DNA of 64,000 nt from the NCBI GenBank assembly GCA_910575105.1, contig CAJTDK010000008.1, forward strand, positions 124,001-188,000. Direction: 5' to 3'. How positions within the stretch are numbered: position 1 is the stretch's first letter; every line of letters starts with the position of its first letter. This DNA comes from Lachnospiraceae bacterium (lineage in GTDB: Bacteria > Bacillota > Clostridia > Lachnospirales > Lachnospiraceae). Of this stretch, positions 1 through 64,000 are shown piece by piece. The position numbers and the translations under genes were made by a program. The notes below the pieces were generated by a model that did no database searches, had not been told where the DNA came from, and saw only the letters and a list, made by a program, of their open reading frames with translations.

Positions 1-372
1 TTGATGGCAGACAGATACCTTTACACCCATTTCATCAGACCTGCGTACAATTTCTTCAGCATCTGCCATAGACATTGCCATGGGTTTTTCTACTATTACA
101 TTGATACCATGTTCAATACAATAAAGCGCGATTTCCGCATGAACTCCACTTTCTGTAGCTATTGCCACTAGATCAAGTTCTGGATTTTCCATAATCATCT
201 TTTTGTAATCGGCATATCTTTTTACTGTTTTACTATAACCAGTTTTCTCAAAAAGAATATCAATTGCTTCTGGGAGCAAGTCGCACACTGCAACCATCTC
301 TAAATCGTTATCCACTACCGCTTTGATGTGGTTACATGCAATACGCCCACAACCAATTAATGCAAATTTCAT
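1..372 (-). CDS. Gfo/Idh/MocA-family oxidoreductase, N-terminal part (runs off the window)
   Basis: The first 124 residues of an NAD(P)-dependent sugar oxidoreductase are visible; the 3' end lies beyond position 1. The N-terminus MKFALIGCGRIA is the Rossmann nucleotide-binding turn, and an EKPMA motif near residue 96 is the conserved lysine-proline motif of this family. The start is ATG at 372 with AAGGAG about 6 bases upstream. Family members oxidise or epimerise sugars and often make nucleotide-sugar precursors. Its place next to glycosyltransferase, aminotransferase and phosphoglycosyl transferase genes suggests a role in building the surface polysaccharide. The substrate cannot be read from the sequence. 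Confidence 0.85.
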   Translation of the reverse strand, partial: MKFALIGCGRIACNHIKAVVDNDLEMVAVCDLLPEAIDILFEKTGYSKTVKRYADYKKMIMENPELDLVAIATESGVHAEIALYCIEHGINVIVEKPMAMSMADAEEIVRRSDEMGVKVSVCHQ

Positions 373-408
373 TATTTCTCCTTTCAGTCATCCAATACTC
401 TAATTCTT

Positions 409-1638
409 CTAATTTTGCATGGCAGCCAAAAAACGCTTAGCCATACCTCCATATTCATAATTTTCCAACACTGCCTTATGTCCATTTTGTCCCATTTTCG
501 TTCGCTCTGCTTCAGACATATTCTCTAACCTCTCAATTGCGTTTTTTATTGAATCTACATTACCAGCCTCTGCACTTATGCCACATTGATACATTTCAGC
601 AAAATTATTGGGAGCATTAACCGCAAAAACCAAGGGCTTTGCCGCCATCATAGAATCAAAAATTTTATTCATAGCAATACCAAACCGATACAAGGGAGAA
701 TTTGAGGCAGAGATGTAACTGCAATCAAAATATCTTGTCAACTCAGGAATTGCATACTTTGATACAGGCGGCAAAAATATTACATTTTTAAGCTCTTTCT
801 TTAAAGATATCTCCTGAAGTATAGGCTTTTCTATACCATCGCCAACTAACACAAAGCAAATTCTATTGTTCTCTTTAAGATCTTCCGCAACATCAAGAAG
901 AACGCTTAAATTATTGCTTAAGGCATGTCCGCCGAAATATCCAACGATAAATTTGCCATGTCCCTTTAACCCCTGAAGAACCTGTTCATGCTCCGACGGA
1001 AGTCCCTCTTTACGTTTCCAATCATCTAGAACAATTCCATTATTAATGTAAACAAATTTCCCTTTTAAACCATGCTTTCGCATATATTTTTCAGTGTAAG
1101 GTAAAACAGATACAATTGCATCAGAATATCTATATGCTGAATTTCCTCCTGCCTGCATTAAAAGTACAAAAGGATTTTTTTCAGACATGCCACCTATTTC
1201 TGTCAGCGTAGACGGCCACATATCATGAATTTCATGTACCAGAATTCCATTATTACAATACTTTTTAATATGTTGTCCTGCAAATGTATCAATAGGGTAT
1301 GTAGAAGAACAAATTATTACATCGGGTTTGAATGTTTCTGCAACCCATTTCGCTCTCATCCATATCTTTGTAACAAATCTTACCATGGTTAAAGCACGTT
1401 TTATTCCGTTACCCTTATATTTTCCAGTTTTAATCCAGTAATAATCCACTCTGTCTACTTTTTCATGTTGAAAATCGCGTTCCACGTTCGGATTTTTCTT
1501 TCGAAGATGAGAATAGTCTCCTGCAATAATACTTACTTTATGCCCCAATTTTACCCACTCTCTGGTAAAATAATATGGCCTGAATTCCATTCCCATAGTT
1601 AACGAGCCCGCATAATGATCAATATATAAAATATTCAT
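409..1638 (-). CDS. WbuB-type glycosyltransferase, GT4-like
   Basis: A 409-residue GT-B-fold glycosyltransferase. The N-terminus (MNILYIDHYAGS, then PYYFTREWVKLGH and a GDYSH segment) resembles the WbuB/WcaI group of O-antigen and capsule enzymes. The C-terminal half carries GYFGGHALSNN and a nucleotide-sugar-binding region with EKPILQE and ISASNSPLYRFGI. It probably transfers a sugar from a nucleotide donor to a lipid-linked intermediate at the inner face of the membrane. It lies directly downstream of the phosphoglycosyl transferase, so it may add the second sugar. Donor and linkage are unknown. Confidence 0.85.
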   Translation of the reverse strand: MNILYIDHYAGSLTMGMEFRPYYFTREWVKLGHKVSIIAGDYSHLRKKNPNVERDFQHEKVDRVDYYWIKTGKYKGNGIKRALTMVRFVTKIWMRAKWVAETFKPDVIICSSTYPIDTFAGQHIKKYCNNGILVHEIHDMWPSTLTEIGGMSEKNPFVLLMQAGGNSAYRYSDAIVSVLPYTEKYMRKHGLKGKFVYINNGIVLDDWKRKEGLPSEHEQVLQGLKGHGKFIVGYFGGHALSNNLSVLLDVAEDLKENNRICFVLVGDGIEKPILQEISLKKELKNVIFLPPVSKYAIPELTRYFDCSYISASNSPLYRFGIAMNKIFDSMMAAKPLVFAVNAPNNFAEMYQCGISAEAGNVDSIKNAIERLENMSEAERTKMGQNGHKAVLENYEYGGMAKRFLAAMQN

Positions 1639-1641
1639 CCT

Positions 1642-2340
1642 TTATTTTTGCTCCTTCCTAAAAACTGCAAACACAGTTTGAAACATAAGTATTATTTCTT
1701 CTACTACACTAAAATCTCGAATACTTTTCAGATTCCATTCCATCTTCCCCGGCAGCACTTTCTCCACATAAACCCTGTCCACATCCTCCGCCCCGTCCAA
1801 CAATTCAGCTTCATCCTTATACCTGATACTGGCCTCACTCGTTATCCCTGCCGGCAAAAGCAACGTCGCCCTCATCTCATTCGTATACTTCCTGACATAC
1901 TTCGCCACCTCCGGCCTGGTTCCCACAAAGCTCATATCACCCTTCAATACATCGATAAGCTGCGGCACCTCGTCCAGCCTGTATCTCCGCAGAAAAGCAC
2001 CCACTTTCGTAATCCGGCTGTCCCCGCCGACAGTGACCGCCGCACCGATTCTATCCGCATCCGCCACCATAGTACGGAGCTTATGTATCCTGAATTTCTT
2101 TCCATACGCGGTAACACGCTCCTGCCTATAGAACACCGGCCCTTTGGAATCCAATTTGATCAAAACCGCAAGGACTGCCAGTACCGGACCAAACATCACT
2201 AACAACACCTCTGCTGCAGTAACGTCAAAAACGCGCTTCACTTTCAGGCTCAGCCTTTTCTTCGACAGGATTTCATAGTATTCCCGGACTTCCGGCTTCT
2301 GCATACCCTTGGGAAGTTCCTCCCATTCCCGCCATTTCAT
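1642..2340 (-). CDS. Undecaprenyl-phosphate phosphoglycosyl transferase (short bacterial sugar transferase)
   Basis: A 232-residue protein of the bacterial sugar transferase family (PF02397). One hydrophobic segment sits near residues 42-65, followed by KGPVFYRQERV, FRIHKLRTMV and the RRYRLDEVPQLIDVLKGDMSFVGTRPE block that defines these enzymes. They transfer a phospho-sugar from a UDP-sugar to undecaprenyl phosphate and so start polysaccharide assembly. The length fits the small monotopic type (PglC or the WcaJ catalytic part), without the N-terminal multi-membrane domain. ATG at 2340 is preferred over TTG at 2343 because GGAGAAGG is better spaced from it. Likely co-transcribed with its neighbours. 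Confidence 0.92.
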   Translation of the reverse strand: MKWREWEELPKGMQKPEVREYYEILSKKRLSLKVKRVFDVTAAEVLLVMFGPVLAVLAVLIKLDSKGPVFYRQERVTAYGKKFRIHKLRTMVADADRIGAAVTVGGDSRITKVGAFLRRYRLDEVPQLIDVLKGDMSFVGTRPEVAKYVRKYTNEMRATLLLPAGITSEASIRYKDEAELLDGAEDVDRVYVEKVLPGKMEWNLKSIRDFSVVEEIILMFQTVFAVFRKEQK

Positions 2341-2358
2341 CAATTCCTTCTCCCGTTT

Positions 2359-3570
2359 TCAGATATATTCTTTAACAATCTTTCCAAAACACTCTGTTAC
2401 ATACTCTGCATCCTCATCCGTCAGCTTCGTATACAGCGGCAATGTAATCAGATTATGGTAATAGTCATACGCATTCGGGAAATCTCTGATATCCCATCCC
2501 ATTTCCTTATATGCGGTCATCATCGGAAGCGGTTTATAATGCACATTCGCTGCAACTCCCAGCTCAGCCAGCTTTTCAATAATCTCATTGCGCTGCTTCT
2601 CACTGATCCCTGGTATCCTCGTCAGATACAGATGCCCCGAACTGCAAAAATCTGCGCCCATGTGAGTAAGATGCATAACCCCCAGCTCATCACACGCCGC
2701 ATCAAACTTTCGGATAATATCGTAACGTCTGGCAAGCAGGCCTTCATAGCGCTCAAGCTGCTTCAGTCCGATAGCCGCCATGATATCCGTCATGTTACAT
2801 TTATACCATGGTCCTACCACATCGTATTCCCACGCTCCCAACTTCGTCTTTGCCAGCGCATCTTTACTCTGGCCGTGCAGACTCAGCAGCTGATACCGAT
2901 GATAAATCTCCTCATCATCGATTCCGGGAATGCTCAGCCAGGTAACCGCCCCACCCTCTCCAGTCGTAAAATTCTTCACCGCATGGAAGGAAAACGAAGT
3001 GAAATCAGCGATCTCCCCTGCCATTTTCCCGCGCCGTTTTGCACCAAGACCATGGGCGCAATCCGATACGACCGCAACGCGGCCTAACGCTTTCTGGACC
3101 TCATTTTCCGGGTGGAACAAGGATTTCTTGTTTTCCACAGCCTGGTAAATCCTGTCATAATCGCAGAGAATCCCTCCCAAATCAACCGCGATGACTGCCT
3201 TGGTCTTTTCCGTGATCGCAGCTTCCATTGCATCATAATCCATCTCCGCGCAGTCCTTCTGGAAGTCGATAAATTTAACCGTCGCTCCCACATGGATCAC
3301 TGAAGCTGCGGAAGCCGTATAAGTATAAGCCGGAACCAGAACTTCATCCCCCTCACCGATTCTGAGAATGCGTAAGTTTAGCTCCTCTGCGGCTGTGGCA
3401 GAATTCAGGCACACCACCTTATTCGTATGACAGTATTCAGCCAGCTTTTTCTCCAACAGCTTTGTTCTCGGCCCCGTCGTGATCCACCCGGAGCGGAGCG
3501 CCTCTGTGACTTCCGCAATCTCTGCCTCCGTGATATCCGGCGGGCTGAATGGGATTATCCGTTTTTCCAT
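2359..3570 (-). CDS. DegT/DnrJ/EryC1/StrS-family PLP-dependent sugar aminotransferase
   Basis: A 403-residue type I PLP enzyme that aminates keto-sugar nucleotides. Visible hallmarks are SGWITTGP near the N-terminus, YTYTASAASVIHVGA, the DCAHGLG segment and the Schiff-base lysine in SFHAVKNFTTGEGG. The start has GAGGG about 10 bases upstream. It sits directly upstream of the phosphoglycosyl transferase, so the initiating sugar may be an amino sugar of the bacillosamine or 4-amino-4,6-dideoxy type. No dehydratase gene is seen nearby to make its substrate. Confidence 0.92.
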   Translation of the reverse strand: MEKRIIPFSPPDITEAEIAEVTEALRSGWITTGPRTKLLEKKLAEYCHTNKVVCLNSATAAEELNLRILRIGEGDEVLVPAYTYTASAASVIHVGATVKFIDFQKDCAEMDYDAMEAAITEKTKAVIAVDLGGILCDYDRIYQAVENKKSLFHPENEVQKALGRVAVVSDCAHGLGAKRRGKMAGEIADFTSFSFHAVKNFTTGEGGAVTWLSIPGIDDEEIYHRYQLLSLHGQSKDALAKTKLGAWEYDVVGPWYKCNMTDIMAAIGLKQLERYEGLLARRYDIIRKFDAACDELGVMHLTHMGADFCSSGHLYLTRIPGISEKQRNEIIEKLAELGVAANVHYKPLPMMTAYKEMGWDIRDFPNAYDYYHNLITLPLYTKLTDEDAEYVTECFGKIVKEYI

Positions 3571-3664
3571 GATTAGTGTCCCTCTTTTCTCTTAAGTATG
3601 AATCTCACGTATCTGCGCCGCTTTCCTGCGCATCATCCTCTTCCAAATCAAACATAACGGAAGT

Positions 3665-3895
3665 TTAAAAGAAGCTTACTGCTTTTTCTTCCGTCCAGTC
3701 CAGGCTGTTGACCTGCCTATTCTCCTCCAGCACGATCTCTATCTCCCCGCCAACTGCCTTAATGCTTTTTATCAGATAATTCTCCTCAAACCCGTAATCA
3801 GCCAGTTCCCCGCCATCAGCAAATCTCAGATCAACAGGCTGTATGATATGTACAGGGGATATGATCTTCTTTAACCCATAATCCAGTTTATACAT
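3665..3895 (-). CDS. Small hypothetical protein (76 aa)
   Basis: A 76-residue acidic ORF starting MYKLDYGLKKI, with no family I recognise. It lies between the helicase and the aminotransferase, on the same strand. A weak GGAAAAG precedes the ATG. The composition (mixed strands, E/D/V rich, no low-complexity stretch) is compatible with a real small protein. The 90 bases downstream and 100 bases upstream hold no other convincing gene. It could be a remnant. Confidence 0.4.
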   Translation of the reverse strand: MYKLDYGLKKIISPVHIIQPVDLRFADGGELADYGFEENYLIKSIKAVGGEIEIVLEENRQVNSLDWTEEKAVSFF

Positions 3896-3999
3896 AACTT
3901 TTCCTGCCTCCCCACTTTTCTCGTGGTATCAAACCCCCGCAGCATTAGCTTCCTGCGGTAACATTCCCTGCAGCATCAACTTTCTACATAATCAACTTC

Positions 4000-6264
4000 T
4001 TACACAAACCCAATCGCCCGAAGCTTCTCCACCTGTTCCTCCGACAGCTTCCTGTTCTTAAGCTTCGTATGCTGATTATTCAGCCATCCCTTAAGCTTAA
4101 AGCCGTCCTCACAGATGTAATTCACCGGCATCCGGATACTCCCATGTTCCTTTACATATTCTCTGGCATGCTCATACCCCTTCTCCCAGAACGCCTGGTG
4201 TCTGTCCCATTCCAATCCCAGCGTCTCTAATCTTTCTATCCTGTCCGGCGAAAGCTTCCCCGTCCGTTTCCGGTATCTCTGGGTACGTATCCACACGATT
4301 GGCCTGAAGCTGCCGAACCGGAAATCCTCCGGGATACTGTTGATATCCCCGTATTCCCTGGCATAACACTGGCAATACCGAAATCCCTGCTCCCACTTAC
4401 TCTCGAATCTGTCCCAGCACATGCCGATGTCATTAAGGAGACCAACCTGCTCCTCTGAAAGCCTTCCCATGCCGTAGCTCTCCCTCTGGGAAGATATCCA
4501 TACGCCCACTTTCAGCCCATCCGCTATATAGTCATAAGGAATGTTCAAATCACCGTACTTTTCATAATACTTTTCCGCAAGCCCGTAGTACCTCATCCAC
4601 TTGCGCACCAGCACGGAGTTCCATTTAATTCCAATCTCCTCAAGCTGCGTGATCCTTTCCTCCGAAAGCTTTCCTTCCGCATACTTCTTCCTGATCCCCC
4701 GGTACAGACGGCCAAGCTTCACGCCCTCCTCCGTCTCGTACTGGGCCGGGATATCCAGGTTCCCATGCTCTCCATAATAATCCGTGGCTGCTTTATAAAA
4801 GGTATTCCAAGTCCTGTCTTCCGCAGAATCCCAGTCCATCCCGATCTTATCTAAAGCTTGTATCCGCTCCTCTGTCATGGCCGGGTCATTTTTCCTGCGG
4901 TTTGCCCGCTGCGCAGCGACCCATCTGCCAAGGGGATACCCGGATTCCGTCTCATAGGCCATCACCGGGAGCAAGTCTCCGTGAGTTTTATAATACTGCT
5001 CTGCCTCAAGATACATGGTATCCCACGAGGCGGCCAGCGCGCCCTCCATCGCAGAAAAAAGCCGCAGGCAGTCCTTAAGCTCACCCGTCACCTCAAAGGT
5101 TTCATTGGCAATCTCCCGTTCAGAGCCGCTGTCCCGCATAAGCTCAAGTGCTTCTTCCATTTCTTCCTTAACTGTGTCTATGCTGTATAGGTTTTCAATG
5201 TTATTTACCACGTCGAAGATCACGGGGTTCGTCTGCTTGGAAGCTGACAATGCTCTTCCAATCTGCTGTTTATACACAACAGGGGAAACTGTCGGGCGAA
5301 GGAGGATGACCCCTGATACATTTTCCACATGCACACCCTCGTTCAGGGCATCTATGCAGAACAAAAGCTTAAGATGCCTCTCATCCTTATCTTCCCTGAA
5401 GTTCTTAAAGGATTCGCTTGCTTCCGGGTCTTCCGTATATAAAGAGTAGACGTTCGGCTTTTCATCAATCAGGCGAAACCATTCTTTCACCTTTCCCATG
5501 GCTTCCTGCATGGCCTCGAAATTCGCGCAAAAAATAATATATTTCCCCCGACGTTCAGTCATGTACCGGTCGAAAAGCACATCCAGGCCCTCTGCTTTAT
5601 CAAGTGCCCGTTTTAACTGCTCCAGGCAGTCCTCCGCCTGCTCCCTGCGCTTATCATTTCGGATACGGCGGATCTTCTCGCTGTACCTTTCCAGATCATC
5701 CCTATATGAATAAATGGACTGGACGTATTTCGGCGGGTTCAGTATGCCCCTCACGATCGCCTCGCCCAGGGTCATCCGGCTGGCGATATGCCCGTCGAAC
5801 AATTCATCCGACATATCTCTCTGGTTATCCAGATAGCGGATCGCCGTGGCGGAAAGTCCCAGAAGGGGAACATCTTCATACATGGCAAGGAACCGGCTCA
5901 CCCCCTGGCCCCAGGCGGCTGCGCCGCACCGGTGGAACTCGTCGAGGATGATATAATCCGGCTGTATCTCTTTCATTTCCAATGCAATCATATTCATCAG
6001 CCGCGCATAGGTGATGAACGCCACATTCTCCGGCTGGTAGCCCCCGCATGCGCAGGCAAGGTTTTCAAGCTGCGTGTCAAAGATATATTTTGACGGGGAC
6101 AGCCAGCAGATCTTTTTGTCCGGATGTTCCTCGCATAACCTGAAGCCAATAAAGGATTTGCCTGTCCCGGTGGGATGGATCACGGCTGCTTTGCCTGTTT
6201 TGGAAAGCATGGCCCTGACTGATGCATAGGCTTGTTTGTTATGCTCGTAAAGACTTATTGGCAT
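4000..6264 (-). CDS. DEAD/DEAH-box helicase with five C-terminal helicase-associated repeats
   Basis: A 754-residue superfamily 2 helicase. Walker A PTGTGKS is at about residues 31-37 and the DEFH box at about 108-111; a helicase C-terminal domain lies at about 235-400. Five tandem copies of about 65 residues of the helicase-associated domain (PF03457; Trp at start, HGxLxxP, LGxWxxxQR, GKLSEERIxxLExIGxxW) fill residues 420-754. The ATG at 6264 is preferred because GGAGG is 10 bases upstream; an in-frame GTG at 6273 is too close to that site. Proteins of this kind are common in mobile or variable islands of Firmicutes; the substrate is unknown. It lies just left of the proposed invertible segment. 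Confidence 0.88.
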   Translation of the reverse strand: MPISLYEHNKQAYASVRAMLSKTGKAAVIHPTGTGKSFIGFRLCEEHPDKKICWLSPSKYIFDTQLENLACACGGYQPENVAFITYARLMNMIALEMKEIQPDYIILDEFHRCGAAAWGQGVSRFLAMYEDVPLLGLSATAIRYLDNQRDMSDELFDGHIASRMTLGEAIVRGILNPPKYVQSIYSYRDDLERYSEKIRRIRNDKRREQAEDCLEQLKRALDKAEGLDVLFDRYMTERRGKYIIFCANFEAMQEAMGKVKEWFRLIDEKPNVYSLYTEDPEASESFKNFREDKDERHLKLLFCIDALNEGVHVENVSGVILLRPTVSPVVYKQQIGRALSASKQTNPVIFDVVNNIENLYSIDTVKEEMEEALELMRDSGSEREIANETFEVTGELKDCLRLFSAMEGALAASWDTMYLEAEQYYKTHGDLLPVMAYETESGYPLGRWVAAQRANRRKNDPAMTEERIQALDKIGMDWDSAEDRTWNTFYKAATDYYGEHGNLDIPAQYETEEGVKLGRLYRGIRKKYAEGKLSEERITQLEEIGIKWNSVLVRKWMRYYGLAEKYYEKYGDLNIPYDYIADGLKVGVWISSQRESYGMGRLSEEQVGLLNDIGMCWDRFESKWEQGFRYCQCYAREYGDINSIPEDFRFGSFRPIVWIRTQRYRKRTGKLSPDRIERLETLGLEWDRHQAFWEKGYEHAREYVKEHGSIRMPVNYICEDGFKLKGWLNNQHTKLKNRKLSEEQVEKLRAIGFV

Positions 6265-6431
6265 CCTGACCACACCTCCATTTTTCCGGGAATTATCCGT
6301 TCTCTGCCTATCACCTGTATATCCTGTTGCTGCATTGCGTAATCAGCGATAAATTCTGTGCCGGTTCTTTCTGCCGGCACTCCATCGCCGTCAATAGACA
6401 CTGCCCCGCACCGGCTGCATGCCGCTGTCAT
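6255..6431 (-). CDS. Possible 58-aa small protein upstream of the helicase
   Basis: An open frame of 58 codons begins MTAACSRCGAVSIDGDG and overlaps the helicase start by 10 bases. It has one CxxC pair and a protein-like composition, but no good ribosome site. It occupies most of the leader between the 25-bp repeat at 6495 and the helicase. It could be a genuine leader peptide or zinc-ribbon-like protein, or chance. Confidence 0.3.
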   Translation of the reverse strand: MTAACSRCGAVSIDGDGVPAERTGTEFIADYAMQQQDIQVIGRERIIPGKMEVWSGCQ

Positions 6432-6494
6432 GATTTCTTATAATTCAGATTCCCTGGCAGACGTATATTTTTCCCTATCCTGACCATACTGAAT

Positions 6495-6519
6495 TTCGTA
6501 GATTACTTTAATCTACGAA
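6495..6519. repeat. Left 25-bp quasi-palindromic site flanking the integrase
   Basis: Nine-base arms TTCGTAGAT and ATCTACGAA are perfect reverse complements around a 7-base spacer TACTTTA. The partner site at 7898-7922 has the same arms (one mismatch) but the spacer in reverse complement, so the two sites are in inverted orientation. The 9-7-9 architecture fits a tyrosine recombinase core site. No T-tract follows on either strand, so it is not an intrinsic terminator. Confidence 0.8.
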
Positions 6520-6557
6520 AAAATCCCGCCACCCCCCTGTAAATCCGCCATTCTTCA

Positions 6558-7679
6558 TCATTTCTGACCCAGATATTGACCATAAATAGCCGATAATAAG
6601 TTCATATGTCCCCGCTTTATCTCCTCTGTGGGATGGATGTAGCGGTTCAAAGTTATTTTCACGTCCGAATGTCCAAGTATCTCACTTAAGCTCTTGATAT
6701 CCACCCCGCCGCTTATGCAGTTGGTGGCAAATGTGTGGCGGAGCGTATGAAAATTTGTATTTTTTATGCCGGCAGACTGAAGATATTTCCGGAACTTATT
6801 CTGGTATGTCCTTGGTTCCATCGGCTTATTTTTATTGATGACATATTCACCGGAACCGGTGTGATGATCGCGCAGCAGCCTGGCAAGCTCGTCTGAGAGC
6901 GGGATCTCCCGCCTGGAAAACATACTCTTCGGCTCCCCCTCGAGAAGGACTGTCCTCGTCCCCTTCCCCTCTATCGGAATCCGCTGCACAGTCGAGTTGA
7001 CGCTCATCCTCTTCTCCTCAAAATCAATATCCCTCCATTTCAGCGAACAGATCTCCCCCAGGCGGAGGCCCGTAGAGATGCACACCACAATCCCCAGTTT
7101 GTAAATATCCATCTCTTCATAAAGGTACTGGAACAGCTTCGTCTGCTCTGACAGATTCAGCACTTCCGCCAGCCGGGGATCCTTCCTGCGCCTGGGCCGA
7201 GAATATTTTATTGCCGTGGAATAATGATGCGAGACTGCGTAATCAAGGATCTGGTTCAACACACAGGAGATGCTGTCCTGCAGGCTGTTTGACAAGAACT
7301 TCTGATCTTCTCTTTGAAAAATTTCATCCAGGGTTTCCGAATCCAGGTTCGAAAACAGGAATCCGCCGATCTTTTCCTGGATATAATTATGGTAGACCGC
7401 CTGGTATTTCACATAGGTTGAATGCTTCTTTTCACCGCAGACTGCAGCGAGCCACTCCTCCGCCACCTTATGGAAACAGATCTCTTCGCCCGTTCCGTAA
7501 TCTTTGGAAATGCTCCTTGCCAACTGCCTGGCTTTAGATAATTTTTCCTTAGCCTCCCCGTAGCTTCTGGCATACACGGAATGTACCGTGCTGTGACCAG
7601 TCTGGGGATTTTTTGCCGAATACCGTCCCTCCCAGCGGCCGTCTTTTCTTTTTCTGATGTTTTCTCCACGTCTTGACAT
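6558..7679 (-). CDS. Tyrosine recombinase/integrase
   Basis: A 373-residue phage/Tn916-type integrase. Residues 1-60 form an arm-binding-like domain (KRKDGRWEGRYSAKN), about 68-165 the core-binding domain, and 175-360 the catalytic domain. Catalytic residues can be placed: Arg206 in GLRLGEICSLKW, His311 and Arg314 in HTLRHTFATN, His337 in LGHSDV and Tyr347 in NRYIHP. All appear intact, so the enzyme should be active. ATG at 7679 follows AGGAGG. It lies wholly between two inverted 25-bp sites, the expected layout if it inverts its own segment. An ordinary integration role is the alternative. Confidence 0.93.
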   Translation of the reverse strand: MSRRGENIRKRKDGRWEGRYSAKNPQTGHSTVHSVYARSYGEAKEKLSKARQLARSISKDYGTGEEICFHKVAEEWLAAVCGEKKHSTYVKYQAVYHNYIQEKIGGFLFSNLDSETLDEIFQREDQKFLSNSLQDSISCVLNQILDYAVSHHYSTAIKYSRPRRRKDPRLAEVLNLSEQTKLFQYLYEEMDIYKLGIVVCISTGLRLGEICSLKWRDIDFEEKRMSVNSTVQRIPIEGKGTRTVLLEGEPKSMFSRREIPLSDELARLLRDHHTGSGEYVINKNKPMEPRTYQNKFRKYLQSAGIKNTNFHTLRHTFATNCISGGVDIKSLSEILGHSDVKITLNRYIHPTEEIKRGHMNLLSAIYGQYLGQK

Positions 7680-7797
7680 ACCTTTTCCTCCTGACCATCT
7701 TTTTGACCCCTAATAGCAAAAAATCTAGCTAATGGGAGTCGAATCCGTGCATAAAAGCGCACAAATGTGCGAAAAAATGCATTACATTATTTGGCGA

Positions 7798-7826
7798 TTG
7801 ACAAATATTACTGTTAGAAGTATAAT
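7798..7826 (+). promoter_or_regulatory. Perfect sigma-A promoter pointing right, with no gene downstream on its strand
   Basis: TTGACA at 7798-7803, a 17-base spacer and TATAAT at 7821-7826 match the consensus exactly. It lies inside the segment bounded by inverted repeats, 71 bases before the right-hand repeat. No plus-strand gene follows; the genes to the right are convergent. A regulatory promoter in its present 'off' orientation would explain this. The integrase itself is on the other strand, so this is not its promoter. Confidence 0.8.
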
Positions 7827-7897
7827 AAGTAACGTGAATTGAGCCAATATCTGCCGGAAAAAGCGGTAAATCGAGCTTATTTTGGGCAGTTTGACGT

Positions 7898-7922
7898 TTC
7901 GTAGATTAAAGTAATCTGCGAA
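7898..7922. repeat. Right 25-bp quasi-palindromic site flanking the integrase
   Basis: TTCGTAGAT, spacer TAAAGTA, ATCTGCGAA. The spacer is the exact reverse complement of that in the site at 6495-6519, and the arms differ by one base. It lies in the gap 7680-8016, which otherwise holds the promoter at 7798, a CGCACAAATGTGCG palindrome near 7769 and two direct AACCAA-type repeats near 7972 and 7989. Confidence 0.8.
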
Positions 7923-8016
7923 GATATATTTCTTTTTTATTTGTAACCGATATATTCATTTGAAGATTAACAACCAAATCGATTACTTAACCAATTGATT
8001 ATATAAAGCAAAATGA

Positions 8017-8226
8017 TCACAAAAAATCGGCATAGTCAAAAATGACTATACCGGTTTTTTCACTGTCCGATACCGTGACAACATCAATATTGGGAAAAAA
8101 TAGCAAATCCCCAATGTTATTTATAAAACAGCAGCAAGGAAACTCCTTACAAGCCAAGCAGCACTCTGCATTTTTTATAACTTTTCCACTTTTGTAATAC
8201 TTATGGCTGAAAACATTAATCTTCAC
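8017..8226 (-). CDS. Small cysteine-rich protein (69 aa), last gene of the recombinase operon
   Basis: A frame of 69 codons from GTG at 8226, overlapping the preceding gene's end by 11 bases with GGGGCAGA upstream. The middle is cysteine-rich (CCLACKEFPCCC), followed by an orderly hydrophobic/acidic C-terminus (FPNIDVVTVSDSEKTG). The frame stays open further upstream, but that part runs antiphase through the 161-aa gene and is unlikely to be coding. I do not recognise a family. The cysteines suggest metal binding. Coupling to the upstream genes suggests it belongs to the recombinase module. Confidence 0.45.
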   Translation of the reverse strand: MKINVFSHKYYKSGKVIKNAECCLACKEFPCCCFINNIGDLLFFPNIDVVTVSDSEKTGIVIFDYADFL

Positions 8227-8701
8227 TCTGCCCCGAATCATACAACCGCTTATCATCCAAATGGAATATGACAACGTTATCTTTTTCTGAATAGGTTCCT
8301 GCGACCTTATATGTATGCGATAGATCCATGTCATTCATTGTCATAAGCCCATGCACAAACGCCCGGCTTGTCACATGCATCTGGACATGATTCACAAGAT
8401 ATATTCTATCTGGAACCTTGAAAGAGAGCGTTTCCGTCTTTTCACACGGTGTTATGATGATAGAATCCATGCTCCTGTTCACTTTAAGACATATATACGA
8501 GGGCGCCCCAAGAATCCTTACCACATCTTTCCCGATATTAATTGCATTCCCCTTTCCGTAAAAGGATATCTCAAGCCTTACATTCTTTTTTTCACCTTTC
8601 CATAACCGATTTGGCGCTTCAATAGTTTTCTCATCCATTATCTCATCTCCCTGACTTTTGTATTGACCTGCAAAATAGTACTTCAGTTCTGCCTGTCCCA
8701 T
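8216..8701 (-). CDS. Hypothetical recombinase-operon protein (161 aa)
   Basis: Unrecognised 161-residue protein. It begins MGQAELKYYFAGQYKSQGDE and reads as a soluble beta-rich domain (VRLEISFYGKGNAINIGKDVVRIL, then NVVIFHLDDKRLYD). An internal ATG at 8638 with AGGGAG upstream would give 140 residues and is a credible alternative start. The gene begins 3 bases after the stop of the 264-aa gene, so the two are coupled. It probably acts with the serine recombinases, for example as an accessory DNA-binding or directionality factor, but no motif shows this. Confidence 0.65.
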   Translation of the reverse strand: MGQAELKYYFAGQYKSQGDEIMDEKTIEAPNRLWKGEKKNVRLEISFYGKGNAINIGKDVVRILGAPSYICLKVNRSMDSIIITPCEKTETLSFKVPDRIYLVNHVQMHVTSRAFVHGLMTMNDMDLSHTYKVAGTYSEKDNVVIFHLDDKRLYDSGQSED

Positions 8702-8704
8702 TTT

Positions 8705-9499
8705 TTACGCCTCAGATGAATAATCTGATTGTGTAAGAATCTCTCCCTCATCCCCCTTTATCTCCTGTTCCGCATCCGCAGGATGATCAGAGTATGCCTG
8801 TCCCGTATATTCTCCCAGATATTCAAATATACTCATCTGTCTTGCCTCAACATAATCGTTATAAGATTTACCAATACAGTCCTTATACGCATCCGGATAG
8901 TATCTCACCTGTTTTTTCTTAATCTCACCTGTTTCCTCATTGACAAATTCCACCGGCCGGGAAGCGAACATAATCGCTTCATCAAGCTCAAATACCAGAA
9001 CCAGCCCTTCCCTGGAATTCGCTACATGCCCAAGGACCTTATACCGGCAGCTCAGTTTCCATCCCATCAACTTATACACATTGTGAATGAAATCCTCGGA
9101 AGTAATGTCACGGTTCACCCACGCATTATCCTTTTGCCGTTTTCTCGCCCACGCCACAGAAGCGCTCTGCTCCTCCGGGCACATAACAACTGTCAGCTTT
9201 CTTTTGTCCGGATGGATCAATGGCAGAATATATTCCACCCCGGCGAACAGACGGACACTGGCCATATTAAACGTCATTCTGCCGTATTTGATACTGACCG
9301 CCGGCTTTTTCAGCATAGAAAACTGTGTACGGGGCGGCAGGACATAGCCGTCCAGATTTTCATACTCTAACTCCTGATTTTGTGCCATCCTTGATTTCAC
9401 AAGCTGGCGGATCAATTCCTGGTCACTGTAATTATAGGATTGCTCCTTTGCTCCTTTCTTTACCCCACCAATATTCTGAATTATTTCTATATCATCCAT
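8705..9499 (-). CDS. Hypothetical recombinase-operon protein (264 aa)
   Basis: A 264-residue protein with no recognised domain. N-terminal residues MDDIEIIQNIGGVKKG lead to a mixed alpha/beta body with SIKYGRMTFNMASVRLF, EYILPLIHPDKRKLTVVMCPEE and WKLSCRYKVLGHVANSREG. The C-terminus is acidic. It has GGAGG upstream of ATG 9499 and starts 17 bases after the large serine recombinase. Gene order (dead recombinase, active recombinase, this gene, 161-aa gene, Cys-rich gene) suggests a functional module. The role is unknown. Confidence 0.7.
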   Translation of the reverse strand: MDDIEIIQNIGGVKKGAKEQSYNYSDQELIRQLVKSRMAQNQELEYENLDGYVLPPRTQFSMLKKPAVSIKYGRMTFNMASVRLFAGVEYILPLIHPDKRKLTVVMCPEEQSASVAWARKRQKDNAWVNRDITSEDFIHNVYKLMGWKLSCRYKVLGHVANSREGLVLVFELDEAIMFASRPVEFVNEETGEIKKKQVRYYPDAYKDCIGKSYNDYVEARQMSIFEYLGEYTGQAYSDHPADAEQEIKGDEGEILTQSDYSSEA

Positions 9500-9515
9500 G
9501 ATCAGACCTCCGCAT

Positions 9516-11405
9516 TTACATCAGCATTAACAGTTCTTCCAGCTCATCCCTGATCTCTTTTCTGGCAGGAATTTTTCCGATGAGAGGATTGTCAGCAATA
9601 TTTCCTGCCTCTGTCATATCCTCTTCCGAAAGCGAAGCAACCATACTGTCTCTTCTTTTTCGCATCGCGTAAAGCATCCCGGCCTGACGTTTTCTCCATT
9701 CTCCCATATCCTCATTATTTAAATAAAGCTCACTGTTCTTATGTGGTATGTATCTCGAAGGTAACTGCCGCTGCTCTTTTGACAATGCTTCCGCCGCCTT
9801 CTTTACAGTCTTACTTGCTACAATCTGCGGTTCATCAAGAAAGAAGACCATAAGTTTTTTGCCGCCTCTCTCCCTGGTAATACCGCGGAACCTGAAACTG
9901 TATTTTTTGATCCAGTCCTGCTCTTCATATACAGCCGTACAGAATGCATTGGCTGAAAATGACAGTATCGGACTGCCTTCTTCGTTTTTCCACCGAAAAC
10001 CTCCAGATCCATCGCCGCAGTTTCTGATGATGATTGTCTGCAGCAATGGATGATACAAAAACTCTATATTTGCACAATCATTAAATCTGTCATGGCATTT
10101 TTTATTAAATTTTAACTGTTTATTGGTTATCGTAAGCGTCGGAGTATCCCTGCCTATAAAATAGGCACTGTGCGGAACATAATATCCGGTAAAATCCATG
10201 GAAAGGACTTTACTGTGCTCTTCCCCGTTAATGATCCTCGCTTCATACTCTAAATGTTCATATTCCTCATCACTGTATACACTGCGTGACAGTTCCGCCA
10301 AAGCTTTTCTGTCTATACCGCTGAAACCCGGATGGGTACTAACGAATCCCTTTAATCTTCCCGTGCCGATCACTCGGATATCCGGTACACCATCTACTCT
10401 TCTGCTGGATGCCATCATATGTGCCGCTCTTGCTATTTCCGGAGTAACTATCCCTCCATGGTGATTTGGTACAAATGCACTTTCTCTTATTCCGTCGTTT
10501 TTCATTTTCTTTCCTTTCTTATAATCAACAGTAATTGTCTTTCTTGCTCTCAAATCTCCCCACCTTCTTTCGTTCATGAGAATATTACTAACCATATCTC
10601 CGTTCCAGTCAGTTCTGCCCGTAAGGGTTTTTCGTTCCTTGTCTGTAAGGATTTCCGCTATTTCATCATAAGAATATCCGTAAATACGGGCAAGGAATAT
10701 AAAACGGACAGTCAGCGCCTCATCTTCGACGATGACAAAACCGCCGTCTGCTGTATGCCTGTACCCGAGCAGATCCGATACCGGGAACTGCCCTGTACAG
10801 ATCCGCTGATCATAAGAGAGTATCATCCTGCGGCTCTTGTTATCCGACTCCCAGTCTGCAAGCATGGCATGGATGGAAAGCGCCTGATTACAGTCTGGAT
10901 CTAAGGTATAGATATTTTCCGTCTCAAAGTAAACACCTACCGGATGGGAAGGGTTCTTTGTCTTTAAATTGCTGATCTGCTCCATACAATCAGTCATATT
11001 CCTTGCAAAACGGGAGACACTGGCGCAAAGGATCAAGTCCATCTTCTTATCCGCTGCGTCTTTAAGCATCCTCTTGAATTCAGTCCTTTTCTTTATTGAA
11101 GTGCCGGTCTTGCCCTCATCCGCATAGATTTCCTTCATCGTCCAGTTCGGAGTTTTACTGATCTTCTCCGTGTAATATTTCGTCTGGTTTTCAATTGACG
11201 ACACCTGCTCCTCACTCTTAGTGCTGACTCTGGCGTATACAGCCACGGCCTTTTCTCCTCCATCCTGAATAGAAGGCTTTGGTCTGGCCGGATAAAAAAC
11301 AGTCCCTTCCGGTATCCTGGCATTTCGCACCCTTTTTCTGGTAATAGTTTTCCGCTCTTCATGATCAGCATTCTGCGGCACCTGAATCTCTTTTCCTTCG
11401 TTCAT
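9516..11405 (-). CDS. Large serine recombinase
   Basis: About 629 residues. The catalytic domain begins VAVYARVSTKSEEQ with nucleophile Ser near residue 61, followed by EIYADEGKTGTSIKKRTEFKRML and CASVSRFARN. A recombinase domain follows (DLLGYRHTADGGFVIVEDE, then ILMNERRWGDLR), then a long C-terminal region. The C-terminal part lacks the usual zinc-ribbon CxxC pairs. I chose ATG 11405 (MNEGKEIQ) because GGGGAGG precedes it; an earlier in-frame ATG at 11453 lies inside the upstream gene. An extra stretch of about 45 residues precedes the catalytic domain. Such enzymes integrate, excise or invert DNA. The partner upstream is a dead paralogue. Confidence 0.9.
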   Translation of the reverse strand: MNEGKEIQVPQNADHEERKTITRKRVRNARIPEGTVFYPARPKPSIQDGGEKAVAVYARVSTKSEEQVSSIENQTKYYTEKISKTPNWTMKEIYADEGKTGTSIKKRTEFKRMLKDAADKKMDLILCASVSRFARNMTDCMEQISNLKTKNPSHPVGVYFETENIYTLDPDCNQALSIHAMLADWESDNKSRRMILSYDQRICTGQFPVSDLLGYRHTADGGFVIVEDEALTVRFIFLARIYGYSYDEIAEILTDKERKTLTGRTDWNGDMVSNILMNERRWGDLRARKTITVDYKKGKKMKNDGIRESAFVPNHHGGIVTPEIARAAHMMASSRRVDGVPDIRVIGTGRLKGFVSTHPGFSGIDRKALAELSRSVYSDEEYEHLEYEARIINGEEHSKVLSMDFTGYYVPHSAYFIGRDTPTLTITNKQLKFNKKCHDRFNDCANIEFLYHPLLQTIIIRNCGDGSGGFRWKNEEGSPILSFSANAFCTAVYEEQDWIKKYSFRFRGITRERGGKKLMVFFLDEPQIVASKTVKKAAEALSKEQRQLPSRYIPHKNSELYLNNEDMGEWRKRQAGMLYAMRKRRDSMVASLSEEDMTEAGNIADNPLIGKIPARKEIRDELEELLMLM

Positions 11406-11419
11406 CGCAAACCTCCCCG

Positions 11420-11896
11420 TCATCGGATCGCACGCATGATGGCCGTATGCCATTCCCTGAAATCATCTGGATTTAGGGAAATGTACTTCTCCGCCATCTT
11501 AGCCAGTTCCTGCAGTTGATTTTCTTCGTTCCTTATTGTATCGATGTGATAATACTTATCCTCTGTAACGACATCCACGCCATTGCCGAATCCCCTGAGC
11601 ATTTTAAACAAATAACAAAACTCTCTTGTATCTGCGGCAAGATACCCCTTAGTCTGTACCGCAATACATTCTACTTTCCCACATCTGCATTCATAAAGAA
11701 GCCTCAGCATTTCCGGCCTCTTAGCAATTTCCCTGTTTCCGGTAATGTCAACATAAACTCCGGCCAGTTCATACTTATTGGAACCTTTATACTTGTCAAC
11801 ATAATATTTCTGATGATACAAAAGGGCTTCATCCCGCCGATCATCCCACAGTTTAGCCAGTTTCGCATATCCGGCGACGTTAATTTTCTTACTCAT
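11420..11896 (-). CDS. Serine-recombinase-like protein lacking the catalytic serine
   Basis: A 158-residue protein that aligns by eye with the catalytic domain of the next gene: NVAGYAKLAK corresponds to VAVYARVSTK, so Ser is Ala and Arg is Lys. GVYVDITGNREIAKRPEMLRLL corresponds to EIYADEGKTGTSIKKRTEFKRML, and the SRFARN block is replaced by KGYLAADT. The recombinase and zinc domains are absent. It probably cannot cut DNA. It may form heterodimers with, or regulate, the active recombinase, whose start lies 14 bases downstream. First gene of the operon behind the promoter at 12096-12124. Confidence 0.65.
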   Translation of the reverse strand: MSKKINVAGYAKLAKLWDDRRDEALLYHQKYYVDKYKGSNKYELAGVYVDITGNREIAKRPEMLRLLYECRCGKVECIAVQTKGYLAADTREFCYLFKMLRGFGNGVDVVTEDKYYHIDTIRNEENQLQELAKMAEKYISLNPDDFREWHTAIMRAIR

Positions 11897-12197
11897 CCTC
11901 TGTCTCCGTTTCTGTTACAATACATCTATTTTCCGGCAGTCTCCAGAATCATTAATCATTCCTCAGATTTTCGGTAAGACTTTACACCATCTTTTCTGCT
12001 CTTATATATCCTAATATGATATCTGGATATCATAACTACTCTGTCTTTGTTTCCGCAGCCTTTTTTACTGTCGCAAATATATCCACTATGGTTATATCAT
12101 AAGACCGAAACGGTTAGTTGTCAATCCAAAACTATCCAATTTGGATACATAAATTGTACCAAAACGGAAATATAATAATAAAATAGGAGGTGTCATC
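11897..12197. promoter_or_regulatory. Divergent regulatory region between the recombinase operon and the XRE gene
   Basis: No gene fits here. Besides the leftward promoter at 12096-12124, it holds a near-perfect 15-bp palindrome TATCCAATTTGGATA (12133-12147). Two copies of ACC(G/A)AAACGG (12104-12113 and 12158-12167) flank it. A TATAAT at 12171-12176 could serve the XRE gene, although its -35 is poor. The layout is typical of an XRE repressor controlling itself and a divergent operon. Confidence 0.5.
12096..12124 (-). promoter_or_regulatory. Promoter of the serine recombinase operon
   Basis: On the minus strand, TTGACA (12119-12124), a 17-base spacer and TATGAT (12096-12101) lie about 200 bases upstream of the first recombinase gene. 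One of the ACCGAAACGG repeats falls inside the spacer, so a bound regulator would block RNA polymerase. Confidence 0.65.
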
Positions 12198-12521
12198 ATG
12201 GAACTAAAAAAAATTCGTACTCAAAAAGGACTAACACAGCAAGCTGTAGCGGATGGAATTCAATGTTCTCCGACTGTCTATGCCCGATACGAGCGCGGTG
12301 AAAGGGAGCCCTCCATTGAAATGCTGCTTAAACTTTCTTCTTTTTTCGATGTTACCGTGGACTATCTTCTTGGTAATGTTGAAACAACGATGTCAACTTT
12401 TACAAAATATGAGATGGATTTAGTCATGGCAGCCAGAGGCGCCGACGACCGTGCAAAAGAGGATGCACTGAATACACTGCGGGCACACCAGATTAAAAAA
12501 GCAAAAGTCTGCCGGGCATAA
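12198..12521 (+). CDS. XRE-family transcriptional regulator
   Basis: A 107-residue protein with a Cro/CI helix-turn-helix at residues 1-60 (IRTQKGLTQQAVADGIQCSPTVYARYERGEREPSIEMLLKLSSFF, then VTVDYLLG). The C-terminal 45 residues are helical and charged and may dimerise. A strong AGGAGG precedes ATG 12198. It is the only plus-strand gene in this part of the locus and diverges from the recombinase operon. It probably controls that operon and itself through the palindrome and ACCxAAACGG repeats between them. Confidence 0.9.
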   Translation: MELKKIRTQKGLTQQAVADGIQCSPTVYARYERGEREPSIEMLLKLSSFFDVTVDYLLGNVETTMSTFTKYEMDLVMAARGADDRAKEDALNTLRAHQIKKAKVCRA

Positions 12522-12565
12522 TGAAAAAAAAGGGAAACATTATATATTTATCCTGGGACTGATAA

Positions 12566-12610
12566 GGATGCAGCTTAAGACCCCGCTTCGGCTGCATCCC
12601 TTTTAATTTT
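12566..12610 (+). terminator. Intrinsic terminator after the XRE gene
   Basis: GGATGCAGC (12566-12574) pairs with GCTGCATCC (12591-12599) around a 16-base loop, followed by CTTTTAATTTT. It lies about 45 bases after the XRE stop codon. Confidence 0.75.
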
Positions 12611-12630
12611 GCAAGAAGCTGTAAATAATC

Positions 12631-13010
12631 TTATGCACTTACCTTTTGCACAATTAAAACGCATAAACTCCATACCCATAAATCCCTATCCCCAATCTTA
12701 TAGCTTCTTCTCCTTACCGTATCACTTGAATTGCCTTCAAACGTATTCGCCCTCCCGTTCTTTACATCCACAGCGATGTCTACGTGATGATCGCCCGCTC
12801 CCCAGTCAAAAAAGATAATGTCTCCCGGTGACGGAACATAACTTCTGTCTTTAAGTCTACCCCTGCTCCTGAACCAGGACACCTCATTAGGTGGGACGTT
12901 TTCATACCCAAACGGGTAGTTACGCTCGGCTTGTGACTGGACAGGAGTATCATTGTCCCCGCTGCCTGTTATCGCCTTGTCAGCAGCAAGCTGACAGTTA
13001 TAACTTAGTA
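12631..13010 (-). pseudogene. Remnant of a CHAP-type cell-wall hydrolase
   Basis: The open frame ends SYVPSPGDIIFFDWGAGDHHVDIAVDVKNGRANTFEGN, then VRRRSYKIGD. This is the C-terminal half of a CHAP amidase/endopeptidase domain, including the conserved DH and EGN. Upstream the frame continues (YNCQLAADKAITGSGD, ERNYPFGYENVPPNEVSWF) to a stop near 13010 without the N-terminal catalytic cysteine region or a plausible start. The gene is therefore truncated and likely dead, perhaps cut when the recombination island entered. Confidence 0.55.
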
Positions 13011-13063
13011 TTTCTCGCTATCTGAAAAGGATTTAAAGACTGGCAGCTGATCTTTCTTTGGAA

Positions 13064-14140
13064 TCACTCTACTCCCATAATCTTTATATAGTCTTCCCTT
13101 TTATCCCGCATGATACGCAGTCCCTCTCCAAGCTCCTTCAGAGATAGTTTTTGTGTAATCAACCTCTCCGGCATTATCCCTCCGCCAGAAAGCTTTTCTA
13201 AAGCATAATGCCAGTCATCATCTGCCTTTCCTGTAAATGAAGAATTCCATGTCCCGGTGACAGTAAGCTGGTTCCTGAGTATTTTCCAATAAGTGTCCCT
13301 TGGAACCTCTATATCTGAAAATGGGTTTCCTGCCAGGCACACTTTCCCAGACACAGCCGTCAGGTCTATTGCATTTATTATCGTCTCATTTCTCCCCACG
13401 CACTCAAAGAATATATCTGCCCCCATGCCGTCTGTCTTTTCCATAAGCCAAAGGCCCAACTCCTTGTTTCTATTCTTGGGACAGGCGTCCCGTAATTGTC
13501 CGCTGTCAAAAAAACAGTCCTCTGAAACACCCGTTTTTAAAACGGCTGCCTTCTGAAACTCTTTATTTCCAATCACAAAAACATGTTTAAATCCTGCTTC
13601 CTTAAGGAACATCACAAGTAAAATCCCTATGGTACCTAGGCCGCAGACTGCTATCTTGTCCTCGGTCCGCGGTTTGGTACGTCTCATGGCATGCACAGCC
13701 ACCGCCATAGGTTCTAACATTGCTGCTGCCTCAAAAGATACCGTATCCGGAAGTTCAATCAGATTTTCCACAGGGACGGCCGCATATTCCGCAAACCCGC
13801 CGTTCCTCCTTGAACCCAGATAGCTGTAGTTCCTGCACAACTCGTATTTTTCCAGCCTGCAGGCTGCGCATTCCCTGCAGGGAACTAGCGGAAATATCCC
13901 TACCCTTCTATGCAGGAAATGTCTGTCCGCTCCTTTTCCAAGCGCTGCCACCTCCCCGGAAAATTCATGGCCGGGAATCAAAGGCATCTTATGTGTGCCA
14001 TCCTGGAAAATCCGCGGGATATCAGAACCGCAGATACCACAGGCTTTTATTTTCACAAGCACTTCTTTTTCCACTGGCACAGGATCTGCCACGTCTTTCA
14101 ACTTTATATCACCTATATTCAGCAACACATATGCTTTCAT
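13064..14140 (-). CDS. Zinc-dependent medium-chain dehydrogenase, probable pentulose-phosphate reductase (TarJ-like)
   Basis: 358 residues. KACGICGSDIPRIF and PGHEFSGEV hold the catalytic zinc ligands, PCRECAACRLEKYELC the structural zinc cysteines, and VCGLGTIGILLVMFLKEAG the NAD(P) Rossmann motif. The general family includes sorbitol, galactitol-phosphate and TarJ ribulose-5-phosphate reductases. Because it follows a sugar-phosphate cytidylyltransferase and a pentose-phosphate epimerase, reduction of a ketopentose 5-phosphate to a pentitol phosphate is the best inference. GGAGG precedes ATG 14140. The substrate is not proven. Confidence 0.82.
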   Translation of the reverse strand: MKAYVLLNIGDIKLKDVADPVPVEKEVLVKIKACGICGSDIPRIFQDGTHKMPLIPGHEFSGEVAALGKGADRHFLHRRVGIFPLVPCRECAACRLEKYELCRNYSYLGSRRNGGFAEYAAVPVENLIELPDTVSFEAAAMLEPMAVAVHAMRRTKPRTEDKIAVCGLGTIGILLVMFLKEAGFKHVFVIGNKEFQKAAVLKTGVSEDCFFDSGQLRDACPKNRNKELGLWLMEKTDGMGADIFFECVGRNETIINAIDLTAVSGKVCLAGNPFSDIEVPRDTYWKILRNQLTVTGTWNSSFTGKADDDWHYALEKLSGGGIMPERLITQKLSLKELGEGLRIMRDKREDYIKIMGVE

Positions 14141-14229
14141 CCTCTTCCTCCGACAGTTCTATTCAATATTTTCCATCGATACGCCCCAAAAATCCGCTTC
14201 AAGATCTTTACATCCGACGCACTATATGT

Positions 14230-15129
14230 TCAAAAAAACTGCTCTTTCTGCCTGCGGAAATGTTCCAAATCCGCTTTTGTAGTAATCTTATAATTATTTT
14301 CGTCTCCCGGAATCATGACAATATTCATTCCCGCCATGACTGCCGGTTCCGTAGAACCGTTTATTCTGCGCAGACCGTCGGGCAGCAGGCGTAGATTCGC
14401 CGCATAATATTTGTCAAAGGCAAATACTTCCGGCGCCTGCCCCGCAAATATCTTTTTCCGGTCAAGCAGTTCTGATACACATCTGCCCCCGTCGCTCAGA
14501 TAGACCGTATCCTTCATAGGCAGGACGGGCATGACTCCGTCGTGGTTTTTTAATGCCTCAAAGCAGGCTGTAATCTGTTCTTTAGTGAGATTTGGACGAA
14601 CGGCATCGTGGATAAGGATGGTATATGCGGTTTGAACGACATTGTAAGCGGAGATGACATTGTGTGCGAGAACGGTATGCATAGTTTGAACATCCTGGAC
14701 AGAATTATGTTGATAATCGGAATAATAAACAGCATCCATTGAACCTTCTGTGCCGCTTTTGCTGCTTGTATTGCTTTTGTTGCCGGCACTACTGATGATG
14801 CTCATGTTATTCGCGCTTCTAATACTGGTGATGCCAGAACCTTTTATATCTTTAAGAGCATGAAAAATAGAGGACTGCCTCTCAGCCCCCGGTACGGAAA
14901 AACCACAGATCTTTTCTGTAGCCAGCCTGCTTTTTCTGAGGTCGGCCAGGATGTCCTCTCTCCACTTTTTCCCGGCCACAATCTGTACTGCGTCTATCAG
15001 GGGATGGGCAAGAAGCGTTTCCAGAGAATAGGTAATCAGCATCTTCCCTGACACCCTGATATACTGCTTCGGGATATCCGATCCCATTCGCCGGCCTGCC
15101 CCGCCGGATAATAATACTGCTATGTTCAT
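14230..15129 (-). CDS. IspD/TarI-family cytidylyltransferase with a duplicated insertion
   Basis: 299 residues. NIAVLLSGGAGRRMGSDIPKQY is the CTP-binding signature. VPGAERQSSIFHALKDI and ILIHDAVRPN follow, as in IspD (methylerythritol phosphate) and TarI (ribitol phosphate) cytidylyltransferases. About 70 residues (97-167) rich in Ser, Asn and Thr separate two blocks that are normally adjacent, and VQTMHTVLAHNVI looks like a copy of VQTAYTILIHDAV. ATG 15129 (AGGAAGG upstream) is the start; the frame is open further but that part is not family-like. Between an epimerase and a reductase, CDP-pentitol synthesis is more likely than isoprenoid synthesis. Confidence 0.8.
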   Translation of the reverse strand: MNIAVLLSGGAGRRMGSDIPKQYIRVSGKMLITYSLETLLAHPLIDAVQIVAGKKWREDILADLRKSRLATEKICGFSVPGAERQSSIFHALKDIKGSGITSIRSANNMSIISSAGNKSNTSSKSGTEGSMDAVYYSDYQHNSVQDVQTMHTVLAHNVISAYNVVQTAYTILIHDAVRPNLTKEQITACFEALKNHDGVMPVLPMKDTVYLSDGGRCVSELLDRKKIFAGQAPEVFAFDKYYAANLRLLPDGLRRINGSTEPAVMAGMNIVMIPGDENNYKITTKADLEHFRRQKEQFF

Positions 15130-15221
15130 AATATAACCTTCCTGCTGTAAGAAGCTTTGGAAAGCTTCTAGCCGCACAGTTGGAAACCTGTTCTCCTGCA
15201 TTCTTTTTATTCACTCAAAAA

Positions 15222-15884
15222 TCAGAATTTCAGCTCCCGGATATCCTGCAATGTCTCTCCATATGATCTGTCCTTGCCGAAGAGCAGCGTTGTCCCCAGC
15301 ACAAACCCCCGCACTCCCCTGGGTGCATACTCCAGTATCCGTCCCGCACTGCAGGCTCCATCCCAATACAGCTCAAAATCCATGTCCTCTTTCATCGAAA
15401 GCAGCTTCGTAATCTTCTTTCCCACATAAGGAAGGTACATCTGCCCGGCATTCCCCGGGTTTACTGACATTACAAGAACCTTTTTTACTATTCTTAACAT
15501 CTCAAAGACGGTTTCTACCGAAGTCCCCGGATTAATGGCAATGCCGGGGATCATGCCTGCGTCTATAATTCGCTGGAGAGTGGTAGAGGGATGGTATTCT
15601 GCCTCCGGGTGGATGTAGACGGTGTCGCCTCTTCGCAGGTTTTGTAGGAAAAGGCCGATGTTATTGCTGGGGTGCTCGATCATCAGATGGACATCCAGCG
15701 GCTTCGATGCGGCGCTGGCTATGTAGCGCATGTCATTTAAAGACATGGCAAAGTTGGGTACGTAGCGTCCGTCCATGATGTCGATGTGAAAGGAGTCGAT
15801 CCCGCCTTTTTCCAGATTATGTATTTCTTTCTCCAGATTAGCGTAGTTTGCGCACATCATGGAGGCCGTTAATTCAAAAGTCAT
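15222..15884 (-). CDS. Ribulose-phosphate 3-epimerase family protein
   Basis: 220 residues, a TIM-barrel epimerase. ASMMCANYANLEKEI, FHIDIMDGRYVPNFAMS, LDVHLMIEHP, AINPGTS and VMSVNPGNAGQMYLPY carry the metal-binding His and Asp residues of the family. The usual late DGG is DGACSAG here, slightly divergent. The start at ATG 15884 follows AGGAG. Family members interconvert ribulose and xylulose 5-phosphate or related ketoses. First gene of the trio ending in the reductase, it probably supplies the ketopentose phosphate for the CDP-pentitol. Confidence 0.88.
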   Translation of the reverse strand: MTFELTASMMCANYANLEKEIHNLEKGGIDSFHIDIMDGRYVPNFAMSLNDMRYIASAASKPLDVHLMIEHPSNNIGLFLQNLRRGDTVYIHPEAEYHPSTTLQRIIDAGMIPGIAINPGTSVETVFEMLRIVKKVLVMSVNPGNAGQMYLPYVGKKITKLLSMKEDMDFELYWDGACSAGRILEYAPRGVRGFVLGTTLLFGKDRSYGETLQDIRELKF

Positions 15885-15982
15885 GATTATAGTCTCCTGT
15901 AAGGGTGTATTATGGTGTTGCCAAATTATTAGTGCAACGCTCAAAATACCGATTGTTTTCCTGCTCTTAAGATGTGAACAGG

Positions 15983-17065
15983 CTACTGCAGAAAATTCTT
16001 ATCTGCATACACCACCTTATATTTATCTTTGTGCCTCTCAAAAAAGAAAGTCATCAGTCTTTCAGACAGGAATCCCGGATAACGGTTCTGATAAGCATCC
16101 GTTTTCTGTCCGCCATGCTCTGCAACAGCGAAAAGAATAGGGAATATCCATCTGCATAGATCATCAAGCACATTTTTGCGCATAATGAACATATTACATG
16201 GTGAATAAAGATTACCCCGGAAGAATTCCTCCGCATCATTATATAGATCTTCATCCTGGCTTTTCAAATGATTCATCATATACTCCCAGTCTGACGGGTC
16301 GTGGCGGGACTTGTAGTTTTCTGCGAGACTTGGAGATACATAGAGTGGTATCGGGAGGATCACATCTATATTGTGCGCTTCCATACGCTCCAGCCAGTCC
16401 GCTGGCAAGATAAAATGCCGTCGGTAATGCTCAAGGCCCACCACTTCATCCTTCGCATTCTTCCAAATCCAGTAAAGTACCGCAAGCTCACAAAACCGCT
16501 TATTTTGAGACGAGATATTGTCTCCATTGTCATCCGTAAGAATCCCTGGAGTTAATCTCCTGCCTGTCAGTGCTGCCCCAGCCTGTATCTCCTGCTCATA
16601 TTTTTTTATTCTCCAGGCTTTGCATAAAGCTTTATCTCCGATACTTCTCGCGACATATACCGTTCCCTGAAGGTTACTGTTACATGCACGGCACTCCGTC
16701 AGCTTGTCCAGCTTTAAAAATTCCCTTCCTAACAAAGCGAAATACTTCTCAAGATACGCATTGCGCAGATTCAGATCCTGTTCAACAGTGACCGGGATAA
16801 TATCAGTAAAACCGCACTTTCGGAGTTCAGTCGTTAATCTTTCATGGTAAATGCCCCTTGTTCCGATATAGACAGCATATTCAGTATGTAATTTTGTATA
16901 TTTGTCAAAATGAATCACCGGCACATCCCCGATAAACGCAGTGTTTTTCTCTTTATTATTTACTAAATACGCTTCTATCGAAACATCAGCATATAAACCC
17001 GTCAGATATACTGCTAAAGTCTGTGCTCTGGAATGGGCACCAGCTATGTAAATATTTCGTTTCAT
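15983..17065 (-). CDS. DUF4422 capsular biosynthesis protein with N-terminal Rossmann-like domain
   Basis: 360 residues. Residues 1-95 (NIYIAGAHSRAQTLAVYL, then GDVPVIHFDKY) are a degenerate copy of the Rossmann-like domain found across this locus. Residues 130-345 form a DUF4422 (PF14393) domain with VGLEHYRRHFI, DVILPIP and YSPCNMFIMRK, thought to be a glycosyltransferase-type domain of capsule loci. The start overlaps the upstream gene's stop by 4 bases, so translation is coupled. The sugar added is unknown. Confidence 0.85.
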   Translation of the reverse strand: MKRNIYIAGAHSRAQTLAVYLTGLYADVSIEAYLVNNKEKNTAFIGDVPVIHFDKYTKLHTEYAVYIGTRGIYHERLTTELRKCGFTDIIPVTVEQDLNLRNAYLEKYFALLGREFLKLDKLTECRACNSNLQGTVYVARSIGDKALCKAWRIKKYEQEIQAGAALTGRRLTPGILTDDNGDNISSQNKRFCELAVLYWIWKNAKDEVVGLEHYRRHFILPADWLERMEAHNIDVILPIPLYVSPSLAENYKSRHDPSDWEYMMNHLKSQDEDLYNDAEEFFRGNLYSPCNMFIMRKNVLDDLCRWIFPILFAVAEHGGQKTDAYQNRYPGFLSERLMTFFFERHKDKYKVVYADKNFLQ

Positions 17066-18258
17066 AATAACCCAAACGCTCTCCCTGTCTGCTCTGAAAG
17101 AATTAATTCTTCATTTATTATATAAATATCCATATCCGGATATTTTTTCTTTAGTTCCATATATAGCTCTGTTCTTGATTTATAATAAGTATTTGCAATG
17201 ACAACCTTATCACAATCCGAAGTTTCCAGCTCATCGGGCCTGCTGACTTTTAACCCCATTTTTTGCAGCTCCATATAATTTTTATCCAGCCACAGCACTA
17301 CATGACAGAAATTTGTTTTTTCTAAATAGTTATACAGTCTTTGCCCATATGTCCCTGCTCCATATAAAACTATCCTGCTTCCCTTTTTTATCCCGCTGAA
17401 CGGAAAAAGATAATCCAGCCCGTCGAACCCACAGTACAGACTATCTGCACGGGGAAGCATTAAAAACAACATATATTTTAGCCATTGTTCCCTCAGATCA
17501 TAAATACCTTTATATTTCTCAAAACTTTTACTGACCGTATTATATAGCAGGTAAAACCGCACCCTCTCATCTCTATAATCCCGGTTACTTTTTATCATGG
17601 ATGAGGTTGTCTGACGGTAATGATACAGGCATTCATGCATTACATATATACTATCCACATTCAGCAAAGCCGGATAAATACACGCTGCATCTTCCCCCAT
17701 TGCTATCCTGTCATCTACATCCATCTGGTACGGTATGATCTTTTCCCTTTTGAACAACTTATCCCAAATCCCAGGAAATATATTCCAGTCAAAAAAGACC
17801 TCGCCAACAATCATTTGGGGATATACTTCGGCAATCAATTTCTCCTTATCATATCTCCCTTCGCCGACTCCGTGATATACTCTTTTTGAGACACTCCCTG
17901 TATCGTCAAAACGCCCGCACATAACCGCATCAACATTATACGCCTTCAGACCGTGATAAAGCTTCTCGTACATGTCCGGTTCGATCCAGTCATCTCCGTC
18001 AACACTGCCAACATATTGTCCTGTTGCCGCCCGAATCCCGGCTTTTCTTGCGCTGACCAAGCCTCCGTTTTCTTTGTGTATCACTTTTATGCGGGTATCT
18101 TTCAATACATACTCATCACAAATCCTGCCACTTGAATCTGTAGAACCATCATCAACTAGGATAATCTCCAAGTCCGCATATGTCTGGCCGCATATACTGT
18201 CTACACATCGAATAAGATATTTTTCCTCATTGTAAATCGGTACTATTATACTTATCAT
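17062..18258 (-). CDS. GT2-family glycosyltransferase with C-terminal Rossmann-like domain
   Basis: 398 residues. The N-terminal GT-A domain opens ISIIVPIYNEEKYL and has ILVDDGSTDSSG and the DXD-type SVDGDDW near residue 90. The C-terminal portion (about 295-390; RIVLYGAGTYGQRLYNYL, then LWLDKNY and KVVIANTYYKS) is the Rossmann-like domain shared with neighbours. It probably adds one sugar of the repeat unit at the cytoplasmic membrane face. No strong ribosome site is seen; TAAATAA precedes the ATG, so coupling from upstream is likely. Confidence 0.9.
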   Translation of the reverse strand: MISIIVPIYNEEKYLIRCVDSICGQTYADLEIILVDDGSTDSSGRICDEYVLKDTRIKVIHKENGGLVSARKAGIRAATGQYVGSVDGDDWIEPDMYEKLYHGLKAYNVDAVMCGRFDDTGSVSKRVYHGVGEGRYDKEKLIAEVYPQMIVGEVFFDWNIFPGIWDKLFKREKIIPYQMDVDDRIAMGEDAACIYPALLNVDSIYVMHECLYHYRQTTSSMIKSNRDYRDERVRFYLLYNTVSKSFEKYKGIYDLREQWLKYMLFLMLPRADSLYCGFDGLDYLFPFSGIKKGSRIVLYGAGTYGQRLYNYLEKTNFCHVVLWLDKNYMELQKMGLKVSRPDELETSDCDKVVIANTYYKSRTELYMELKKKYPDMDIYIINEELILSEQTGRAFGLL

Positions 18259-18300
18259 TTATTTATCACAACTATCCTTTACGTCAGCCAGAAGCTATTT

Positions 18301-19401
18301 TTACCCCGTATCAGCAAAATCATTTCTTCCAATTCTTTCCATGATTTTTTTACAGGTTCGGATCATCTTCTGTCTTTCTTTTATCTGTTCTTCATCAAAC
18401 CATGTCGCGGCATACTGATGGACACCATATGTATTTGATGTAGGATAACCAAAGCCATACTCATTGATTGGCGCAAAATAGTCCGATGCCAAAACAACAC
18501 CTCCACGAATAAGCTGTGTCCTTCCATTTTTAATTAATCCATGGCTTCCTAACACTCTGGTTTGATAATTCGGCGAAGCAGTCATGTTCAGGGAACCATC
18601 TTCATTCTTAAAAAGCAAACCTTTATAACTTTCCATCATATCTCTAACAATACAGTTACCTTTACATGCTCCAAATCCATGCCCTAAATTAACACTAAAA
18701 GAGTTTTCAAAGCCAAAAAAGCTTTCAAACTGCAACAGATCATCCAACGGTTTTACCATCTCAACATCAATATCAAAATAAAGACCGCCATAATGAAAAA
18801 TAATATCCAGCCTTGCAAAATCCGGGACAAATCCCCATTTCCCTTCCTGATAAGCCTGATACATGTATAAATTTTTGGTAACGTCATAGTTGGTTTCATT
18901 CCATTGTACGATCTCATAATCAGAACAATATTTTTTCCATGTTTCAATATTCTTTAAATATTGTTCAGGAATACTGCCGCCGCCAAACCAAATATAATGT
19001 ATAGTCTTTGGTATCACAGATGTTTTCCTATCCCCTGGAAATATATCCCGTTTTTGACCTTTCCTAAAAAAATGCGGGAGGTAACACTCAAGATCATCCA
19101 TTTTCCTGCACCGGTCTAATTGCTCCAACAATTCATCCGCGTATTTAAGTGTCGTGATGATCAATATACATTCCCTGATTTCACCTCCAGCTTCAGCCAA
19201 TGGAATAACCTTAATCTTTCTTTGATTAACAGTTATTGCTGTATCCGCTTTATAATTGTCTATCACATACAAAATATTTTTTTCAAAACCGTACTGATCA
19301 CATATATCAAAAAAATTTTTTCCGGCTCCAATACATACAATTTTCCGGTTTAAACATATTTGGTAAAATTCTTGTGCTGTGCAATTCATAATTTTCAGCA
19401 T
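18301..19401 (-). CDS. GT32-type (DXD) glycosyltransferase with N-terminal Rossmann-like domain
   Basis: 366 residues. Residues 15-105 (KIVCIGAGKNFFDIC, YVIDNY, CILIITTLKY) match the shared Rossmann-like domain. From about 128 comes the GT32/Gly_transf_sug signature IPKTIHYIWFGGG, then GFVPDFARLDIIFHYGGLYFDIDVE, where DID is the metal-binding DXD. The C-terminal half contains SFSVNLGHGFGACKGN. Family members transfer hexoses from nucleotide donors. It starts 2 bases after the GT2 gene, within one operon. Confidence 0.9.
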   Translation of the reverse strand: MLKIMNCTAQEFYQICLNRKIVCIGAGKNFFDICDQYGFEKNILYVIDNYKADTAITVNQRKIKVIPLAEAGGEIRECILIITTLKYADELLEQLDRCRKMDDLECYLPHFFRKGQKRDIFPGDRKTSVIPKTIHYIWFGGGSIPEQYLKNIETWKKYCSDYEIVQWNETNYDVTKNLYMYQAYQEGKWGFVPDFARLDIIFHYGGLYFDIDVEMVKPLDDLLQFESFFGFENSFSVNLGHGFGACKGNCIVRDMMESYKGLLFKNEDGSLNMTASPNYQTRVLGSHGLIKNGRTQLIRGGVVLASDYFAPINEYGFGYPTSNTYGVHQYAATWFDEEQIKERQKMIRTCKKIMERIGRNDFADTG

Positions 19402-19403
19402 AT

Positions 19404-20546
19404 CTATATCCTTTGCATACCTTCAATAATTTTTTTTACCGTGATAACCCCCACTCCCATGCTTTTCCCTAATTGATAAACAGCCGGGACCATATCATCC
19501 ATAAGAGAATTCACGATAAGATCCACTCCGGGCAGGTCTTCGTCCGGACTATATATAGTATCCTCACTAATAATATAGCGTGCATTTTGATCAATAAAGT
19601 ATGCGGCCTTAACAGATGAACCATGCAATTCTTTGAAAATCTGACGTCCAACATCTGAATAACCATATATCGCAATATTTTTTATACCCTTTGGAATAAA
19701 AAAATTTTCAAATCTTATACCATTGCGTAAAATGTTAAGCCATTTATCATAAACATAATTTTTTTCCTTTAATAAATCCATAGTCCTGACTCTTGCCAAT
19801 GCAATTTCCCATTGCTGTTTTTCCAGCTTTCTCATATCGTCATCTGTCAAGACATTATTATTTCTTAATATAGACAACATTTCCGATTCAGACTTCATCA
19901 TTTTCGCTGTATTCCATGACACATTTTTTCCATTCACAATATGTTCATACAAAACCTGTTGATTTAATTGTATTTTTGCATCCTCTCCATACATGCAGAG
20001 CCATAACAGCCAGTCATCCGCCCCATTGTTTTCCATTACACAGTTCCTCCATACAAGAGGGATTGCATCTCTTCTAAGTAATACCTGTCCGGGAGATACG
20101 ATAAAATTACCATTATTAAGCATATATTCTTTTGAGAGAACCTTATGAAATGGTCTTCTATTATCATAATAATAACGATTTTCGTTTATTGCCTGGCAAA
20201 TAACCGCATCTGCGTCACCAAGTTTATCTAACTGATCTCTAAAATAGTCTGAGCTGATCCTATCATCCTGGTCTAAGAACAGGATATAGTCCCCATTGCT
20301 TTTATTTAATCCTTCTAATCTTGCACCATGTATTCCATGGTTATAATCCAGATTGTATAAAAAAATCTTTATATCAATTCGAGAAAAATCTTTTGATATT
20401 TTCTTTTCCGGATCATCATTAACAAATATAAGTTCTATTTTATAATCTTCATCTAATCTTCCATATGAGGATTTTACCTGCCTGATAATTTCCGATATAT
20501 ATTTTTCTCCACGAAATAACGGTACTATTACACTGATCAGTTCCAT
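19404..20546 (-). CDS. GT2-family glycosyltransferase with C-terminal Rossmann-like domain
   Basis: 380 residues from ATG 20546, which has GGGAG upstream (an in-frame GTG lies 6 bases earlier). GT-A features are ISVIVPLFRGEKYI, LIFVNDDPEK and the DXD-like FLDQDDR. The last about 95 residues (KNIAIYGYSDVGRQIFKEL, YFIDQNARY, DLIVNSLMDD) are the shared Rossmann-like domain. It overlaps the end of the RgpF-like gene by 10 bases. It likely extends the polysaccharide repeat unit. Confidence 0.88.
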   Translation of the reverse strand: MELISVIVPLFRGEKYISEIIRQVKSSYGRLDEDYKIELIFVNDDPEKKISKDFSRIDIKIFLYNLDYNHGIHGARLEGLNKSNGDYILFLDQDDRISSDYFRDQLDKLGDADAVICQAINENRYYYDNRRPFHKVLSKEYMLNNGNFIVSPGQVLLRRDAIPLVWRNCVMENNGADDWLLWLCMYGEDAKIQLNQQVLYEHIVNGKNVSWNTAKMMKSESEMLSILRNNNVLTDDDMRKLEKQQWEIALARVRTMDLLKEKNYVYDKWLNILRNGIRFENFFIPKGIKNIAIYGYSDVGRQIFKELHGSSVKAAYFIDQNARYIISEDTIYSPDEDLPGVDLIVNSLMDDMVPAVYQLGKSMGVGVITVKKIIEGMQRI

Positions 20547-21856
20547 AACCACTCCCTATCAATCATTAATTTACTTCTAAAAATCCTCATTTCGTCAAAT
20601 GACTGATTCCAAAACACGATATAATTATCTACTCTTTTGGCTTCTAAATTTTTTATCATTTCTTTTTGAATATTCTCTTTAAGAACAGTAATAACTACTG
20701 CACTATCTGACCAGTCATTTATTTTATAAATTGAATACACCGGCAATCCGTTAATTATTTCATCCTCATGTTTTCCACTTACCAAATAAGCATATGGTAA
20801 TATATCCCTCTCCTCCAGCAAATAAAGGCAGAATCTGCCAAATACTCCTGCACCATACAAATATAATTTCTTATCTATATTTTGTTCCGCAAAACGCACA
20901 ACTCTTTCCCTGTTTATTTTGTAATCTTCCAAATCTCTGATTGTAGCAATCGGGAAAAAGTTCCTAGCCTCTGAAAAAAGTGCACTGACAGAGTACTGCA
21001 GATAACCGGTCTGCTCCCTGGCATATTCTATAGTCATAACTGTAGCTGTCTCAAAACCTGCATCCTGCGCAACATATGGAAATAAACGTTCTATCCCATA
21101 ACTCAGATAATTTTGCTCTTTCAGCCTTTCATCATCAAAATCGGTATATTTCCAGCCGAACTCCAACAGTTTCTGTAATGCTTCACTCCTAAACCATAGG
21201 GTTGTCCCTAAAGTAATCGGAGGTTTCTCTATTGCTATGTCAGCATTTAGCTTAAGCCTGTCCACAAGTTCTTTAGTAATACCAAAACTTTCCCCCCATC
21301 CATATCCATACCACTCACGGAAATGATCACCAATTGGTTCCGGAGGCGCCAGAATTCCCATCTTCGGATTTTCTATGAACAAGTGCAGAATATTATCAAT
21401 ATAACCGGCACTGTTAATCAGATTCCCCCACAGATTTTTAATCCAAAGTTCTGTATCTTTTTTCATCTCTGCACAATGTTCTTTTTTGTCATGAAGAAAA
21501 CAGACGTATTCATATTTTTTTACGATATCCACGCTCGTAACCAAAAACGCACTTACATCCCGGCCACGATTTTCTTTCAAAATATACTGTATGTATGTTC
21601 TTCCTGATAAAGATACATGTTCCCGAACTTTCTCCAGTATTTCTTCTTTGGAAGAAATGATATATACGTCTATAGCGTTTTGTATTCCGTCGAGGTAAAG
21701 CCAGTATACAGATAATGTATCCATGTAATACAGATAAAGGATGATAGCTGTTTTTTCATATATTTCACCATCCATAGTATCTGATAAACTCTCTTTTGAA
21801 GAAGATAAAATATAAGTTAAATTTTTTTCATATCTGATATCAAATACATTTTTCAT
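20537..21856 (-). CDS. RgpF-like (rhamnan synthesis) protein with C-terminal Rossmann-like domain
   Basis: 439 residues. The central region has YILKENRGRDVSAFL, YVCFLHDKKE, MGILAPPEP and TLWFRSEALQKL, the pattern of RgpF/PF05045 proteins, which act as glycosyltransferases in rhamnose-glucose polysaccharide assembly. The C-terminal about 100 residues (KLYLYGAGVFGRFCLYLLEE, YLVSGKH, SAVVITVLKEN) are the shared Rossmann-like domain. Rhamnose as substrate is family knowledge, not visible here, and no rhamnose pathway genes are in the window. Confidence 0.85.
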   Translation of the reverse strand: MKNVFDIRYEKNLTYILSSSKESLSDTMDGEIYEKTAIILYLYYMDTLSVYWLYLDGIQNAIDVYIISSKEEILEKVREHVSLSGRTYIQYILKENRGRDVSAFLVTSVDIVKKYEYVCFLHDKKEHCAEMKKDTELWIKNLWGNLINSAGYIDNILHLFIENPKMGILAPPEPIGDHFREWYGYGWGESFGITKELVDRLKLNADIAIEKPPITLGTTLWFRSEALQKLLEFGWKYTDFDDERLKEQNYLSYGIERLFPYVAQDAGFETATVMTIEYAREQTGYLQYSVSALFSEARNFFPIATIRDLEDYKINRERVVRFAEQNIDKKLYLYGAGVFGRFCLYLLEERDILPYAYLVSGKHEDEIINGLPVYSIYKINDWSDSAVVITVLKENIQKEMIKNLEAKRVDNYIVFWNQSFDEMRIFRSKLMIDREWLWN

Positions 21857-21883
21857 TAATCATTATCCTTTTTTTATAAATTA

Positions 21884-23344
21884 TCAGACTTTATCAAAAT
21901 ACTTCAAGAATGCTTTACTATTTTCTACATTCTTAATTTTTTTATTAATACTCTGTATATCTCTTCTTACCATACCCTTTTCCAACCATTCCATCATTTC
22001 AGTGTTACTTGAAAATGCAAAACCATTCCGATTAACTGTTACCTGTTTGTATACATTTCCGCTTTGAGCATTAGTAAGAACAAAACATCCTGCTTCATAT
22101 ACCTCATAATATGTGAAACTGTATGTTTCAGGCCATACAGAACCAATATAGGCTATATCTATACCATATTGAAGTAATGCTTCTGTCATCCTAGGAACAT
22201 GTTCAGATTCTTTTAATGCCACTGGAACATACCATACATTCTTTATTTTCAAATCATCGGGACAATCACCTAAACAATAGAACTCATATTTACAACGGAA
22301 TCTATCAACCAGCATAGCAAACTGCTCCCATCCCTTACTCCAAGAACAAACACCAATATACGCAATCCTGATACGGCTGTTCACCTGCTTTACACATGTC
22401 TCCTGTTCAAAATCCAAATGTGGCAGCTCAGCAATCTCAATATGCTTATAAAACGGCTCTACTCTTGCCTTTGCATCTGCAGAAGGCGCAATCATTAATA
22501 CCTTATACTTCTCGAATAGTGCCTGATAAAAATGTAGCAATCTCCTTCGCTCTTCGTCTGCACTGCAGGTATTACAGACCATCTTCCCTTCCGCATCTAT
22601 GCAAAGTTTTTTATCTTTGTATAAAAACCGATGTGTACAAAGACAGGCATAATCATGAATATAATATAAAACTCTGGTTTCTACAGTAAAGGACTCGAGC
22701 AAGGTCTCTATTGTGTTCCAATTGTAATACAAACTATGTATAATCATACCCTTGATTTTAGGATAAAACTTTACCAGGCTGTCAGACCGAAACAAACCCT
22801 GATATATTCCATTTGCGCTTATCGCCCAAAAAACAGGTTCTCTCATGCCTGCCTGAAAATAAAGTAAAGGAATAATTTCTAACGTTTGAAAACCTGACTG
22901 ATGAAGTTGCTCTAATTGTCCGTCTATAAATTTCCTCGAACCATTCATTTGCCACATCGCATGAATACCTCCGCATACAGCAATACAATGGCTGGCTTCC
23001 AATGACTTTGACACTGTGAGTTCTTTTTCTTTCTGCTTTACGAGACACACAGTTATTATATCAATAATGTCAAAATTTCCGTACCTTCTGACTTGGGCAA
23101 GAACTTCTTCAACATAATGATTACATACAATCACCAAGGTTTCATCCATTTTCTCTTTTCTCAAATGTTCAGGGGAAAAAATAATTTTATGATCTAAAAT
23201 AGTTCCCCATTTTTCTGCATTATTATCTACAAAATAAGTAAAACACTCATCAAGCAAATCTTTATATACTGTATAAAAGTTCCCTGTTCCCCAAACAATG
23301 ATCTTCTTATACCTGTCAAAAAAATTTCTTATATATTGCCCCAT
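21884..23344 (-). CDS. Glycosyltransferase (GT-B, GT4-like) with N-terminal Rossmann-like domain
   Basis: 486 residues. N-terminal about 105 residues (KIIVWGTGNFYTVYKDL, YFVDNNAEKWG, ETLVIVCNHYVEE) are the shared domain. The C-terminal half has IRIAYIGVCSWSKGWEQF and YGIDIAYIGSVWPETYSFTYYEVYEAGCFVL, which resemble the donor-binding half of GT-B enzymes with a glutamate-rich PETYSFTYYE block. A cysteine cluster near residues 258-266 (LCID and VCNTCSA) is odd for a glycosyltransferase. AGGTGG precedes ATG 23344. Confidence 0.8.
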   Translation of the reverse strand: MGQYIRNFFDRYKKIIVWGTGNFYTVYKDLLDECFTYFVDNNAEKWGTILDHKIIFSPEHLRKEKMDETLVIVCNHYVEEVLAQVRRYGNFDIIDIITVCLVKQKEKELTVSKSLEASHCIAVCGGIHAMWQMNGSRKFIDGQLEQLHQSGFQTLEIIPLLYFQAGMREPVFWAISANGIYQGLFRSDSLVKFYPKIKGMIIHSLYYNWNTIETLLESFTVETRVLYYIHDYACLCTHRFLYKDKKLCIDAEGKMVCNTCSADEERRRLLHFYQALFEKYKVLMIAPSADAKARVEPFYKHIEIAELPHLDFEQETCVKQVNSRIRIAYIGVCSWSKGWEQFAMLVDRFRCKYEFYCLGDCPDDLKIKNVWYVPVALKESEHVPRMTEALLQYGIDIAYIGSVWPETYSFTYYEVYEAGCFVLTNAQSGNVYKQVTVNRNGFAFSSNTEMMEWLEKGMVRRDIQSINKKIKNVENSKAFLKYFDKV

Positions 23345-23377
23345 TAAAAATCCACCTGTTCTTTTCTATAGCGTTCT

Positions 23378-24931
23378 TTAGTATAATTCATTAATTATCT
23401 CTTCTAACGACATTACCGGACAATCTATTCTATATCTTCGAATATTATCTAAAATATCTCCAAATTTGTATTCATGTATAACAGTAACAATAATTGCATC
23501 TACTTTTTCCATATCACACCCCAATCCGCATACCTTAATTCCTGGAAATACAAGACTTTCATTTTGGTCAATTATATATTCAACAGCAATTCCTTCCTGC
23601 AATAATTCTGAAACCAGATGTCTGCCCAAGACGCCCAAACCATATACAGCAATTTGTTTACAATCATATTTTTTTAAATAATCTGAAAGATATCGATTCT
23701 GTTCTCTTAAAGTCATCCATTTATCAAGCAATAAAATATAATCTCTCTGCTTTTCAATTTCGCATTCAAACTTATTTTCCTCAACATCTGCATTTTTAGA
23801 CCTTTCCGTGCTGTTTTTATTATACTTACTGTTTACCTTTTTTTTCGTATTCCTTAATATTTCCAGGTATCCATATTTATTCTTTTTATCAGGTTCTAGG
23901 CACATCCCCTCCCCCCATTCATTAAAAGCATTAATAAATAGAAATTCATTATCTTCTTTCAGATTTTTTTTCATGAGTAGATATAAATATTTTTCAAATA
24001 TATCCAAAGATACATTATTCAAAAATGTTCCTTTCTTTCCCCGGCGCGGTGTATCATCATAATCTGTAAATACACCATAATAGGTTTTACATTTTTTTAT
24101 TGGCTCTGCTTTTAATGCATTTTCCCATATAGATTTATAATCATAATTTCTTACACTGCTTGTCCACCGTACATCTATTTCAATACCTTTCGACCTTGGA
24201 GTAAAATACATTAAAGGCCCGTTTAAAAGTACAGCATCTATGCCATTCATCTTTCTTAGTATAGATAATCCAATGATATAAATATCATTAATCCCATTTT
24301 TCCTGGCGACATTTTTCCATAAATTTATCATTTCAGGCAAACAGCCGATTCTTTCAGGTTTGTATATCAGAAAAACAGGTGCTCCATTTTTTCTTATATA
24401 TCTTTTATCTTGGAAAAAGGGCAGCAAATACTCTATATGCTTTTTCCATTCTGCTTCTCTCCCATACTTTTGATCTAATAATATTTCATCTTCCATAATA
24501 GGATTTTTGTGATCTTTTTCATCTGCAATCAGCCATTCATTTATTTCATAGTTTATTTTACTCCATGTCCTCCCCCAACTTTCATTCGCCCAGCAAAAGC
24601 AAAATGGCATATTAACATCTTTCCATTCCAAAAGATTTTCTGCCGGTTTTTCTAAAATTTTTCTTCCCTCTTTAAAATAATAATGATAAAAACAAAAACC
24701 ATCTAAAAGATACTTTCGGGCTATTTCTGCTTGCCATAACATCGTTGATTTATCCATAAGATCATAATAGTTATCATTCAGAGGCTCTCTCGGCTGATAG
24801 TGTCCATCAAAAAGTTTTTCTGCCTTCTTAGCTGCGATCCATTCTGTATACCCTTCTCCCCACCATTCATTATTCTCTGGAACTTCATGGAACTGCGGTA
24901 AATACATTGCGATTGCCTTTATTCTATTCAT
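23378..24931 (-). CDS. WbsX-like (GH99-related) glycan enzyme with C-terminal Rossmann-like domain
   Basis: 517 residues. The start IKAIAMYLPQFHEVPENNEWWG and the block GYTEW, HYQPREPL, FYHYYF, FCWANESWGR typify WbsX/PF14307 proteins of O-antigen loci, related to glycoside hydrolase family 99. The FINAFNEWGEG motif near residue 350 is also diagnostic. Residues about 415-515 (QIAVYGLGVLGRHLVSELL, YIIDQNESL, DAIIVTVIHEYK) are the shared Rossmann-like domain. Whether it is a transferase or a processing hydrolase is not known. Confidence 0.88.
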   Translation of the reverse strand: MNRIKAIAMYLPQFHEVPENNEWWGEGYTEWIAAKKAEKLFDGHYQPREPLNDNYYDLMDKSTMLWQAEIARKYLLDGFCFYHYYFKEGRKILEKPAENLLEWKDVNMPFCFCWANESWGRTWSKINYEINEWLIADEKDHKNPIMEDEILLDQKYGREAEWKKHIEYLLPFFQDKRYIRKNGAPVFLIYKPERIGCLPEMINLWKNVARKNGINDIYIIGLSILRKMNGIDAVLLNGPLMYFTPRSKGIEIDVRWTSSVRNYDYKSIWENALKAEPIKKCKTYYGVFTDYDDTPRRGKKGTFLNNVSLDIFEKYLYLLMKKNLKEDNEFLFINAFNEWGEGMCLEPDKKNKYGYLEILRNTKKKVNSKYNKNSTERSKNADVEENKFECEIEKQRDYILLLDKWMTLREQNRYLSDYLKKYDCKQIAVYGLGVLGRHLVSELLQEGIAVEYIIDQNESLVFPGIKVCGLGCDMEKVDAIIVTVIHEYKFGDILDNIRRYRIDCPVMSLEEIINELY

Positions 24932-24970
24932 TTGGGATCATTTTTCCTTTCTTTATATAACTATCTTTTC

Positions 24971-25432
24971 TTAAACCGCCCAAAGGATATCCTCAACAGA
25001 AACAATTTCTGCATTTGTCAACTCTCTTATTTCCAAATATATTTTGTCAAAATAATGCAAAGCTGTGACAATAATCACGTCTACTTCCGGCATTGCGTAT
25101 GAGGGCTTTAAAATAGTTATATCTGCACTGATTTCATCTGCATTCCTATCAACAGCATAACTGACCTCAATTCCTTCTCGTCTCAATTCACTAAGCAGAA
25201 GCATTCCAATTTCTTTCATTCCGTATATTGCTACCGTTCGGTATTCATTTCGTTTAAAATATTCTGTCAGTTTTTTTTGTTCCTGCATTAGTCCAAGCCA
25301 ATGAATCAAAATATCATAAAATTCAAGATATTTATTTGCTTTGTCAATTTCTTCTTCTGTCCTTTTCCTATAATATCTTACAGTTCGTTCTAAAATAAGT
25401 ATCGCAATAAAACAAGGTACAATAAAAATCAT
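24971..25432 (-). CDS. Stand-alone Rossmann-like domain with N-terminal membrane anchor
   Basis: 153 residues from ATG 25432 (AAGGAAG upstream; a TTG 21 bases earlier is possible). Residues 1-15 are hydrophobic (MIFIVPCFIAILILE), followed by basic RTVRYYRKR, so it is probably a single-pass or signal-anchor protein. Residues 60-150 (TVAIYGMKEIGMLLLSELRREG, YAVDRNADE, DVIIVTALHYFDK) are the shared Rossmann-like domain, with no catalytic domain attached. The helical link resembles the one before the domain in the WbsX-like protein upstream. It may recruit the tagged enzymes to the membrane; that is inference. Confidence 0.72.
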   Translation of the reverse strand: MIFIVPCFIAILILERTVRYYRKRTEEEIDKANKYLEFYDILIHWLGLMQEQKKLTEYFKRNEYRTVAIYGMKEIGMLLLSELRREGIEVSYAVDRNADEISADITILKPSYAMPEVDVIIVTALHYFDKIYLEIRELTNAEIVSVEDILWAV

Positions 25433-25459
25433 CTTAAACGTCTTCCTTTTCAATACTCT

Positions 25460-26626
25460 TCATATATTTGTTCTCATCAAATCCATATATATCCTCAATA
25501 TTTTTTTTGCATATTCAAGACTGTCATATTTTTCTTTCGCGAATTTCTTTGCCTTTTTCACCATCTGTTCCTGCTCTCCCCAATGTGATATAACATCATA
25601 TATTTTCCGGCTTAACTCCTGAATATTTCCAACCTCGTACAGATACCCGTTCACACCATCTTCTATAATTTCTGCTGTCCCAGCGGACTTTGTTCCAATA
25701 ACAACGTTCTCGCTTAACATGCTTTCAACAGTGACACGTCCAAATGCCTCATTTTGAGAACACATCAATGCAATATCTGTATTTTTTCTGATATCCTTCA
25801 ATTCAAGCTGAAATGGCAGAATTTCAATATATTGCTCCAGATTTTTCGTTCTTATGTAATTCTTTATTTCCTCAATATACTCTACATTTCCATTGCCGAT
25901 TATTTTTAACCTGACATTACTGATCTTATATTCATATATTAGTATCTCCAATGCTTTTACCGCATCAAACTGACCTTTTTCCACGCGAATCGAGCCGCAT
26001 ATAATCATGGTGAATGTTTCCGGTTCTTTTTGAAACGCTTCACTTAACATATACTGATTAATATCAAATCCATTATATAAAACCGTAACTCGTAAGCCCG
26101 TAAGCATCCTTTTGTGCGTTTCTTTAATATATTCAGAGATACAGATAATCTGTGCAGTTTCTTTCAATATCTTTCTGTATAGAAATTTACAATCATACGA
26201 TATTGCAAAATCCTTTTTTAACGCTTCTCTGATATGCCATACATGAGGTTTATTTACTCTTTGGCTTAATTGTGCTCCTATAGTGTGAGTTAAACTTTGA
26301 GTATGAATAATATCTATTTTCCAGTATTTGACATACTCCCCCATTTCCTGCAAGCATTTTTTATTCTCTTTCATACGAAATAATCTCGGGTAGAATCCCT
26401 TTTCCTGTGTATCATGAACACTTGGATAATAACGCAGAAACATATACTTAACGCCAAATTGGTCTAATATCTTCTTTAACGCACATCGCTCCTTCACCCT
26501 TCCCTCAAGAGGTATAAAAAAGAATACTTTCTGCCCAAGCTTTTGCAGCTCCGATGCCAAATCTATAGCAGAGCGGCTCGCTCCATATAACGATACAGAA
26601 TGCATGACAAATAATATATGTATCAT
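25460..26626 (-). CDS. GT4-family glycosyltransferase
   Basis: 388 residues, classical GT-B/GT4. N-terminus ILFVMHSVSLYGASRSAIDLA, central ICISEYIKETHKRM and VLYNGFDINQY. The C-terminal donor site has GSIRVEKGQFDAVKAL and SQNEAFGRVTVESMLSENVVIGTKSAGTAEII, with the conserved EX7E glutamates. Unlike most neighbours it has no Rossmann-like extension. GGAG precedes ATG 26626. It likely adds a hexose or N-acetylhexosamine to the lipid-linked repeat unit. Confidence 0.92.
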   Translation of the reverse strand: MIHILFVMHSVSLYGASRSAIDLASELQKLGQKVFFFIPLEGRVKERCALKKILDQFGVKYMFLRYYPSVHDTQEKGFYPRLFRMKENKKCLQEMGEYVKYWKIDIIHTQSLTHTIGAQLSQRVNKPHVWHIREALKKDFAISYDCKFLYRKILKETAQIICISEYIKETHKRMLTGLRVTVLYNGFDINQYMLSEAFQKEPETFTMIICGSIRVEKGQFDAVKALEILIYEYKISNVRLKIIGNGNVEYIEEIKNYIRTKNLEQYIEILPFQLELKDIRKNTDIALMCSQNEAFGRVTVESMLSENVVIGTKSAGTAEIIEDGVNGYLYEVGNIQELSRKIYDVISHWGEQEQMVKKAKKFAKEKYDSLEYAKKILRIYMDLMRTNI

Positions 26627-26657
26627 TGTTTCTCCTTATAAACTATATACCCTATCT

Positions 26658-27902
26658 TTAATCGTCTATATTCTCAATCCATCTACGTTTGAATTCACTA
26701 ATATTTTCTTCGCTGTAAAAATGCCTGGCCAGCCTCGAATTATAGCAATATTCAACATATTCTCTCGACAGCTTCAATTCTTTCAACGCCTGACGATAAG
26801 CCGATGCATACCATTTTTCCACACCCACATTATCATTGATCAATTGAAAATCTTCTATGCCCAAAAATTCCCCCAAATCATCTTTGATATCATTCAATTT
26901 TTCCAATTGATAAATAAATATTTCTGTATTTCCATTATGTATAATCGAATATCCTCTTAACTTATCAAATGGATACTTGTACACGTCAATGCCATTATAT
27001 TTCTCAAAATTTTCTTCAAAAAAATTTTGAATAGCTATCATATTGTGAAGCAATTTATCAATATAATCCATATATTCAAACACAATATGATTGCCTTTTT
27101 CCCCTGTACTTCCACATAACTGGAGGGTATTTTCCAGTATGTGTGATACCCATGCATCCCAAAGCGTTTGTACATCCCCGCCGTCTTTCCAGTATTCAGG
27201 GATATCACAAAATCTTGTATTTGACTGAAAGAAGAAAGAAATATTCTGCGCAATCGGATCTCGGACTGCCGTCACGATTTTAATCTTTTTTCCTTTTATA
27301 AACTGTTTTAATTCGCAAAAAATCCGATCATAACAAGGGCTGATCCGGACATATTCCGCATGATACCCGTGCAATGACGCTTCCAGTGTGTGATTACCTG
27401 TTTTGGGTGGAAGGCAGATAATATTATAGCTTTCTAAATCAAAGTATCTCATTCTGGCAGCATATTCCAGACATTTTTCTTTTATCTGGAGTACAGGATA
27501 TCCCGTATCATAATATATCGCTTTATAAGTTTCCAAATATTGCGGGAGATTCTTATATATGCAAAGAGCACTCATTCTGGCACAATATTCTTCATAAGAA
27601 ATGAAAGAACGGATATCTAACTCCTCTAATTGTTTTTCTATTTCTTTGCTAAAAACACTGCTTATCTGAACCAATACTTCATCATTATAAATTTCACACA
27701 AACGGAAAGGCGATATAATCTTAAGCCCGTCCATATCTCCTCCCCATTTATCCATATTGTTATCACATACACTTTTGATTTTTATACCCCCCCCCTCCAG
27801 TTCTTTTTTGATACGCAGTCCACTGTTTCCTGCTCCGAACAGAATGACTGTTCTTTTTTTATATATACTCAGTTCATCATCAATTTTTGAAAATCTAATC
27901 AT
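26658..27902 (-). CDS. NKWYS-type capsular polysaccharide synthesis protein with N-terminal Rossmann-like domain and in-frame poly-G tract
   Basis: 414 residues. Residues 15-105 (RTVILFGAGNSGLRIKKEL, VCDNNMDKWGG, EVLVQISSVFSK) are the shared domain. The rest (ICLPPKTGNHTLEASLHG, IVTAVRDPIAQNISFFFQ, NVGVEKWYASAYRQAL) resembles the PF10364 capsular family, which has a sulfotransferase-like P-loop and a KWY signature. A run of nine G (minus strand) at 27787-27795 encodes part of ELEGGGIK at about residues 36-39, ideally placed for on/off slippage. The gene is in frame as read. Function: probable sulfo- or similar group transfer to the glycan. Confidence 0.78.
   Translation of the reverse strand: MIRFSKIDDELSIYKKRTVILFGAGNSGLRIKKELEGGGIKIKSVCDNNMDKWGGDMDGLKIISPFRLCEIYNDEVLVQISSVFSKEIEKQLEELDIRSFISYEEYCARMSALCIYKNLPQYLETYKAIYYDTGYPVLQIKEKCLEYAARMRYFDLESYNIICLPPKTGNHTLEASLHGYHAEYVRISPCYDRIFCELKQFIKGKKIKIVTAVRDPIAQNISFFFQSNTRFCDIPEYWKDGGDVQTLWDAWVSHILENTLQLCGSTGEKGNHIVFEYMDYIDKLLHNMIAIQNFFEENFEKYNGIDVYKYPFDKLRGYSIIHNGNTEIFIYQLEKLNDIKDDLGEFLGIEDFQLINDNVGVEKWYASAYRQALKELKLSREYVEYCYNSRLARHFYSEENISEFKRRWIENIDD
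27787..27795 (-). repeat. Poly-G(9) tract in the NKWYS-type capsule gene
   Basis: Nine consecutive G on the coding strand, about 110 bases from the start codon. Homopolymeric G tracts near the 5' ends of surface-glycan genes are known contingency loci in other bacteria. Here 9 gives an open frame; gain or loss of one base would truncate the protein at about residue 40 or soon after. Confidence 0.85.
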
Positions 27903-27925
27903 TTTTTATTCCTCTATTTTTATGT

Positions 27926-29311
27926 CTATACAAAATATTCTTTTGCAGCCACATAATCTTCTTCCTTTTTCAATCCCAGACTTTGAAGCTGTTCTTCAAT
28001 TCCATCTGTTTTGATACATGTAATAACAACTAAATATTGAGACCAGTCATGAATCTCTTTCGTATGAACTATTTTTGCCCCTCCCCTCCAGTTTCCTGCT
28101 TTTGACAGATCATTATCCACAACATATTCAACCGGGATAGTTATGTGTTCCATCAATTCCCTGCATTTTTCCCCTGCACCGAACAATAAAAGTTTTCTGC
28201 CGTTCACTTTTTGAAGAATCAATTTCCAGATAAGCGCATAACTCTGATTTTTAAGATGCAATATTTCTTCATGCTGAGTACATAACATTGCTGAAAATAC
28301 CTGTATCAGATTTTTTTCAAATAAACTACACTGATGAATATCATCTATCGGATAGTTCATCCTGTTATCATAAAACAGAACACCATTTTCCCTGTGAAGA
28401 TATTCCTTTGCAATCTGCTCATTCTCTGATGCAAACTGACCCATAAACTTTTTTCTTTCCTCGACAGTAAAATATCCCGTTTCTTTTTCGCATAATCTTT
28501 GTGAAAGCCTTTCTAAAGCGGAAACCATATCTTTAGAAGGCAGATATCCTGCCGAACAGACAGAATTTATCACCCTCTTTATCTCTATATAATTTCCAAA
28601 TAACCTGTCATTAAGATTAAGACACTTTGTACAGCTATTCCACTCCGGAGTAAATCCAAGAGCAGAGAAAAAATCAGAAATAATTCCATATTCTCCTTGT
28701 AACTGCTGTTTTTCATAGACTCTGACAATGCAATTTTTCTTTCCTATCTGCCCGCTAATCTGATCCAGCTTCTTCAAATAGTGAAGTCCTTCCCGGATTT
28801 CATTATTTCCGTCAGAGGCAAGATAATCATGAAAAGATTTATCACACCATCTTCCACCCTTAATCATCTGGTTCCACCAGGATTCCATCGCCCGATCTTG
28901 ACGTCTTATATAAACAATAACCTTTATATTCTCGTATCTTTTCTTTGCCTCAGCAAGAAATTCTTCCGAACTATACCATAATGCTTCTTCCGAGATAATT
29001 ACATTTTTGCTTTTCAAACTTTGTAACAGCCAGTCCCAGATTTTGTTCCATTCGTCCGTATGTACTGTGAGCTTATCTCTCTCATATAAAATACTTTCGC
29101 CATACTTCGTTTCTTTTGTTGTGAAAAAAGCTGTGCCGTTTTTCTCCGTCTTCCATGGCGGCCACGCTCTGAGTTCCGGTATTTCTTTCTGAAAATCAGG
29201 ATAGCACCATCCGTATTGTGCTAGTTTATCCCTATTTGCGCTTAAAAAAGACTGCAATGCCGTTGTTCCTGTTTTATGTCTGCCGAGATGTATCAGTAAA
29301 ATATTATCCAT
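27926..29311 (-). CDS. Sulfotransferase-like protein with C-terminal Rossmann-like domain
   Basis: About 461 residues from ATG 29311 (a TTG at 29323 is also possible; AAAGGA lies just upstream). ILLIHLGRHKTGTTALQSFL is a PAPS-binding P-loop of the sulfotransferase type, and VIVYIRRQDRAMESWWNQMIKGG fits its 3'-phosphate-binding Arg region. Residues about 365-460 (RKLLLFGAGEKCRELM, YVVDNDLSKAG, LVVITCIKTDG) are the shared Rossmann-like domain. It may sulfate the polysaccharide. No PAPS synthesis genes are present in the window. Confidence 0.8.
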   Translation of the reverse strand: MDNILLIHLGRHKTGTTALQSFLSANRDKLAQYGWCYPDFQKEIPELRAWPPWKTEKNGTAFFTTKETKYGESILYERDKLTVHTDEWNKIWDWLLQSLKSKNVIISEEALWYSSEEFLAEAKKRYENIKVIVYIRRQDRAMESWWNQMIKGGRWCDKSFHDYLASDGNNEIREGLHYLKKLDQISGQIGKKNCIVRVYEKQQLQGEYGIISDFFSALGFTPEWNSCTKCLNLNDRLFGNYIEIKRVINSVCSAGYLPSKDMVSALERLSQRLCEKETGYFTVEERKKFMGQFASENEQIAKEYLHRENGVLFYDNRMNYPIDDIHQCSLFEKNLIQVFSAMLCTQHEEILHLKNQSYALIWKLILQKVNGRKLLLFGAGEKCRELMEHITIPVEYVVDNDLSKAGNWRGGAKIVHTKEIHDWSQYLVVITCIKTDGIEEQLQSLGLKKEEDYVAAKEYFV

Positions 29312-29330
29312 ATGTGTTCTCAAATTCCTT

Positions 29331-31040
29331 TCACCAGTTTATCCATGTAAACAAATGTACTTCCGGTCTTCTGAATAATTCATTTTGTACGACTTTTTCC
29401 AATTCAGGTTTCATATTACCATCTGAATCAAACATATTTTTCTGCTCAAACTCTTCCACAGATTGCTCACCAATCCGCTTCAACTGGCTGAACTTAATCC
29501 CATCCGCACGAAAGCCAAGACACATCTTTATATATTCTTCCATCTCCAGGTAATTCTCTCTCTGAACCACAAAATTAAAGGCAAAAAAATCAATTTTCCC
29601 TTCCTCTCTTTTATGTCCCAGATATTCCATATTTTTCTTCCATTTTTCAAAATCTGCACCGGCCCGCAATTTTTCTGCTGTCTCTTTGGTACATCCATCC
29701 ATAGAGATAAAAATTTTAATAGAATTATAGTTTTCTGCCAATTTATCAAAATTCGATGGTGTCAGCAACGTCCCGTTAGACAAAATGCCAATCTGTCGAA
29801 TATGCCTTGAAAGCTCCTGATTAAAAAGAATCCTCCTGTATACTTTACTGGCAAACGCCTCCCCGTCTCCTGCCACCTTAATCCGCTCTACATGCGGTAA
29901 TAATTCTGCCTTAATCCGGTCTGTAAAATTCTGTAAAAGTTCTTCCTGCTTTCTATCCGCAACATACCTTTGAGACCGACAGGACGGACAATATAAATTA
30001 CATGTTCTGTCAAAAGAACACATCACTACTTCCGGATATTCCCTCTCACGGGTATTATAATTTGTGTCATGAAATACCATATCTTTGGAAAACGTATCTT
30101 TTTTTGCAATATATTCGAGTTGACTTTTAGATTTATGCATTGAATAATGCAACTCATTCGTATCAATTGTTCTTTTACCACAATTATATTTCAATTCGCA
30201 TTTTTGTTCGTCACAAAAACTGTATGTACCGTTGATCACAGATAATCTCAATATCTTCATAATATTAGAATGCCACACATGATCAAACTCTGAGTAAAAC
30301 AGTGGTGTATTCCGATTTTCTACATCTCTCACACCTGCGCAGACTGATAATCTGCCCTCATGCATCAGCGCCGCGTCCTGAAATGGCTTTGGACACACAT
30401 AATCCAGCCGGGGAACATCATATATCGTCTCGCGCATCATCCAGGAAGCCCACTGATTAACAGCAAAACAAGATATAAAATCTTCATTCTCCTTTTTCCC
30501 ATATTTAAGTAAATTTTCTTTTATCTCCTGATAATATAACGTAGATGCAATAATAAAAAAGCTATCAGGACTATGAAGCACTTCTTCCGGCATATAAATC
30601 TTTCTTCGGAAAAATGTTTTTCCTTTTTTCTCCGGATTACTGTCAACGCATCCTAAAATTTCTATATCTGGATTTTTTTCCACAAAATTATGGAAGAAAT
30701 TATGGCTGACATCGCCTGTTCCGTATACATATACATCTTTTTTTGCCGCTATATTTCTGATTGGAAAATCAAGTGTGTGAAAAAGTGCTTCTGCAGACAC
30801 AAAATCAATTCCCCTCTTAAATCCTATTTTTCTTAAATTTTCCTGTGCTTTTTTCTCTTCATATTTACATATGATCACAAATACTTTGTTTCGATCTTTC
30901 TGCAAAACCTCAAAAGATTTTATACATCCATGCTCTTCATCGTCTACATAACAGGCGACTTGAATGGAATCAAACACATAGAGAAAATCTCTTGGATATC
31001 TCCCAGAACCATATATCACTATTTTCCTGTTGGTTTCCAT
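29331..31040 (-). CDS. Radical SAM protein with two tandem N-terminal Rossmann-like domains
   Basis: 569 residues from ATG 31040 (AAAGGA upstream). Residues 5-90 (KIVIYGSGRYPRDFL, CYVDDEEHG) and 100-195 (DVYVYGTGDVSHNFFHNF, GCVDSNPEKKG, FFIIASTLYYQ) are two copies of the domain shared across the locus. Residues 213-288 form a cysteine-rich SPASM-like region (CPKPF, SVCAG, CDEQKCELKYNC). The radical SAM CxxxCxxC is Cys347/351/354, and GDGEAF and LSNGTLL follow. SPASM-like cysteines usually come after the radical domain, so the order is unusual. It may carry out C-C, epimerisation or oxidation chemistry on a glycan or carrier; no substrate is evident. Confidence 0.85.
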   Translation of the reverse strand: METNRKIVIYGSGRYPRDFLYVFDSIQVACYVDDEEHGCIKSFEVLQKDRNKVFVIICKYEEKKAQENLRKIGFKRGIDFVSAEALFHTLDFPIRNIAAKKDVYVYGTGDVSHNFFHNFVEKNPDIEILGCVDSNPEKKGKTFFRRKIYMPEEVLHSPDSFFIIASTLYYQEIKENLLKYGKKENEDFISCFAVNQWASWMMRETIYDVPRLDYVCPKPFQDAALMHEGRLSVCAGVRDVENRNTPLFYSEFDHVWHSNIMKILRLSVINGTYSFCDEQKCELKYNCGKRTIDTNELHYSMHKSKSQLEYIAKKDTFSKDMVFHDTNYNTREREYPEVVMCSFDRTCNLYCPSCRSQRYVADRKQEELLQNFTDRIKAELLPHVERIKVAGDGEAFASKVYRRILFNQELSRHIRQIGILSNGTLLTPSNFDKLAENYNSIKIFISMDGCTKETAEKLRAGADFEKWKKNMEYLGHKREEGKIDFFAFNFVVQRENYLEMEEYIKMCLGFRADGIKFSQLKRIGEQSVEEFEQKNMFDSDGNMKPELEKVVQNELFRRPEVHLFTWINW

Positions 31041-31042
31041 AG

Positions 31043-31733
31043 CTATTCCTTTCTTGCTGTGATCGCATACCAAAATTCAGAATCACATATCTCACCTTTA
31101 CCGTTATCTTTCAGTACCTCTCCTAATTCTGGAACATTTTTTATTTTTACATCAGAAAAACCACTGACCTCTATCTTCTCCCGCAATTCTTCCATACTTG
31201 CACCATAAACTTCCAGATTACTATCTGTTTCTTTATCGTGATAAAATTCTTTCTTCCTTTGCTTCACGGTTATACCGATTCCTTCCTTCATTGTATTGAA
31301 GCACAAAATACCCCCCCCGACGTATAACGCGAAACCATTCTCTGAGAGTAATTTCCGGTTCTAATAATGTCCAGATAAAGCGTGCATTAACAATATAATC
31401 TATAGAATCATCTACAAATGGCAATTCAGAAGCATTTCCTTCTATGTACATAGCAGATGATGCACACGTCTCTCCTTGTTTCACCGCATATTTGAGCATT
31501 TCTCTTGATAAATCCATTCCAATCGTTGGATGGCCTAACTTCCCGGTAATATTTGCTAAAAAACCTGTGCCTGTACCTATGTCAACTACACTTTTGCTTT
31601 TATCCCTGCCAAGAAATTCAGATAAAACTTTTTCCCATCTTCCAATTTCATCCGCATTGCGATCTATATTGAATTCTGCTGCCTTTTTATTCCAATGGTT
31701 TTTAATAACAGACAAAACATGCTCCTTTTCCAT
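31043..31733 (-). pseudogene. SAM-dependent methyltransferase, frameshifted (possibly phase-variable)
   Basis: Starts at ATG 31733 with an excellent AAGGAGG. The first frame encodes a class I methyltransferase fold: VVDIGTGTGFLANITGKLG (motif I), GMDLSREML, ASELPFVDDSIDYIVNARFIW and REWFRVIRRGG. It then runs to a stop at 31233. The C-terminus (MEELREKIEVSGFSDVKIKNVPE, WYAITARKE) is read in another frame ending at 31043. A shift somewhere in about 31240-31318 splits the gene. A poly-G(8) tract at 31311-31318 is one candidate; the purine run near 31243-31260 is another. As read, the protein lacks its last about 75 residues. Confidence 0.8.
31311..31318 (-). repeat. Poly-G(8) tract in the methyltransferase gene
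   Basis: Eight consecutive G on the coding strand, encoding the RRGG end of the motif RVIRRGG. Losing one G (or gaining two) would join the upstream frame to the downstream C-terminal frame. It is the second long G tract in the same locus. Confidence 0.8.
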
Positions 31734-31764
31734 AACGCTCCTCCTTAATATTAACTGACTGTTC

Positions 31765-32715
31765 CTAACTGACTTGTGTCTGTTTATATATCTCAAACCC
31801 AATTTTATTTTCTGTTAATTGTTTCTGTTCACTGGGAACAGCCATAACATAATTGATAAAATCTTTAACTAAAAATTCTCCTTCAAAATTTAAATGATTT
31901 AAACACATTTTTTTCAAAATATATTTCTGAAATAAATCTTCTGGAATTTCAATTTTATGACTTGTCCACTCTTTCTGTTTTTCAGAAAATTCAAGCAGCA
32001 CTTCTGCTCCCCAAGGAATCAGAAAGTATTTTTCACCATATACTATTGCTTTAAAAAAAAGTTTCTCTGAATATAATGAACCACCACTATCTTCCAGTTT
32101 TTTCTGCGCATCATGATAAGGCGATATCTTCCCTGTTTCAGGATCATAAATATCTATAGTTTTATTGTCTATTAAAAGAATCTTATTTCCAAATTTCATG
32201 CCCCTTCCATAAGGCATATCCTGCATATACGGACAATATATTTTATTTATCGTTCCTTCTTTTTTATCCCATTGAAACAACATCCTCTTTGCAAATGATG
32301 TGATATAGATTTTATCTTCCGTTGCAAACACACACCAAAGCCCTTTCTTCCCGGGTAACTGTTTTATTTTTATCGTCTCTTTCTTTAAGTCAAATTGTAT
32401 TAGTTTGCATTCATCCCGTAATGTCATATAGACTATATTTTCTGTCTGACAAAAAGATACTGCCCTTCCGGTAATCTTCCATTTCAGACATTCTTTTTCC
32501 CACTTATCATGTATTTGGAATTTTTTTTCTGCAGGATCAAATGAAATCATTTTCCCCGGGAGTTCTATAGGAAGAATCCAAAGTTTATCATCAAAAAATA
32601 CTGTACCTCTGTTTCTCCTCTCATCCTCCCCTGCCAATTTGAAATGTTCTATTTCACCGGATGATATATGATAACTGATCACTCTCACTCCGATATGCGT
32701 AACACAAAATACATA
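31765..32715 (-). pseudogene. 3' portion of a beta-propeller-like gene interrupted by the conjugative element
   Basis: Encodes the last about 315 residues of a protein with repeated strand pairs of propeller type (ISYHISSGEIEHF, LWILPIELPGKMISFDP, IVYMTLRDECKLIQFDL, KIYITSFAKRMLFQWD, ILLIDNKTIDIYDPETG). The 5' portion is at 56252-56435. Removing the element between the two CATA copies restores one frame of 376 residues running HEGYVFCVTHIGVRVISYH across the joint. An internal GTG at 32688 could still start a shortened product. Function unknown; perhaps glycan binding or quality control within the capsule locus. Confidence 0.75.
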
Positions 32716-32740
32716 TGAATGACTCCTATTAGGAACACTG
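32712..32740. other. Left end of the element (attL) with terminal inverted repeat
   Basis: CATA (32712-32715) is followed by TGAATGACTCC and the 13-bp CTCCTATTAGGAA (32723-32735), then CACTG (32736-32740). The same pattern occurs inverted at the right end. CATA on both sides probably contains the 2-bp crossover of the serine integrase. Confidence 0.7.
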
Positions 32741-32806
32741 TAATATCAAGGCTTTTCGGAGCCAGCAACCACAAAAAAATATAATCAGAGCTATCACATT
32801 ACGCAG

Positions 32807-32842
32807 AAAGCCGTCCGGCATGAAAAAACGGGCGGCTTTTTT
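32807..32842 (+). terminator. Intrinsic terminator just inside the left end
   Basis: AAAGCCGTCCG pairs with CGGGCGGCTTT (one mismatch) around a loop, followed by a T run at 32837-32842. It lies between the left end and the first element gene and may shield the element operon from outside transcription. The rest of 32741-32935 holds a GCGCAA/TTGTGC dyad near 32889 and no obvious gene. Confidence 0.55.
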
Positions 32843-32935
32843 GCGTGGATAGCCGGGAGGGAGGCGAAAAAATAGTAACAAACTTTTAGCGCAAGATTTG
32901 TGCAACATTCACGAAATTGAAAAAGGAGGTAACGA

Positions 32936-34444
32936 ATGGCAGACGAAAAATTAAACGTGAGCCCGGAGGAAAATCCCCAGCCCAGCTTGTTCGATGCTGG
33001 CCCGGCTGGTGCTCCTGCCCAGGACGCTCCCACCCCGGAGCCCCCGGCCCCGGAGAACGCCCCCGAGCAGACTGGCGGGGATGCGCCCGCCCAGGATGCC
33101 CCGGCTGGGGCCCCCGGCGCGGTGAATGTCTCCGCTGACCAGATTGAAAAGCTGATGGCAGAACAGCGGGCAGCGGGACGTGCGGAGGTGGAAAAGAACG
33201 AGCCACCCGAACCGGAACAGCCGCCCACCCCGGCCCCGGAGGAAAAGGCCGCCGGGGAAAAGGGGCCCGCCAAAAAGGACAAGGCCGCCAAAGAAAAAAC
33301 GTCCGAGCCAGATAAACCCAAGGGTAGGCGGGGCCGCAAGCCCAAGGAAGAAAAAGCGGGGCCCGGTGAACCGGGAGGGACGGGGGCCCGCCGTGGCCGC
33401 CCGGCCAAGGCTGATAAGGCGGCCTCGGACAGGCCCCCGTCCCAACCTCGAGACAAAATGTCCCAAGGCAAGGGCGGAAAGGCCGCCACGGTAAAGGGCA
33501 AGGAAGAGGCTCCCGCCGCTCCCCCGCCTGCGCCGGAAGTGCCGCCCCAGCCCCGTGACGCGACCCGCGCCGAAAAGGAAGAGATTGTTTACCTCAACCT
33601 CTCGGAGCTGTTCCCGTTCAAAGACCATCCCTTTGGGGTGCGGGACGATGCGGAAATGAAAGGGCTTGTGGAGTCCGTCAAGGACAACGGCGTACACCAG
33701 CCCGCGCTGGTGCGTCCCCGCGAGGGCGGCGGCTATGAAATCATCGCGGGCCACCGCCGCCAGAGGGCCAGTGAGCTGGCCGGGTTCGCCAATATGCCGT
33801 GTATCGTCCGCAACATGACGGACGATGAGGCCATCCTTGCGATGACGGACGACAACCTGCGCCACCGGGAAAAGATTCTGCCGATGGAAAAGGCCCAGTC
33901 TCTGAAAATGCAGGTGGAGGCCATTAGCCATCAAGGGACGAAGATGGAGGGCGTGGCCGCCGGGGACGTTGGAAAACGCTCCACGGAAATCGTGGGGGAG
34001 CGCAACGGCATGAACTACAAGCAGGTACAGCGGTATATCCGGCTGACCGAGCTTGTGCCGGAGCTCCAGTCTATGGTGAACGAGAAAAAGCTGTCTTTCA
34101 CCCCCGCCGTGGAAATCTCGTTCATCAAACCCAAAAACCAGAGGTTTATCGCCGTTTCCATTGAGGGCGAGCAGGCGTCCCCCTCGCTCTCCCAGGCCCA
34201 GGAGCTCCGCAAGCTGGATAAGGACGGGAAACTGAACGGCGATGTCATTGACGGCATTTTGAGCCGTGAGAAAAAGGAGGTAGACAAAGTGATTATTTCC
34301 GCCGCTGAATTGAACAAGTATTTCGGCAAGGACGCCACGCCCCGGGAAATGAAAGACCAGATTATGTCCCTGCTGGCCGAATGGAAAGAGAAACAGCCCC
34401 CGGAGCGCACCGCCCCAGAGAAAAAGACCGACCGGGAAAAGTAA
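32936..34444 (+). CDS. ParB/RepB/Spo0J-family protein with long Pro/Ala-rich N-terminus
   Basis: 502 residues. Residues 1-210 are low-complexity (Pro, Ala, Glu, Lys; RRGRKPKEE is AT-hook-like). Residues 215-330 are a ParB N-domain (LNLSELFPFKDHPF, GVHQPALVRPREGGGYEIIAGHRRQRASELAG, ILAMTDDNLRHREKILPMEKA), and a helix-turn-helix region follows (NGMNYKQVQRYIRLTELVPELQSMV). AAAGGAGG precedes the ATG. First gene of the element operon; no ParA gene accompanies it. It is the best candidate to bind the GGGACA-N3-TGTCCC palindromes, in the manner of ParB/parS or KorB; this is inference. One palindrome lies in its own coding sequence. Confidence 0.9.
   Translation: MADEKLNVSPEENPQPSLFDAGPAGAPAQDAPTPEPPAPENAPEQTGGDAPAQDAPAGAPGAVNVSADQIEKLMAEQRAAGRAEVEKNEPPEPEQPPTPAPEEKAAGEKGPAKKDKAAKEKTSEPDKPKGRRGRKPKEEKAGPGEPGGTGARRGRPAKADKAASDRPPSQPRDKMSQGKGGKAATVKGKEEAPAAPPPAPEVPPQPRDATRAEKEEIVYLNLSELFPFKDHPFGVRDDAEMKGLVESVKDNGVHQPALVRPREGGGYEIIAGHRRQRASELAGFANMPCIVRNMTDDEAILAMTDDNLRHREKILPMEKAQSLKMQVEAISHQGTKMEGVAAGDVGKRSTEIVGERNGMNYKQVQRYIRLTELVPELQSMVNEKKLSFTPAVEISFIKPKNQRFIAVSIEGEQASPSLSQAQELRKLDKDGKLNGDVIDGILSREKKEVDKVIISAAELNKYFGKDATPREMKDQIMSLLAEWKEKQPPERTAPEKKTDREK
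33450..33464. repeat. Element palindrome site 1 (inside the parB-like gene)
   Basis: GAGACAAAATGTCCC: left arm has A at position 2, centre AAA. It encodes RDKMSQ within the low-complexity region. Confidence 0.85.
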
Positions 34445-34449
34445 GCCTT

Positions 34450-34464
34450 GAGACATTTTGTCCC
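34450..34464. repeat. Element palindrome site 2
   Basis: GAGACATTTTGTCCC, 5 bases after the ParB-like stop codon; flanks CCTT and GAGG. Confidence 0.85.
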
Positions 34465-34524
34465 GAGGTTTTTCTTTTTCCCGCGCCCCTCCCCCGCGCC
34501 TTGCATGGCGTTCTTTTAGAGAGG

Positions 34525-34712
34525 GGCTCTGGTGGTATATCCCCCGTCGCCGCCTGCTACTGAGCACAGCCGGGAGTGGGCGGTCAAGGGGCGGAACGCC
34601 CGCCGCCTGCGGCGGCTTGCCCTTGACGGCCCGCCCCGGCTGTGCCACCCCTCCCGGCGCGGCGGGGGATATATCCTCCAGAGCCGCCCCCTTTCCCATG
34701 AATGGGAAAGGG
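34525..34712. other. Long imperfect inverted repeat and second hairpin between the parB-like and DUF4406-like genes
   Basis: This non-coding gap (34445-34763) folds on itself. GGCTCTGG plus GTATATCCCCCG near 34525 is mirrored by CGGGGGATATATCC and CCAGAGCC near 34670-34685. Inside, CACAGCCGGG and GGTCAAGGG are mirrored by CCCTTGACGG and CGGCTGTG. Directly after it, CCCTTTCCCAT (34689-34699) pairs perfectly with ATGGGAAAGGG (34702-34712). No T-tract follows, so this is not a plain terminator. A structured RNA, a single-strand origin or an oriT-like site are possible. Confidence 0.6.
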
Positions 34713-34763
34713 CGGGGGGAAAGGGCTGAACGACAACTATTAAAATATCGGAGGTAAACGACT

Positions 34764-35105
34764 ATGAAACGACCCCTTGCTTACATCACCGCCGCTTGGT
34801 ATGGCGGCGATACGGAAAATGCGGAGCTGGCCGCGCAGTATTGCCGGGCGGTCTACGATGCGGGCTTTGCCCCTATCTGCCCGGCCTTGTTCCTGCCCCT
34901 TTTCCTCAATGACGCGGTTCCCGAGGAGCACAAGAGCAGCATCGACATTGGCCGCGACCTGCTCCGCCGCTCCCGGGTACTGGTGGTGTGCGGGCATACC
35001 GTCACCGAGTCCATGAAGAACGACATCGCTGTGGCCCAGCGGCTGGGCATCACCGCTACCACCCTTGAGGGCATTTTGACCGTCAAGGGACAGGGCCGCC
35101 GCTGA
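34764..35105 (+). CDS. DUF4406/nucleoside-deoxyribosyltransferase-like small protein
   Basis: 113 residues. RPLAYITAAWYGG at the N-terminus, AAQYCRAVYDAGFAPICPALF in the middle and RVLVVCGHTVTESMKNDIAVAQRLGI near the end follow the pattern of DUF4406-type Rossmann-like domains found in phage and mobile elements. GGAGG precedes the ATG. It directly abuts the ArdA gene (1 base between them), so the two are coupled. A nucleotide-metabolic or anti-defence role is possible; not proven. Confidence 0.65.
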   Translation: MKRPLAYITAAWYGGDTENAELAAQYCRAVYDAGFAPICPALFLPLFLNDAVPEEHKSSIDIGRDLLRRSRVLVVCGHTVTESMKNDIAVAQRLGITATTLEGILTVKGQGRR

Positions 35106-35106
35106 C

Positions 35107-35808
35107 GTGGCCGCGCTGTTCGAGGCGTACATCACCAATCTGGGGAAATACAACGAGGGCGAGCTGGTGGGGGAAACGCTGAAATTCCCCACCAGCCCCC
35201 AGGCGGTGGAGGCGCTGTTAAAGAATATCGGCGTGGACGGCATACGCTACGAGGAATTTTTCATCACCAGCTTTGACGGCGATGTGCTGGGGCTCTATGA
35301 CTATCTGGGCGAGTATGAAAATCTGGACGAGCTGAACCATCTGGCCTGCCTGCTCTCGGAGCTCCCCCAAAGTGAGATCGAAAAATTCGAGGCCGCGCTC
35401 CATATGGGGGCGCATACCTCCAGCGTGGCGGACATCATCAATCTTGCGGAAAATCTGGACTGCTTTGAATTTTACCCGGATATTGAAAGCGAGGAAGATT
35501 TGGGCCGCTACTACACGGAGGATTTGGAAATCCCCGCCGAGCTGAAAGGCTATGTTGACTATGAGGCATACGGGCGGGACGTGTCCATCAACGAGGGCGG
35601 CCACTTCGCCCCCGGCGGCTATATCGTGCAGACTGGCGACCTCAAAGAAATATATCGTGGCATCCAGGATATTCCCAAGGAGCACAAGGTTTTTGCCCTC
35701 CCCCGGCTCTCCATCCGGGAGCAGATGGCCGCCTACAAGGAAGTGATTGACCGTTCCTCTCTGGAGGCGGAACGCAAGCACCCGGAAACGGGCCGGGATG
35801 AGCGGTGA
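35107..35808 (+). CDS. ardA: Antirestriction protein ArdA
   Basis: 233 residues from GTG 35107. AALFEAYITNLGKYNEGELVGETLKFP, GIRYEEFFITSFDGD, the acidic LGLYDYLGEYENLDELNHLA and FEFYPDIESEEDLGRYY match ArdA, an acidic DNA mimic that blocks type I restriction enzymes when an element enters a new host. Length is slightly above the usual 165-ish, as in Firmicutes ArdA with an extra domain. Early position in the operon fits expression right after transfer. Confidence 0.9.
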   Translation: MAALFEAYITNLGKYNEGELVGETLKFPTSPQAVEALLKNIGVDGIRYEEFFITSFDGDVLGLYDYLGEYENLDELNHLACLLSELPQSEIEKFEAALHMGAHTSSVADIINLAENLDCFEFYPDIESEEDLGRYYTEDLEIPAELKGYVDYEAYGRDVSINEGGHFAPGGYIVQTGDLKEIYRGIQDIPKEHKVFALPRLSIREQMAAYKEVIDRSSLEAERKHPETGRDER

Positions 35809-35812
35809 CTTC

Positions 35813-35827
35813 GAGACATTTTGTCCC
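35813..35827. repeat. Element palindrome site 3
   Basis: GAGACATTTTGTCCC, 4 bases after the ardA stop codon. Confidence 0.85.
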
Positions 35828-35870
35828 AAAGGCCGGAGGGCCTATCCCCCATGAAAGGAGGCGGTTTTGA

Positions 35871-36353
35871 TTGATTGACGAGGATGTTTCCCGGCGCACG
35901 ATAGCACTTTCTATCAGAACGGGAAAACTTTCGGCCCGGGTGCTGGCCTATGCGCTCCGGGCGGCTGGCCGGAAGATACAAAAGGAACGCCGGGCCCACC
36001 AGACGCCCCACGGCAGGCAGTCCGTGAAAAAGCTCATGGCCCACGGCGCGGCGACCAACAGCATCGAGCTCACCGGGGCCCCAAAAGAATTTGACCGGGT
36101 GGCCCGGAAGTGGAATGTTGACTATGCCTTTTACAAGACCGGGCCGGACAAGTATCTGCTGTTCTTCAAGAGCGGGCAGGCGGACGCAATCACCGCTTGT
36201 TTTTCGGAATACTCCCGCCGGGTGCTGGATAAGGCAAAGACTGACCGCGTACCCATCCGGGAACAGCTCAAACGGGCCGCCGCCGAGATACTGCGCCAGC
36301 CCGCGCCCCAAAGGAAAGACCGCGTAAAGGAGGCCGCCCATGAGGACAGATAA
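35871..36353 (+). CDS. PcfB/DUF3801-family conjugation protein
   Basis: 160 residues from a TTG start at 35871 with AAAGGAGG upstream. RTIALSIRTGKLSARVLAYALRA, HGRQSVKKLMAHGA and YAFYKTGPDKYLLFFKSGQADAI match DUF3801 (PcfB of pCF10), an accessory factor that helps the relaxosome reach the coupling protein. Its end overlaps the VirD4 gene by 14 bases, so expression is coupled, as expected for its role. Confidence 0.85.
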   Translation: MIDEDVSRRTIALSIRTGKLSARVLAYALRAAGRKIQKERRAHQTPHGRQSVKKLMAHGAATNSIELTGAPKEFDRVARKWNVDYAFYKTGPDKYLLFFKSGQADAITACFSEYSRRVLDKAKTDRVPIREQLKRAAAEILRQPAPQRKDRVKEAAHEDR

Positions 36354-38181
36354 GCTGAAAAAGTACCTTTTGCCCAACCTCCCCTATCTGTTCATCGGCT
36401 GGGCCTGCCTAAAGGTGGGGACGGCCTACCGTCTGGCGGCGGGGGCGGATTTGGCCCACAAGCTGGTGGGGATGGTGGCGGCCCTCGGCCTGGCCTTTGC
36501 CGACTTCGCGCCGGGGCTTGCTCCTTTTGACTGGCTCACTGGCATCGCGGGGGCTGTGGCGATCCGGCTGGTTATCTACCAGAAAAGCAAAAAAGCCCAA
36601 AAATACCGCCGGGATGAAGAGTATGGTTCGGCCCGCTGGGGAACGGAAAAAGACATCAAGCCGTTCACCGACCCCAGGTTTGAGAACAACATCATTCTGA
36701 CCGGGACGGAATTTCTCACCACCAACACCCGGCCCGCCGTCCCCGCCAATGCCCGGAACCTGAATTGCTGTGTTGTCGGTTCCTCCGGCTCCGGCAAGAC
36801 CCGGTTCTGGCTTACCCCGCAATTACTCCAGGCCCATTCCTCCTATGTGGTGGTAGACCCAAAAGGCGGGGTGCTGGAGCAGGCGGGCTTTTTCCTGCAA
36901 CGGAAAAAGGGATATAAAATCAAGGTTTTTAACAGCATTGATTTTTCCCGCTCCATGCACTACAACCCGCTGGCCTATATCCGCAACGAGGCCGACATTT
37001 TGAAATTCGTCAATACCTTAATAGCCAACACCAAAGGCGAGGGCAAGGAGGGCGACCCGTTCTGGACGAAATCAGAAACGCTCCTATACTGCGCCCTTAT
37101 CGCCTATATCATCTTCGAGGGCCCGGACGAGGATAAAAACATGAATACCCTTGTAGACATGATTTCCGGCATGGAGGTCAAGGAGGACGATGACGACTTT
37201 ATGAACGCGGTGGACTATATGTTCGCCGGGCTGGAAAAGCGCAAGCCGGACTGTTTCGCGGTCAAGCAGTACAAAAAGTACAAGCTGGCCAGCGGCAAGA
37301 CCGCCCGCTCCATACTTATTAGCTGTGGCGCAAGGCTGGCCCCATTTGACATCCCGCAACTCCGGGAGATTATGAGCTATGACGAGATGGAGCTTGACAA
37401 GCTGGGGGACAGACGGACGGCGGCTTTCTTCATCATCAGCGATACCGACACCACCTACAACTTTATTGTAGCTCTGGCGTTTTCGCAGATGTTCAATCTC
37501 TTGTGCGAAAGGGCGGACAACGTACACGGGGGCCGCCTGCCCCATCATGTGCGGGTGCTGTGGGACGAGGCCGCCAACACCGGGCAAGTGCCCAACCTCG
37601 AAAAGCTGGTGGCGGTCATCCGCTCCCGGGAGGTGAGCCTGACGCTGTTCTACCAGCAGTTGGCCCAATGTAAGGCCATCTACGATAAAAACGCGGAAAC
37701 CATTTTAGGCAACATGGACAGCGTGGTGTTCCTCGGGGGCCGGGAAGCCAGCACCATCAAGGAAATATCGGAGAACTGGCTGGGCAAGGCCACCATCTCC
37801 ATGCAGACCGAGGGCCGCTCCCGTGGCCAGTCGGAAAGCTACAACCAGAACACGCAACGGCTGGGCCGGGAGCTTATGACCCCCGCCGAGCTTGCCACCA
37901 TGCCCGGCGACAGGTGCATCCTGCAACTGCGGGGCCTGCCGCCGTTCTACTCCCGGAAATACGATTTGAAACAGCACCCCAACTACCGATACACGGCGGA
38001 GGCGGACAAGAAGAAAAACGCCTTTTCGCTGGAGTGGCTTATCTGCCGCCGCATGAAAACGCTCAATCCCAACGAGCAGTACACCGTGTACGAGGCGGAC
38101 GTGCCGGACGGAACGCCCATAGACGAGGACGAGGACATCCTCAACTATGACGATTTGGACGACCCGGACGCTTTTGTATAG
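36340..38181 (+). CDS. VirD4/TraG-type coupling ATPase
   Basis: 613 residues. Two N-terminal membrane segments (about 11-30 and 42-80), a GSARWGTEKDIKPF lead, Walker A GSSGSGKT (147-154), VVDPKGG, and Walker B VLWDEAAN near 405 define a type IV coupling protein. It docks the relaxase-DNA complex to the transfer channel at the membrane. Acidic C-terminal tail (DEDEDILNYDDLDDPD). It overlaps the PcfB gene. A palindrome copy follows its stop by 4 bases. Confidence 0.95.
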   Translation: MRTDKLKKYLLPNLPYLFIGWACLKVGTAYRLAAGADLAHKLVGMVAALGLAFADFAPGLAPFDWLTGIAGAVAIRLVIYQKSKKAQKYRRDEEYGSARWGTEKDIKPFTDPRFENNIILTGTEFLTTNTRPAVPANARNLNCCVVGSSGSGKTRFWLTPQLLQAHSSYVVVDPKGGVLEQAGFFLQRKKGYKIKVFNSIDFSRSMHYNPLAYIRNEADILKFVNTLIANTKGEGKEGDPFWTKSETLLYCALIAYIIFEGPDEDKNMNTLVDMISGMEVKEDDDDFMNAVDYMFAGLEKRKPDCFAVKQYKKYKLASGKTARSILISCGARLAPFDIPQLREIMSYDEMELDKLGDRRTAAFFIISDTDTTYNFIVALAFSQMFNLLCERADNVHGGRLPHHVRVLWDEAANTGQVPNLEKLVAVIRSREVSLTLFYQQLAQCKAIYDKNAETILGNMDSVVFLGGREASTIKEISENWLGKATISMQTEGRSRGQSESYNQNTQRLGRELMTPAELATMPGDRCILQLRGLPPFYSRKYDLKQHPNYRYTAEADKKKNAFSLEWLICRRMKTLNPNEQYTVYEADVPDGTPIDEDEDILNYDDLDDPDAFV

Positions 38182-38185
38182 CTTT

Positions 38186-38200
38186 GGGACATTTTGTCCC
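38186..38200. repeat. Element palindrome site 4 (full symmetry)
   Basis: GGGACATTTTGTCCC flanked by CTTT and AAAG, extending the arms to 10 bp. It lies 4 bases after the VirD4 stop. Confidence 0.9.
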
Positions 38201-38273
38201 AAAGAGTAGCCAGCCGCCTACACCGGGCGGCTTTTCTTGTGCCCGGGAAAATCCCGGAGAAATGGAGGACTAT

Positions 38274-38486
38274 ATGGCATTTTTCGCATCCGCTATCACC
38301 ACTTTGCAGACCCTTGTTATCGCGCTGGGCGCGGGCCTCGGCGTTTGGGGCGTTGTCAATCTGCTGGAGGGCTACGGCTCGGACAACCCCGGCTCAAAAA
38401 GCCAGGGCATGAAACAGCTCATGGCGGGCGGCGGCATTATCGTCATCGGCACGACCCTCATCCCCCTGCTGTCGGGGCTGTTTTAA
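38274..38486 (+). CDS. Maff2-family small membrane protein
   Basis: 70 residues starting MAFFASAITTLQTL with GGAGG upstream. Two hydrophobic helices (LVIALGAGLGVWGVVNLLEGYG, and GGGIIVIGTTLIPLLSGLF) flank a NPGSKSQGMKQLM loop, the pattern of Maff2 proteins. Its size and position before the VirB6-like gene suggest a pilin-like VirB2 or accessory channel role; this is inference. The frame is open for 30 codons upstream (it reads through the palindrome) but that part is unlikely to be translated. Confidence 0.88.
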   Translation: MAFFASAITTLQTLVIALGAGLGVWGVVNLLEGYGSDNPGSKSQGMKQLMAGGGIIVIGTTLIPLLSGLF

Positions 38487-38498
38487 GGGCGGCGGCTT

Positions 38499-39365
38499 AT
38501 GGACTTTCTCACCGACTGGCTCACGGACTGGCTGAAAGAGCTGCTGATTGGCGGCATCATTGGGAACCTTGAGGGGCTCTTTGATACCGTCAATGCCCAG
38601 GTCGGAGAGATTGCGGTGCAGGTAGGGACGACCCCGGCGGCATGGAACGCCGGGGTTTTCTCCCTCATCCGCCAGCTTTCCGAGACGGTGATTTTACCCA
38701 TCGCCGGGCTGGTGCTGACCTTTGTTGCCACCTATGAGCTCATCCAGATGCTCCTTGAAAAAAACAATATGCACGAAGTAGACGTGGCGAACCTCTATAA
38801 ATGGATGTTCAAGACCGCGTGTGCGGTGCTGATACTTTCCAACACGTTCAATATCGTGATGGCCGTCTTTGACGTGTCGCAGAGCGTGATTTCCCGCTCT
38901 GCCGGGCTGATACAGGGCTCCACGGCAGTCTCCCCGGATATGCTGAACGACCTCCAGACCACGCTGGAGGGGATGGATTTGGGCCCGCTTTTGGGGCTGT
39001 GGCTCCAGTCCTCGGTCATCGGGCTCACCATGCAGGCGCTGGGCATCATCATTTTCGTGCTGGTGTACGGAAGAATGATAGAAATATATCTGCTGACCAG
39101 CCTTGCGCCCATCCCCGTGGCGACCCTCTCCAACCGGGAGGTGGGCGGCATGGGCCAGAACTACTTAAAATCCCTTTTTGCCGTGGGCTTTCAAGGGATG
39201 CTGATTTTAGTCTGTGTCGGCATCTATGCGGTGCTGGTGCAGGGCATCGCCGCCGGGGGCGACCCCATCGGCGCGATATGGGGAACCGTGGGCTATACGG
39301 TGCTCCTTTGTTTCATGCTGTTCAAGACCGGGACAATCTCCCGCAGCATCTTCGGGGCCCACTGA
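38499..39365 (+). CDS. VirB6/TrbL-like conjugal transfer membrane protein (CD1112-type)
   Basis: 288 residues, with about six membrane helices: residues 60-80 (VILPIAGLVLTFVATYELI), 105-125, 170-195 (VIGLTMQALGIIIFVLVYG), and 225-285. The loop between VATLSNREVGGMGQNYLKSLFA and GFQGMLILV is typical. The family forms the inner-membrane channel of the type IV secretion system. GGCGGC precedes ATG 38499, 12 bases after the Maff2 stop. Confidence 0.9.
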   Translation: MDFLTDWLTDWLKELLIGGIIGNLEGLFDTVNAQVGEIAVQVGTTPAAWNAGVFSLIRQLSETVILPIAGLVLTFVATYELIQMLLEKNNMHEVDVANLYKWMFKTACAVLILSNTFNIVMAVFDVSQSVISRSAGLIQGSTAVSPDMLNDLQTTLEGMDLGPLLGLWLQSSVIGLTMQALGIIIFVLVYGRMIEIYLLTSLAPIPVATLSNREVGGMGQNYLKSLFAVGFQGMLILVCVGIYAVLVQGIAAGGDPIGAIWGTVGYTVLLCFMLFKTGTISRSIFGAH

Positions 39366-39379
39366 TTTAGCGGCACTTC

Positions 39380-39394
39380 GGGACATTTTGTCCC
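39380..39394. repeat. Element palindrome site 5
   Basis: GGGACATTTTGTCCC, 14 bases after the TrbL-like stop; flanks CTTC and AAAG. Confidence 0.9.
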
Positions 39395-39418
39395 AAAGTC
39401 CGGGAAAGGAGGCCGGAT

Positions 39419-40192
39419 ATGCCGAGGCGTTATAAGCTGGGCCCGGAGGGTGAAATGCGCCGGGCATGGGGCGGCAAGCTCCCGGAAGAATTTACCCAGC
39501 AGGATATGCTGGCGTTCATGGCTGATACGGACTTGCTCTTGGGCGGGACGGTATCGGCGGAAACACTGTCCGCGATACACGCGGCAGGCTATGACTATAT
39601 GGGCGGGGCGGTCATCCCCCGGCCCGGAAAGGAGGAAGAAGATTTGAGCAACGACGTATTACTTACCCCGGAGCAGATTGCCGCCGAGGAGCGCCGCTGG
39701 CTGTTCGAGTCTCCCATCGCGGAGCTGGCCGAGGTCAAGGGCGTTACCATTGACGAAGCGGTAAAGATGCGGACGGACGCTGTTCTGCAGGAGGCTGTCA
39801 TCCCCATCGAGGTGTCGGTGCGGCCCATTGAGCCCCAGGGCAAGCTGATTGGTTTTGCCAGCGTCAACTTCGGCGGCGTGGTGGTGGACGATTTCAAGGT
39901 GGTGAACGGGCAGAACGGCATTTTCTTAGGTGCGCCCTCAAAACCCGACCCCACCAGCAGGACGGGCTACCGGGCCACGGTGCGTATCAATGACCGGGCC
40001 ACCCAGGAGCGGCTGAACGCGGCGGGGGTGGAGGCGTACCATTCGGCGGTTGAGAAACTTATCGCCCGGGCCGAGGCGGTGCGCCCCGCGCCCATCCGGG
40101 AGCAGATGGATAAGGCGGGAAAGGAGGCCGCGCAGAAAAATGCCGCCCGCCCCGCCCCGGCAAAGGGAAAGGAGGGACGGGATGCCAGATAG
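39419..40192 (+). CDS. SpoVG-like domain protein of the element
   Basis: 257 residues. The middle (about 138-215: GKLIGFASVNFGGVVVDDFKVVNGQNGIFLGAPSKPD, then ATVRINDRATQERL) resembles SpoVG, a small nucleic-acid-binding regulator, with the same strand order and the 'NGxxGxFLxxPS' turn. The N-terminus (RRYKLGPEGEMRRAWGGKLP) and Ala/Lys/Pro tail are element-specific. It overlaps the methyltransferase start by 11 bases. It may bind RNA or DNA; its exact role in conjugation is unknown. Confidence 0.7.
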   Translation: MPRRYKLGPEGEMRRAWGGKLPEEFTQQDMLAFMADTDLLLGGTVSAETLSAIHAAGYDYMGGAVIPRPGKEEEDLSNDVLLTPEQIAAEERRWLFESPIAELAEVKGVTIDEAVKMRTDAVLQEAVIPIEVSVRPIEPQGKLIGFASVNFGGVVVDDFKVVNGQNGIFLGAPSKPDPTSRTGYRATVRINDRATQERLNAAGVEAYHSAVEKLIARAEAVRPAPIREQMDKAGKEAAQKNAARPAPAKGKEGRDAR

Positions 40193-40976
40193 CCCGGCTT
40201 TGGGACAAAATGTCCCAAACCTTAACCCGGAACCCTCCGGGCTCTACCTTATGGACGGCATCACGGGCCTGCGCTCCCTCCCGGAGCACTCGGTTGATAT
40301 GCTTTTGACCGACCCGCCCTATGGCACGACCCGCAACTATTGGGACGTGCCTTTGCCGCTCCCGGAGCTGTGGGAGGCGGTGCGCTGGGCGGTCAAGCCC
40401 TCCGGGGCGGTGCTGTTCTTCGCCCAGTGCCCTTATGACAAAATCCTCGGCGCGTCCAACCTTTCCATGCTCCGCTATGAATGGGTGTGGTATAAGAGCC
40501 GCTGTACGGGATTTCTCAACGCCCGCCGCGCCCCGCTGAAAAAGACGGAGAATATTTTGGTGTTCTATCAAAGGCTCCCCCTCTACAACCCGCAGTTTGA
40601 GCAGGGCAAGCCCTATAAGAAAATCGCATCCCAGCGCGACCAGAGCCCCAACTATGGGAAGTTTGTCCGCTCCGGCAGCGGCTCGGAGGACGGGCGGCGG
40701 TTCCCGGGGAACCTGCTTTCATTCCAGACCGTGGCCCATACCGTCCACCCCACCCAGAAGCCCGTGGAGCTGTGCGAGTATCTGATAAAGACCTACACCG
40801 CCCCCGGCGAGGTGGTGGCGGACATCTGCGCGGGCTCCGGCACAACAGCCATCGCCGCACTGAACACGGGCCGGGAATTTATCTGCTTTGAGACGGCCCC
40901 GGCCTTTTACGGCCCGGCCACGGAGCGCATCACCCAGGCGCGGGCGGCTGTGGCCGCTGGCGGAAAGGGGGTGTGA
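40182..40976 (+). CDS. DNA methyltransferase, N6-adenine/N4-cytosine class (DPPY)
   Basis: 264 residues from ATG 40182 (GGAGG upstream). Motif IV is DMLLTDPPYG near residue 38, and motif I FxGxG is DICAGSGTT near residue 213, so the order is beta-class. HTVHPTQKPVELCEYLI is also typical (PF01555). No partner restriction enzyme is present, so it probably modifies the element against host restriction or serves regulation. The palindrome at 40202 falls within codons 8-12 (GQNVP). Confidence 0.9.
   Translation: MPDSPALGQNVPNLNPEPSGLYLMDGITGLRSLPEHSVDMLLTDPPYGTTRNYWDVPLPLPELWEAVRWAVKPSGAVLFFAQCPYDKILGASNLSMLRYEWVWYKSRCTGFLNARRAPLKKTENILVFYQRLPLYNPQFEQGKPYKKIASQRDQSPNYGKFVRSGSGSEDGRRFPGNLLSFQTVAHTVHPTQKPVELCEYLIKTYTAPGEVVADICAGSGTTAIAALNTGREFICFETAPAFYGPATERITQARAAVAAGGKGV
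40202..40216. repeat. Element palindrome site 6 (inside the methyltransferase 5' end)
   Basis: GGGACAAAATGTCCC (AAA centre), 9 bases after the stop of the SpoVG-like gene and inside the next gene's first codons. Confidence 0.9.
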
Positions 40977-41542
40977 CTATCGGTAAATATAACGTGATAT
41001 ACGCCGACCCGCCGTGGCGGTACGCCCAAAAGGGCCTGCAAGGCGCGGCGGAGCGGCACTACCCCACAATGGGGATTGAGGAATTATGCGTGTTGCCCGT
41101 GGCGGAATTGGCGGCCCCGGACAGCGTTCTTTTTATGTGGGCCACGTTCCCCCAGCTCCCGGAGGCCCTGCGGCTTATCAAGGCATGGGGCTTTCAGTAT
41201 AAGTCTGTGGGCTTTGTCTGGCTGAAAAAGAATAAAAAGGCGGACAGCTGGTTTTACGGGCTGGGCTTTTGGACGCGGGCCAACGCGGAGGTGTGCCTGC
41301 TGGCGACCCGTGGGCATCCCCGGCGAAAGGCCCCCAACGTCCACCAGTTCATCATCTCCCCTATCGAGGGCCACAGCAAAAAGCCGGACGAGGCCCGTGA
41401 AAAAATCGTGGCCCTTATGGGGGACGTGCCCCGGGTGGAGCTGTTCGCCCGCCAGACGGCCCCCGGCTGGGACGTGTGGGGGAATGAGGTGGAGCCCACC
41501 GAGGGACTTCGGGACATTTTGTCCCAAAGGAAAGGAGGCTAA
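40973..41542 (+). CDS. MT-A70-family methyltransferase (DPPW)
   Basis: 189 residues from GTG 40973, overlapping the previous stop by 4 bases. YNVIYADPPWRYAQKG carries the DPPW motif IV. SVLFMWATFPQLPEALRLIKAWGF and RANAEVCLLATRG follow, as in prokaryotic MT-A70 enzymes, which methylate adenine in DNA. It forms a pair with the beta-class enzyme. Its C-terminus (GLRDILSQRKGG) is encoded by a palindrome copy and may be extended only because the site was placed there. Confidence 0.88.
   Translation: MTIGKYNVIYADPPWRYAQKGLQGAAERHYPTMGIEELCVLPVAELAAPDSVLFMWATFPQLPEALRLIKAWGFQYKSVGFVWLKKNKKADSWFYGLGFWTRANAEVCLLATRGHPRRKAPNVHQFIISPIEGHSKKPDEAREKIVALMGDVPRVELFARQTAPGWDVWGNEVEPTEGLRDILSQRKGG
41511..41525. 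repeat. Element palindrome site 7 (inside the MT-A70 3' end)
   Basis: GGGACATTTTGTCCC, encoding RDILSQ at the C-terminus; 15 bases before the stop codon. Confidence 0.9.
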
Positions 41543-41544
41543 AA

Positions 41545-41919
41545 ATGCCCTATGTGAACGTACCTAACGACCTATCGAAAATCAAGACAAAGATTGCTTT
41601 CAATCTGACGAAACGCCAGCTTGTGTGTTTCGGCGGCGCGGCCCTTGTGGGAGTCCCCTCCTACCTGCTGGCCCGGAGCTCGTTTGGGAACACGGCGGCG
41701 CTTTTTTTGATGCTGGGCATCATGCTCCCGGCGTTTCTGCTGGCGATGTATGAGAAAGACGGCCTGCCGCTGGAAAAGGTGGTAAAGAACATCATCCGGG
41801 CCAAGTACCTGCGGCCCGGCGTGAGGCCCTACAAGACCGGGAACATCTACGCGCCCTTTACCGGGCAGGCGGGAAAGGAGGCAGTGAATGGAAAACCGAA
41901 AAAGCAAAAGAAAGAATAA
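41545..41919 (+). CDS. PrgI-family conjugation protein
   Basis: 124 residues. PYVNVPNDLSKIKTKIAFNLTKRQLVCFGGAALVG, then two membrane helices (about 30-70) and KVVKNIIRAKYLRPGVRPYKT match PrgI, a VirB3-like partner of the VirB4 ATPase in Gram-positive transfer systems. AAAGGAGG precedes the ATG. It overlaps the VirB4 gene by 32 bases, so the two are coupled. Confidence 0.9.
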   Translation: MPYVNVPNDLSKIKTKIAFNLTKRQLVCFGGAALVGVPSYLLARSSFGNTAALFLMLGIMLPAFLLAMYEKDGLPLEKVVKNIIRAKYLRPGVRPYKTGNIYAPFTGQAGKEAVNGKPKKQKKE

Positions 41920-44230
41920 GGCGGCGTTGTCCGCCCAGCAGTCCATCCCCTATGTGGCGATGCACCCGGACGGCGTGTGCCAGCTCCCCGGCGGGCTCTA
42001 CACAAAGACCGTGGAATATGAGGACATCAACTATTCCGTGGCATCCACCGAGGATCAGTCCGCGATTTTCAGCGGGTGGAGCTCGTTCCTCAACTACTTC
42101 GACAGCGCCCTCCCCGTCCAGCTCTCCTTTATCAACCGCCGCTCCCACTCCACCAGCCGCTACCATGTGAACATCCCCGCCCAGGCGGACGATTTTGACA
42201 GCATCCGGGGCGAGTTCGTGGGGATGCTCAAACGCCAGATTGCCCGGAGCAACAACGGGATTGAACGCTCCAAATATATCACCTTTGGCGTGCCCGCCGA
42301 GGGGATTGCCGCCGCCCGGCCCCGGCTTGACCGGGTGGAGGCGGACGTGATGGGCAACCTCCACCGGCTGGGCGTGCCCTCGTCCCCTCTGGACGGGCGG
42401 GAGCGGCTGGCCCTCTTACACGGCCAGATGCACCCCGGACGGCGGGAGCCGTTCCGCTTTTCGTGGGCGGATATTTCCAGAACGGGGATGGGGACAAAGG
42501 ACTTTATCACCCCCAGCGGCGGCTTTGACTTTAGGGGCTCCCGGTTCTTTCGTGTGGGCGGCTTTTGGGGCGCGGCGTCCTATCTCCAGATTTTGGCGTC
42601 CGAGCTCTCTGACCGCCTTTTGCGGGAGGTTCTGGAGCTGGACGCGGAGCTCACCGTCACTATGCACATCCAGACCGTTGACCAGTTAAAGGCAATAAAG
42701 ACCATCAAGGGGAAAATCTCGGACATTGACAAGATGAAAGTGGAGGAGCAGAAAAAGGCCGTCCGCGCCGGGTACGACATGGACATACTTCCCCCCGACC
42801 TTATCACGTTCAGCAAGGACGCGGCGGAGCTCTTGGGGGATTTGCAGTCAAGGAATGAGCGGATGTTCCTTTTGACGTTCACCGTCATCAACCTCGCCCC
42901 CACCCGCCAGCGGCTGGAAAATGACGTGTTCACCGTTTCCGGCATCGCGCAGAAATACAACTGCGCCTTAAAGCGGCTGGACTGGCAGCAGGAGCAGGGC
43001 TTTATGTCCTCGCTGGCCCTCGGCTATAACGAGGTGCAGATACAGCGGGGCATGACCACCAGCTCCACCGCGATTTTCATTCCCTTTATGACGCGGGAGC
43101 TCCGCATGGGCGGGCAGGCCCTCTACTACGGCATGAACGCGCTTTCCCACAATGTCATCATGGCTGACCGGAAAAAGCTGAAATCCGCCAATGGGATGTA
43201 TCTTGGCTCCACGGGCTCCGGCAAGAGCTTTGCCGCCAAACGGGAATTGATAAACGTCTTTCTTGCCACAAGTGACCGCATCGTTATCGTTGACCCGATG
43301 GGGGAATATTCCCCGCTGGTGCGGCGGCTGGGCGGGCAGGTGATAGAGATTGCCCCGGACAGCCCCCACCATATCAACCCGATGGATATTGAAATCGGTT
43401 TGAATGACGAGGACAGCCCCCTTTCCATGAAAGCGGATTTTCTGCTTTCCCTCTGTGAGCTGGTGGTAGGCGGTAAGGACGGCCTGCAACCCATAGAGAA
43501 AACCGTCATCGACCGCTGTGTGCGGCTGGTGTACCGGGAGCTTGCGCTGGGGCTGGAGGGCGCAAAAATGCCCCTGCTCCAAGACTTGTACGAGGAGCTC
43601 TTGAAACAGCCGGAGCCGGAGGCAAAGCGCGTGGCAACGGCCCTTGAGCTCTACTGTACGGGCTCCCTCAATCTGTTCAACCACCCGACCAACGTGGACT
43701 TGAGCTCCCGGGTGGTGTGCATCGTGCTGAAAGGGCTGGGGGAGAACCTCCGCAAGATTGCGATGCACGTCACCAACGAGTTTGTCACTTCGGCGGTAAA
43801 TACCAACTACCAGAACGGCGCGGCGACATGGTGCTACTTTGACGAGTTCCACATCCTCTTACGCGACCCGCTGACCGCCAGCTATTTCGTGGCGGTGTGG
43901 AAGATGCTCCGCAAAAAGGGCTGTGTGCCCTCGGCCCTCACCCAGAACGTGAAAGACCTTTTGGCCAGCCGGGAAATCGAGAACATACTGGATAACACCG
44001 ATTTTCTTGTTCTGCTCTCCCAGGCCCAGAGCGACCGGGCCATCATCGCAAAACAGCTCGGCATTTCCGAGCACCAACTTTCCTATATCACCCACAGCAA
44101 TTCCGGCGAGGGCCTGCTGTTCTATGGGAATGTGACCATCCCCTTTGTTGACCGTTTCCCCAAGGGTGAGATTTACAACCTGCTCACCACCCGCCCGGAG
44201 GACATAGCCAATGACCAGAGGAACGAATAA
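41888..44230 (+). CDS. VirB4-type conjugation ATPase
   Basis: 780 residues. An N-terminal VirB4 domain (VASTEDQSAIFSGWSSFLNYF, LPVQLSFINRRSHS), Walker A GSTGSGKSF near residues 440-447 and Walker B WCYFDEFHILL near 649 define the ATPase that powers the type IV channel. ALTQNVKDLLAS and FLVLLSQAQSDRAIIAKQLG are also characteristic. GGGAAAGGAGG precedes the ATG. Located at the cytoplasmic membrane face. Confidence 0.95.
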   Translation: MENRKSKRKNKAALSAQQSIPYVAMHPDGVCQLPGGLYTKTVEYEDINYSVASTEDQSAIFSGWSSFLNYFDSALPVQLSFINRRSHSTSRYHVNIPAQADDFDSIRGEFVGMLKRQIARSNNGIERSKYITFGVPAEGIAAARPRLDRVEADVMGNLHRLGVPSSPLDGRERLALLHGQMHPGRREPFRFSWADISRTGMGTKDFITPSGGFDFRGSRFFRVGGFWGAASYLQILASELSDRLLREVLELDAELTVTMHIQTVDQLKAIKTIKGKISDIDKMKVEEQKKAVRAGYDMDILPPDLITFSKDAAELLGDLQSRNERMFLLTFTVINLAPTRQRLENDVFTVSGIAQKYNCALKRLDWQQEQGFMSSLALGYNEVQIQRGMTTSSTAIFIPFMTRELRMGGQALYYGMNALSHNVIMADRKKLKSANGMYLGSTGSGKSFAAKRELINVFLATSDRIVIVDPMGEYSPLVRRLGGQVIEIAPDSPHHINPMDIEIGLNDEDSPLSMKADFLLSLCELVVGGKDGLQPIEKTVIDRCVRLVYRELALGLEGAKMPLLQDLYEELLKQPEPEAKRVATALELYCTGSLNLFNHPTNVDLSSRVVCIVLKGLGENLRKIAMHVTNEFVTSAVNTNYQNGAATWCYFDEFHILLRDPLTASYFVAVWKMLRKKGCVPSALTQNVKDLLASREIENILDNTDFLVLLSQAQSDRAIIAKQLGISEHQLSYITHSNSGEGLLFYGNVTIPFVDRFPKGEIYNLLTTRPEDIANDQRNE

Positions 44231-45917
44231 CGCCGGGCCCGCCGGGGACAAAGGCACTTCGGGACAAAATGTCCCAAAGTCCCCGAAAGGCTTGAAAAAC
44301 AAAAAATCCAAGTTCCGCATGGAAAGCGAACAAGAGAAAATCAGCAAGTCCAAGCTCCGCATGGAGACGCGGGAGGACAAGCTGAACCGGGCCCGGAAGA
44401 AGCTGGAGGGGAAAAAGCCCCCCAAACCCCGGGGCCCGGTGCGCCGGGTGCTGGGGGCCGCCGGGTGGAACGTCCACGGCTTTGTGCATGGCAAGGTTTA
44501 TGAGGTGGAGCATGAAAACGTGGGAACCGAGGGGGCCCACCGCTCCGAGCTTTTGGGCGAGGCCGCTCTCCGGCAGGGGACGCGGTACGCAAAAAAGCGC
44601 ATCCGGGAGCACCCGGCCCGGGCCGTCCATAAGGCCGAGACGCAGTACATCAAGGCCCGGGCGGACTACCAGTTCCGCATGGCCGCCCAGGAGAACCCGG
44701 AGCTTGCAAAGAACGCCGTCACCCGCTACTGGCACAAGCAAAAGCTGAAAAAGCAGTACGCCAAACAAGCGCGGCAGGCGGCAAAGCAGACCGCGAAACA
44801 AGGGGCCAAGGCCGCCGGGAAAACCGCCGCCGCCACGGAAAAGCTGGCGGAGCGGGCTGTGGCTTTCGTGAAACGGCATCCCGTGGGGACGCTTATCGCG
44901 CTGGCCTGCGTGGTGCTCGTTTTGTCCCTCCAGTCCTGCGCGTCCTCCCTTATCTCTTTGGGGAACGCCGCCGCAGGCGCGGTGGGGGCCACCACCTACC
45001 CCGCCGAGGATGGGGATATGCTGGGGGCCGAGGCCGCCTACTGTTCACTGGAGGCGGAGCTCCAGCATTATCTGGATACCTACGAAAGTACCCACGACTA
45101 TGACGAGTACCATTACGATTTAGACGCTATCGAACATGACCCCTATGTGCTGGTTTCCATTCTGAGCGCATGGCACGAGGGGGAATGGACGCTGGCGGAT
45201 GTCCAGCCCACCTTGCAGATGCTCTTTGACCGCCAGTACACGCTGACCGAAAACGTGGTAAAGGAGCGGCGGTACTACATCGAAACGGATACATGGACGG
45301 ACGAGGAGGGCAACACCCACACTGACAGCTACCGGGTATATTACGATTATTATATCTGCACTGTGACACTGGATAACTTCAACCTTTCCCATCTTCCTAT
45401 CTATATCATGGGGGAGGAAAAGGTTTCCCGGTATTCCCTCTACATGGCAACGCTGGGGAACCGCCCCGACCTCTTTCCCGGCTCGTCCTATGTGGGGAAA
45501 TACACCAGCCCGCCGGAGGGCTACGAAGTGCCGGGGGAATATCTGGACGATGAAACATTCGCGGCGATGCTCTCCGAGGCCGAGAAATACCTCGGTTATC
45601 CCTATGTATGGGGCGGGAGCTCCCCGGCCACGTCCTTTGACTGCTCCGGCTTTGTAAGCTGGGTTATCAATCACAGTGGCTGGAACGTGGGGCGGCTGGG
45701 GGCCCAGGGGCTCTACAACATCTGCACCAGAACCAGCTCCCCCCGCCCCGGCGATTTGGTATTTTTCAAGGGAACCTATGACACCCCGGGAGTCTCCCAC
45801 TGTGGCATCTATGTGGGGGACGGGATGATGCTGCACTGTGGCGACCCTATCAGCTACGCCAACTTAAACAGCAGCTACTGGCAGGCCCACTTCTACGCCT
45901 ACGGGCGTTTACCATGA
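44211..45917 (+). CDS. NlpC/P60 peptidoglycan hydrolase of the transfer apparatus (CD1108-type)
   Basis: 568 residues. Residues 1-225 are very basic (KSKFRMESEQEK, KKLEGKKPPKPRG) and cytoplasmic. A membrane helix lies at about 226-248 (GTLIALACVVLVLSLQSCASSLI), then an extracellular part. From about 455 comes an NlpC/P60 domain: YLGYPYVWGGSSPATSFDCSGFVSWV (catalytic Cys), PRPGDLVFFKG and SHCGIYVGDGMMLHCG (catalytic His). It opens the cell wall for the mating channel. It overlaps the VirB4 end by 20 bases. The early residues GTSGQNVPKSP are encoded by a palindrome copy. Confidence 0.92.
   Translation: MTRGTNNAGPAGDKGTSGQNVPKSPKGLKNKKSKFRMESEQEKISKSKLRMETREDKLNRARKKLEGKKPPKPRGPVRRVLGAAGWNVHGFVHGKVYEVEHENVGTEGAHRSELLGEAALRQGTRYAKKRIREHPARAVHKAETQYIKARADYQFRMAAQENPELAKNAVTRYWHKQKLKKQYAKQARQAAKQTAKQGAKAAGKTAAATEKLAERAVAFVKRHPVGTLIALACVVLVLSLQSCASSLISLGNAAAGAVGATTYPAEDGDMLGAEAAYCSLEAELQHYLDTYESTHDYDEYHYDLDAIEHDPYVLVSILSAWHEGEWTLADVQPTLQMLFDRQYTLTENVVKERRYYIETDTWTDEEGNTHTDSYRVYYDYYICTVTLDNFNLSHLPIYIMGEEKVSRYSLYMATLGNRPDLFPGSSYVGKYTSPPEGYEVPGEYLDDETFAAMLSEAEKYLGYPYVWGGSSPATSFDCSGFVSWVINHSGWNVGRLGAQGLYNICTRTSSPRPGDLVFFKGTYDTPGVSHCGIYVGDGMMLHCGDPISYANLNSSYWQAHFYAYGRLP
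44261..44275. repeat. Element palindrome site 8 (inside the NlpC/P60 gene 5' end)
   Basis: GGGACAAAATGTCCC (AAA centre), 30 bases after the VirB4 stop, encoding GQNVP. Confidence 0.9.
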
Positions 45918-45931
45918 AAAGGAGGTTTTCA

Positions 45932-46189
45932 ATGGCGATAAGCAAGAGCGCAAAAATCATGGCCGAGATGGAAAAGGTCAAGGCCAAAATCAGCGACCAG
46001 CAGGCCCGGCTGAAAGAGCTGGAACAGAAACACAAGGAGGCCGAGAACGAGGAAATCGTGGACATCGTGCGGGGCATGAGCATTTCCCTTGAGGAGCTCC
46101 CGCTGGTGCTCCAGCGCATCAAGGCCGGGGACACTTTGGGACAAAATGTCCCGAAGTCCGCCGGGCCGGAAAAGGAGGACGCGGAATGA
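45932..46189 (+). CDS. DUF4315-family small protein
   Basis: 85 residues from ATG 45932, AAAGGAGG upstream. MAISKSAKIMAEMEKVKAKISDQQARLKELEQKHKEAENEEIVDIVRGM is a coiled-coil of the DUF4315 type found at this place in Tn1549-like elements. The C-terminal GDTLGQNVPKSAGP is encoded by a palindrome copy. Function unknown. It ends in a 4-base overlap with the next gene. Confidence 0.82.
   Translation: MAISKSAKIMAEMEKVKAKISDQQARLKELEQKHKEAENEEIVDIVRGMSISLEELPLVLQRIKAGDTLGQNVPKSAGPEKEDAE
46138..46152. repeat. Element palindrome site 9 (inside the DUF4315 gene 3' end)
   Basis: GGGACAAAATGTCCC (AAA centre), encoding LGQNVP near the C-terminus. Confidence 0.9.
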
Positions 46190-46857
46190 AACTGAAAAAA
46201 TATCGTGTGTTGGCGGCGGCTCTGTGCGCCGCTTTTTTGCTGTGCGGCATCACCACCACGGCCTACGCCGGGGGCGGCGAGGAATGGGAGGACGGTACGG
46301 GCGGCCCGGAGTGGGAGGGGCTTGACCCCGTGGAGCCCCCGGCCACCCCGGAGCCGGAACCCGAGCCCAACCCGTTCACCCCGGACGGCCAGGGGACTAT
46401 GGTGGATAACGCCACAGACAAAGACGGCAAGGAATTTTTCACCATCATGGCGGCGGACGAGTCCGTGTTCTATCTGGTGATTGACCGCCAGCGGGAGACG
46501 GAAAATGTGTACTTCCTGAACGCCGTCACCGTGGCCGATTTGATGGCCCTTGCGGAGCCCTCCCCGGAGGCCGTACCCGAACCGCTCCCGGAGCCGGAGC
46601 CTGCTCCCACCCCGGAGCCCGAGCCCGAGCCGGAAAAATCTGGCGGGGCGGGGACGCTCCTGCTGGTGCTGGCGGTGCTGGCTATCGGCGGCGGGGCTGG
46701 GTGGTACTTCAAGATATACCGCCCCAAACAACAGCAGGCCGCCGCTCCCGGTGAGGACTTTGACGAGGCCGGGGAATACGGCGAGGACTATGGCGGCGGT
46801 GAATATGACGACCTCCCCCCGTGGGATGAGGAAGAAGAAAAGGAGGACGGAGAATGA
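46186..46857 (+). CDS. DUF4366/CD1107-type surface protein
   Basis: 223 residues. Signal peptide KKYRVLAAALCAAFLLCGITTTAYAG, then a Pro/Glu-rich spacer, a small domain (GTMVDNATDKDGKEFFTIMAADESVFYLVIDRQRETENVYFLNAV), another PEPEPEP spacer, a membrane helix at about 155-178 and an acidic tail. This matches the mobile-element family CD1107/DUF4366. It is probably exported and membrane-anchored and may form part of the mating apparatus. Coupled to DUF4315 by overlap. Confidence 0.88.
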   Translation: MKLKKYRVLAAALCAAFLLCGITTTAYAGGGEEWEDGTGGPEWEGLDPVEPPATPEPEPEPNPFTPDGQGTMVDNATDKDGKEFFTIMAADESVFYLVIDRQRETENVYFLNAVTVADLMALAEPSPEAVPEPLPEPEPAPTPEPEPEPEKSGGAGTLLLVLAVLAIGGGAGWYFKIYRPKQQQAAAPGEDFDEAGEYGEDYGGGEYDDLPPWDEEEEKEDGE

Positions 46858-47027
46858 ATTTCACAAACAACCCTTTGGAACGGGAAATGAAACGCCGCCC
46901 CCGGCCCCGGGCTCCCCGCCCGGAAAAGCCCCGGGAGGGCTCCCGGTGCTGTGGCTGTCCCTACTGGCGCGGCATCCCCTGCGGCTCCTGCTTTCAGAGC
47001 CTTTTGAAAAAACCGGGCGGGAGGTGA
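46854..47027 (+). CDS. Small basic cysteine-rich protein (57 aa)
   Basis: The ATG overlaps the previous stop (ATGA), so it is translationally coupled. The product starts MNFTNNPLEREMKRRPRPR and has RCCGCPYWRGIPCGSCFQSLL. Five cysteines in 15 residues suggest metal binding. No family recognised. The next gene starts 4 bases later. Confidence 0.55.
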   Translation: MNFTNNPLEREMKRRPRPRAPRPEKPREGSRCCGCPYWRGIPCGSCFQSLLKKPGGR

Positions 47028-47031
47028 TATT

Positions 47032-47385
47032 TTGCGTGAGCTGACCCGTGAGGAAAAGGCGGCTATCCGCTCCCTTGTAGTGAAATGGTGCGCCAACTAT
47101 GACCGGGAATACGGCTGTCTGCCCCTTGACTGCGAGTGCTATATGCTGGGGAAATGCTGGACGGGGGCTTACTGCCGCTACTTCCGGGAGGCGGTGCTCC
47201 CCTTAAATCCCGCATTGGAGGCCGCGCTGACTGACGGCCCGGCCCCCGGCCTGCGGCCCTGCGCCGTCTGCGGGCGGCTCTTTGCGCCGGAGGGGAAAAG
47301 GGCGTTCTGTTCGGCGGCCTGCGCCGAAAATGCGCGGCGGAAACGCCAGCGCGGCTATATGCGGAAAAGGCGGCTGGACTGTTAG
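47032..47385 (+). CDS. Cysteine-rich VLP-family protein
   Basis: 117 residues from TTG 47032. LTREEKAAIRSLVVKWCANYDREYGCLPLDCECYMLGKCWTG, then CRYFREAVLPLNPALEAAL and a C-terminal zinc-finger-like CAVCGRLFAPEGKRAFCSAACAENARRKRQR match the Cys_rich_VLP family of conjugative elements. It is likely a zinc-binding DNA-binding protein. No strong ribosome site; coupling to the small upstream gene is likely. Confidence 0.82.
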   Translation: MRELTREEKAAIRSLVVKWCANYDREYGCLPLDCECYMLGKCWTGAYCRYFREAVLPLNPALEAALTDGPAPGLRPCAVCGRLFAPEGKRAFCSAACAENARRKRQRGYMRKRRLDC

Positions 47386-47491
47386 CTTTTGCCGCTTGAA
47401 AACCCGCTTGTATCAAGGCTTTCCGGGCGCGGTTCATGGGGGCCCGGTATGTTTCTGTGTCCGGCCCCTGTTTCCCGGCCCAAAAGCTAAC
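47381..47491. repeat. Long-range inverted repeat, candidate oriT region
   Basis: GTTAGCTTTTG (47381-47391) is perfectly inverted as CAAAAGCTAAC (47481-47491), and GCCG/CGGC extends the arms imperfectly. The 89 bases between hold ATGTTTCTGTGTCCGGCCCC-like short repeats. The gap 47386-47509 has no gene and lies just ahead of the mobilization genes (47510 onwards), where oriT may be expected. Confidence 0.45.
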
Positions 47492-47509
47492 ATCTGAGAG
47501 GAGGTAACT

Positions 47510-48052
47510 TTGGAAAAAGCGCAGGAATACAAGTATTATTCTACCCAGCGGCCCGTTGACATCGGCACGTTCCCCAATGGCAAGGAAAACCCGCCCATCC
47601 GGATCGAAAACTACGAGGGCCGGATTTGGGTGGAGCATGATACCCGGCTTGCATGGGGCGAGCTGGCCTATGCCCAGCCGCTCACGGAAAAGGAGCTCTA
47701 TAATTACGAGCTCAAGCCATCCCGTGATAACCCGGATATGCGGCGGCTGATGGATACCCAGGCCCAGGTGGTGGGGAAATGGGAGGACGAGGGCCGCGTC
47801 CCTGATGGAAAGCGGCTGACATGGTTTTACCCGGATTTTGGGTGCTATGTAGTGAAAGAATTTGTTTCCCCGGAGCGGCTGGCCGAGTGTGCCCGTGGGG
47901 TGGAGCTCCAGCAGGAGGCCGCTGGCCGTAAACGGGCCCGGCAGGAAAAACCCCCGATTGCCGCACAACTGCGGGAGGCTGGGAAACTGGCCGGGGAACG
48001 GCAGGCCCCCTCTGCGCCCAAACGGAACGCGCCCGACCGGGGCGACAGATAG
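47510..48052 (+). CDS. Conserved element protein of unknown function (180 aa)
   Basis: 180 residues from TTG 47510 with AGGAGG upstream. KYYSTQRPVDIGTFPNGKENPPIRIENYEGR, GELAYAQPLTEKELYNYELKPSRDN and KRLTWFYPDFGCYVVKEFVSPERL are ordered and protein-like; the C-terminus is basic. The family appears in Tn1549-like elements just before mobC, but I cannot assign a function. Probably linked to DNA processing by position. Confidence 0.68.
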   Translation: MEKAQEYKYYSTQRPVDIGTFPNGKENPPIRIENYEGRIWVEHDTRLAWGELAYAQPLTEKELYNYELKPSRDNPDMRRLMDTQAQVVGKWEDEGRVPDGKRLTWFYPDFGCYVVKEFVSPERLAECARGVELQQEAAGRKRARQEKPPIAAQLREAGKLAGERQAPSAPKRNAPDRGDR

Positions 48053-48053
48053 C

Positions 48054-48404
48054 GTGGCTGGCAAAAAGCGCCGCCGCCCCATCCATCTCCATGTGATGGT
48101 ATCTGAGGAAGAGCAGGCACTTATCCAGGAACGCATGGCCCAGGCGGGCATCCGCAACATGGGGGCCTATATGCGCCGGATGGCCCTCTGCGGCTATGTG
48201 CTCCAGATTGACCTCGCCCCCGTCCGGGAGCTGGTATCCCTCCAGCGGCGGTGCTCAAACAATCTCAATCAAGTGGCTATCCATGCCAACACCTACGGGG
48301 GGATTTACCCCGAGGAAATATCGGCCCTCCAACGGGACTACTCCGCCTTGTGGGGGCCTCTGTCTGATTTGCTGAAACAGCTTGCCGCGCTGGTGGAGCT
48401 GTGA
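48054..48404 (+). CDS. mobC: MobC-like relaxosome protein
   Basis: 116 residues from GTG 48054, 1 base after the previous stop. KKRRRPIHLHVMVSEEEQALIQERMAQAGIRNMGAYMRRMALCGYVLQ is a ribbon-helix-helix segment, and LVSLQRRCSNNLNQVAIHANTYGGIYPEEI is the MobC signature. MobC proteins bind oriT and assist strand separation for the relaxase encoded next. There is no strong ribosome site. Confidence 0.88.
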   Translation: MAGKKRRRPIHLHVMVSEEEQALIQERMAQAGIRNMGAYMRRMALCGYVLQIDLAPVRELVSLQRRCSNNLNQVAIHANTYGGIYPEEISALQRDYSALWGPLSDLLKQLAALVEL

Positions 48405-48450
48405 TTTGCTGGGGAGCGGTGCTGTGCCGCTCCCCGGCTTTTCGTACTTC

Positions 48451-48465
48451 GGGACATTTTGTCCC
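48451..48465. repeat. Element palindrome site 10
   Basis: GGGACATTTTGTCCC between mobC (stop 48404) and the relaxase (start 48493); flanks CTTC and AAAG. Confidence 0.9.
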
Positions 48466-48492
48466 AAAGTCCCAACGAGAGGAGGTGCTACC

Positions 48493-49899
48493 ACGGCCAC
48501 GACCTACATCCGGCCCTATAAGCAGGCGGCGGGACTGAGTGCCGTTCAGACGATGGAGGAGCGGTTTGCCTACGGGCTCAATCCCCAAAAGTTGGGGGCC
48601 GTGTCCTCCCACCTCTGCGACCCGGCCACAGCCGCCGCCGAGTTTCTGCTGGTGAAAAGCGAATACCAGGCGGCCACGGCCCGGCCCGTGGAGCGCGGGG
48701 CTCTGTTCTTCCAGATACGGCAAGCGTTCCCGCCCGGTGAGGTGACGGCAGAGGAGGCAAACAAGCTGGGCTTTGAAACGGCGATGCGCTGGACGAAAGG
48801 CAAGTACCAGTTTTTCATCTGCACCCATACCGACAAGGGCCACATTCACAATCACATCTATTTCAATTCCACGGCCTTTGACTGCTCCCGGAAATTCCAT
48901 AATTTCCTCGGCTCCAGCTTTGCCCTCCGGCGGCTGTCTGACCGGGTATGTCTGGAGCATGATTTGTCCGTGATACAAAATCCCAAACAGCACAGCAAGG
49001 GCCGTTTCCTCCACTATGGCCAGTGGATAGGCGACAAGCCGCCCTCCGCTCAACAGCGGGTGCGGCTGGCAGTCATCGCGGCCCTTGAAAAAAAGCCCGC
49101 CGACTTTGCCGCGTTCCTGCGGCTGATGGAAGAGTCCGGCTTTGCCGTCAAGCGCGGGCGGGGCGGCGTGGTTTCGTTCCTCGCGCCGGGGCAGGACAAA
49201 TACACCCGGCTCCGGGCATCCACCCTCGGCGCGGGCTTTGACCCCGAGGACATCCGGGCGGTGATTGCCGGGGAGCGGCCCCTCCCGGAGCTCCCCAAGG
49301 ACGCGCCGCCCCCGATCCGGCAGGTGGGGCTTATCATCGACATTCAAAAGCGCATGGCCGAGGGCAAGGGCCCGGCTTATGAACGGTGGGCGAAAGTCTA
49401 CAATCTGAAACAGATGGCCGCCGCCCTCCAGTTCTTGCAGGAGAACAATCTGACCGACTATGACGCGCTGGCGGCAAAGACCACGGCGGCGGTTGACCGG
49501 GCCCACGCGCTGGCCGGGGAGCTCCAGACCACCGAGGCCGCCCTCTCCAAAGTCTCCGGGCTGATGGGGGCCGTGGTGGACTATGCAAAGGCCCGGCCCG
49601 TATTTGACGGCTACAAGGCGGCCCGGTACTCGAAAAAGTATCTGGCCGAACACGAGGCGGAGCTTGCCACCTACCGGGCGGCCCGGGCCGCTATGAATGA
49701 ATTGTTAGGCGGTGAAAAGCTCCCCAAAATGGACGCGCTGAAAAAACAGCGGCGGGAGCTGGCGGATAAGAAAAAGGCCCTCTATGCCGAGTATCGGCAG
49801 GCCCAGCGGGATATGCGGGAGGCCGTGGCGGTCAAGGCCAACATCGACCATCTGCTCGGCCTTACGGACGGGCGCACTGATAAGGAACAGACGCGATAG
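48493..49899 (+). CDS. Relaxase/mobilization nuclease, apparent ACG start
   Basis: 468 residues. The histidine triad HTDKGHIHNHIYFN near 112-125 and RPVERGALFFQIRQAFPPGEVT identify a MOB-type relaxase; the Tyr in RFAYGLNPQ near residue 25 is a possible nucleophile. The C-terminal half is helical (KVYNLKQMAAALQFLQE, KKQRRELADKKKALYAEYR). No ATG, GTG or TTG is available at the family-like N-terminus. ACG 48493 (product beginning T/M-ATTYIRPYKQ) has GAGGAGG 8 bases upstream. The nearest in-frame ATGs are 48382 (reads through the palindrome) and 48553 (removes the Tyr region). It nicks oriT and pilots the strand. Confidence 0.85.
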   Translation, partial: TATTYIRPYKQAAGLSAVQTMEERFAYGLNPQKLGAVSSHLCDPATAAAEFLLVKSEYQAATARPVERGALFFQIRQAFPPGEVTAEEANKLGFETAMRWTKGKYQFFICTHTDKGHIHNHIYFNSTAFDCSRKFHNFLGSSFALRRLSDRVCLEHDLSVIQNPKQHSKGRFLHYGQWIGDKPPSAQQRVRLAVIAALEKKPADFAAFLRLMEESGFAVKRGRGGVVSFLAPGQDKYTRLRASTLGAGFDPEDIRAVIAGERPLPELPKDAPPPIRQVGLIIDIQKRMAEGKGPAYERWAKVYNLKQMAAALQFLQENNLTDYDALAAKTTAAVDRAHALAGELQTTEAALSKVSGLMGAVVDYAKARPVFDGYKAARYSKKYLAEHEAELATYRAARAAMNELLGGEKLPKMDALKKQRRELADKKKALYAEYRQAQRDMREAVAVKANIDHLLGLTDGRTDKEQTR

Positions 49900-49924
49900 C
49901 GGCGGTGACGCAGCCAACCTCTTT

Positions 49925-49939
49925 GGGACATTTTGTCCC
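49925..49939. repeat. Element palindrome site 11 (full symmetry)
   Basis: GGGACATTTTGTCCC flanked by CTTT and AAAG, 25 bases after the relaxase stop. Confidence 0.9.
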
Positions 49940-49951
49940 AAAGAGCCGGGT

Positions 49952-49978
49952 TTGGGGAGGCTCCCCAACAAGCATTTT
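49952..49978 (+). terminator. Possible terminator after the relaxase gene
   Basis: TTGGGGAG and CTCCCCAA form a perfect stem, followed a few bases later by TTTTT. A second stem (ATTTTTGC/GCAAAAAT) lies at about 49973-50003. They separate the transfer operon from the convergent XRE gene. Confidence 0.45.
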
Positions 49979-50087
49979 TGCGGGCCCCCGGCCCAGCAAA
50001 AATTTCGGAGTGTGGCCACACCCGAATTGCTTGCCGTTTGTGCGCTCCCCTATACATGGCGCGAAAAAACGGAGGTCGCGCTTTTCC

Positions 50088-50444
50088 TTACGCTCCCTCC
50101 GTTTCTCTGGCTTTTCTGATACCCTCTGCGGCTCCCTCTATGATGATAAGCTCCTTTTCGTCCATTCCGTTCAGCATCCGGTCAATGTGTTTCCGGCGCT
50201 CACTCTCGCCGCCCAGCTTGTCCGGGTAGAAAAATTCATCCACGGAAATATCAAAAAGGGTAACGAGCTTGTAAAAGGCGTTGAGGCTGGTGTGCTGGCC
50301 CCGGTTCTCAATATACATGATGGAGCGAGGGGTGAGGTCTACAAGCTGGGCCAGGTGCTCCTGCGTCCAGCCTTTGGCTTTTCGTCTGCGCTTGATTTCT
50401 TGGCCCAGGGCATGACAGTCCAGGCGTTTTTCATATTGGTACAT
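50088..50444 (-). CDS. XRE-family regulator in the element
   Basis: 118 residues from ATG 50444 (a GTG 6 bases earlier is possible). The helix-turn-helix spans about 13-68 (LGQEIKRRRKAKGWTQEHLAQLVDLTPRSIMYIENRGQHTSLNAFYKLVTLF). The C-terminal part is helical (HIDRMLNGMDEKELIIIEGAAEGIRKA). It is the only minus-strand gene in the element and marks the left edge of the AT-richer cargo. It could regulate the element; it is an alternative candidate to bind the palindromes, though none lies near its own promoter. Confidence 0.88.
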   Translation of the reverse strand: MYQYEKRLDCHALGQEIKRRRKAKGWTQEHLAQLVDLTPRSIMYIENRGQHTSLNAFYKLVTLFDISVDEFFYPDKLGGESERRKHIDRMLNGMDEKELIIIEGAAEGIRKARETEGA

Positions 50445-50553
50445 TCTCACATCACCCCTATATTATTCTACATTTCGGGGTGGAATATGAGAACGAAACA
50501 CAATTTTATTTTTAAGTAGTTTTTTATTTCGTGTTTTTTTCTTGCTTGCGGGC

Positions 50554-50582
50554 TTGACAAAAGTACAACGCTATGTTATATT
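50554..50582 (+). promoter_or_regulatory. Consensus promoter of the BlaI-BlaR1-like pair
   Basis: TTGACA (50554-50559), 17-base spacer, TATATT (50577-50582). GTACAACGCTATGTTAT overlaps it and AATGTCAACATCGCGTC lies just downstream; these loosely symmetric stretches could be BlaI-type operators. It is the strongest promoter seen in the element. Confidence 0.75.
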
Positions 50583-50624
50583 TTTAATGTCAACATCGCG
50601 TCATACATTAAGGAGGAAAGAAAC

Positions 50625-51005
50625 ATGGTGCAACAACTATCAGATGCTGAACTTGAAATTATGAAAATCGTGTGGGGGAACCCGGAGGAGGTGACATTGT
50701 TCCCCTATATCATGGATGGACTGGCGGCCAAAGGAAAACCGTGTCAAAAAAATACATTGATTGTCCTTTTGTCGCGGCTGATTAACAAGGGTTTTCTAAG
50801 TGCTAAAAAAATTGGACGGCGCAACGAATATACAACACTGGTTTCAGAAACGGAATATCAGACGGCACAAACAAAAAATTTCTTGGATAAAATCTATGAG
50901 GGAAACGCAAGTGGACTGGTTTCTAATTTGATTTTAGGTGATTTGCTGGCAGACGAGGAATATGAAGAGCTGAAAAAGCTGCTGGAGAAAGGGCGAGAAA
51001 AATGA
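50625..51005 (+). CDS. BlaI/MecI/CopY-family repressor
   Basis: 126 residues. QQLSDAELEIMKIVWGNPEEVTLFPYIMDGLA, KKNTLIVLLSRLINKGFLSAKKIGRRNEYTTLVS is the winged-helix of the BlaI/MecI family, and the C-terminus FLDKIYEGNASGLVSNLI is its dimerisation/cleavage region. AGGAGG precedes the ATG. It overlaps the M56 peptidase gene by 4 bases, the classical repressor-sensor pair. GC content is lower than the transfer genes, so this is inserted cargo. Confidence 0.92.
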   Translation: MVQQLSDAELEIMKIVWGNPEEVTLFPYIMDGLAAKGKPCQKNTLIVLLSRLINKGFLSAKKIGRRNEYTTLVSETEYQTAQTKNFLDKIYEGNASGLVSNLILGDLLADEEYEELKKLLEKGREK

Positions 51006-52789
51006 ACATGGTTTTGAAAGTCTTTTTGTCTATGTCTTTTTCCGGAGCCCTGCTCATTCTGGCTTTGGTTTGTGGTGAACGATTTTTGAAACATAAAATC
51101 AGCCGACAGTGGCAGTATTATATTTGGCTCATTGTTATCCTGCGGTTGTTGCTTCCCTTTGGGCCAGAAACAAATTTGATGGGGAAAACCTATCAAGCCG
51201 TCGATGAAGCAATAACACAGAACACTTCTTTATCGGAAGCACAAGAGCCAGTTAATGCTCCGGGAAATGTTCTCCCCCCTGCTGTTGGTTCGGAGCCGGA
51301 TAACGAAAACACAAATAGCCCGGTAGAAGAATTGGTAACTGCACATCCACTTAAAGACATCACATCACTGTTGATAAATCATATCTGGCTAATTTGGCTA
51401 ATGGTTGCGCTGGGTATGCTGATACGGAAAGTAACAATCTATCAAGGCTTTATACGGTATATCAATGCTGGATTATCCCCCGTTTCTGACATGGGAATTT
51501 TAGACCGTCTTTCCGTTGTTGCAGAGCGGGTGGGTATAAAAAAACCGATTGAATTATGTGTCAATCCGTTGATTTCTTCTCCGCTGTTAATTGGATTTTT
51601 CCACCCATGTATCGTATTGCCGAGCGTGGATATTTCCGAAAAGGATTTTCAGTATATCGTCCTGCACGAACTGACACATTATAAGCGGCGGGATATGTTT
51701 TATAAGTGGCTGGTGCAGGTTACAGTCTGTCTACATTGGTTTAACCCTTTCGTCCATCTCATGAGTCGGGAAATCACAAAAGCGTGCGAGTTTTCTTGTG
51801 ATGAGGCAGTCCTTACAAAAATGGGATATGGCAACGCGCAAGAGTATGGAAATACCTTACTTGACGCTATGGCGGCAGTCGGAAGATACAAGGAAAATCT
51901 TGGGGCTGTCACTTTAAGCGAAAATAAACAGCTATTAAAAGAAAGGTTAGGTGCAATTATGAAATTTAAGGAACAGTCAAGGACAGTTAAAATGTTGACA
52001 TTTGCTCTGACATTGTGCGTACTTTTAGGTGCGGCTTTTGTTGGCGTTTTCCCTGTTGCCGCGGCAACTGATCGCACAACACGCAAGCCCCAGGTGGCTG
52101 TGGATAAAACTCCCACACAAGGGAATACAAGCACAAGCAGTAAGGACTATGCAACCCAGGCGGAGCGGTACTATGAGGCTGACAGCCTACCGTTGTTTGA
52201 AATCACTTTTCCCCGGTTGGATGAAAATACGCAAAAGAAATGGCTGGAAAAGTTCTATGCTGATGAGGACTTTGCCTTTTTCTCTGTTGCTGTATGTTGG
52301 ATTGACACAAATTCCGCTTTGTTTACCGACTTCGCTGAAAAAGCGTATGACGATGAAGAAATGGCGTTTTTCTCCATCTTGATAGACTGTATGGACGAAG
52401 CGGAACTGGAACTTTGGCTGGACAGGGCTTTGGAAGATGGAAATTGGGCATTTCAATCCATGCTCTTTGATAAGCTAAACCGAAGCGAGGAATTTGACGA
52501 GCTTGAAGAAAAGCAGAAAAAAGAATGGGCCGAAGCGCAGACGGCGGAATACCGGGCTGTGGGCGTTACAATGGACGGCAAAGACTATTATTACCAGGGC
52601 CAGCTTGTCAACATCTTTTTAGACATCCGGCCTAACAAATCCGTTTACACGCTGAATATGAACCCCAAAGGGACTGTTAATATCAAAATAGTCCGTGATG
52701 CAGAAAACAAAATCACAGGCGTTTCTTATATGACTGAGGCGGAAGTAACTGAACTGCTGGAAGATATGAGTGACCCAGATGATAAATAA
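51002..52789 (+). CDS. BlaR1/MecR1-like M56-family membrane metalloprotease
   Basis: 595 residues. Membrane helices lie near 5-25, 35-55 and 123-143. VLHELTHYKRRDMFYKW near residue 222 is the HExxH zinc motif (HELTH), and ACEFSCDEAVLTKMG is the third ligand region. A last helix near 335-355 is followed by an unusual extracytoplasmic part of about 240 residues with acidic repeats (DEDFAFFSVAVCW, DDEEMAFFSILIDCMD, EDGNWAFQSMLFDKLN). There is no penicillin-binding sensor domain and no beta-lactamase gene nearby. It probably senses an envelope signal and inactivates the repressor. Confidence 0.88.
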   Translation: MNMVLKVFLSMSFSGALLILALVCGERFLKHKISRQWQYYIWLIVILRLLLPFGPETNLMGKTYQAVDEAITQNTSLSEAQEPVNAPGNVLPPAVGSEPDNENTNSPVEELVTAHPLKDITSLLINHIWLIWLMVALGMLIRKVTIYQGFIRYINAGLSPVSDMGILDRLSVVAERVGIKKPIELCVNPLISSPLLIGFFHPCIVLPSVDISEKDFQYIVLHELTHYKRRDMFYKWLVQVTVCLHWFNPFVHLMSREITKACEFSCDEAVLTKMGYGNAQEYGNTLLDAMAAVGRYKENLGAVTLSENKQLLKERLGAIMKFKEQSRTVKMLTFALTLCVLLGAAFVGVFPVAAATDRTTRKPQVAVDKTPTQGNTSTSSKDYATQAERYYEADSLPLFEITFPRLDENTQKKWLEKFYADEDFAFFSVAVCWIDTNSALFTDFAEKAYDDEEMAFFSILIDCMDEAELELWLDRALEDGNWAFQSMLFDKLNRSEEFDELEEKQKKEWAEAQTAEYRAVGVTMDGKDYYYQGQLVNIFLDIRPNKSVYTLNMNPKGTVNIKIVRDAENKITGVSYMTEAEVTELLEDMSDPDDK

Positions 52790-52884
52790 ACGCATGAAAA
52801 AAATCAAAGCCGCTCAACGGTAAATAAAAAAACCGTTGTTTCGGCGGCTGATTATCTGCGCGCCAAAACAAAATACAGTGGCCT

Positions 52885-52929
52885 AACGGCGGTTTTGAAA
52901 TAACAAATTTCAAGCCGCCGTTTTCTTTT
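52885..52929 (+). terminator. Bidirectional-type terminator after the BlaR1-like gene
   Basis: AACGGCGG plus TTTTGAAAT pairs with ATTTCAA plus CCGCCGTT, with TTCTTTT following. It lies about 95 bases after the stop codon; an AACGGT/ACCGTT hairpin also sits at about 52817-52837. The remainder of the 52790-53286 gap holds another stem (AAGGACAC at 52972 with GTGTCCTT at 53003, then T6), the GC-rich stem at 53121 and palindrome site 12. Confidence 0.65.
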
Positions 52930-53120
52930 GAAAAATAGAATACGGAGGGTGTATTAAAGTCACCCATTTTTAAGGACACGGCGGTATCCAGGAGGTATCG
53001 TTGTGTCCTTTTTTATCTGCACTCAAGTTAATTCGTTAAAAAAAGTTTAGCCCCTCCACCGGGTTACTCCGGCCAACAACGCGAAATTTGCAAGTACATA
53101 AAGAACTACGTCATTTCATG

Positions 53121-53149
53121 CGCCCGCACAGTACAACGCTGTGCGGGCG
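53121..53149 (+). other. Strong 11-bp hairpin in the leader of the sigma-like gene
   Basis: CGCCCGCACAG (53121-53131) and CTGTGCGGGCG (53139-53149) form a perfect stem with a 7-base loop TACAACG, followed by TTGTCGTTTCTTG. It could act as an attenuator. No gene covers it. Confidence 0.55.
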
Positions 53150-53175
53150 TTGTCGTTTCTTGTCGGCTCCACTTC

Positions 53176-53190
53176 GGGACAAACAGTCCC
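53176..53190. repeat. Element palindrome site 12 (degenerate)
   Basis: GGGACAAACAGTCCC: one arm base differs. It lies between the hairpin at 53121 and the sigma-like gene; flanks CTTC and AAGG. Confidence 0.65.
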
Positions 53191-53230
53191 AAGGTGCGGG
53201 GCGGCTCCCCCGGGTGTCGCTCCCCGCCGC

Positions 53231-53278
53231 CCTCCATATCGTTTCCCGGCAACCCATCCACAAAAAACGATATGGAGG
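53231..53278 (+). promoter_or_regulatory. Ribosome-site-sequestering hairpin of the sigma-like gene
   Basis: CCTCCATATCGTTT (53231-53244) is the perfect 14-base complement of AAACGATATGGAGG (53265-53278), with a 20-base loop. The 3' arm ends with the GGAGG ribosome site, 8 bases before ATG 53287. In mRNA this would hide the ribosome site until something opens the stem. Confidence 0.7.
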
Positions 53279-53286
53279 TACATACC

Positions 53287-53709
53287 ATGACTATTATCAA
53301 TCTGCGCGACTTTTATTACTGGTACACCCAGGACGAATATATTGAGGTTACTGACGATGTGGCCGAGGCGCTCCGGGCCAGCGTCCGCTATGAGGCGGCC
53401 TATACCGAGCGTGTCCGCTACAACAAGGCGTACTATTCCTTGGATGCGGATGACGGCATCGAGTATTCCGCCTGCCTGCACGAGCTCACCCCGGACGAGG
53501 TTCTGGAGCTCAAGGAGCGGTTCTGCCGTCTGTGGAACGCGCTGAACAGCCTGCCGGAAACCCAAGGCCGCCGGGTGGACGCTCACTTTATCCTCGGCAT
53601 GACCTACCGAGAGATTGCCAAAGCCGAGGGCGTGGATAAGAGCGCGGTGCGGCGCTCTGTTCTCAGTGGCATCGCACAGATGAAAAAATATTTGAGAAAA
53701 AATCCGTGA
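53287..53709 (+). CDS. Sigma-70 region 4-like helix-turn-helix protein
   Basis: 140 residues. The N-terminus TIINLRDFYYWYTQDEYIEVTDDVAEALRAS, YNKAYYSLDADDGIEYSAC, and the C-terminal helix-turn-helix MTYREIAKAEGVDKSAVRRSVLSGIAQMKKYL resemble the sigma-factor-like regulators of Tn916/Tn1549-type elements. It probably drives or tunes expression of the integrase or transfer genes. Translation appears controlled by the hairpin at 53231-53278. Confidence 0.8.
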   Translation: MTIINLRDFYYWYTQDEYIEVTDDVAEALRASVRYEAAYTERVRYNKAYYSLDADDGIEYSACLHELTPDEVLELKERFCRLWNALNSLPETQGRRVDAHFILGMTYREIAKAEGVDKSAVRRSVLSGIAQMKKYLRKNP

Positions 53710-53826
53710 TTGCCGTCTCCATTTGCTCCATTTTTCTGGTGGTATATGAGAGGAAGTTTTTTCTTCTCCACAACTGAATAGCGGGCGGCCCCGGGTGAAC
53801 GCGGGGAGCCGGGCGGCGGGTGCGCT

Positions 53827-54054
53827 ATGACTTCTCCCACGGGAGGACGAGCGACCAACACCACCGCCGCGAGTGGGGAACCTGCCAGCCCCACGGCCAC
53901 GATCCGCGAGGGACAAGCTGGCCGCTTGCCGCTTGGGGCCGCCGCACAAAACAAGGGAACGCCGGGCCGCTACTCGCTGTCTTTTGACGGGCCAAACATA
54001 CGGGCCCGGCGCTCCCCATTTCAAACAAGTTCGAGACAAATTGTCCCAAGGTGA
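53827..54054 (+). CDS. Possible 75-aa protein
   Basis: Open frame starting MTSPTGGRATNTTAASGEPASP, polar and Pro/Gly-rich, with no clear ribosome site or family. It ends in the palindrome at 54033 (SRQIVPR). The 428-base gap 53710-54137 otherwise shows no gene. It could be non-coding leader sequence. Confidence 0.25.
   Translation: MTSPTGGRATNTTAASGEPASPTATIREGQAGRLPLGAAAQNKGTPGRYSLSFDGPNIRARRSPFQTSSRQIVPR
54033..54047. repeat. Element palindrome site 13
   Basis: GAGACAAATTGTCCC (variant centre), about 90 bases before the DUF6870-type gene; flanks TTC and AAGG. Confidence 0.75.
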
Positions 54055-54137
54055 GGACAGGCTAAAGGGCGGCACTTTTCGGAGTGCTGCCTTTTCGCGT
54101 TTCCCCACCAACCAAAAACGCAAAAGGAGGTTTTGCC

Positions 54138-54404
54138 GTGAAACTGACCGCACAAGAGCTGGAACAAATGAAAAGCGTGAACATCGGCGCGGTGAGCGCG
54201 GATGCGCTGGCTGACGTGAGCGGTATGGCCTTTGACCGCACCCTCCCCCGGGAGGAGCGGCTGGCCCGGTTTGTGAAACGGGCCGTCAATCCCTACTGCT
54301 TTAGCGTGGGCGGCGTGGGCGTGAAAATCGAATTTGCCGAGGGCGGCCCCTCCCTCCAGGAGACGCTGGCGGCCTTTCTTATCCGGCAAAAGAGCGGGCT
54401 GTGA
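54138..54404 (+). CDS. DUF6870-type small protein
   Basis: 88 residues from GTG 54138 with AAAGGAGG upstream. KLTAQELEQMKSVNIGAVSADALADVSGM, RTLPREERLARFVKRAVNPYCFSVGGVGVKIEFAEGG resembles small conserved proteins (DUF6870) found next to conjugative element integrases. Function unknown. It lies between the sigma-like regulator and the integrase. Confidence 0.75.
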   Translation: MKLTAQELEQMKSVNIGAVSADALADVSGMAFDRTLPREERLARFVKRAVNPYCFSVGGVGVKIEFAEGGPSLQETLAAFLIRQKSGL

Positions 54405-54430
54405 CTGCTGTTGCGGCCCGTTCCTACTTC

Positions 54431-54445
54431 GAGACAAAATGTCCC
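54431..54445. repeat. Element palindrome site 14
   Basis: GAGACAAAATGTCCC, 26 bases after the DUF6870 stop and 15 bases before the -35 of the integrase promoter; flanks CTTC and GAGG. Confidence 0.85.
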
Positions 54446-54460
54446 GAGGCATCGGCATCC

Positions 54461-54489
54461 TTGCTGATACCCCGGAACAGAGTTATAAT
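54461..54489 (+). promoter_or_regulatory. Promoter of the serine integrase
   Basis: TTGCTG (54461-54466), 17-base spacer, TATAAT (54484-54489), about 30 bases before the ATG. Palindrome 14 is immediately upstream, so a protein bound there could affect this promoter. Confidence 0.7.
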
Positions 54490-54520
54490 ATAAGTGTAAT
54501 GTGATAGGGAAGGAGGAACA

Positions 54521-56197
54521 ATGGCACGAGCTAAAAACAGAGGAAATCAGCAGACATATACCCCTACATATACAATCCGGCGCTGGCGTTTGGGCGAGTA
54601 CATCCGCCTTTCCAAAGAGGATTTGAAAAAGGGCAAGGACGACAGCAACAGCGTGAAAAACCAGCGTGACCTGCTGGGGGACTTCTACCAGCGGCACATG
54701 GACGAATTTGAAAGCGCGGTTGAATATGTGGACGATGGGCACACCGGAACGGATGCCAACCGCGAAAACTTCCAGCGGCTTTTGGCCGATGTGATGAGCG
54801 GCAAAATCAACTGCGTGATTGTGAAAGACCTTTCCCGGTTCGCCCGGAATTACAGTGACGCGGGGAGTCTGATTGATAACTTGTTTGTGCAGATGGGCGT
54901 CCGCTTTATCTCCCTTGCGGAGAACGTGGACAGCTACCTAAACCCCGACAGCGTTTCAAACATTATCGTTCCGATAACTAACGTGATGAACGATAACTAT
55001 TGCTACCAGACCTCAAAGAAAATCCGGCAGGTTTTTGATTACAAGCGGCGCAACGGCCAGTACATCGGCTCTTTCGCTCCCTATGGCTACATCAAAGACC
55101 CAAAGGACAAGCACCAGCTTATTGTGGATGCGGATGCGGCTGAAATCGTCAAGCGCGTTTATTCCATGCTCCTGCAAGGCTCGTCTAAAAGGGCCATCGC
55201 GCTGTATCTGAACGAACACGGCACACCCAGCCCCACGGCCTACCGCCGGAAAAAGGGCCTGCCCGTTTCCTCGGCTGTGGCGGACGACCCCATGTGGGGA
55301 GCCCGCATGATACATGAAATCCTCACCAACCCCATCTATACCGGGGATTTGGTACAGGGCCGCCGCCGGGTGAAAAGCTACAAGGTACACCAGATTGAGG
55401 CTGTGCCGGAGGAAGAATGGGTGCGCGTCCCCGATACTCACGAGGCCATCATCACCCACGAAACCTTTGACAAGGTGCAGGCCCTGCTGGTACGCGATAC
55501 CCGGACATCCCCCAAAGGGCGGGAGGTTCACTTGTTCAGCGGTTTTCTGAAATGTGCGGACTGCGGGAAATCCATCACCCGCAGCCAGAGCGGGAAAAAT
55601 ATCTATTACGCCTGCTCCACTTACAAGAACCGCTCCCGGACGGCCTGCTCCATGCACTCTATCAAGCACAACCGTCTGGAGGCCGCCGTTCTGTTCGCTA
55701 TCCAGTATCAAGTGAACACCGCCGTTTCCTACTCGGAATTGATAGCCCATATCAACTCGGCCCCGCTGAAAAAAAGTCAATCCCACCGCCTTAACGACCA
55801 GATAGCCGCAAAGGAAAAGGAATTGACCCGGATAACCCGCTACAAGCAGTCACTGTATCAAGATTGGAAAGACGGGGAGATCACCCAGCAGGAATACCGG
55901 GATATGAAAGCCGATTATGAACGGCAGGCCGCCGAGCTTGCGGATGTGCTGGCCCGGCTGAACGCGGAACGTGCGGAGCTGGCAAACGGCGTTGACAAGG
56001 AACACCCCGCGCTGGTAGCCTTTGCAAAGTATCAAAGCATCGAAACGCTGACCCGTGAAATCCTCACGGACTTGGTAGACCATATCAAGGTTTACGAAAA
56101 CGGCAATATCAGCGTTCATTTTAAGTTTGCGGACGAGTTCCGCCGGATTGCCGAGTACATTGAAATCAACACCACTGACACCGCTGAGGCGGGCTGA
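54521..56197 (+). CDS. Large serine recombinase: integrase of the conjugative element (TndX/TnpX-like)
   Basis: 558 residues. The catalytic domain begins LGEYIRLSKEDLKKGKDDSNSVKNQRD with Ser near 31. YVDDGHTGTDANRENFQRLL and VIVKDLSRFARNYSDAG follow. A recombinase domain (APYGYIKDPKDKHQLIVD, MIHEILTNPIYTGDLVQGRR), a zinc ribbon (FLKCADCGKS, then YYACSTYKNRSRTACS) and a coiled-coil tail complete it. GGAAGGAGG precedes the ATG. At the right end, 54 bases from the CATA junction, it is the enzyme expected to insert and excise the element. Confidence 0.95.
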   Translation: MARAKNRGNQQTYTPTYTIRRWRLGEYIRLSKEDLKKGKDDSNSVKNQRDLLGDFYQRHMDEFESAVEYVDDGHTGTDANRENFQRLLADVMSGKINCVIVKDLSRFARNYSDAGSLIDNLFVQMGVRFISLAENVDSYLNPDSVSNIIVPITNVMNDNYCYQTSKKIRQVFDYKRRNGQYIGSFAPYGYIKDPKDKHQLIVDADAAEIVKRVYSMLLQGSSKRAIALYLNEHGTPSPTAYRRKKGLPVSSAVADDPMWGARMIHEILTNPIYTGDLVQGRRRVKSYKVHQIEAVPEEEWVRVPDTHEAIITHETFDKVQALLVRDTRTSPKGREVHLFSGFLKCADCGKSITRSQSGKNIYYACSTYKNRSRTACSMHSIKHNRLEAAVLFAIQYQVNTAVSYSELIAHINSAPLKKSQSHRLNDQIAAKEKELTRITRYKQSLYQDWKDGEITQQEYRDMKADYERQAAELADVLARLNAERAELANGVDKEHPALVAFAKYQSIETLTREILTDLVDHIKVYENGNISVHFKFADEFRRIAEYIEINTTDTAEAG

Positions 56198-56233
56198 CCC
56201 CCGCCAAAGCAAAAAACCTTTTGACAGTGCGTT

Positions 56234-56255
56234 TTCCTAATAGGAGCTAATCATA
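56234..56255. other. Right end of the element (attR) with terminal inverted repeat
   Basis: TTCCTAATAGGAG (56234-56246) is the inverse of the left-end 13-mer, followed by CTAAT and CATA (56252-56255). Outside it the host gene resumes. Confidence 0.7.
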
Positions 56256-56435
56256 GCCTTCATGCTGACAAATATGTTCAATCCAGAACTGTTCGTCTAA
56301 TTCTAAATTGCACACTTTCTCTGCGATCCAGTTGTTTAAATTAATTTTCAGCAACCAATTTGCTGTTAGCGGTACACACCATAGTTTGCCATCTTTAATA
56401 AAAGCCGATTTACAATGCACTAAATGTTGATTCAT
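56252..56435 (-). pseudogene. 5' portion of the interrupted beta-propeller-like gene
   Basis: Starts MNQHLVHCKSAFIKDGKLWCVPLTANWLL, with its ATG overlapping the stop of the upstream gene (ATGA). It reads to HEGY at the junction and then hits a stop inside the element. The rest of the gene is at 31765-32715. Together they give 376 residues in one frame. The gene was probably in the same operon as the FrhB-CitC fusion gene. Confidence 0.75.
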
Positions 56436-59400
56436 ATGATTTCATCCTTTATGTTTTCTTTCAAATAGCCTTGTTCTTTCAAACAGTCATAAGTACTCTC
56501 CGGAACGAGTTCTTTTATTCTTTCCGTCTTCCCCTGTTCCAGCAGTTTCCTGACCTCCGTCGCTGTCACAACCCGTCCTTTGTGTTCGAACCTCTCTATT
56601 TCCCTGAATTCAATCCCATAATTTGGCAGGATATCCCGAAGCATATCATTATACTGGTCTGTCACTTTATCCCACGGCTCCGTTCCCGCAAACCGAACGG
56701 ATATATTAAGCCTTGGTGCTATCTGTTCAGCAAAAATTTTCACATCCATAACCGGATTGATTTCAGCCTCCTGCGCCTGCTCTTTAATAAAGTATTCCGG
56801 AAAAGTCAGCGCTGAGATCATAAACCTTCCTCCAGAAAGCACCCGTACATTTTTCAAATCCTTTGTCCCCTCTTTCACCATCCTAAAACGCTCCTGAAAC
56901 GGAAAATATGACCTGTCTTCCTCGACCACGAACACAAGCAGCAGTTCAACTTCTTTCGCGCTCGTCTCAATTAAATACCGATGGCCTTTGGTAAAAGGGT
57001 TACAGTTCATAACAATCGCACCTGTCTTTCTGTCAAGAGGCATATTGGAATCAAAACCGCCTTTTATGTATATTTCTTTTTCTACAGCGGATAAATATTG
57101 CTCCAGTCCATCTATGTATGAACCATCTTGTTCCGTTTCTTCCACGTTTTTTACCTGTTCTGCATAGGAAAGGAACATATGCAGATCCTGTTTTGCTATA
57201 TGATCTGTCTTTGGCTTCGCCGGTCGTTTTATATACTTATAAATATACTCTGCCATAAACTGATATCCCTCAGCAGTCATATGTCCGGGACGGTCATAAA
57301 AAACCGTTTTCCTTTTCATAAATTGATGAAATGAATAAGTGCTGTCACATATATGCACATGCAGATTCCGAATCTGATTCATACACGGCAAATAGTCCAT
57401 ATACAGTATGACCTGATCATCTGGCTCTATGATCCCTTCTGCAATATCTGCAGACAGATTATGCAGGATCTTTTCATTATCCGCTCCCCATAACCCATGA
57501 TTTACAACCCGTATTTTCTGCCCTTCCTGATTAAACAATCGCTGAAGAACGGAAGGCATCGTATCCATATCCTCCACCGCATATCCAAAAACCCCGCACC
57601 TGCCATACACATGAATCAAACGCCTGTATTCTTTAGGCTGTCCGCATGTCTTTCGACATCCGCCTGTTACATTGATATATTCCGAGATATAATCTGCATG
57701 TCTATACCTTCCGTTTACTTCGATGATCTGTGGAATCTTACGCAATTTACGAACATATTCAGGTGAAAATTTTTCTTTGAAAACAGCTCGGAAAAAACTC
57801 TCATTTTTTTCTATATCTTCACTTAATTTCGGAAATGAAAACCCTCTTTCTATACGCTCGTTTTCCGCATCCGTATAATGATAATCCAGCAGCCAATCCG
57901 GTCTTTTCACAAAATACACTTCTATTCCCCGGCAATATAATTGTAAAAACGGTTCTATACTTCCAAGCATCCTTTTCAGACAAGATATTGAACACTCTCC
58001 TTCCCGCCTTACTTCAAACAGCAGAAATCCTTCCTGGCTCATCACCGGAATGCGCCTGATCCTGGTATATTTCTTAAATATTTCCTCTATCTCCTCTGCA
58101 CAATGTTCTGAAAACAGTACTTTCTGATAACTGTCATTAATCCAGAATTCCTTCTCCATGCAATTTTGCATAAAGGCTCCGCAAGTGATGATTCCCCGCA
58201 ATTTGCCATCCTTATCCGGCACATAGATTGTCTCCCGTTCATCTTCCCAGAATATGGATAAAATGTCCTGCAGGGTAGGATTCGATATTTTATGGAGTTC
58301 CGATTCCTCAACTACTTCTCCAAAACCGGCACAAAGTCTGGCTGCAAACTGAAAATCTGTATTCTGGATCATTTTCATAAATACCGGCTGTGATCTGTGC
58401 AAAAAAGGGCTGCTACTCATATGCCGACAGCTTTCGAGCACATTATTTTTATCTGCTTTCTCCAAGTAAACGGTTTCTTTTATTTCCCCTAAAAGCTGTC
58501 TTCCCTTGCTGTTATTTACCGCTATGAGAGAAATTCCTTTATCATGACCAACATCTGCCAGACGGCCTTTATACTGCCAGAAATCCGCAAGCGTAATGTC
58601 CGCTGTTCTTGGAGTACGCGCATATATACAGTCACCACAAACTGTTCGCATATTTATTCCTTTTAAATATAAAGAATGAAGAAGATGGGTATTACTGTCT
58701 TTGATTGCTTCTGTGCCATCCTCAAAATATTCGCAGATTGAATTCTTTTTCCATCCCCGGCTTTTATCTCTGAAATTTATCCCACAGACTGCTGTTCCAC
58801 ACTCTCTGCCTCTCTCTGTCAAATATTTTTCATAAGCAAGAAAAGATGGAATTCCATGACACACAACTTCACAGGTATATAGATTTTCATAATCTTTCTG
58901 AAGATAACTGCATAGACCTGCGATCTGGCAGCCTACTCCGGAAAATAAAACTTTCTCTCCACTTTTCAGATCCTGCTCTATTTCTTTATAACAAGTTGAT
59001 AGATTACTTTCCAAATATTTTGAGCGTCTGAACCGTTTTGCTCCTTTCAATGTAGTTTCTCTCTGATGCACCACCTCATAAACAGACATCTGTACTGCTC
59101 CGTAAATTATACCGGACTGATTCAAAACAGCTTTGCATAGCTCATAAAAAACTCCGCCGGAAGATGAATTGCTTACATTATCCATATCTTTTGAAATTGC
59201 CGCAAAGAATGCCGGCTCACTGTTTATTTTAACTTGTTTTTTTGATTTTAAATGGCATATCCTTTCACACAAGCCACATTCGGTGCATTTTCCTTTATCT
59301 ACATATGGCTCCCAAAAGCCTTCTTGATTTCTCAGCATACTTACCGCCTGTCTGGGACAAATATTCATACAGGCAGTACATCCGGTGCACTCACTTTTTC

Positions 59401-59440
59401 TGCCATTCAGTTTTCCGAATTGCGTCTTTGTATGTATCAA
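56432..59440 (-). CDS. Ferredoxin-FrhB-CBS-like-SGNH-like-CitC fusion protein (1002 aa)
   Basis: 1002 residues. Two 4Fe-4S clusters: Cys18/21/24/28 and Cys52/55/58/62. An F420-hydrogenase beta-subunit-type region spans about 75-380 (SNSSSGGVFYELCKAV, GVGCQIAGLCSYL, VCHGIPS, CGDCIYARTPRTADITLADFW). A CBS-like stretch lies at about 380-440, and an SGNH-like domain at about 600-760 (IHVYGRCGVFGY, DRPGHMTAEGYQFMAEYIY). The C-terminal nucleotidyltransferase at about 800-990 is of citrate-lyase-ligase (CitC) type (AIVMNCNPFTKGHRYLIE, AGTEPWDKVTDQYN). The start is probably TTG 59440 after GAGG. Polysaccharide loci carry FrhB-type proteins, but this combination is unusual; function unknown. Confidence 0.82.
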   Translation of the reverse strand: MIHTKTQFGKLNGRKSECTGCTACMNICPRQAVSMLRNQEGFWEPYVDKGKCTECGLCERICHLKSKKQVKINSEPAFFAAISKDMDNVSNSSSGGVFYELCKAVLNQSGIIYGAVQMSVYEVVHQRETTLKGAKRFRRSKYLESNLSTCYKEIEQDLKSGEKVLFSGVGCQIAGLCSYLQKDYENLYTCEVVCHGIPSFLAYEKYLTERGRECGTAVCGINFRDKSRGWKKNSICEYFEDGTEAIKDSNTHLLHSLYLKGINMRTVCGDCIYARTPRTADITLADFWQYKGRLADVGHDKGISLIAVNNSKGRQLLGEIKETVYLEKADKNNVLESCRHMSSSPFLHRSQPVFMKMIQNTDFQFAARLCAGFGEVVEESELHKISNPTLQDILSIFWEDERETIYVPDKDGKLRGIITCGAFMQNCMEKEFWINDSYQKVLFSEHCAEEIEEIFKKYTRIRRIPVMSQEGFLLFEVRREGECSISCLKRMLGSIEPFLQLYCRGIEVYFVKRPDWLLDYHYTDAENERIERGFSFPKLSEDIEKNESFFRAVFKEKFSPEYVRKLRKIPQIIEVNGRYRHADYISEYINVTGGCRKTCGQPKEYRRLIHVYGRCGVFGYAVEDMDTMPSVLQRLFNQEGQKIRVVNHGLWGADNEKILHNLSADIAEGIIEPDDQVILYMDYLPCMNQIRNLHVHICDSTYSFHQFMKRKTVFYDRPGHMTAEGYQFMAEYIYKYIKRPAKPKTDHIAKQDLHMFLSYAEQVKNVEETEQDGSYIDGLEQYLSAVEKEIYIKGGFDSNMPLDRKTGAIVMNCNPFTKGHRYLIETSAKEVELLLVFVVEEDRSYFPFQERFRMVKEGTKDLKNVRVLSGGRFMISALTFPEYFIKEQAQEAEINPVMDVKIFAEQIAPRLNISVRFAGTEPWDKVTDQYNDMLRDILPNYGIEFREIERFEHKGRVVTATEVRKLLEQGKTERIKELVPESTYDCLKEQGYLKENIKDEII

Positions 59441-59477
59441 ACATGATTCCTCATTTCTAAAATTAATTGGACATTTT

Positions 59478-61979
59478 TTATTTCATTATGTCAAAACAAT
59501 TTTCTTTCTGTATAACCGACAACTTCCTCCAGATTTTCCTTTTTTCCTGGGGCCATGCTTCCTCCATATGCCGTACAGCATCGATCATTTTCTTCTTATC
59601 TATTCCACTGCGGACATCAAAAACATATTTTTCCTGTCCAAATATACACAGCAGCTCTTTATACTTTCCTGCCCATCCGATAACTATACATGGAATTCCT
59701 TTTTTATAAGCATGTACAACCGCATGGTATCTTGACGCAATCATATATTGGAATTCTTCTGCCAAAATACCAAATTCCAGACAATCCAGACGCTTTTTAT
59801 ACCAGAAAACACGCCCATTCTCAGAAAACATTTCATACAGATCACAACATGCCTGTTCATCATCTGAATGGGAAACTATATAAATATTTTTTTTATACTT
59901 TAACAGCTCTGTAATTATGTCCTGATACAGATTCAACAATTCAAAGCGATTCCCCGATTCATAATTTCTCATATTAGGAACGATGGCAATATTCTCAGAT
60001 GTATTCAATTGATACAAATCTGTTTTTACATTTTCTGTGTAAATATTTTCTATAATAATTTTCTTGTTCTGTAGCACCATGTCTTTTGAGAGTCTGCAGT
60101 TTTTTTAATGGTATTTCTGCGTCAACAAGTCATATCCTTCTTTTTCGCGTGCAAATATCACAGAGGCATGTGCGAGTCCTCCCTTAATTCTTCTTTCCCA
60201 ATCTTTGGTAAAATCTAATGGGCCAAAAGACTGTGGCATGTAATATATTGGAATATGATTATTCTTTGCGAGCAAAAGTATATGAATAAAATGACTGCAA
60301 TTCCATTTTGACGCAAGGGCATATCCACTGATATCAATAATTGCTTCCAACTGCGGCAGAAGATCATATAATTGACTGTAAATACCGTCTTTCTCGCGAA
60401 GAATATGAAATTTGTATTTCTCCAAAACAGCATCCGGGTAATTACCAGAAAAATCTACCGGCAAAAAATAAATATCGCAATCCGGTTTTATACGCCTGAG
60501 CTCACTTACCGCCACAAAAAGCATTGACTGTGCTCCTTTATTGGCAAACTGGGCCCCCGTAATCAGGTAGATATCACCTATGCCATACTTCTCATGGTTC
60601 CATATCGTATGCGTATACCCATGTTTTATTTTGCAGTCATATTCCCAATCAACCAGCAAACTCAAAGGGAGTATCTGTTTTCTGCATATCCCATATTCTT
60701 TTAATTCGGCCATGACATCCGGCACGAAGCATCCGGGAATAACCAGTACGGGCAAATTAGAATCTATGATTTGTTTCCTTTTTTTCATCCGTTCGGAGTT
60801 TTGAATTTCACTTTTTTCATAATTTTCTGGATGTATAACTGCATAAATCACTTTTGAATTTTCAAACTTTTCTGCAAATATTTTCCCAATCGTACCATAG
60901 GTGTATAGGATTACTTTTTTTATTCCCCAATTTGTTAATACTTTATCTATAGAAATTCCTTTGGCATCTAATAAGGCGCAACGTTCTAACAATCTGTAAT
61001 TTTTTTCCATTCCAAAAACAGATTCCATCTGTGATAAGACGAGATCTGATGCAAAAGAGAAACCATATCTTTCATAATATTTCCAATAATATTGATATAA
61101 GTTATGTCCCCTGGATTTTAGTTGAACATCACTCCTATACCTATCATACCGTTTTTCTGTCTTCAGTCTGGTTCTGGAAGACAGCAGTAGCTCCTTTCCT
61201 TTATCTGTAAAAATGGTTACCTGTGTCAGGCCCATTTCCTGAATACTGTCACCATGGTCAGCATCATAATACCTTTCCAAAAATATGTCCGCTTTACTAT
61301 ATTCCGGTTTTCTGCGACACCGATAACATTCTTCGTTATAAATCAACCCCGCATTCCTAAGCCTTAATAATTTATCCTGCTTTTCGTCCCTAAAATATGC
61401 TGTTCCATGGCTGAATTTTATAAGTAATTTTTTCTGGCTTATTCCAAATTCTCCTCTATATGGACAACAGATCTCTGTTATAATGCTCCCATTAATCTGT
61501 GTTTCATCTATATAGTCTTTCCATACCTTTGCCTGTATCACGCCCGAACATTTGACCGCAATAGTATAAAATTTTTCATACTCTTTATTTAAAAAATAGT
61601 TTACAGATTCTAATTGACACAACGTTCCCGCAAAAGCAACTGGTAAACCTATCTCCAATTTTTGTCTGATTTTTTCCTTGATTTCTCTGCTTATCGTGCT
61701 TTCTGCATATTTTACTCCGACAATTCTTTTTAACTCTTCTATGTTTTCCGCTTCTATATGTCCAACACTGAAATCCTGCATATATGCTGCGCCGACTACA
61801 ATGCCTCCCTCTTCTATCACACTCCTAGCCAGTTCAAAAAAGACGCCTCCTGCATATCCTTTTCTTCTAATCCCATGTAAAATGAAAATTTCTCGATAAT
61901 TTCCGCCTTCTTTTTCCGCTAATCCTTTCTGTTCAATTCTTTTCTGCTGCATTGTTATATTCACTGTAAATCTCCACAT
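59478..61979 (-). pseudogene. FrhB-like/polysaccharide pyruvyltransferase gene broken by one stop codon
   Basis: One frame runs from 61979 to 59478 with a single TAA at 60105-60107. The first part has an FrhB-type region (GYAGGVFFELARSVIEEGG, FAGTLCQLESVNYFL, CYRCRRKP) lacking the usual N-terminal ferredoxin. A middle Rossmann-like copy follows (VILYTYGTIGKIFAEKF). The second part is a polysaccharide pyruvyltransferase (PF04230; LITGAQFANKGAQSML, YYMPQSFGPLDF). The second half continues NCRLSKDMVLQNK and YMIASRYHAVVHAYKKGIPCIVIG. The stop replaces one residue (TTA or TTG Leu to TAA is plausible). Its 5' end overlaps the next gene by 47 bases, so the N-terminus may also be trimmed. Confidence 0.75.
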
Positions 61980-63324
61980 TCTGTATCATCACCGGCATCC
62001 CTATACTCCTGCACAAATTCACTACCGAACTCGGATCCCCATAATACCCGTTACTCACCGCGATCGCCCTGTCCAGATCCGCCGAATCATCATAAATCCC
62101 CCATCCTTCTTTCCGATATTCCCTCACTACACTTTGATACTCTGTCCACAACTGCGGCCTCATACTCTTTATCGTCGCCGGGATCAGCGGGTGCGGACGC
62201 CATAGCAGCGTCACATCCTCACTATTCTCTCTAAATGTCCGAAACACCCGTCGCATCTTATCTATCATTTTCTCCCCATGCTGTAACAGAGCCCCCACAC
62301 TCGTATTATAAAAAATGATCTTCTTCCGGCTCCCATCCGCTTTCTCTATAATCTTTAACCATTCCTCCGGTATCTCCACATCTTCCTTACGTGTGTCCAG
62401 CACCTTATCCACCTTCGGCGACCCAAGCCCCAGGATCTTTCTTTCCCAATACTTTCTCTGCTCCGCCGTATTTCCTGACTTTTCTGACAGCACATTGATA
62501 TACGCCCTTCGCATATCCTCCGACTGTACGATGACCTTATCTGCATTGATCACTCCCGGCGTAACGCAGAAATGCTCGATCCCCTTTACCTCACACGGAT
62601 TATCCGGATTAATGTCATTCAATATAAAATAAGGTACATATATCAAATTCTCAGTATGTTGTTTTAGATTCTTGGAATAAAAGAACGGATGAACGCTTGT
62701 CACATAATTGCACTCATCGTATGGGTTATGGATAAATATCATATCCGGCCTTCTCTTTTCAAAATCATAATCTTCGTACTTCACAACCGGCACATAATCA
62801 GGGTACAGCTCCCGCTCATCATGCAGTTTCCCGAAGCTCCCGTCAGGATTTCTATCATAATAAGGAATCGGGATCACATAAGCGTCACAGTCCGGATCCT
62901 GGTCTGCCGCCTGCCAGATACTTTCCAGGCTGTCCCACATAGAAGCCTTATAGGGGAGAAATACTGCCTCCAGGGATGTTTTTATATCATTTTTCACGCT
63001 GAGCACAATCCGGTTCAGCGCTTTTCTCAGCGTCTTGTATATTTTATTTGCACTGGTGTTCTGACCATTGGATATCTGTTCATAGATCTGATATGCCAAA
63101 TCACCATACTCCTCCAGCATCAGAACCGTTACGCAACTTTCACCTTCCGCCTTTTCAATCATATTTCCAAGGGCAACCGCCCCATTCTGGCAGTCTCCCA
63201 GCAGAGTCTGCGCAGTCACGGTATCCCGCCTTTCAAGTGCCTTGCGGATCTCACTGTGTGCGGTTTCCATAAGCCCTGTAAACTCCTCCGCCTGTTTTTT
63301 CTGTTCTGCCCTCATTTCTGCCAT
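61933..63324 (-). CDS. GT-B-like polysaccharide enzyme, possibly CDP-glycerol glycerophosphotransferase-like
   Basis: 463 residues. Residues 1-95 are helical (EEFTGLMETAHSEIRKALERRDTVTAQTLL). The rest resembles a GT-B-type enzyme: FLPYKASMWDSLESIW, IPIPYYDRN, DMIFIHNPYDECNYVTSVHP, IFYNTSVGALLQHGEKMIDKM and TLLWRPHPLIPATIKSMRP. WRPHP recalls the HPxx block of teichoic-acid-type CDP-glycerol glycerophosphotransferases. Whether it transfers sugars or polyol phosphates is unclear, but a CDP-pentitol module in the same locus makes the latter attractive. AAGG is near the start; an ATG 9 bases downstream (63315) is possible. Confidence 0.68.
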   Translation of the reverse strand: MAEMRAEQKKQAEEFTGLMETAHSEIRKALERRDTVTAQTLLGDCQNGAVALGNMIEKAEGESCVTVLMLEEYGDLAYQIYEQISNGQNTSANKIYKTLRKALNRIVLSVKNDIKTSLEAVFLPYKASMWDSLESIWQAADQDPDCDAYVIPIPYYDRNPDGSFGKLHDERELYPDYVPVVKYEDYDFEKRRPDMIFIHNPYDECNYVTSVHPFFYSKNLKQHTENLIYVPYFILNDINPDNPCEVKGIEHFCVTPGVINADKVIVQSEDMRRAYINVLSEKSGNTAEQRKYWERKILGLGSPKVDKVLDTRKEDVEIPEEWLKIIEKADGSRKKIIFYNTSVGALLQHGEKMIDKMRRVFRTFRENSEDVTLLWRPHPLIPATIKSMRPQLWTEYQSVVREYRKEGWGIYDDSADLDRAIAVSNGYYGDPSSVVNLCRSIGMPVMIQNVEIYSEYNNAAEKN

Positions 63325-63652
63325 CCTTTTTGAAAATAATTTTTCATCTGATTTTTAAATAAGGTATATTGGTCATTTACTCCGCTCCCGCCAAGCCTTT
63401 CCGTATGTACATACAGACATACCTTTTAAACTTACATTACAGAGAGAAATAGAATGATGCAGTTTTACCCTGCTTCGCTCCCGGGTACGTCACACTTACA
63501 TGTGTTCCCCAGGTCCTGGCATACCCAATACGCAGAATTTCTGCCTTCTAATGCCGTCTGTTCTTTTTATATCAGGAACATATTCTCCAGTCCGCATACC
63601 GGTCAAATCCCGGCTCATCACCGTTATTTATCTGAATCAATGTTCTTATGAC
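63325..63652. other. Intergenic tail of the TnpB element
   Basis: No gene is convincing here. In IS605-family elements the region 3' of tnpB carries the right end and the guide (omega) RNA, which would be read leftwards on the minus strand from about 63650. The end of the element is not clearly marked; no direct repeat is visible. Confidence 0.35.
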
Positions 63653-64000
63653 CTAATTCACTGTCTTTCCTTCTGCCCCGCGCTTTAACACATTCCTCGC
63701 CGTATTCGTCTTTTCCTCTATGTAGATACCGCAATCAGGGCAGATAAAATATCTATCTTTCTTTTTTCCTATAGAGCCGCAGCCGCTACACGTATTGCTG
63801 ATGTCCTTTCCCAGAACCTGCACAAGCTCTATGGACTGCTCCTTACATTTTTGTTCCAGACGCCTGCGGATATAGCCCCGCTGCCACAGCGTGATTCTAT
63901 TATTGATTTTTTTACTCACTCCGCCCTGCTGGGGACGGGGAAGCTTTACGACATATATCCTCTGCGGCTTTTCTGTTCGGATAAAGCGGTTCAACTCATG
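63653..64000 (-). CDS. tnpB: TnpB (IS200/IS605 OrfB) C-terminal part, cut by the window edge
   Basis: About 115 residues visible, frame open to the edge. The zinc ribbon is LGKDISNTCSGCGSIGKKKDRYFICPDCG (two CxxC pairs), and the last RuvC motif NTARNVLKRG follows. TnpB proteins are RNA-guided nucleases of IS605-like elements. The N-terminal part and any TnpA lie beyond the window, so intactness cannot be judged. Confidence 0.88.
   Translation of the reverse strand, partial: HELNRFIRTEKPQRIYVVKLPRPQQGGVSKKINNRITLWQRGYIRRRLEQKCKEQSIELVQVLGKDISNTCSGCGSIGKKKDRYFICPDCGIYIEEKTNTARNVLKRGAEGKTVN

Follow-up and report, generated by a model that had tools for sequence, protein, structure and literature searches.

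What reads a 15-bp palindrome that recurs 14 times along a conjugative element, and what does it do there? The question is raised by the window analysed here, i.e., a 64,000-nucleotide stretch of a Lachnospiraceae genome, in which the first-pass annotation had placed 14 copies of GGGACA-N3-TGTCCC. A scan tolerating at most one mismatch found all 14 at the positions that had been given, when 0.16 matches were expected and 0/100 shuffles reached 14. Across the whole 4.24-Mb genome, GRGACAN3TGTCYC has 13 exact matches, which all fall within the element, and the reversed control motif has none. The earlier description was also right about the variable left arm (GAGACA in 5/14 copies), the near-constant right arm (TGTCCC in 13/14, the exception being operator 12) and the lack of copies, at one mismatch or fewer, in the host flanks and in the 50.1-53.0 kb cargo. 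Two extended copies exist as it had stated, with arms of 10 bp at 38186 and of 12 bp at 49925. A match with two mismatches lies within the cargo, at 51262.

The placement of the copies (Table 1) agrees with the earlier view that most of them lie near stop codons or gene ends: nine of the 14 start within 50 bases 3' of an ORF stop (34450, 35813, 38186, 39380, 40202, 44261, 48451, 49925 and 54431), and the others include copies at gene 3' ends. Nine copies stand entirely outside the ORFs taken as genes, as compared to 8.6% of random 15-mers (P = 3e-7). The intervals, with a mean of about 1.6 kb and a range of 0.4-3.3 kb, are more even than under random placement between the end sites (coefficient of variation, CV, 0.52 vs 0.94; P = 0.007). 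Between operator 14 and the start of the recombinase gene, a TATAAT with a weak -35 was noticed by eye, and a consensus promoter scan called no promoter there. Rfam gave no match at gathering scores, and the tRNA search found none.

Table 1. Features of the element, in window coordinates.
Feature	Position	Strand	Basis
parB-like gene, 502 aa, proposed reader	32936..34444	+	ParB_N 220-302, HTH region 348-396
Operator 1, GAGACA left arm, within Pro-rich stretch of parB	33450..33464	+	motif scan
Operator 2, 5 nt past parB stop, in terminator-like hairpin followed by T-run	34450..34464	+	motif scan
Long inverted-repeat hairpin adjoining operator 2	34520..34735	+	DNA fold -80.5 kcal/mol, z -7.44
Operator 3, past ORF 35107-35808, ahead of DUF3801 gene	35813..35827	+	motif scan, homologous positions
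Operator 4, past virD4-like stop, 10-bp arms	38186..38200	+	motif scan, homologous positions
Operator 5, past trbL-like gene	39380..39394	+	motif scan, homologous positions
Operator 6, N6-MTase gene start, past LPD26-SpoVG gene	40202..40216	+	motif scan, homologous positions
Operator 7, MT-A70 gene 3' end, ahead of prgI-like gene	41511..41525	+	motif scan, homologous positions
Operator 8, past virB4-like stop, NlpC/P60 gene start	44261..44275	+	motif scan, homologous positions
Operator 9, DUF4315 gene 3' end	46138..46152	+	motif scan, homologous positions
Operator 10, between nikA-like and relaxase genes	48451..48465	+	motif scan, homologous positions
Operator 11, past relaxase gene, abuts oriT-like segment, 12-bp arms	49925..49939	+	motif scan
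oriT-like conserved segment, named from its location	49940..50060	+	97-98% identical in two class A cassettes
Operator 12, AGTCCC right arm, ahead of sigma-70 region 4-like gene	53176..53190	+	motif scan, homologous positions
Operator 13, past sigma-like gene	54033..54047	+	motif scan, homologous positions
Operator 14, ~75 bp upstream of serine recombinase start	54431..54445	+	motif scan
Putative large serine recombinase (element integrase)	54521..56197	+	NCBIfam CcrB-like, 148 bits, far under model cut-off 900

The first gene of the element encodes, as had been noted, a ParB-like protein without ParA: its ParB_N domain is clear (Pfam 9.1e-18, 64.5 bits for a cut-off of 26.3), none of the element proteins scanned was recognised as ParA, and parB lacks the adjoining parA of canonical ParABS loci. 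Its HTH_ParB match (E 0.0011, 19.5 bits) falls under the Pfam cut-off of 22.6. Profile matches in the PDB are to Spo0J, ParB, Noc and KorB, the alignment of the second domain to 7bnk being weak (4.3 bits). At places relevant to CTP binding and clamp closure, as judged by eye, the window ParB has GHRR and DN where aligned ParBs have GERR and EN. Its N-terminal region of about 200 aa is Pro-rich and contains the AT-hook-like strings RRGRKPK and RRGRPAK.

The motif or a variant of it (at most one arm mismatch) was found in 78 of the 79 relatives retrieved via ParB, under four half-site spellings: GGGACA (class A), TGGACA (B), TGGYCA (C) and GGGCCA (E). The sites of one element switch spelling together and their positions stay homologous across the classes, the ParBs of which are 53-100% identical to that of the window; positions are thus conserved while genes diverge, which the first-pass annotation had proposed to check. 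Among the matches listed, six class A elements have 12-14 exact sites each, and the site inside parB recurs in class A loci, with 15 distinct sequences carrying it. Site number tracks the transfer genes, with 6-8 sites in the 13 loci reaching VirB4 and 1-4 in the eight loci without TrbL in reach. The call set comprises 326 site matches, 11 of which were set aside as off-class; only one of these (L065, +6162) resembles a true site. The AT-hook-like strings were considered as the cause of the AT-rich class A spacer and dropped, because they occur alike in the ParBs of classes A, B and C.

We propose that the palindrome is very probably the binding site of the ParB-like protein, because its spelling and the DNA-reading part of ParB vary in concert. 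First, V361 goes with C/T at half-site position 4, an association seen in two distinct branches of a tree built without the helix (the underlying alignment leaves out L093-L095, short frames, L002, L006 and L043), Q/K363 pairs with G at half-site position 1, and T363 with T. Second, the residues that distinguish the classes include 348, 360, 361, 363 and 369, and 13 of the 18 columns separating A from B and C (over ParB residues 206-502) fall in 348-396 (hypergeometric P = 7e-8, for a region picked after the alignment had been seen). Third, residues 360 and 361 fall, by the weak 7bnk alignment and the numbering of PMC7383237, on Caulobacter ParB 172 and 173, which contact parS according to the excerpts of that paper, position 173 switching specificity there. 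Fourth, a distant ParB (G002:C19, 43% identical) with a class B-type S-G-K-T helix has TGGACA sites within its own ICE. One TGGACA site also occurs inside the distant parB of L092.

Taking into account, at the sequence level, the sites, their positions, their co-variation with ParB and the site-bearing cassettes described below, we think it probable that the 14 palindromes are the dispersed operators of an orphan ParB-like protein that the element itself encodes, in a KorB/IncC-like ICE system with several specificities and operator-carrying satellites. ParB would read two half-sites, of about CTTY-KGGNCA, via its helix-turn-helix. On the model of KorB and other ParB clamps, it would probably load at each site and slide, which, with sites about 1.6 kb apart, would place it over the whole element. 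Its role would most likely be the coordinated control of the transfer, relaxosome and integrase genes and, possibly, the organisation or segregation of the excised form as well. Thus, the element-wide regulator or organiser suggested by the first-pass annotation is supported by the co-variation of helix and spelling, with ParB as the presumed binder. At least four half-site spellings would have arisen among the relatives, matched in each case by the helix residues of ParB, and elements residing in one cell would therefore not have to share sites.

The motif had been thought unique to one element type, a view contradicted by the distant ICE (G002:C19) and by ParB-less cassettes: in its own genome the set of inverted-repeat copies is confined to the element, and in other genomes such cassettes carry them too. 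The long hairpin next to operator 2, a possible single-strand origin, has homologues in these cassettes, which bear sites of the matching type, several of them together with an oriT-like segment and a recombinase. Hairpin loci with ParB have a site nearby in 20/21 cases; those without ParB have sites on both sides in 10/10 cases and of the matching type in 9/10 (one of the ten, L142 at G014:C148, has a 54% identical ParB of another kind about 1.2 kb away; the hairpin places G017:C49, G017:C56:1120 and partial G019:C7 were left out of the locus set). The cassettes hold 4-6 sites, and operator type goes with hairpin type. No hairpin match was found in three of the 23 genomes, all three of class A. 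One cassette (L124), a candidate integrative mobilizable element, has its own recombinase, no relaxase or T4SS homologue that we could find, and a match of only 35 nt (89%) to the oriT-like segment of the window, itself a putative oriT. Such ParB-less cassettes, with the same cis-acting parts and matching operators, are probably run by a helper element, which might also mobilize them as satellites.

Several observations depart from the simple pairing of ParB and spelling. A class C ParB locus (L065) has one class A site; near +4.5 kb, however, its similarity passes from class C to class A, which may reflect either recombination or a chimeric metagenome contig. A relative with a broken parB frame (L043) has no site, and two genomes with class A ParBs (G009 and G012) have just 4+4 and 3+1 exact matches among the matches listed. 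No B/C ParB was found in G001 and G003, though B-type cassettes sit there, and none of the five ParB hits of G019 is of class E, though a class E transfer module is present. For relatives with an N-A-K-K helix (L004, L089 and L090) the simple code predicts GGGACA, yet sites of this spelling are confined to the element in the own genome. A de novo scan for palindromes in at least three copies at 16 other ParB loci of 29-52% identity (seven in the own genome, nine in others) found no such family. Beside the parB of L090 lies a short array of AACTTC-type repeats. Furthermore, there are 27 distinct GAGACA left arms vs 0 TGTCTC right arms, a strand bias for which a symmetric dimer does not account.

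Among the alternatives, a distributed centromere, through which ParB would stabilise or segregate the excised, replicating element and its satellites with transcription being secondary, is rather unlikely. It would fit the cassettes without transfer genes, which keep their sites adjoining the hairpin and the oriT-like segment, and the SGI1 island, which, in the excerpts of PMC10954446, uses two parS sites stolen from the dispersed set of IncC plasmids for its own stability. That stabilisation required both ParA and ParB (same excerpts), whereas ParA was not seen in the element proteins scanned, and the sites stand at numerous boundaries between genes, as well as ahead of the integrase gene.

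A role of the palindromes at the RNA level, as hairpins that terminate transcription or stabilise mRNA at gene ends, is highly unlikely. The nine copies that begin just past stop codons invite this reading, as does the post-parB site, where outer-arm changes compensate each other (0.87 for pairs -5/-6, against 0.39/0.43 when shuffled) and most class A, B and C copies are followed by a T-run. However, in the window the T-run is present at 34450 only. The -1/+1 pair is mostly C/A, unpaired in RNA (41/92 distinct class A sites, with T/G wobble in 16/92), and its Watson-Crick pairing reaches 0.37 vs 0.50 shuffled over 59 sites away from parB. With GAGACA an A-C mismatch arises; the corresponding G-U form, TGTCTC, is absent among the 92 distinct class A sites. 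At positions -2, -3 and -5 pairing does exceed the shuffled values (0.93 vs 0.87, 0.81 vs 0.62 and 0.44 vs 0.36; 59 sites); therefore, part of the symmetry extends beyond the core. RNA pairing does not predict the co-variation with the ParB helix either. On the pairing statistics and the T-run distribution, this explanation was set aside, except for the post-parB site.

We consider it very improbable that another DNA-binding protein of the element reads the sites, even though candidates are encoded within it (XRE, LPD26-SpoVG, the methyltransferases, NikA and the sigma-70 region 4 protein), NikA and the sigma-like protein being found in class B-type cassettes too. The XRE protein at 50088, which the first-pass annotation had put forward besides ParB, is a very improbable reader, as its identity values do not sort by motif class: they reach 98% in two class A elements (G006 and G013) but also 89% in one class B element, fall to 56-58% in three further class A elements, and two class A genomes have no close homologue. 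No LPD26-SpoVG turned up in the B and C elements read, no N6-MTase in the B element and no MT-A70 in the G005 element, yet all of these elements keep their sites; hence XRE, the SpoVG fusion and the methyltransferases, absent from or not co-varying across site-bearing elements, are unlikely readers. The two class A cassettes yielded no NikA. Finally, REP-like repeats spread by copying without any reader, an extremely improbable alternative, would explain many near-identical copies sharing flanks, but scarcely their homologous positions across classes with other spellings, their absence elsewhere in the own genome or the site conserved inside coding sequence.

Dispersed operators read by ParB thus remain our preferred explanation. 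They point to the likely master DNA-binding protein, and its site set, of a large family of conjugative elements. They also offer a natural experiment, in which the specificity of a regulator shifts jointly with that of a dozen dispersed operators, a puzzling change since no site can be left behind. Tentatively, and with slightly more doubt than confidence, we suggest an identity code for conjugative DNA of Clostridia, with at least four ParB-operator spellings in about 12-14 copies per intact element, read by a few helix residues and avoiding cross-control in one cell; satellites would copy not only the hairpin and oriT-like segments of a helper but also its spelling, which would tie their integrase and transfer to that helper. 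Such a code would predict which elements and satellites sharing a cell can respond to each other.

As to known systems, the element of the window has the Tn1549-type transfer-module gene order (VirD4 is 53.6% identical), PcfB(DUF3801)-VirD4-Maff2-TrbL-MT-A70-PrgI-VirB4-C40 peptidase-DUF4315-CD1107, like pMG2200, which we take to carry a Tn1549-type element. In the 32.6 kb of the pMG2200 Tn1549-like backbone that were read, the annotation shows no parB, and exact sites are absent for all four classes. In the open-access literature on the motif, on ICE/Tn1549 ParBs and on ParB satellites we recognised no description of this system, and the matches to the motif letters are unrelated, by title. 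ICEclc also encodes a ParB-domain protein, BisD, which, in the excerpts of PMC7423338, is a regulator required, along with BisC, for activation of the integrase promoter; unlike the element here, its locus has parA and the partner BisC, and the terms "palindrom" and "binding site" are absent from the text of that paper. Most IncC plasmids have 12-14 dispersed ParB sites, two copies of which are carried by SGI1 (excerpts of PMC10954446), similarly to the carrier and its cassettes here; in contrast, our element is integrated, shows no ParA, has cassettes with 4-6 sites instead of two, links operator type to hairpin type and has diversified its specificity. RK2 KorB likewise combines a ParB-family protein with dispersed operators, located near promoters or more than 1 kb away, and its CTP clamp reaches promoters up to 1.5 kb off by sliding (excerpts of PMC11790492), whereas we deal with an integrative element of Clostridia with another operator sequence, no identified KorA partner, several specificity classes and operators also on ParB-less cassettes. 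Lastly, chromosomal ParB and Noc share the specificity positions of the HTH, including 172 and 173 (by the weak alignment); according to the excerpts of PMC7383237, their two sites have a chromosomal function and are distinguished by positions 1 and 6, whereas here four spellings occur within one ICE family.

The window carries an ICE with a Tn1549-like transfer module, and the 14 palindromes (GGGACA-N3-TGTCCC) reported along it by the first-pass annotation were all recovered at their places, as 14 matches at one mismatch or fewer, for a chance expectation of 0.16 sites in the window (none of 100 shuffles reached 14). All 13 exact matches of GRGACAN3TGTCYC in the 4.24-Mb genome lie inside this element, and the reversed control pattern has no match in that genome. 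The stricter pattern GRGACAWWWTGTCCC is present in 11 of 291 sampled genomes of the same taxonomic class, none of which, except the window's own, has more than one match per strand. Nine of the 14 sites stand wholly outside ORFs, vs 8.6% of random 15-mers (P = 3e-7), and they are spaced more evenly than at random (CV 0.52 vs 0.94; P = 0.007). The genes of the ICE are, in order, ParB (its HTH scores below the Pfam cut-off), DUF7768, DUF3801, VirD4-like, Maff2, TrbL-like, LPD26-SpoVG, two methyltransferases, PrgI, VirB4-like, NlpC/P60, DUF4315, CD1107-like, Cys-rich VLP, DarA_C, NikA-like and relaxase, followed by cargo (XRE, BlaI-like repressor and BlaR1-like sensor), a sigma-70 region 4-like protein and a serine recombinase. 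The element is flanked by CTCCTATTAGGAA and TTCCTAATAGGAG, mutual reverse complements that may be the marks of its attachment sites.

Scanning with the ParB protein yielded 79 distinct loci (53-100% identity over the matched part), many from draft or metagenome assemblies and not independent within a class. At least one own-class site, at no more than one arm mismatch, occurs in 78 of them, the sole miss being L043, where the parB frame is broken. The half-sites fall into four spellings: class A, GGGACA-N3-TGTCCC; class B, CTC-TGGACA-N3-TGTCCA-GAG (8 loci); class C, with TGGCCA or TGGTCA arms (5 loci, plus L096); and class E, with GGGCCA arms and, at some sites, GGGTCA in one arm (L097, L098, L101). 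A scan with free arm and spacer (0-7) recovered the N3 families of A, B and C in the relatives. Across loci, 315 of 326 motif matches are own-class; the 11 off-class matches include one true-looking site alone, at +6162 in L065. Since L065 matches a class C element at 93-98% identity as far as about +4.5 kb and is nearer to class A beyond that, we regard it as a mosaic or a chimeric assembly.

The expectation that site positions are conserved while genes diverge was borne out, in that homologous places were found in the elements read of all four classes. Sites after parB, the 35107 ORF, VirD4 and TrbL are common to A, B, C and E. A, B and C also share those ahead of PrgI, at the NlpC start and the end of DUF4315, and on either side of the relaxase gene, and those around the sigma-like gene occur in A and B elements (reading of the E and C elements, where a ~10 kb interruption follows Maff2, stopped before the far end). 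Among elements listed in full, exact sites number 13 (G002:C41, G008:C1), 12 (G013:C1, G011:C26), 14 (G007:C52) and 13, or 14 counting a one-mismatch copy (G005:C9); G009 and G012, with class A ParBs, have just 4+4 and 3+1 two-strand matches among the matches listed. Of 21 class A loci covered for about 10 kb downstream, the 13 having TrbL to VirB4 carry 6-8 sites past the parB start, and the 8 without TrbL in reach carry 1-4. A truncated parB remnant (L002) in the window's own genome matches at 89% identity across the first 201 residues and includes a decayed version of the in-gene site.

From the co-variation of ParB with the site spelling and the following lines of evidence, we infer that ParB binds the dispersed sites. 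First, the comparison of 22 class A with 13 class B and C ParBs gave 18 disjoint columns in residues 206-502, 13 of them within 348-396 (hypergeometric P = 7e-8, for a region picked after viewing the alignment). Residues 348/360/361/363/369 are R-N-Y-Q-R in class A (K363 also occurs, and the class A-site locus L081 has A361 with K369), L-S-G-T-Y in class B, L-S-V-T-W in class C, and R-T-V-Q-K or R-S-V-Q-A in class E. Half-sites with C or T at position 4 (classes C and E) come with V361, and those with A there (classes A and B) come with Y, A or G361; at position 1, G (classes A and E) is paired with R348 and Q/K363, and T (classes B and C) with L348 and T363. Second, a tree that leaves out the helix region joins E to L081 and places B+C among the other A's (several inner supports are low), so that V361 with C/T arose at least twice. 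Third, a distant ICE in G002:C19 (L158, L159) encodes a 302-aa ParB, just 43% identical, which has no long N-terminal region; its helix reads G-E-S-G-K-T-V-Q-R-Y-V-W, and 31 kb adjoining a diverged transfer module (VirD4 54%, VirB4 45%) contain five exact TGGACA-N3-TGTCCA sites. Some copies in this ICE have a TTGACA left arm. The TGGACA spelling is the one that the class B helix predicts, and provides a third line of co-variation. Fourth, ParB 360, 361 and 363 align, in a weak HMMER alignment to 7bnk, with Caulobacter ParB 172, 173 and 175 (numbering via PMC7383237); an excerpt of that source reports that 172 and 173 touch parS and that 173 switches specificity.

ParBs of at least two specificities occur in 7 of 23 genomes searched, namely G002 (A plus the distant TGGACA type), G003 (A, E), G004 (A, B), G006 (A, E, on one contig), G017 (A, B, C), G018 (A, B) and G020 (A, C), and sites of matching kinds are present. 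The draft genome G019 has a class E transfer module (L160, L161; C11, C9) whose class E sites occupy the usual positions; the genome has class A sites too, and its five ParB matches include neither a class A nor a class E ParB. In the draft assemblies G001 and G003, B-type sites are present and a B/C ParB was not found. ParB relatives with an N-A-K-K helix (L004, L089, L090) reside in the window's genome, where GGGACA sites are confined to the element, and count against a simple helix-spelling code. The odds that ParB reads the sites as operators are raised by the G002:C19 case and lowered by the G019 mismatches and the N-A-K-K relatives. As a separate observation, a short AACTTC/GAAGTT-type repeat array adjoins the distant parB paralogue of L090, in a layout unlike that of the dispersed sites.

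Three other candidate readers are unlikely, as the sites persist in elements where they were not found: LPD26-SpoVG in the B and C elements that were read, the N6-MTase in the B element read, and MT-A70 in the G005 class A element. The XRE protein has counterparts of 98% identity in class A elements of two genomes (G006, G013), of 89% in the class B element G004:C19 and of 56-58% in class A elements of three more genomes (G002, G007, G008); no close homologue occurs in the class A genomes G001 and G005. It is a very unlikely reader, since its identity fails to follow motif class and two class A genomes are without a close homologue.

Concerning an RNA hairpin versus a DNA operator, the -1/+1 pair is C/A in 41 of 92 distinct class A sites, and at the 59 sites away from parB its pairing is below shuffled (0.37 vs 0.50), with positions -2, -3 and -5 pairing more than shuffled. 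The left arm is GAGACA in 27 of the 92 and the right arm TGTCTC in none, this variant being always the left arm relative to transcription. The post-parB site shows compensatory outer-arm changes (0.87 vs 0.39 at -5 and 0.43 at -6) and, in most copies of classes A, B and C, a following T-run, on the basis of which it is probably a terminator and operator in one.

After operator 2 (the post-parB site) stands a 216-bp inverted repeat (fold -80.5 vs shuffled -52.3 kcal/mol, z -7.44), which may be a single-strand origin. It has matches in 20 of 23 genomes and none in G010, G011 and G012, three genomes with class A elements. Repeat loci adjoining a related ParB have a matching-class site within ~450 bp in 20 of 21 cases, the miss, L141, being part of the L044 element, whose post-parB site has a GGGACT arm. 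Ten more repeat loci are without a related ParB (L142 has a 54% identical ParB of another kind ~1.2 kb away), and each of the ten is flanked by sites no more than 750 bp away on either side. Two are of class A type, having class A sites and a repeat that shares 91-92% identity with that of the window; eight have repeats 87-91% identical to a class B ICE, the arms being B or mixed B/C in seven and TGGTCA in L124. The L124 cassette is compact (site, repeat, NikA-like gene, site, cargo, site, sigma-like gene, site, serine recombinase), has no relaxase by Pfam among the ORFs scanned and, on our reading, appears to interrupt a DUF3732 gene. Its cargo is TetR with FMN proteins, and that of L125 is BlaI/BlaR1-like. 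Recombinase genes lie beside sites in L118, L119, L121, L122, L124 and L125 (the L123 sequence ends early, and L142, L151 and L152 were covered for 3.2 kb). The segment following operator 11 borders the relaxase gene and is termed oriT-like for that reason; the two class A cassettes match it at 97-98% identity, and the B type resembles it only in part. Cassettes of this kind retain cis-acting parts and operators, without ParB or transfer genes.

Locations of the element's features, related loci and ParB-less cassettes
Feature	Location	Description
Palindromic sites	window 33450-54445	14 copies
parB	window 32936-34444, +	502 aa
Flanking pair	window 32723-32735 and 56234-56246 (about)	CTCCTATTAGGAA and TTCCTAATAGGAG
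Inverted repeat	window 34520-34735	216 bp
oriT-like segment	window 49940-50060	after operator 11
XRE gene	window 50088	cargo
parB remnant, L002	G000:C2 near 134064	truncated
Repeat array, L090 (G000:C3:10500-30400)	17177-17315, given strand	beside distant parB paralogue
ParB-less class A cassettes	L118 2978-6803; L121 9713-13971	six class A sites, serine recombinase genes adjoining
ParB-less cassettes L119, L122, L123, L124, L125		four B/C-type sites around NikA-like, cargo and sigma-like genes

The Tn1549-like element of pMG2200, which we take to be a carrier of a Tn1549-type element, has a gene order identical to that of the window's ICE from PcfB to CD1107 and, unlike it, no annotated parB; no exact site of the four classes was found in the 32.6 kb read. 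We propose that the ParB clamp would load at the sites and slide, as KorB does, and would thereby control the transfer genes and the serine recombinase, which starts ~75 bp after operator 14. The mean site spacing of 1.6 kb is comparable to the distance of up to 1.5 kb over which, in an excerpt of PMC11790492, the KorB clamp reaches promoters. Candidate modes are activation after the example of BisD (excerpt of PMC7423338), KorB-like repression, and segregation of the IncC/SGI1 kind. According to PMC10954446, most IncC plasmids have 12-14 dispersed parS sites, with stolen copies on a mobilizable island, and this IncC/SGI1 pair is the nearest in layout to the window's ICE and the cassettes.
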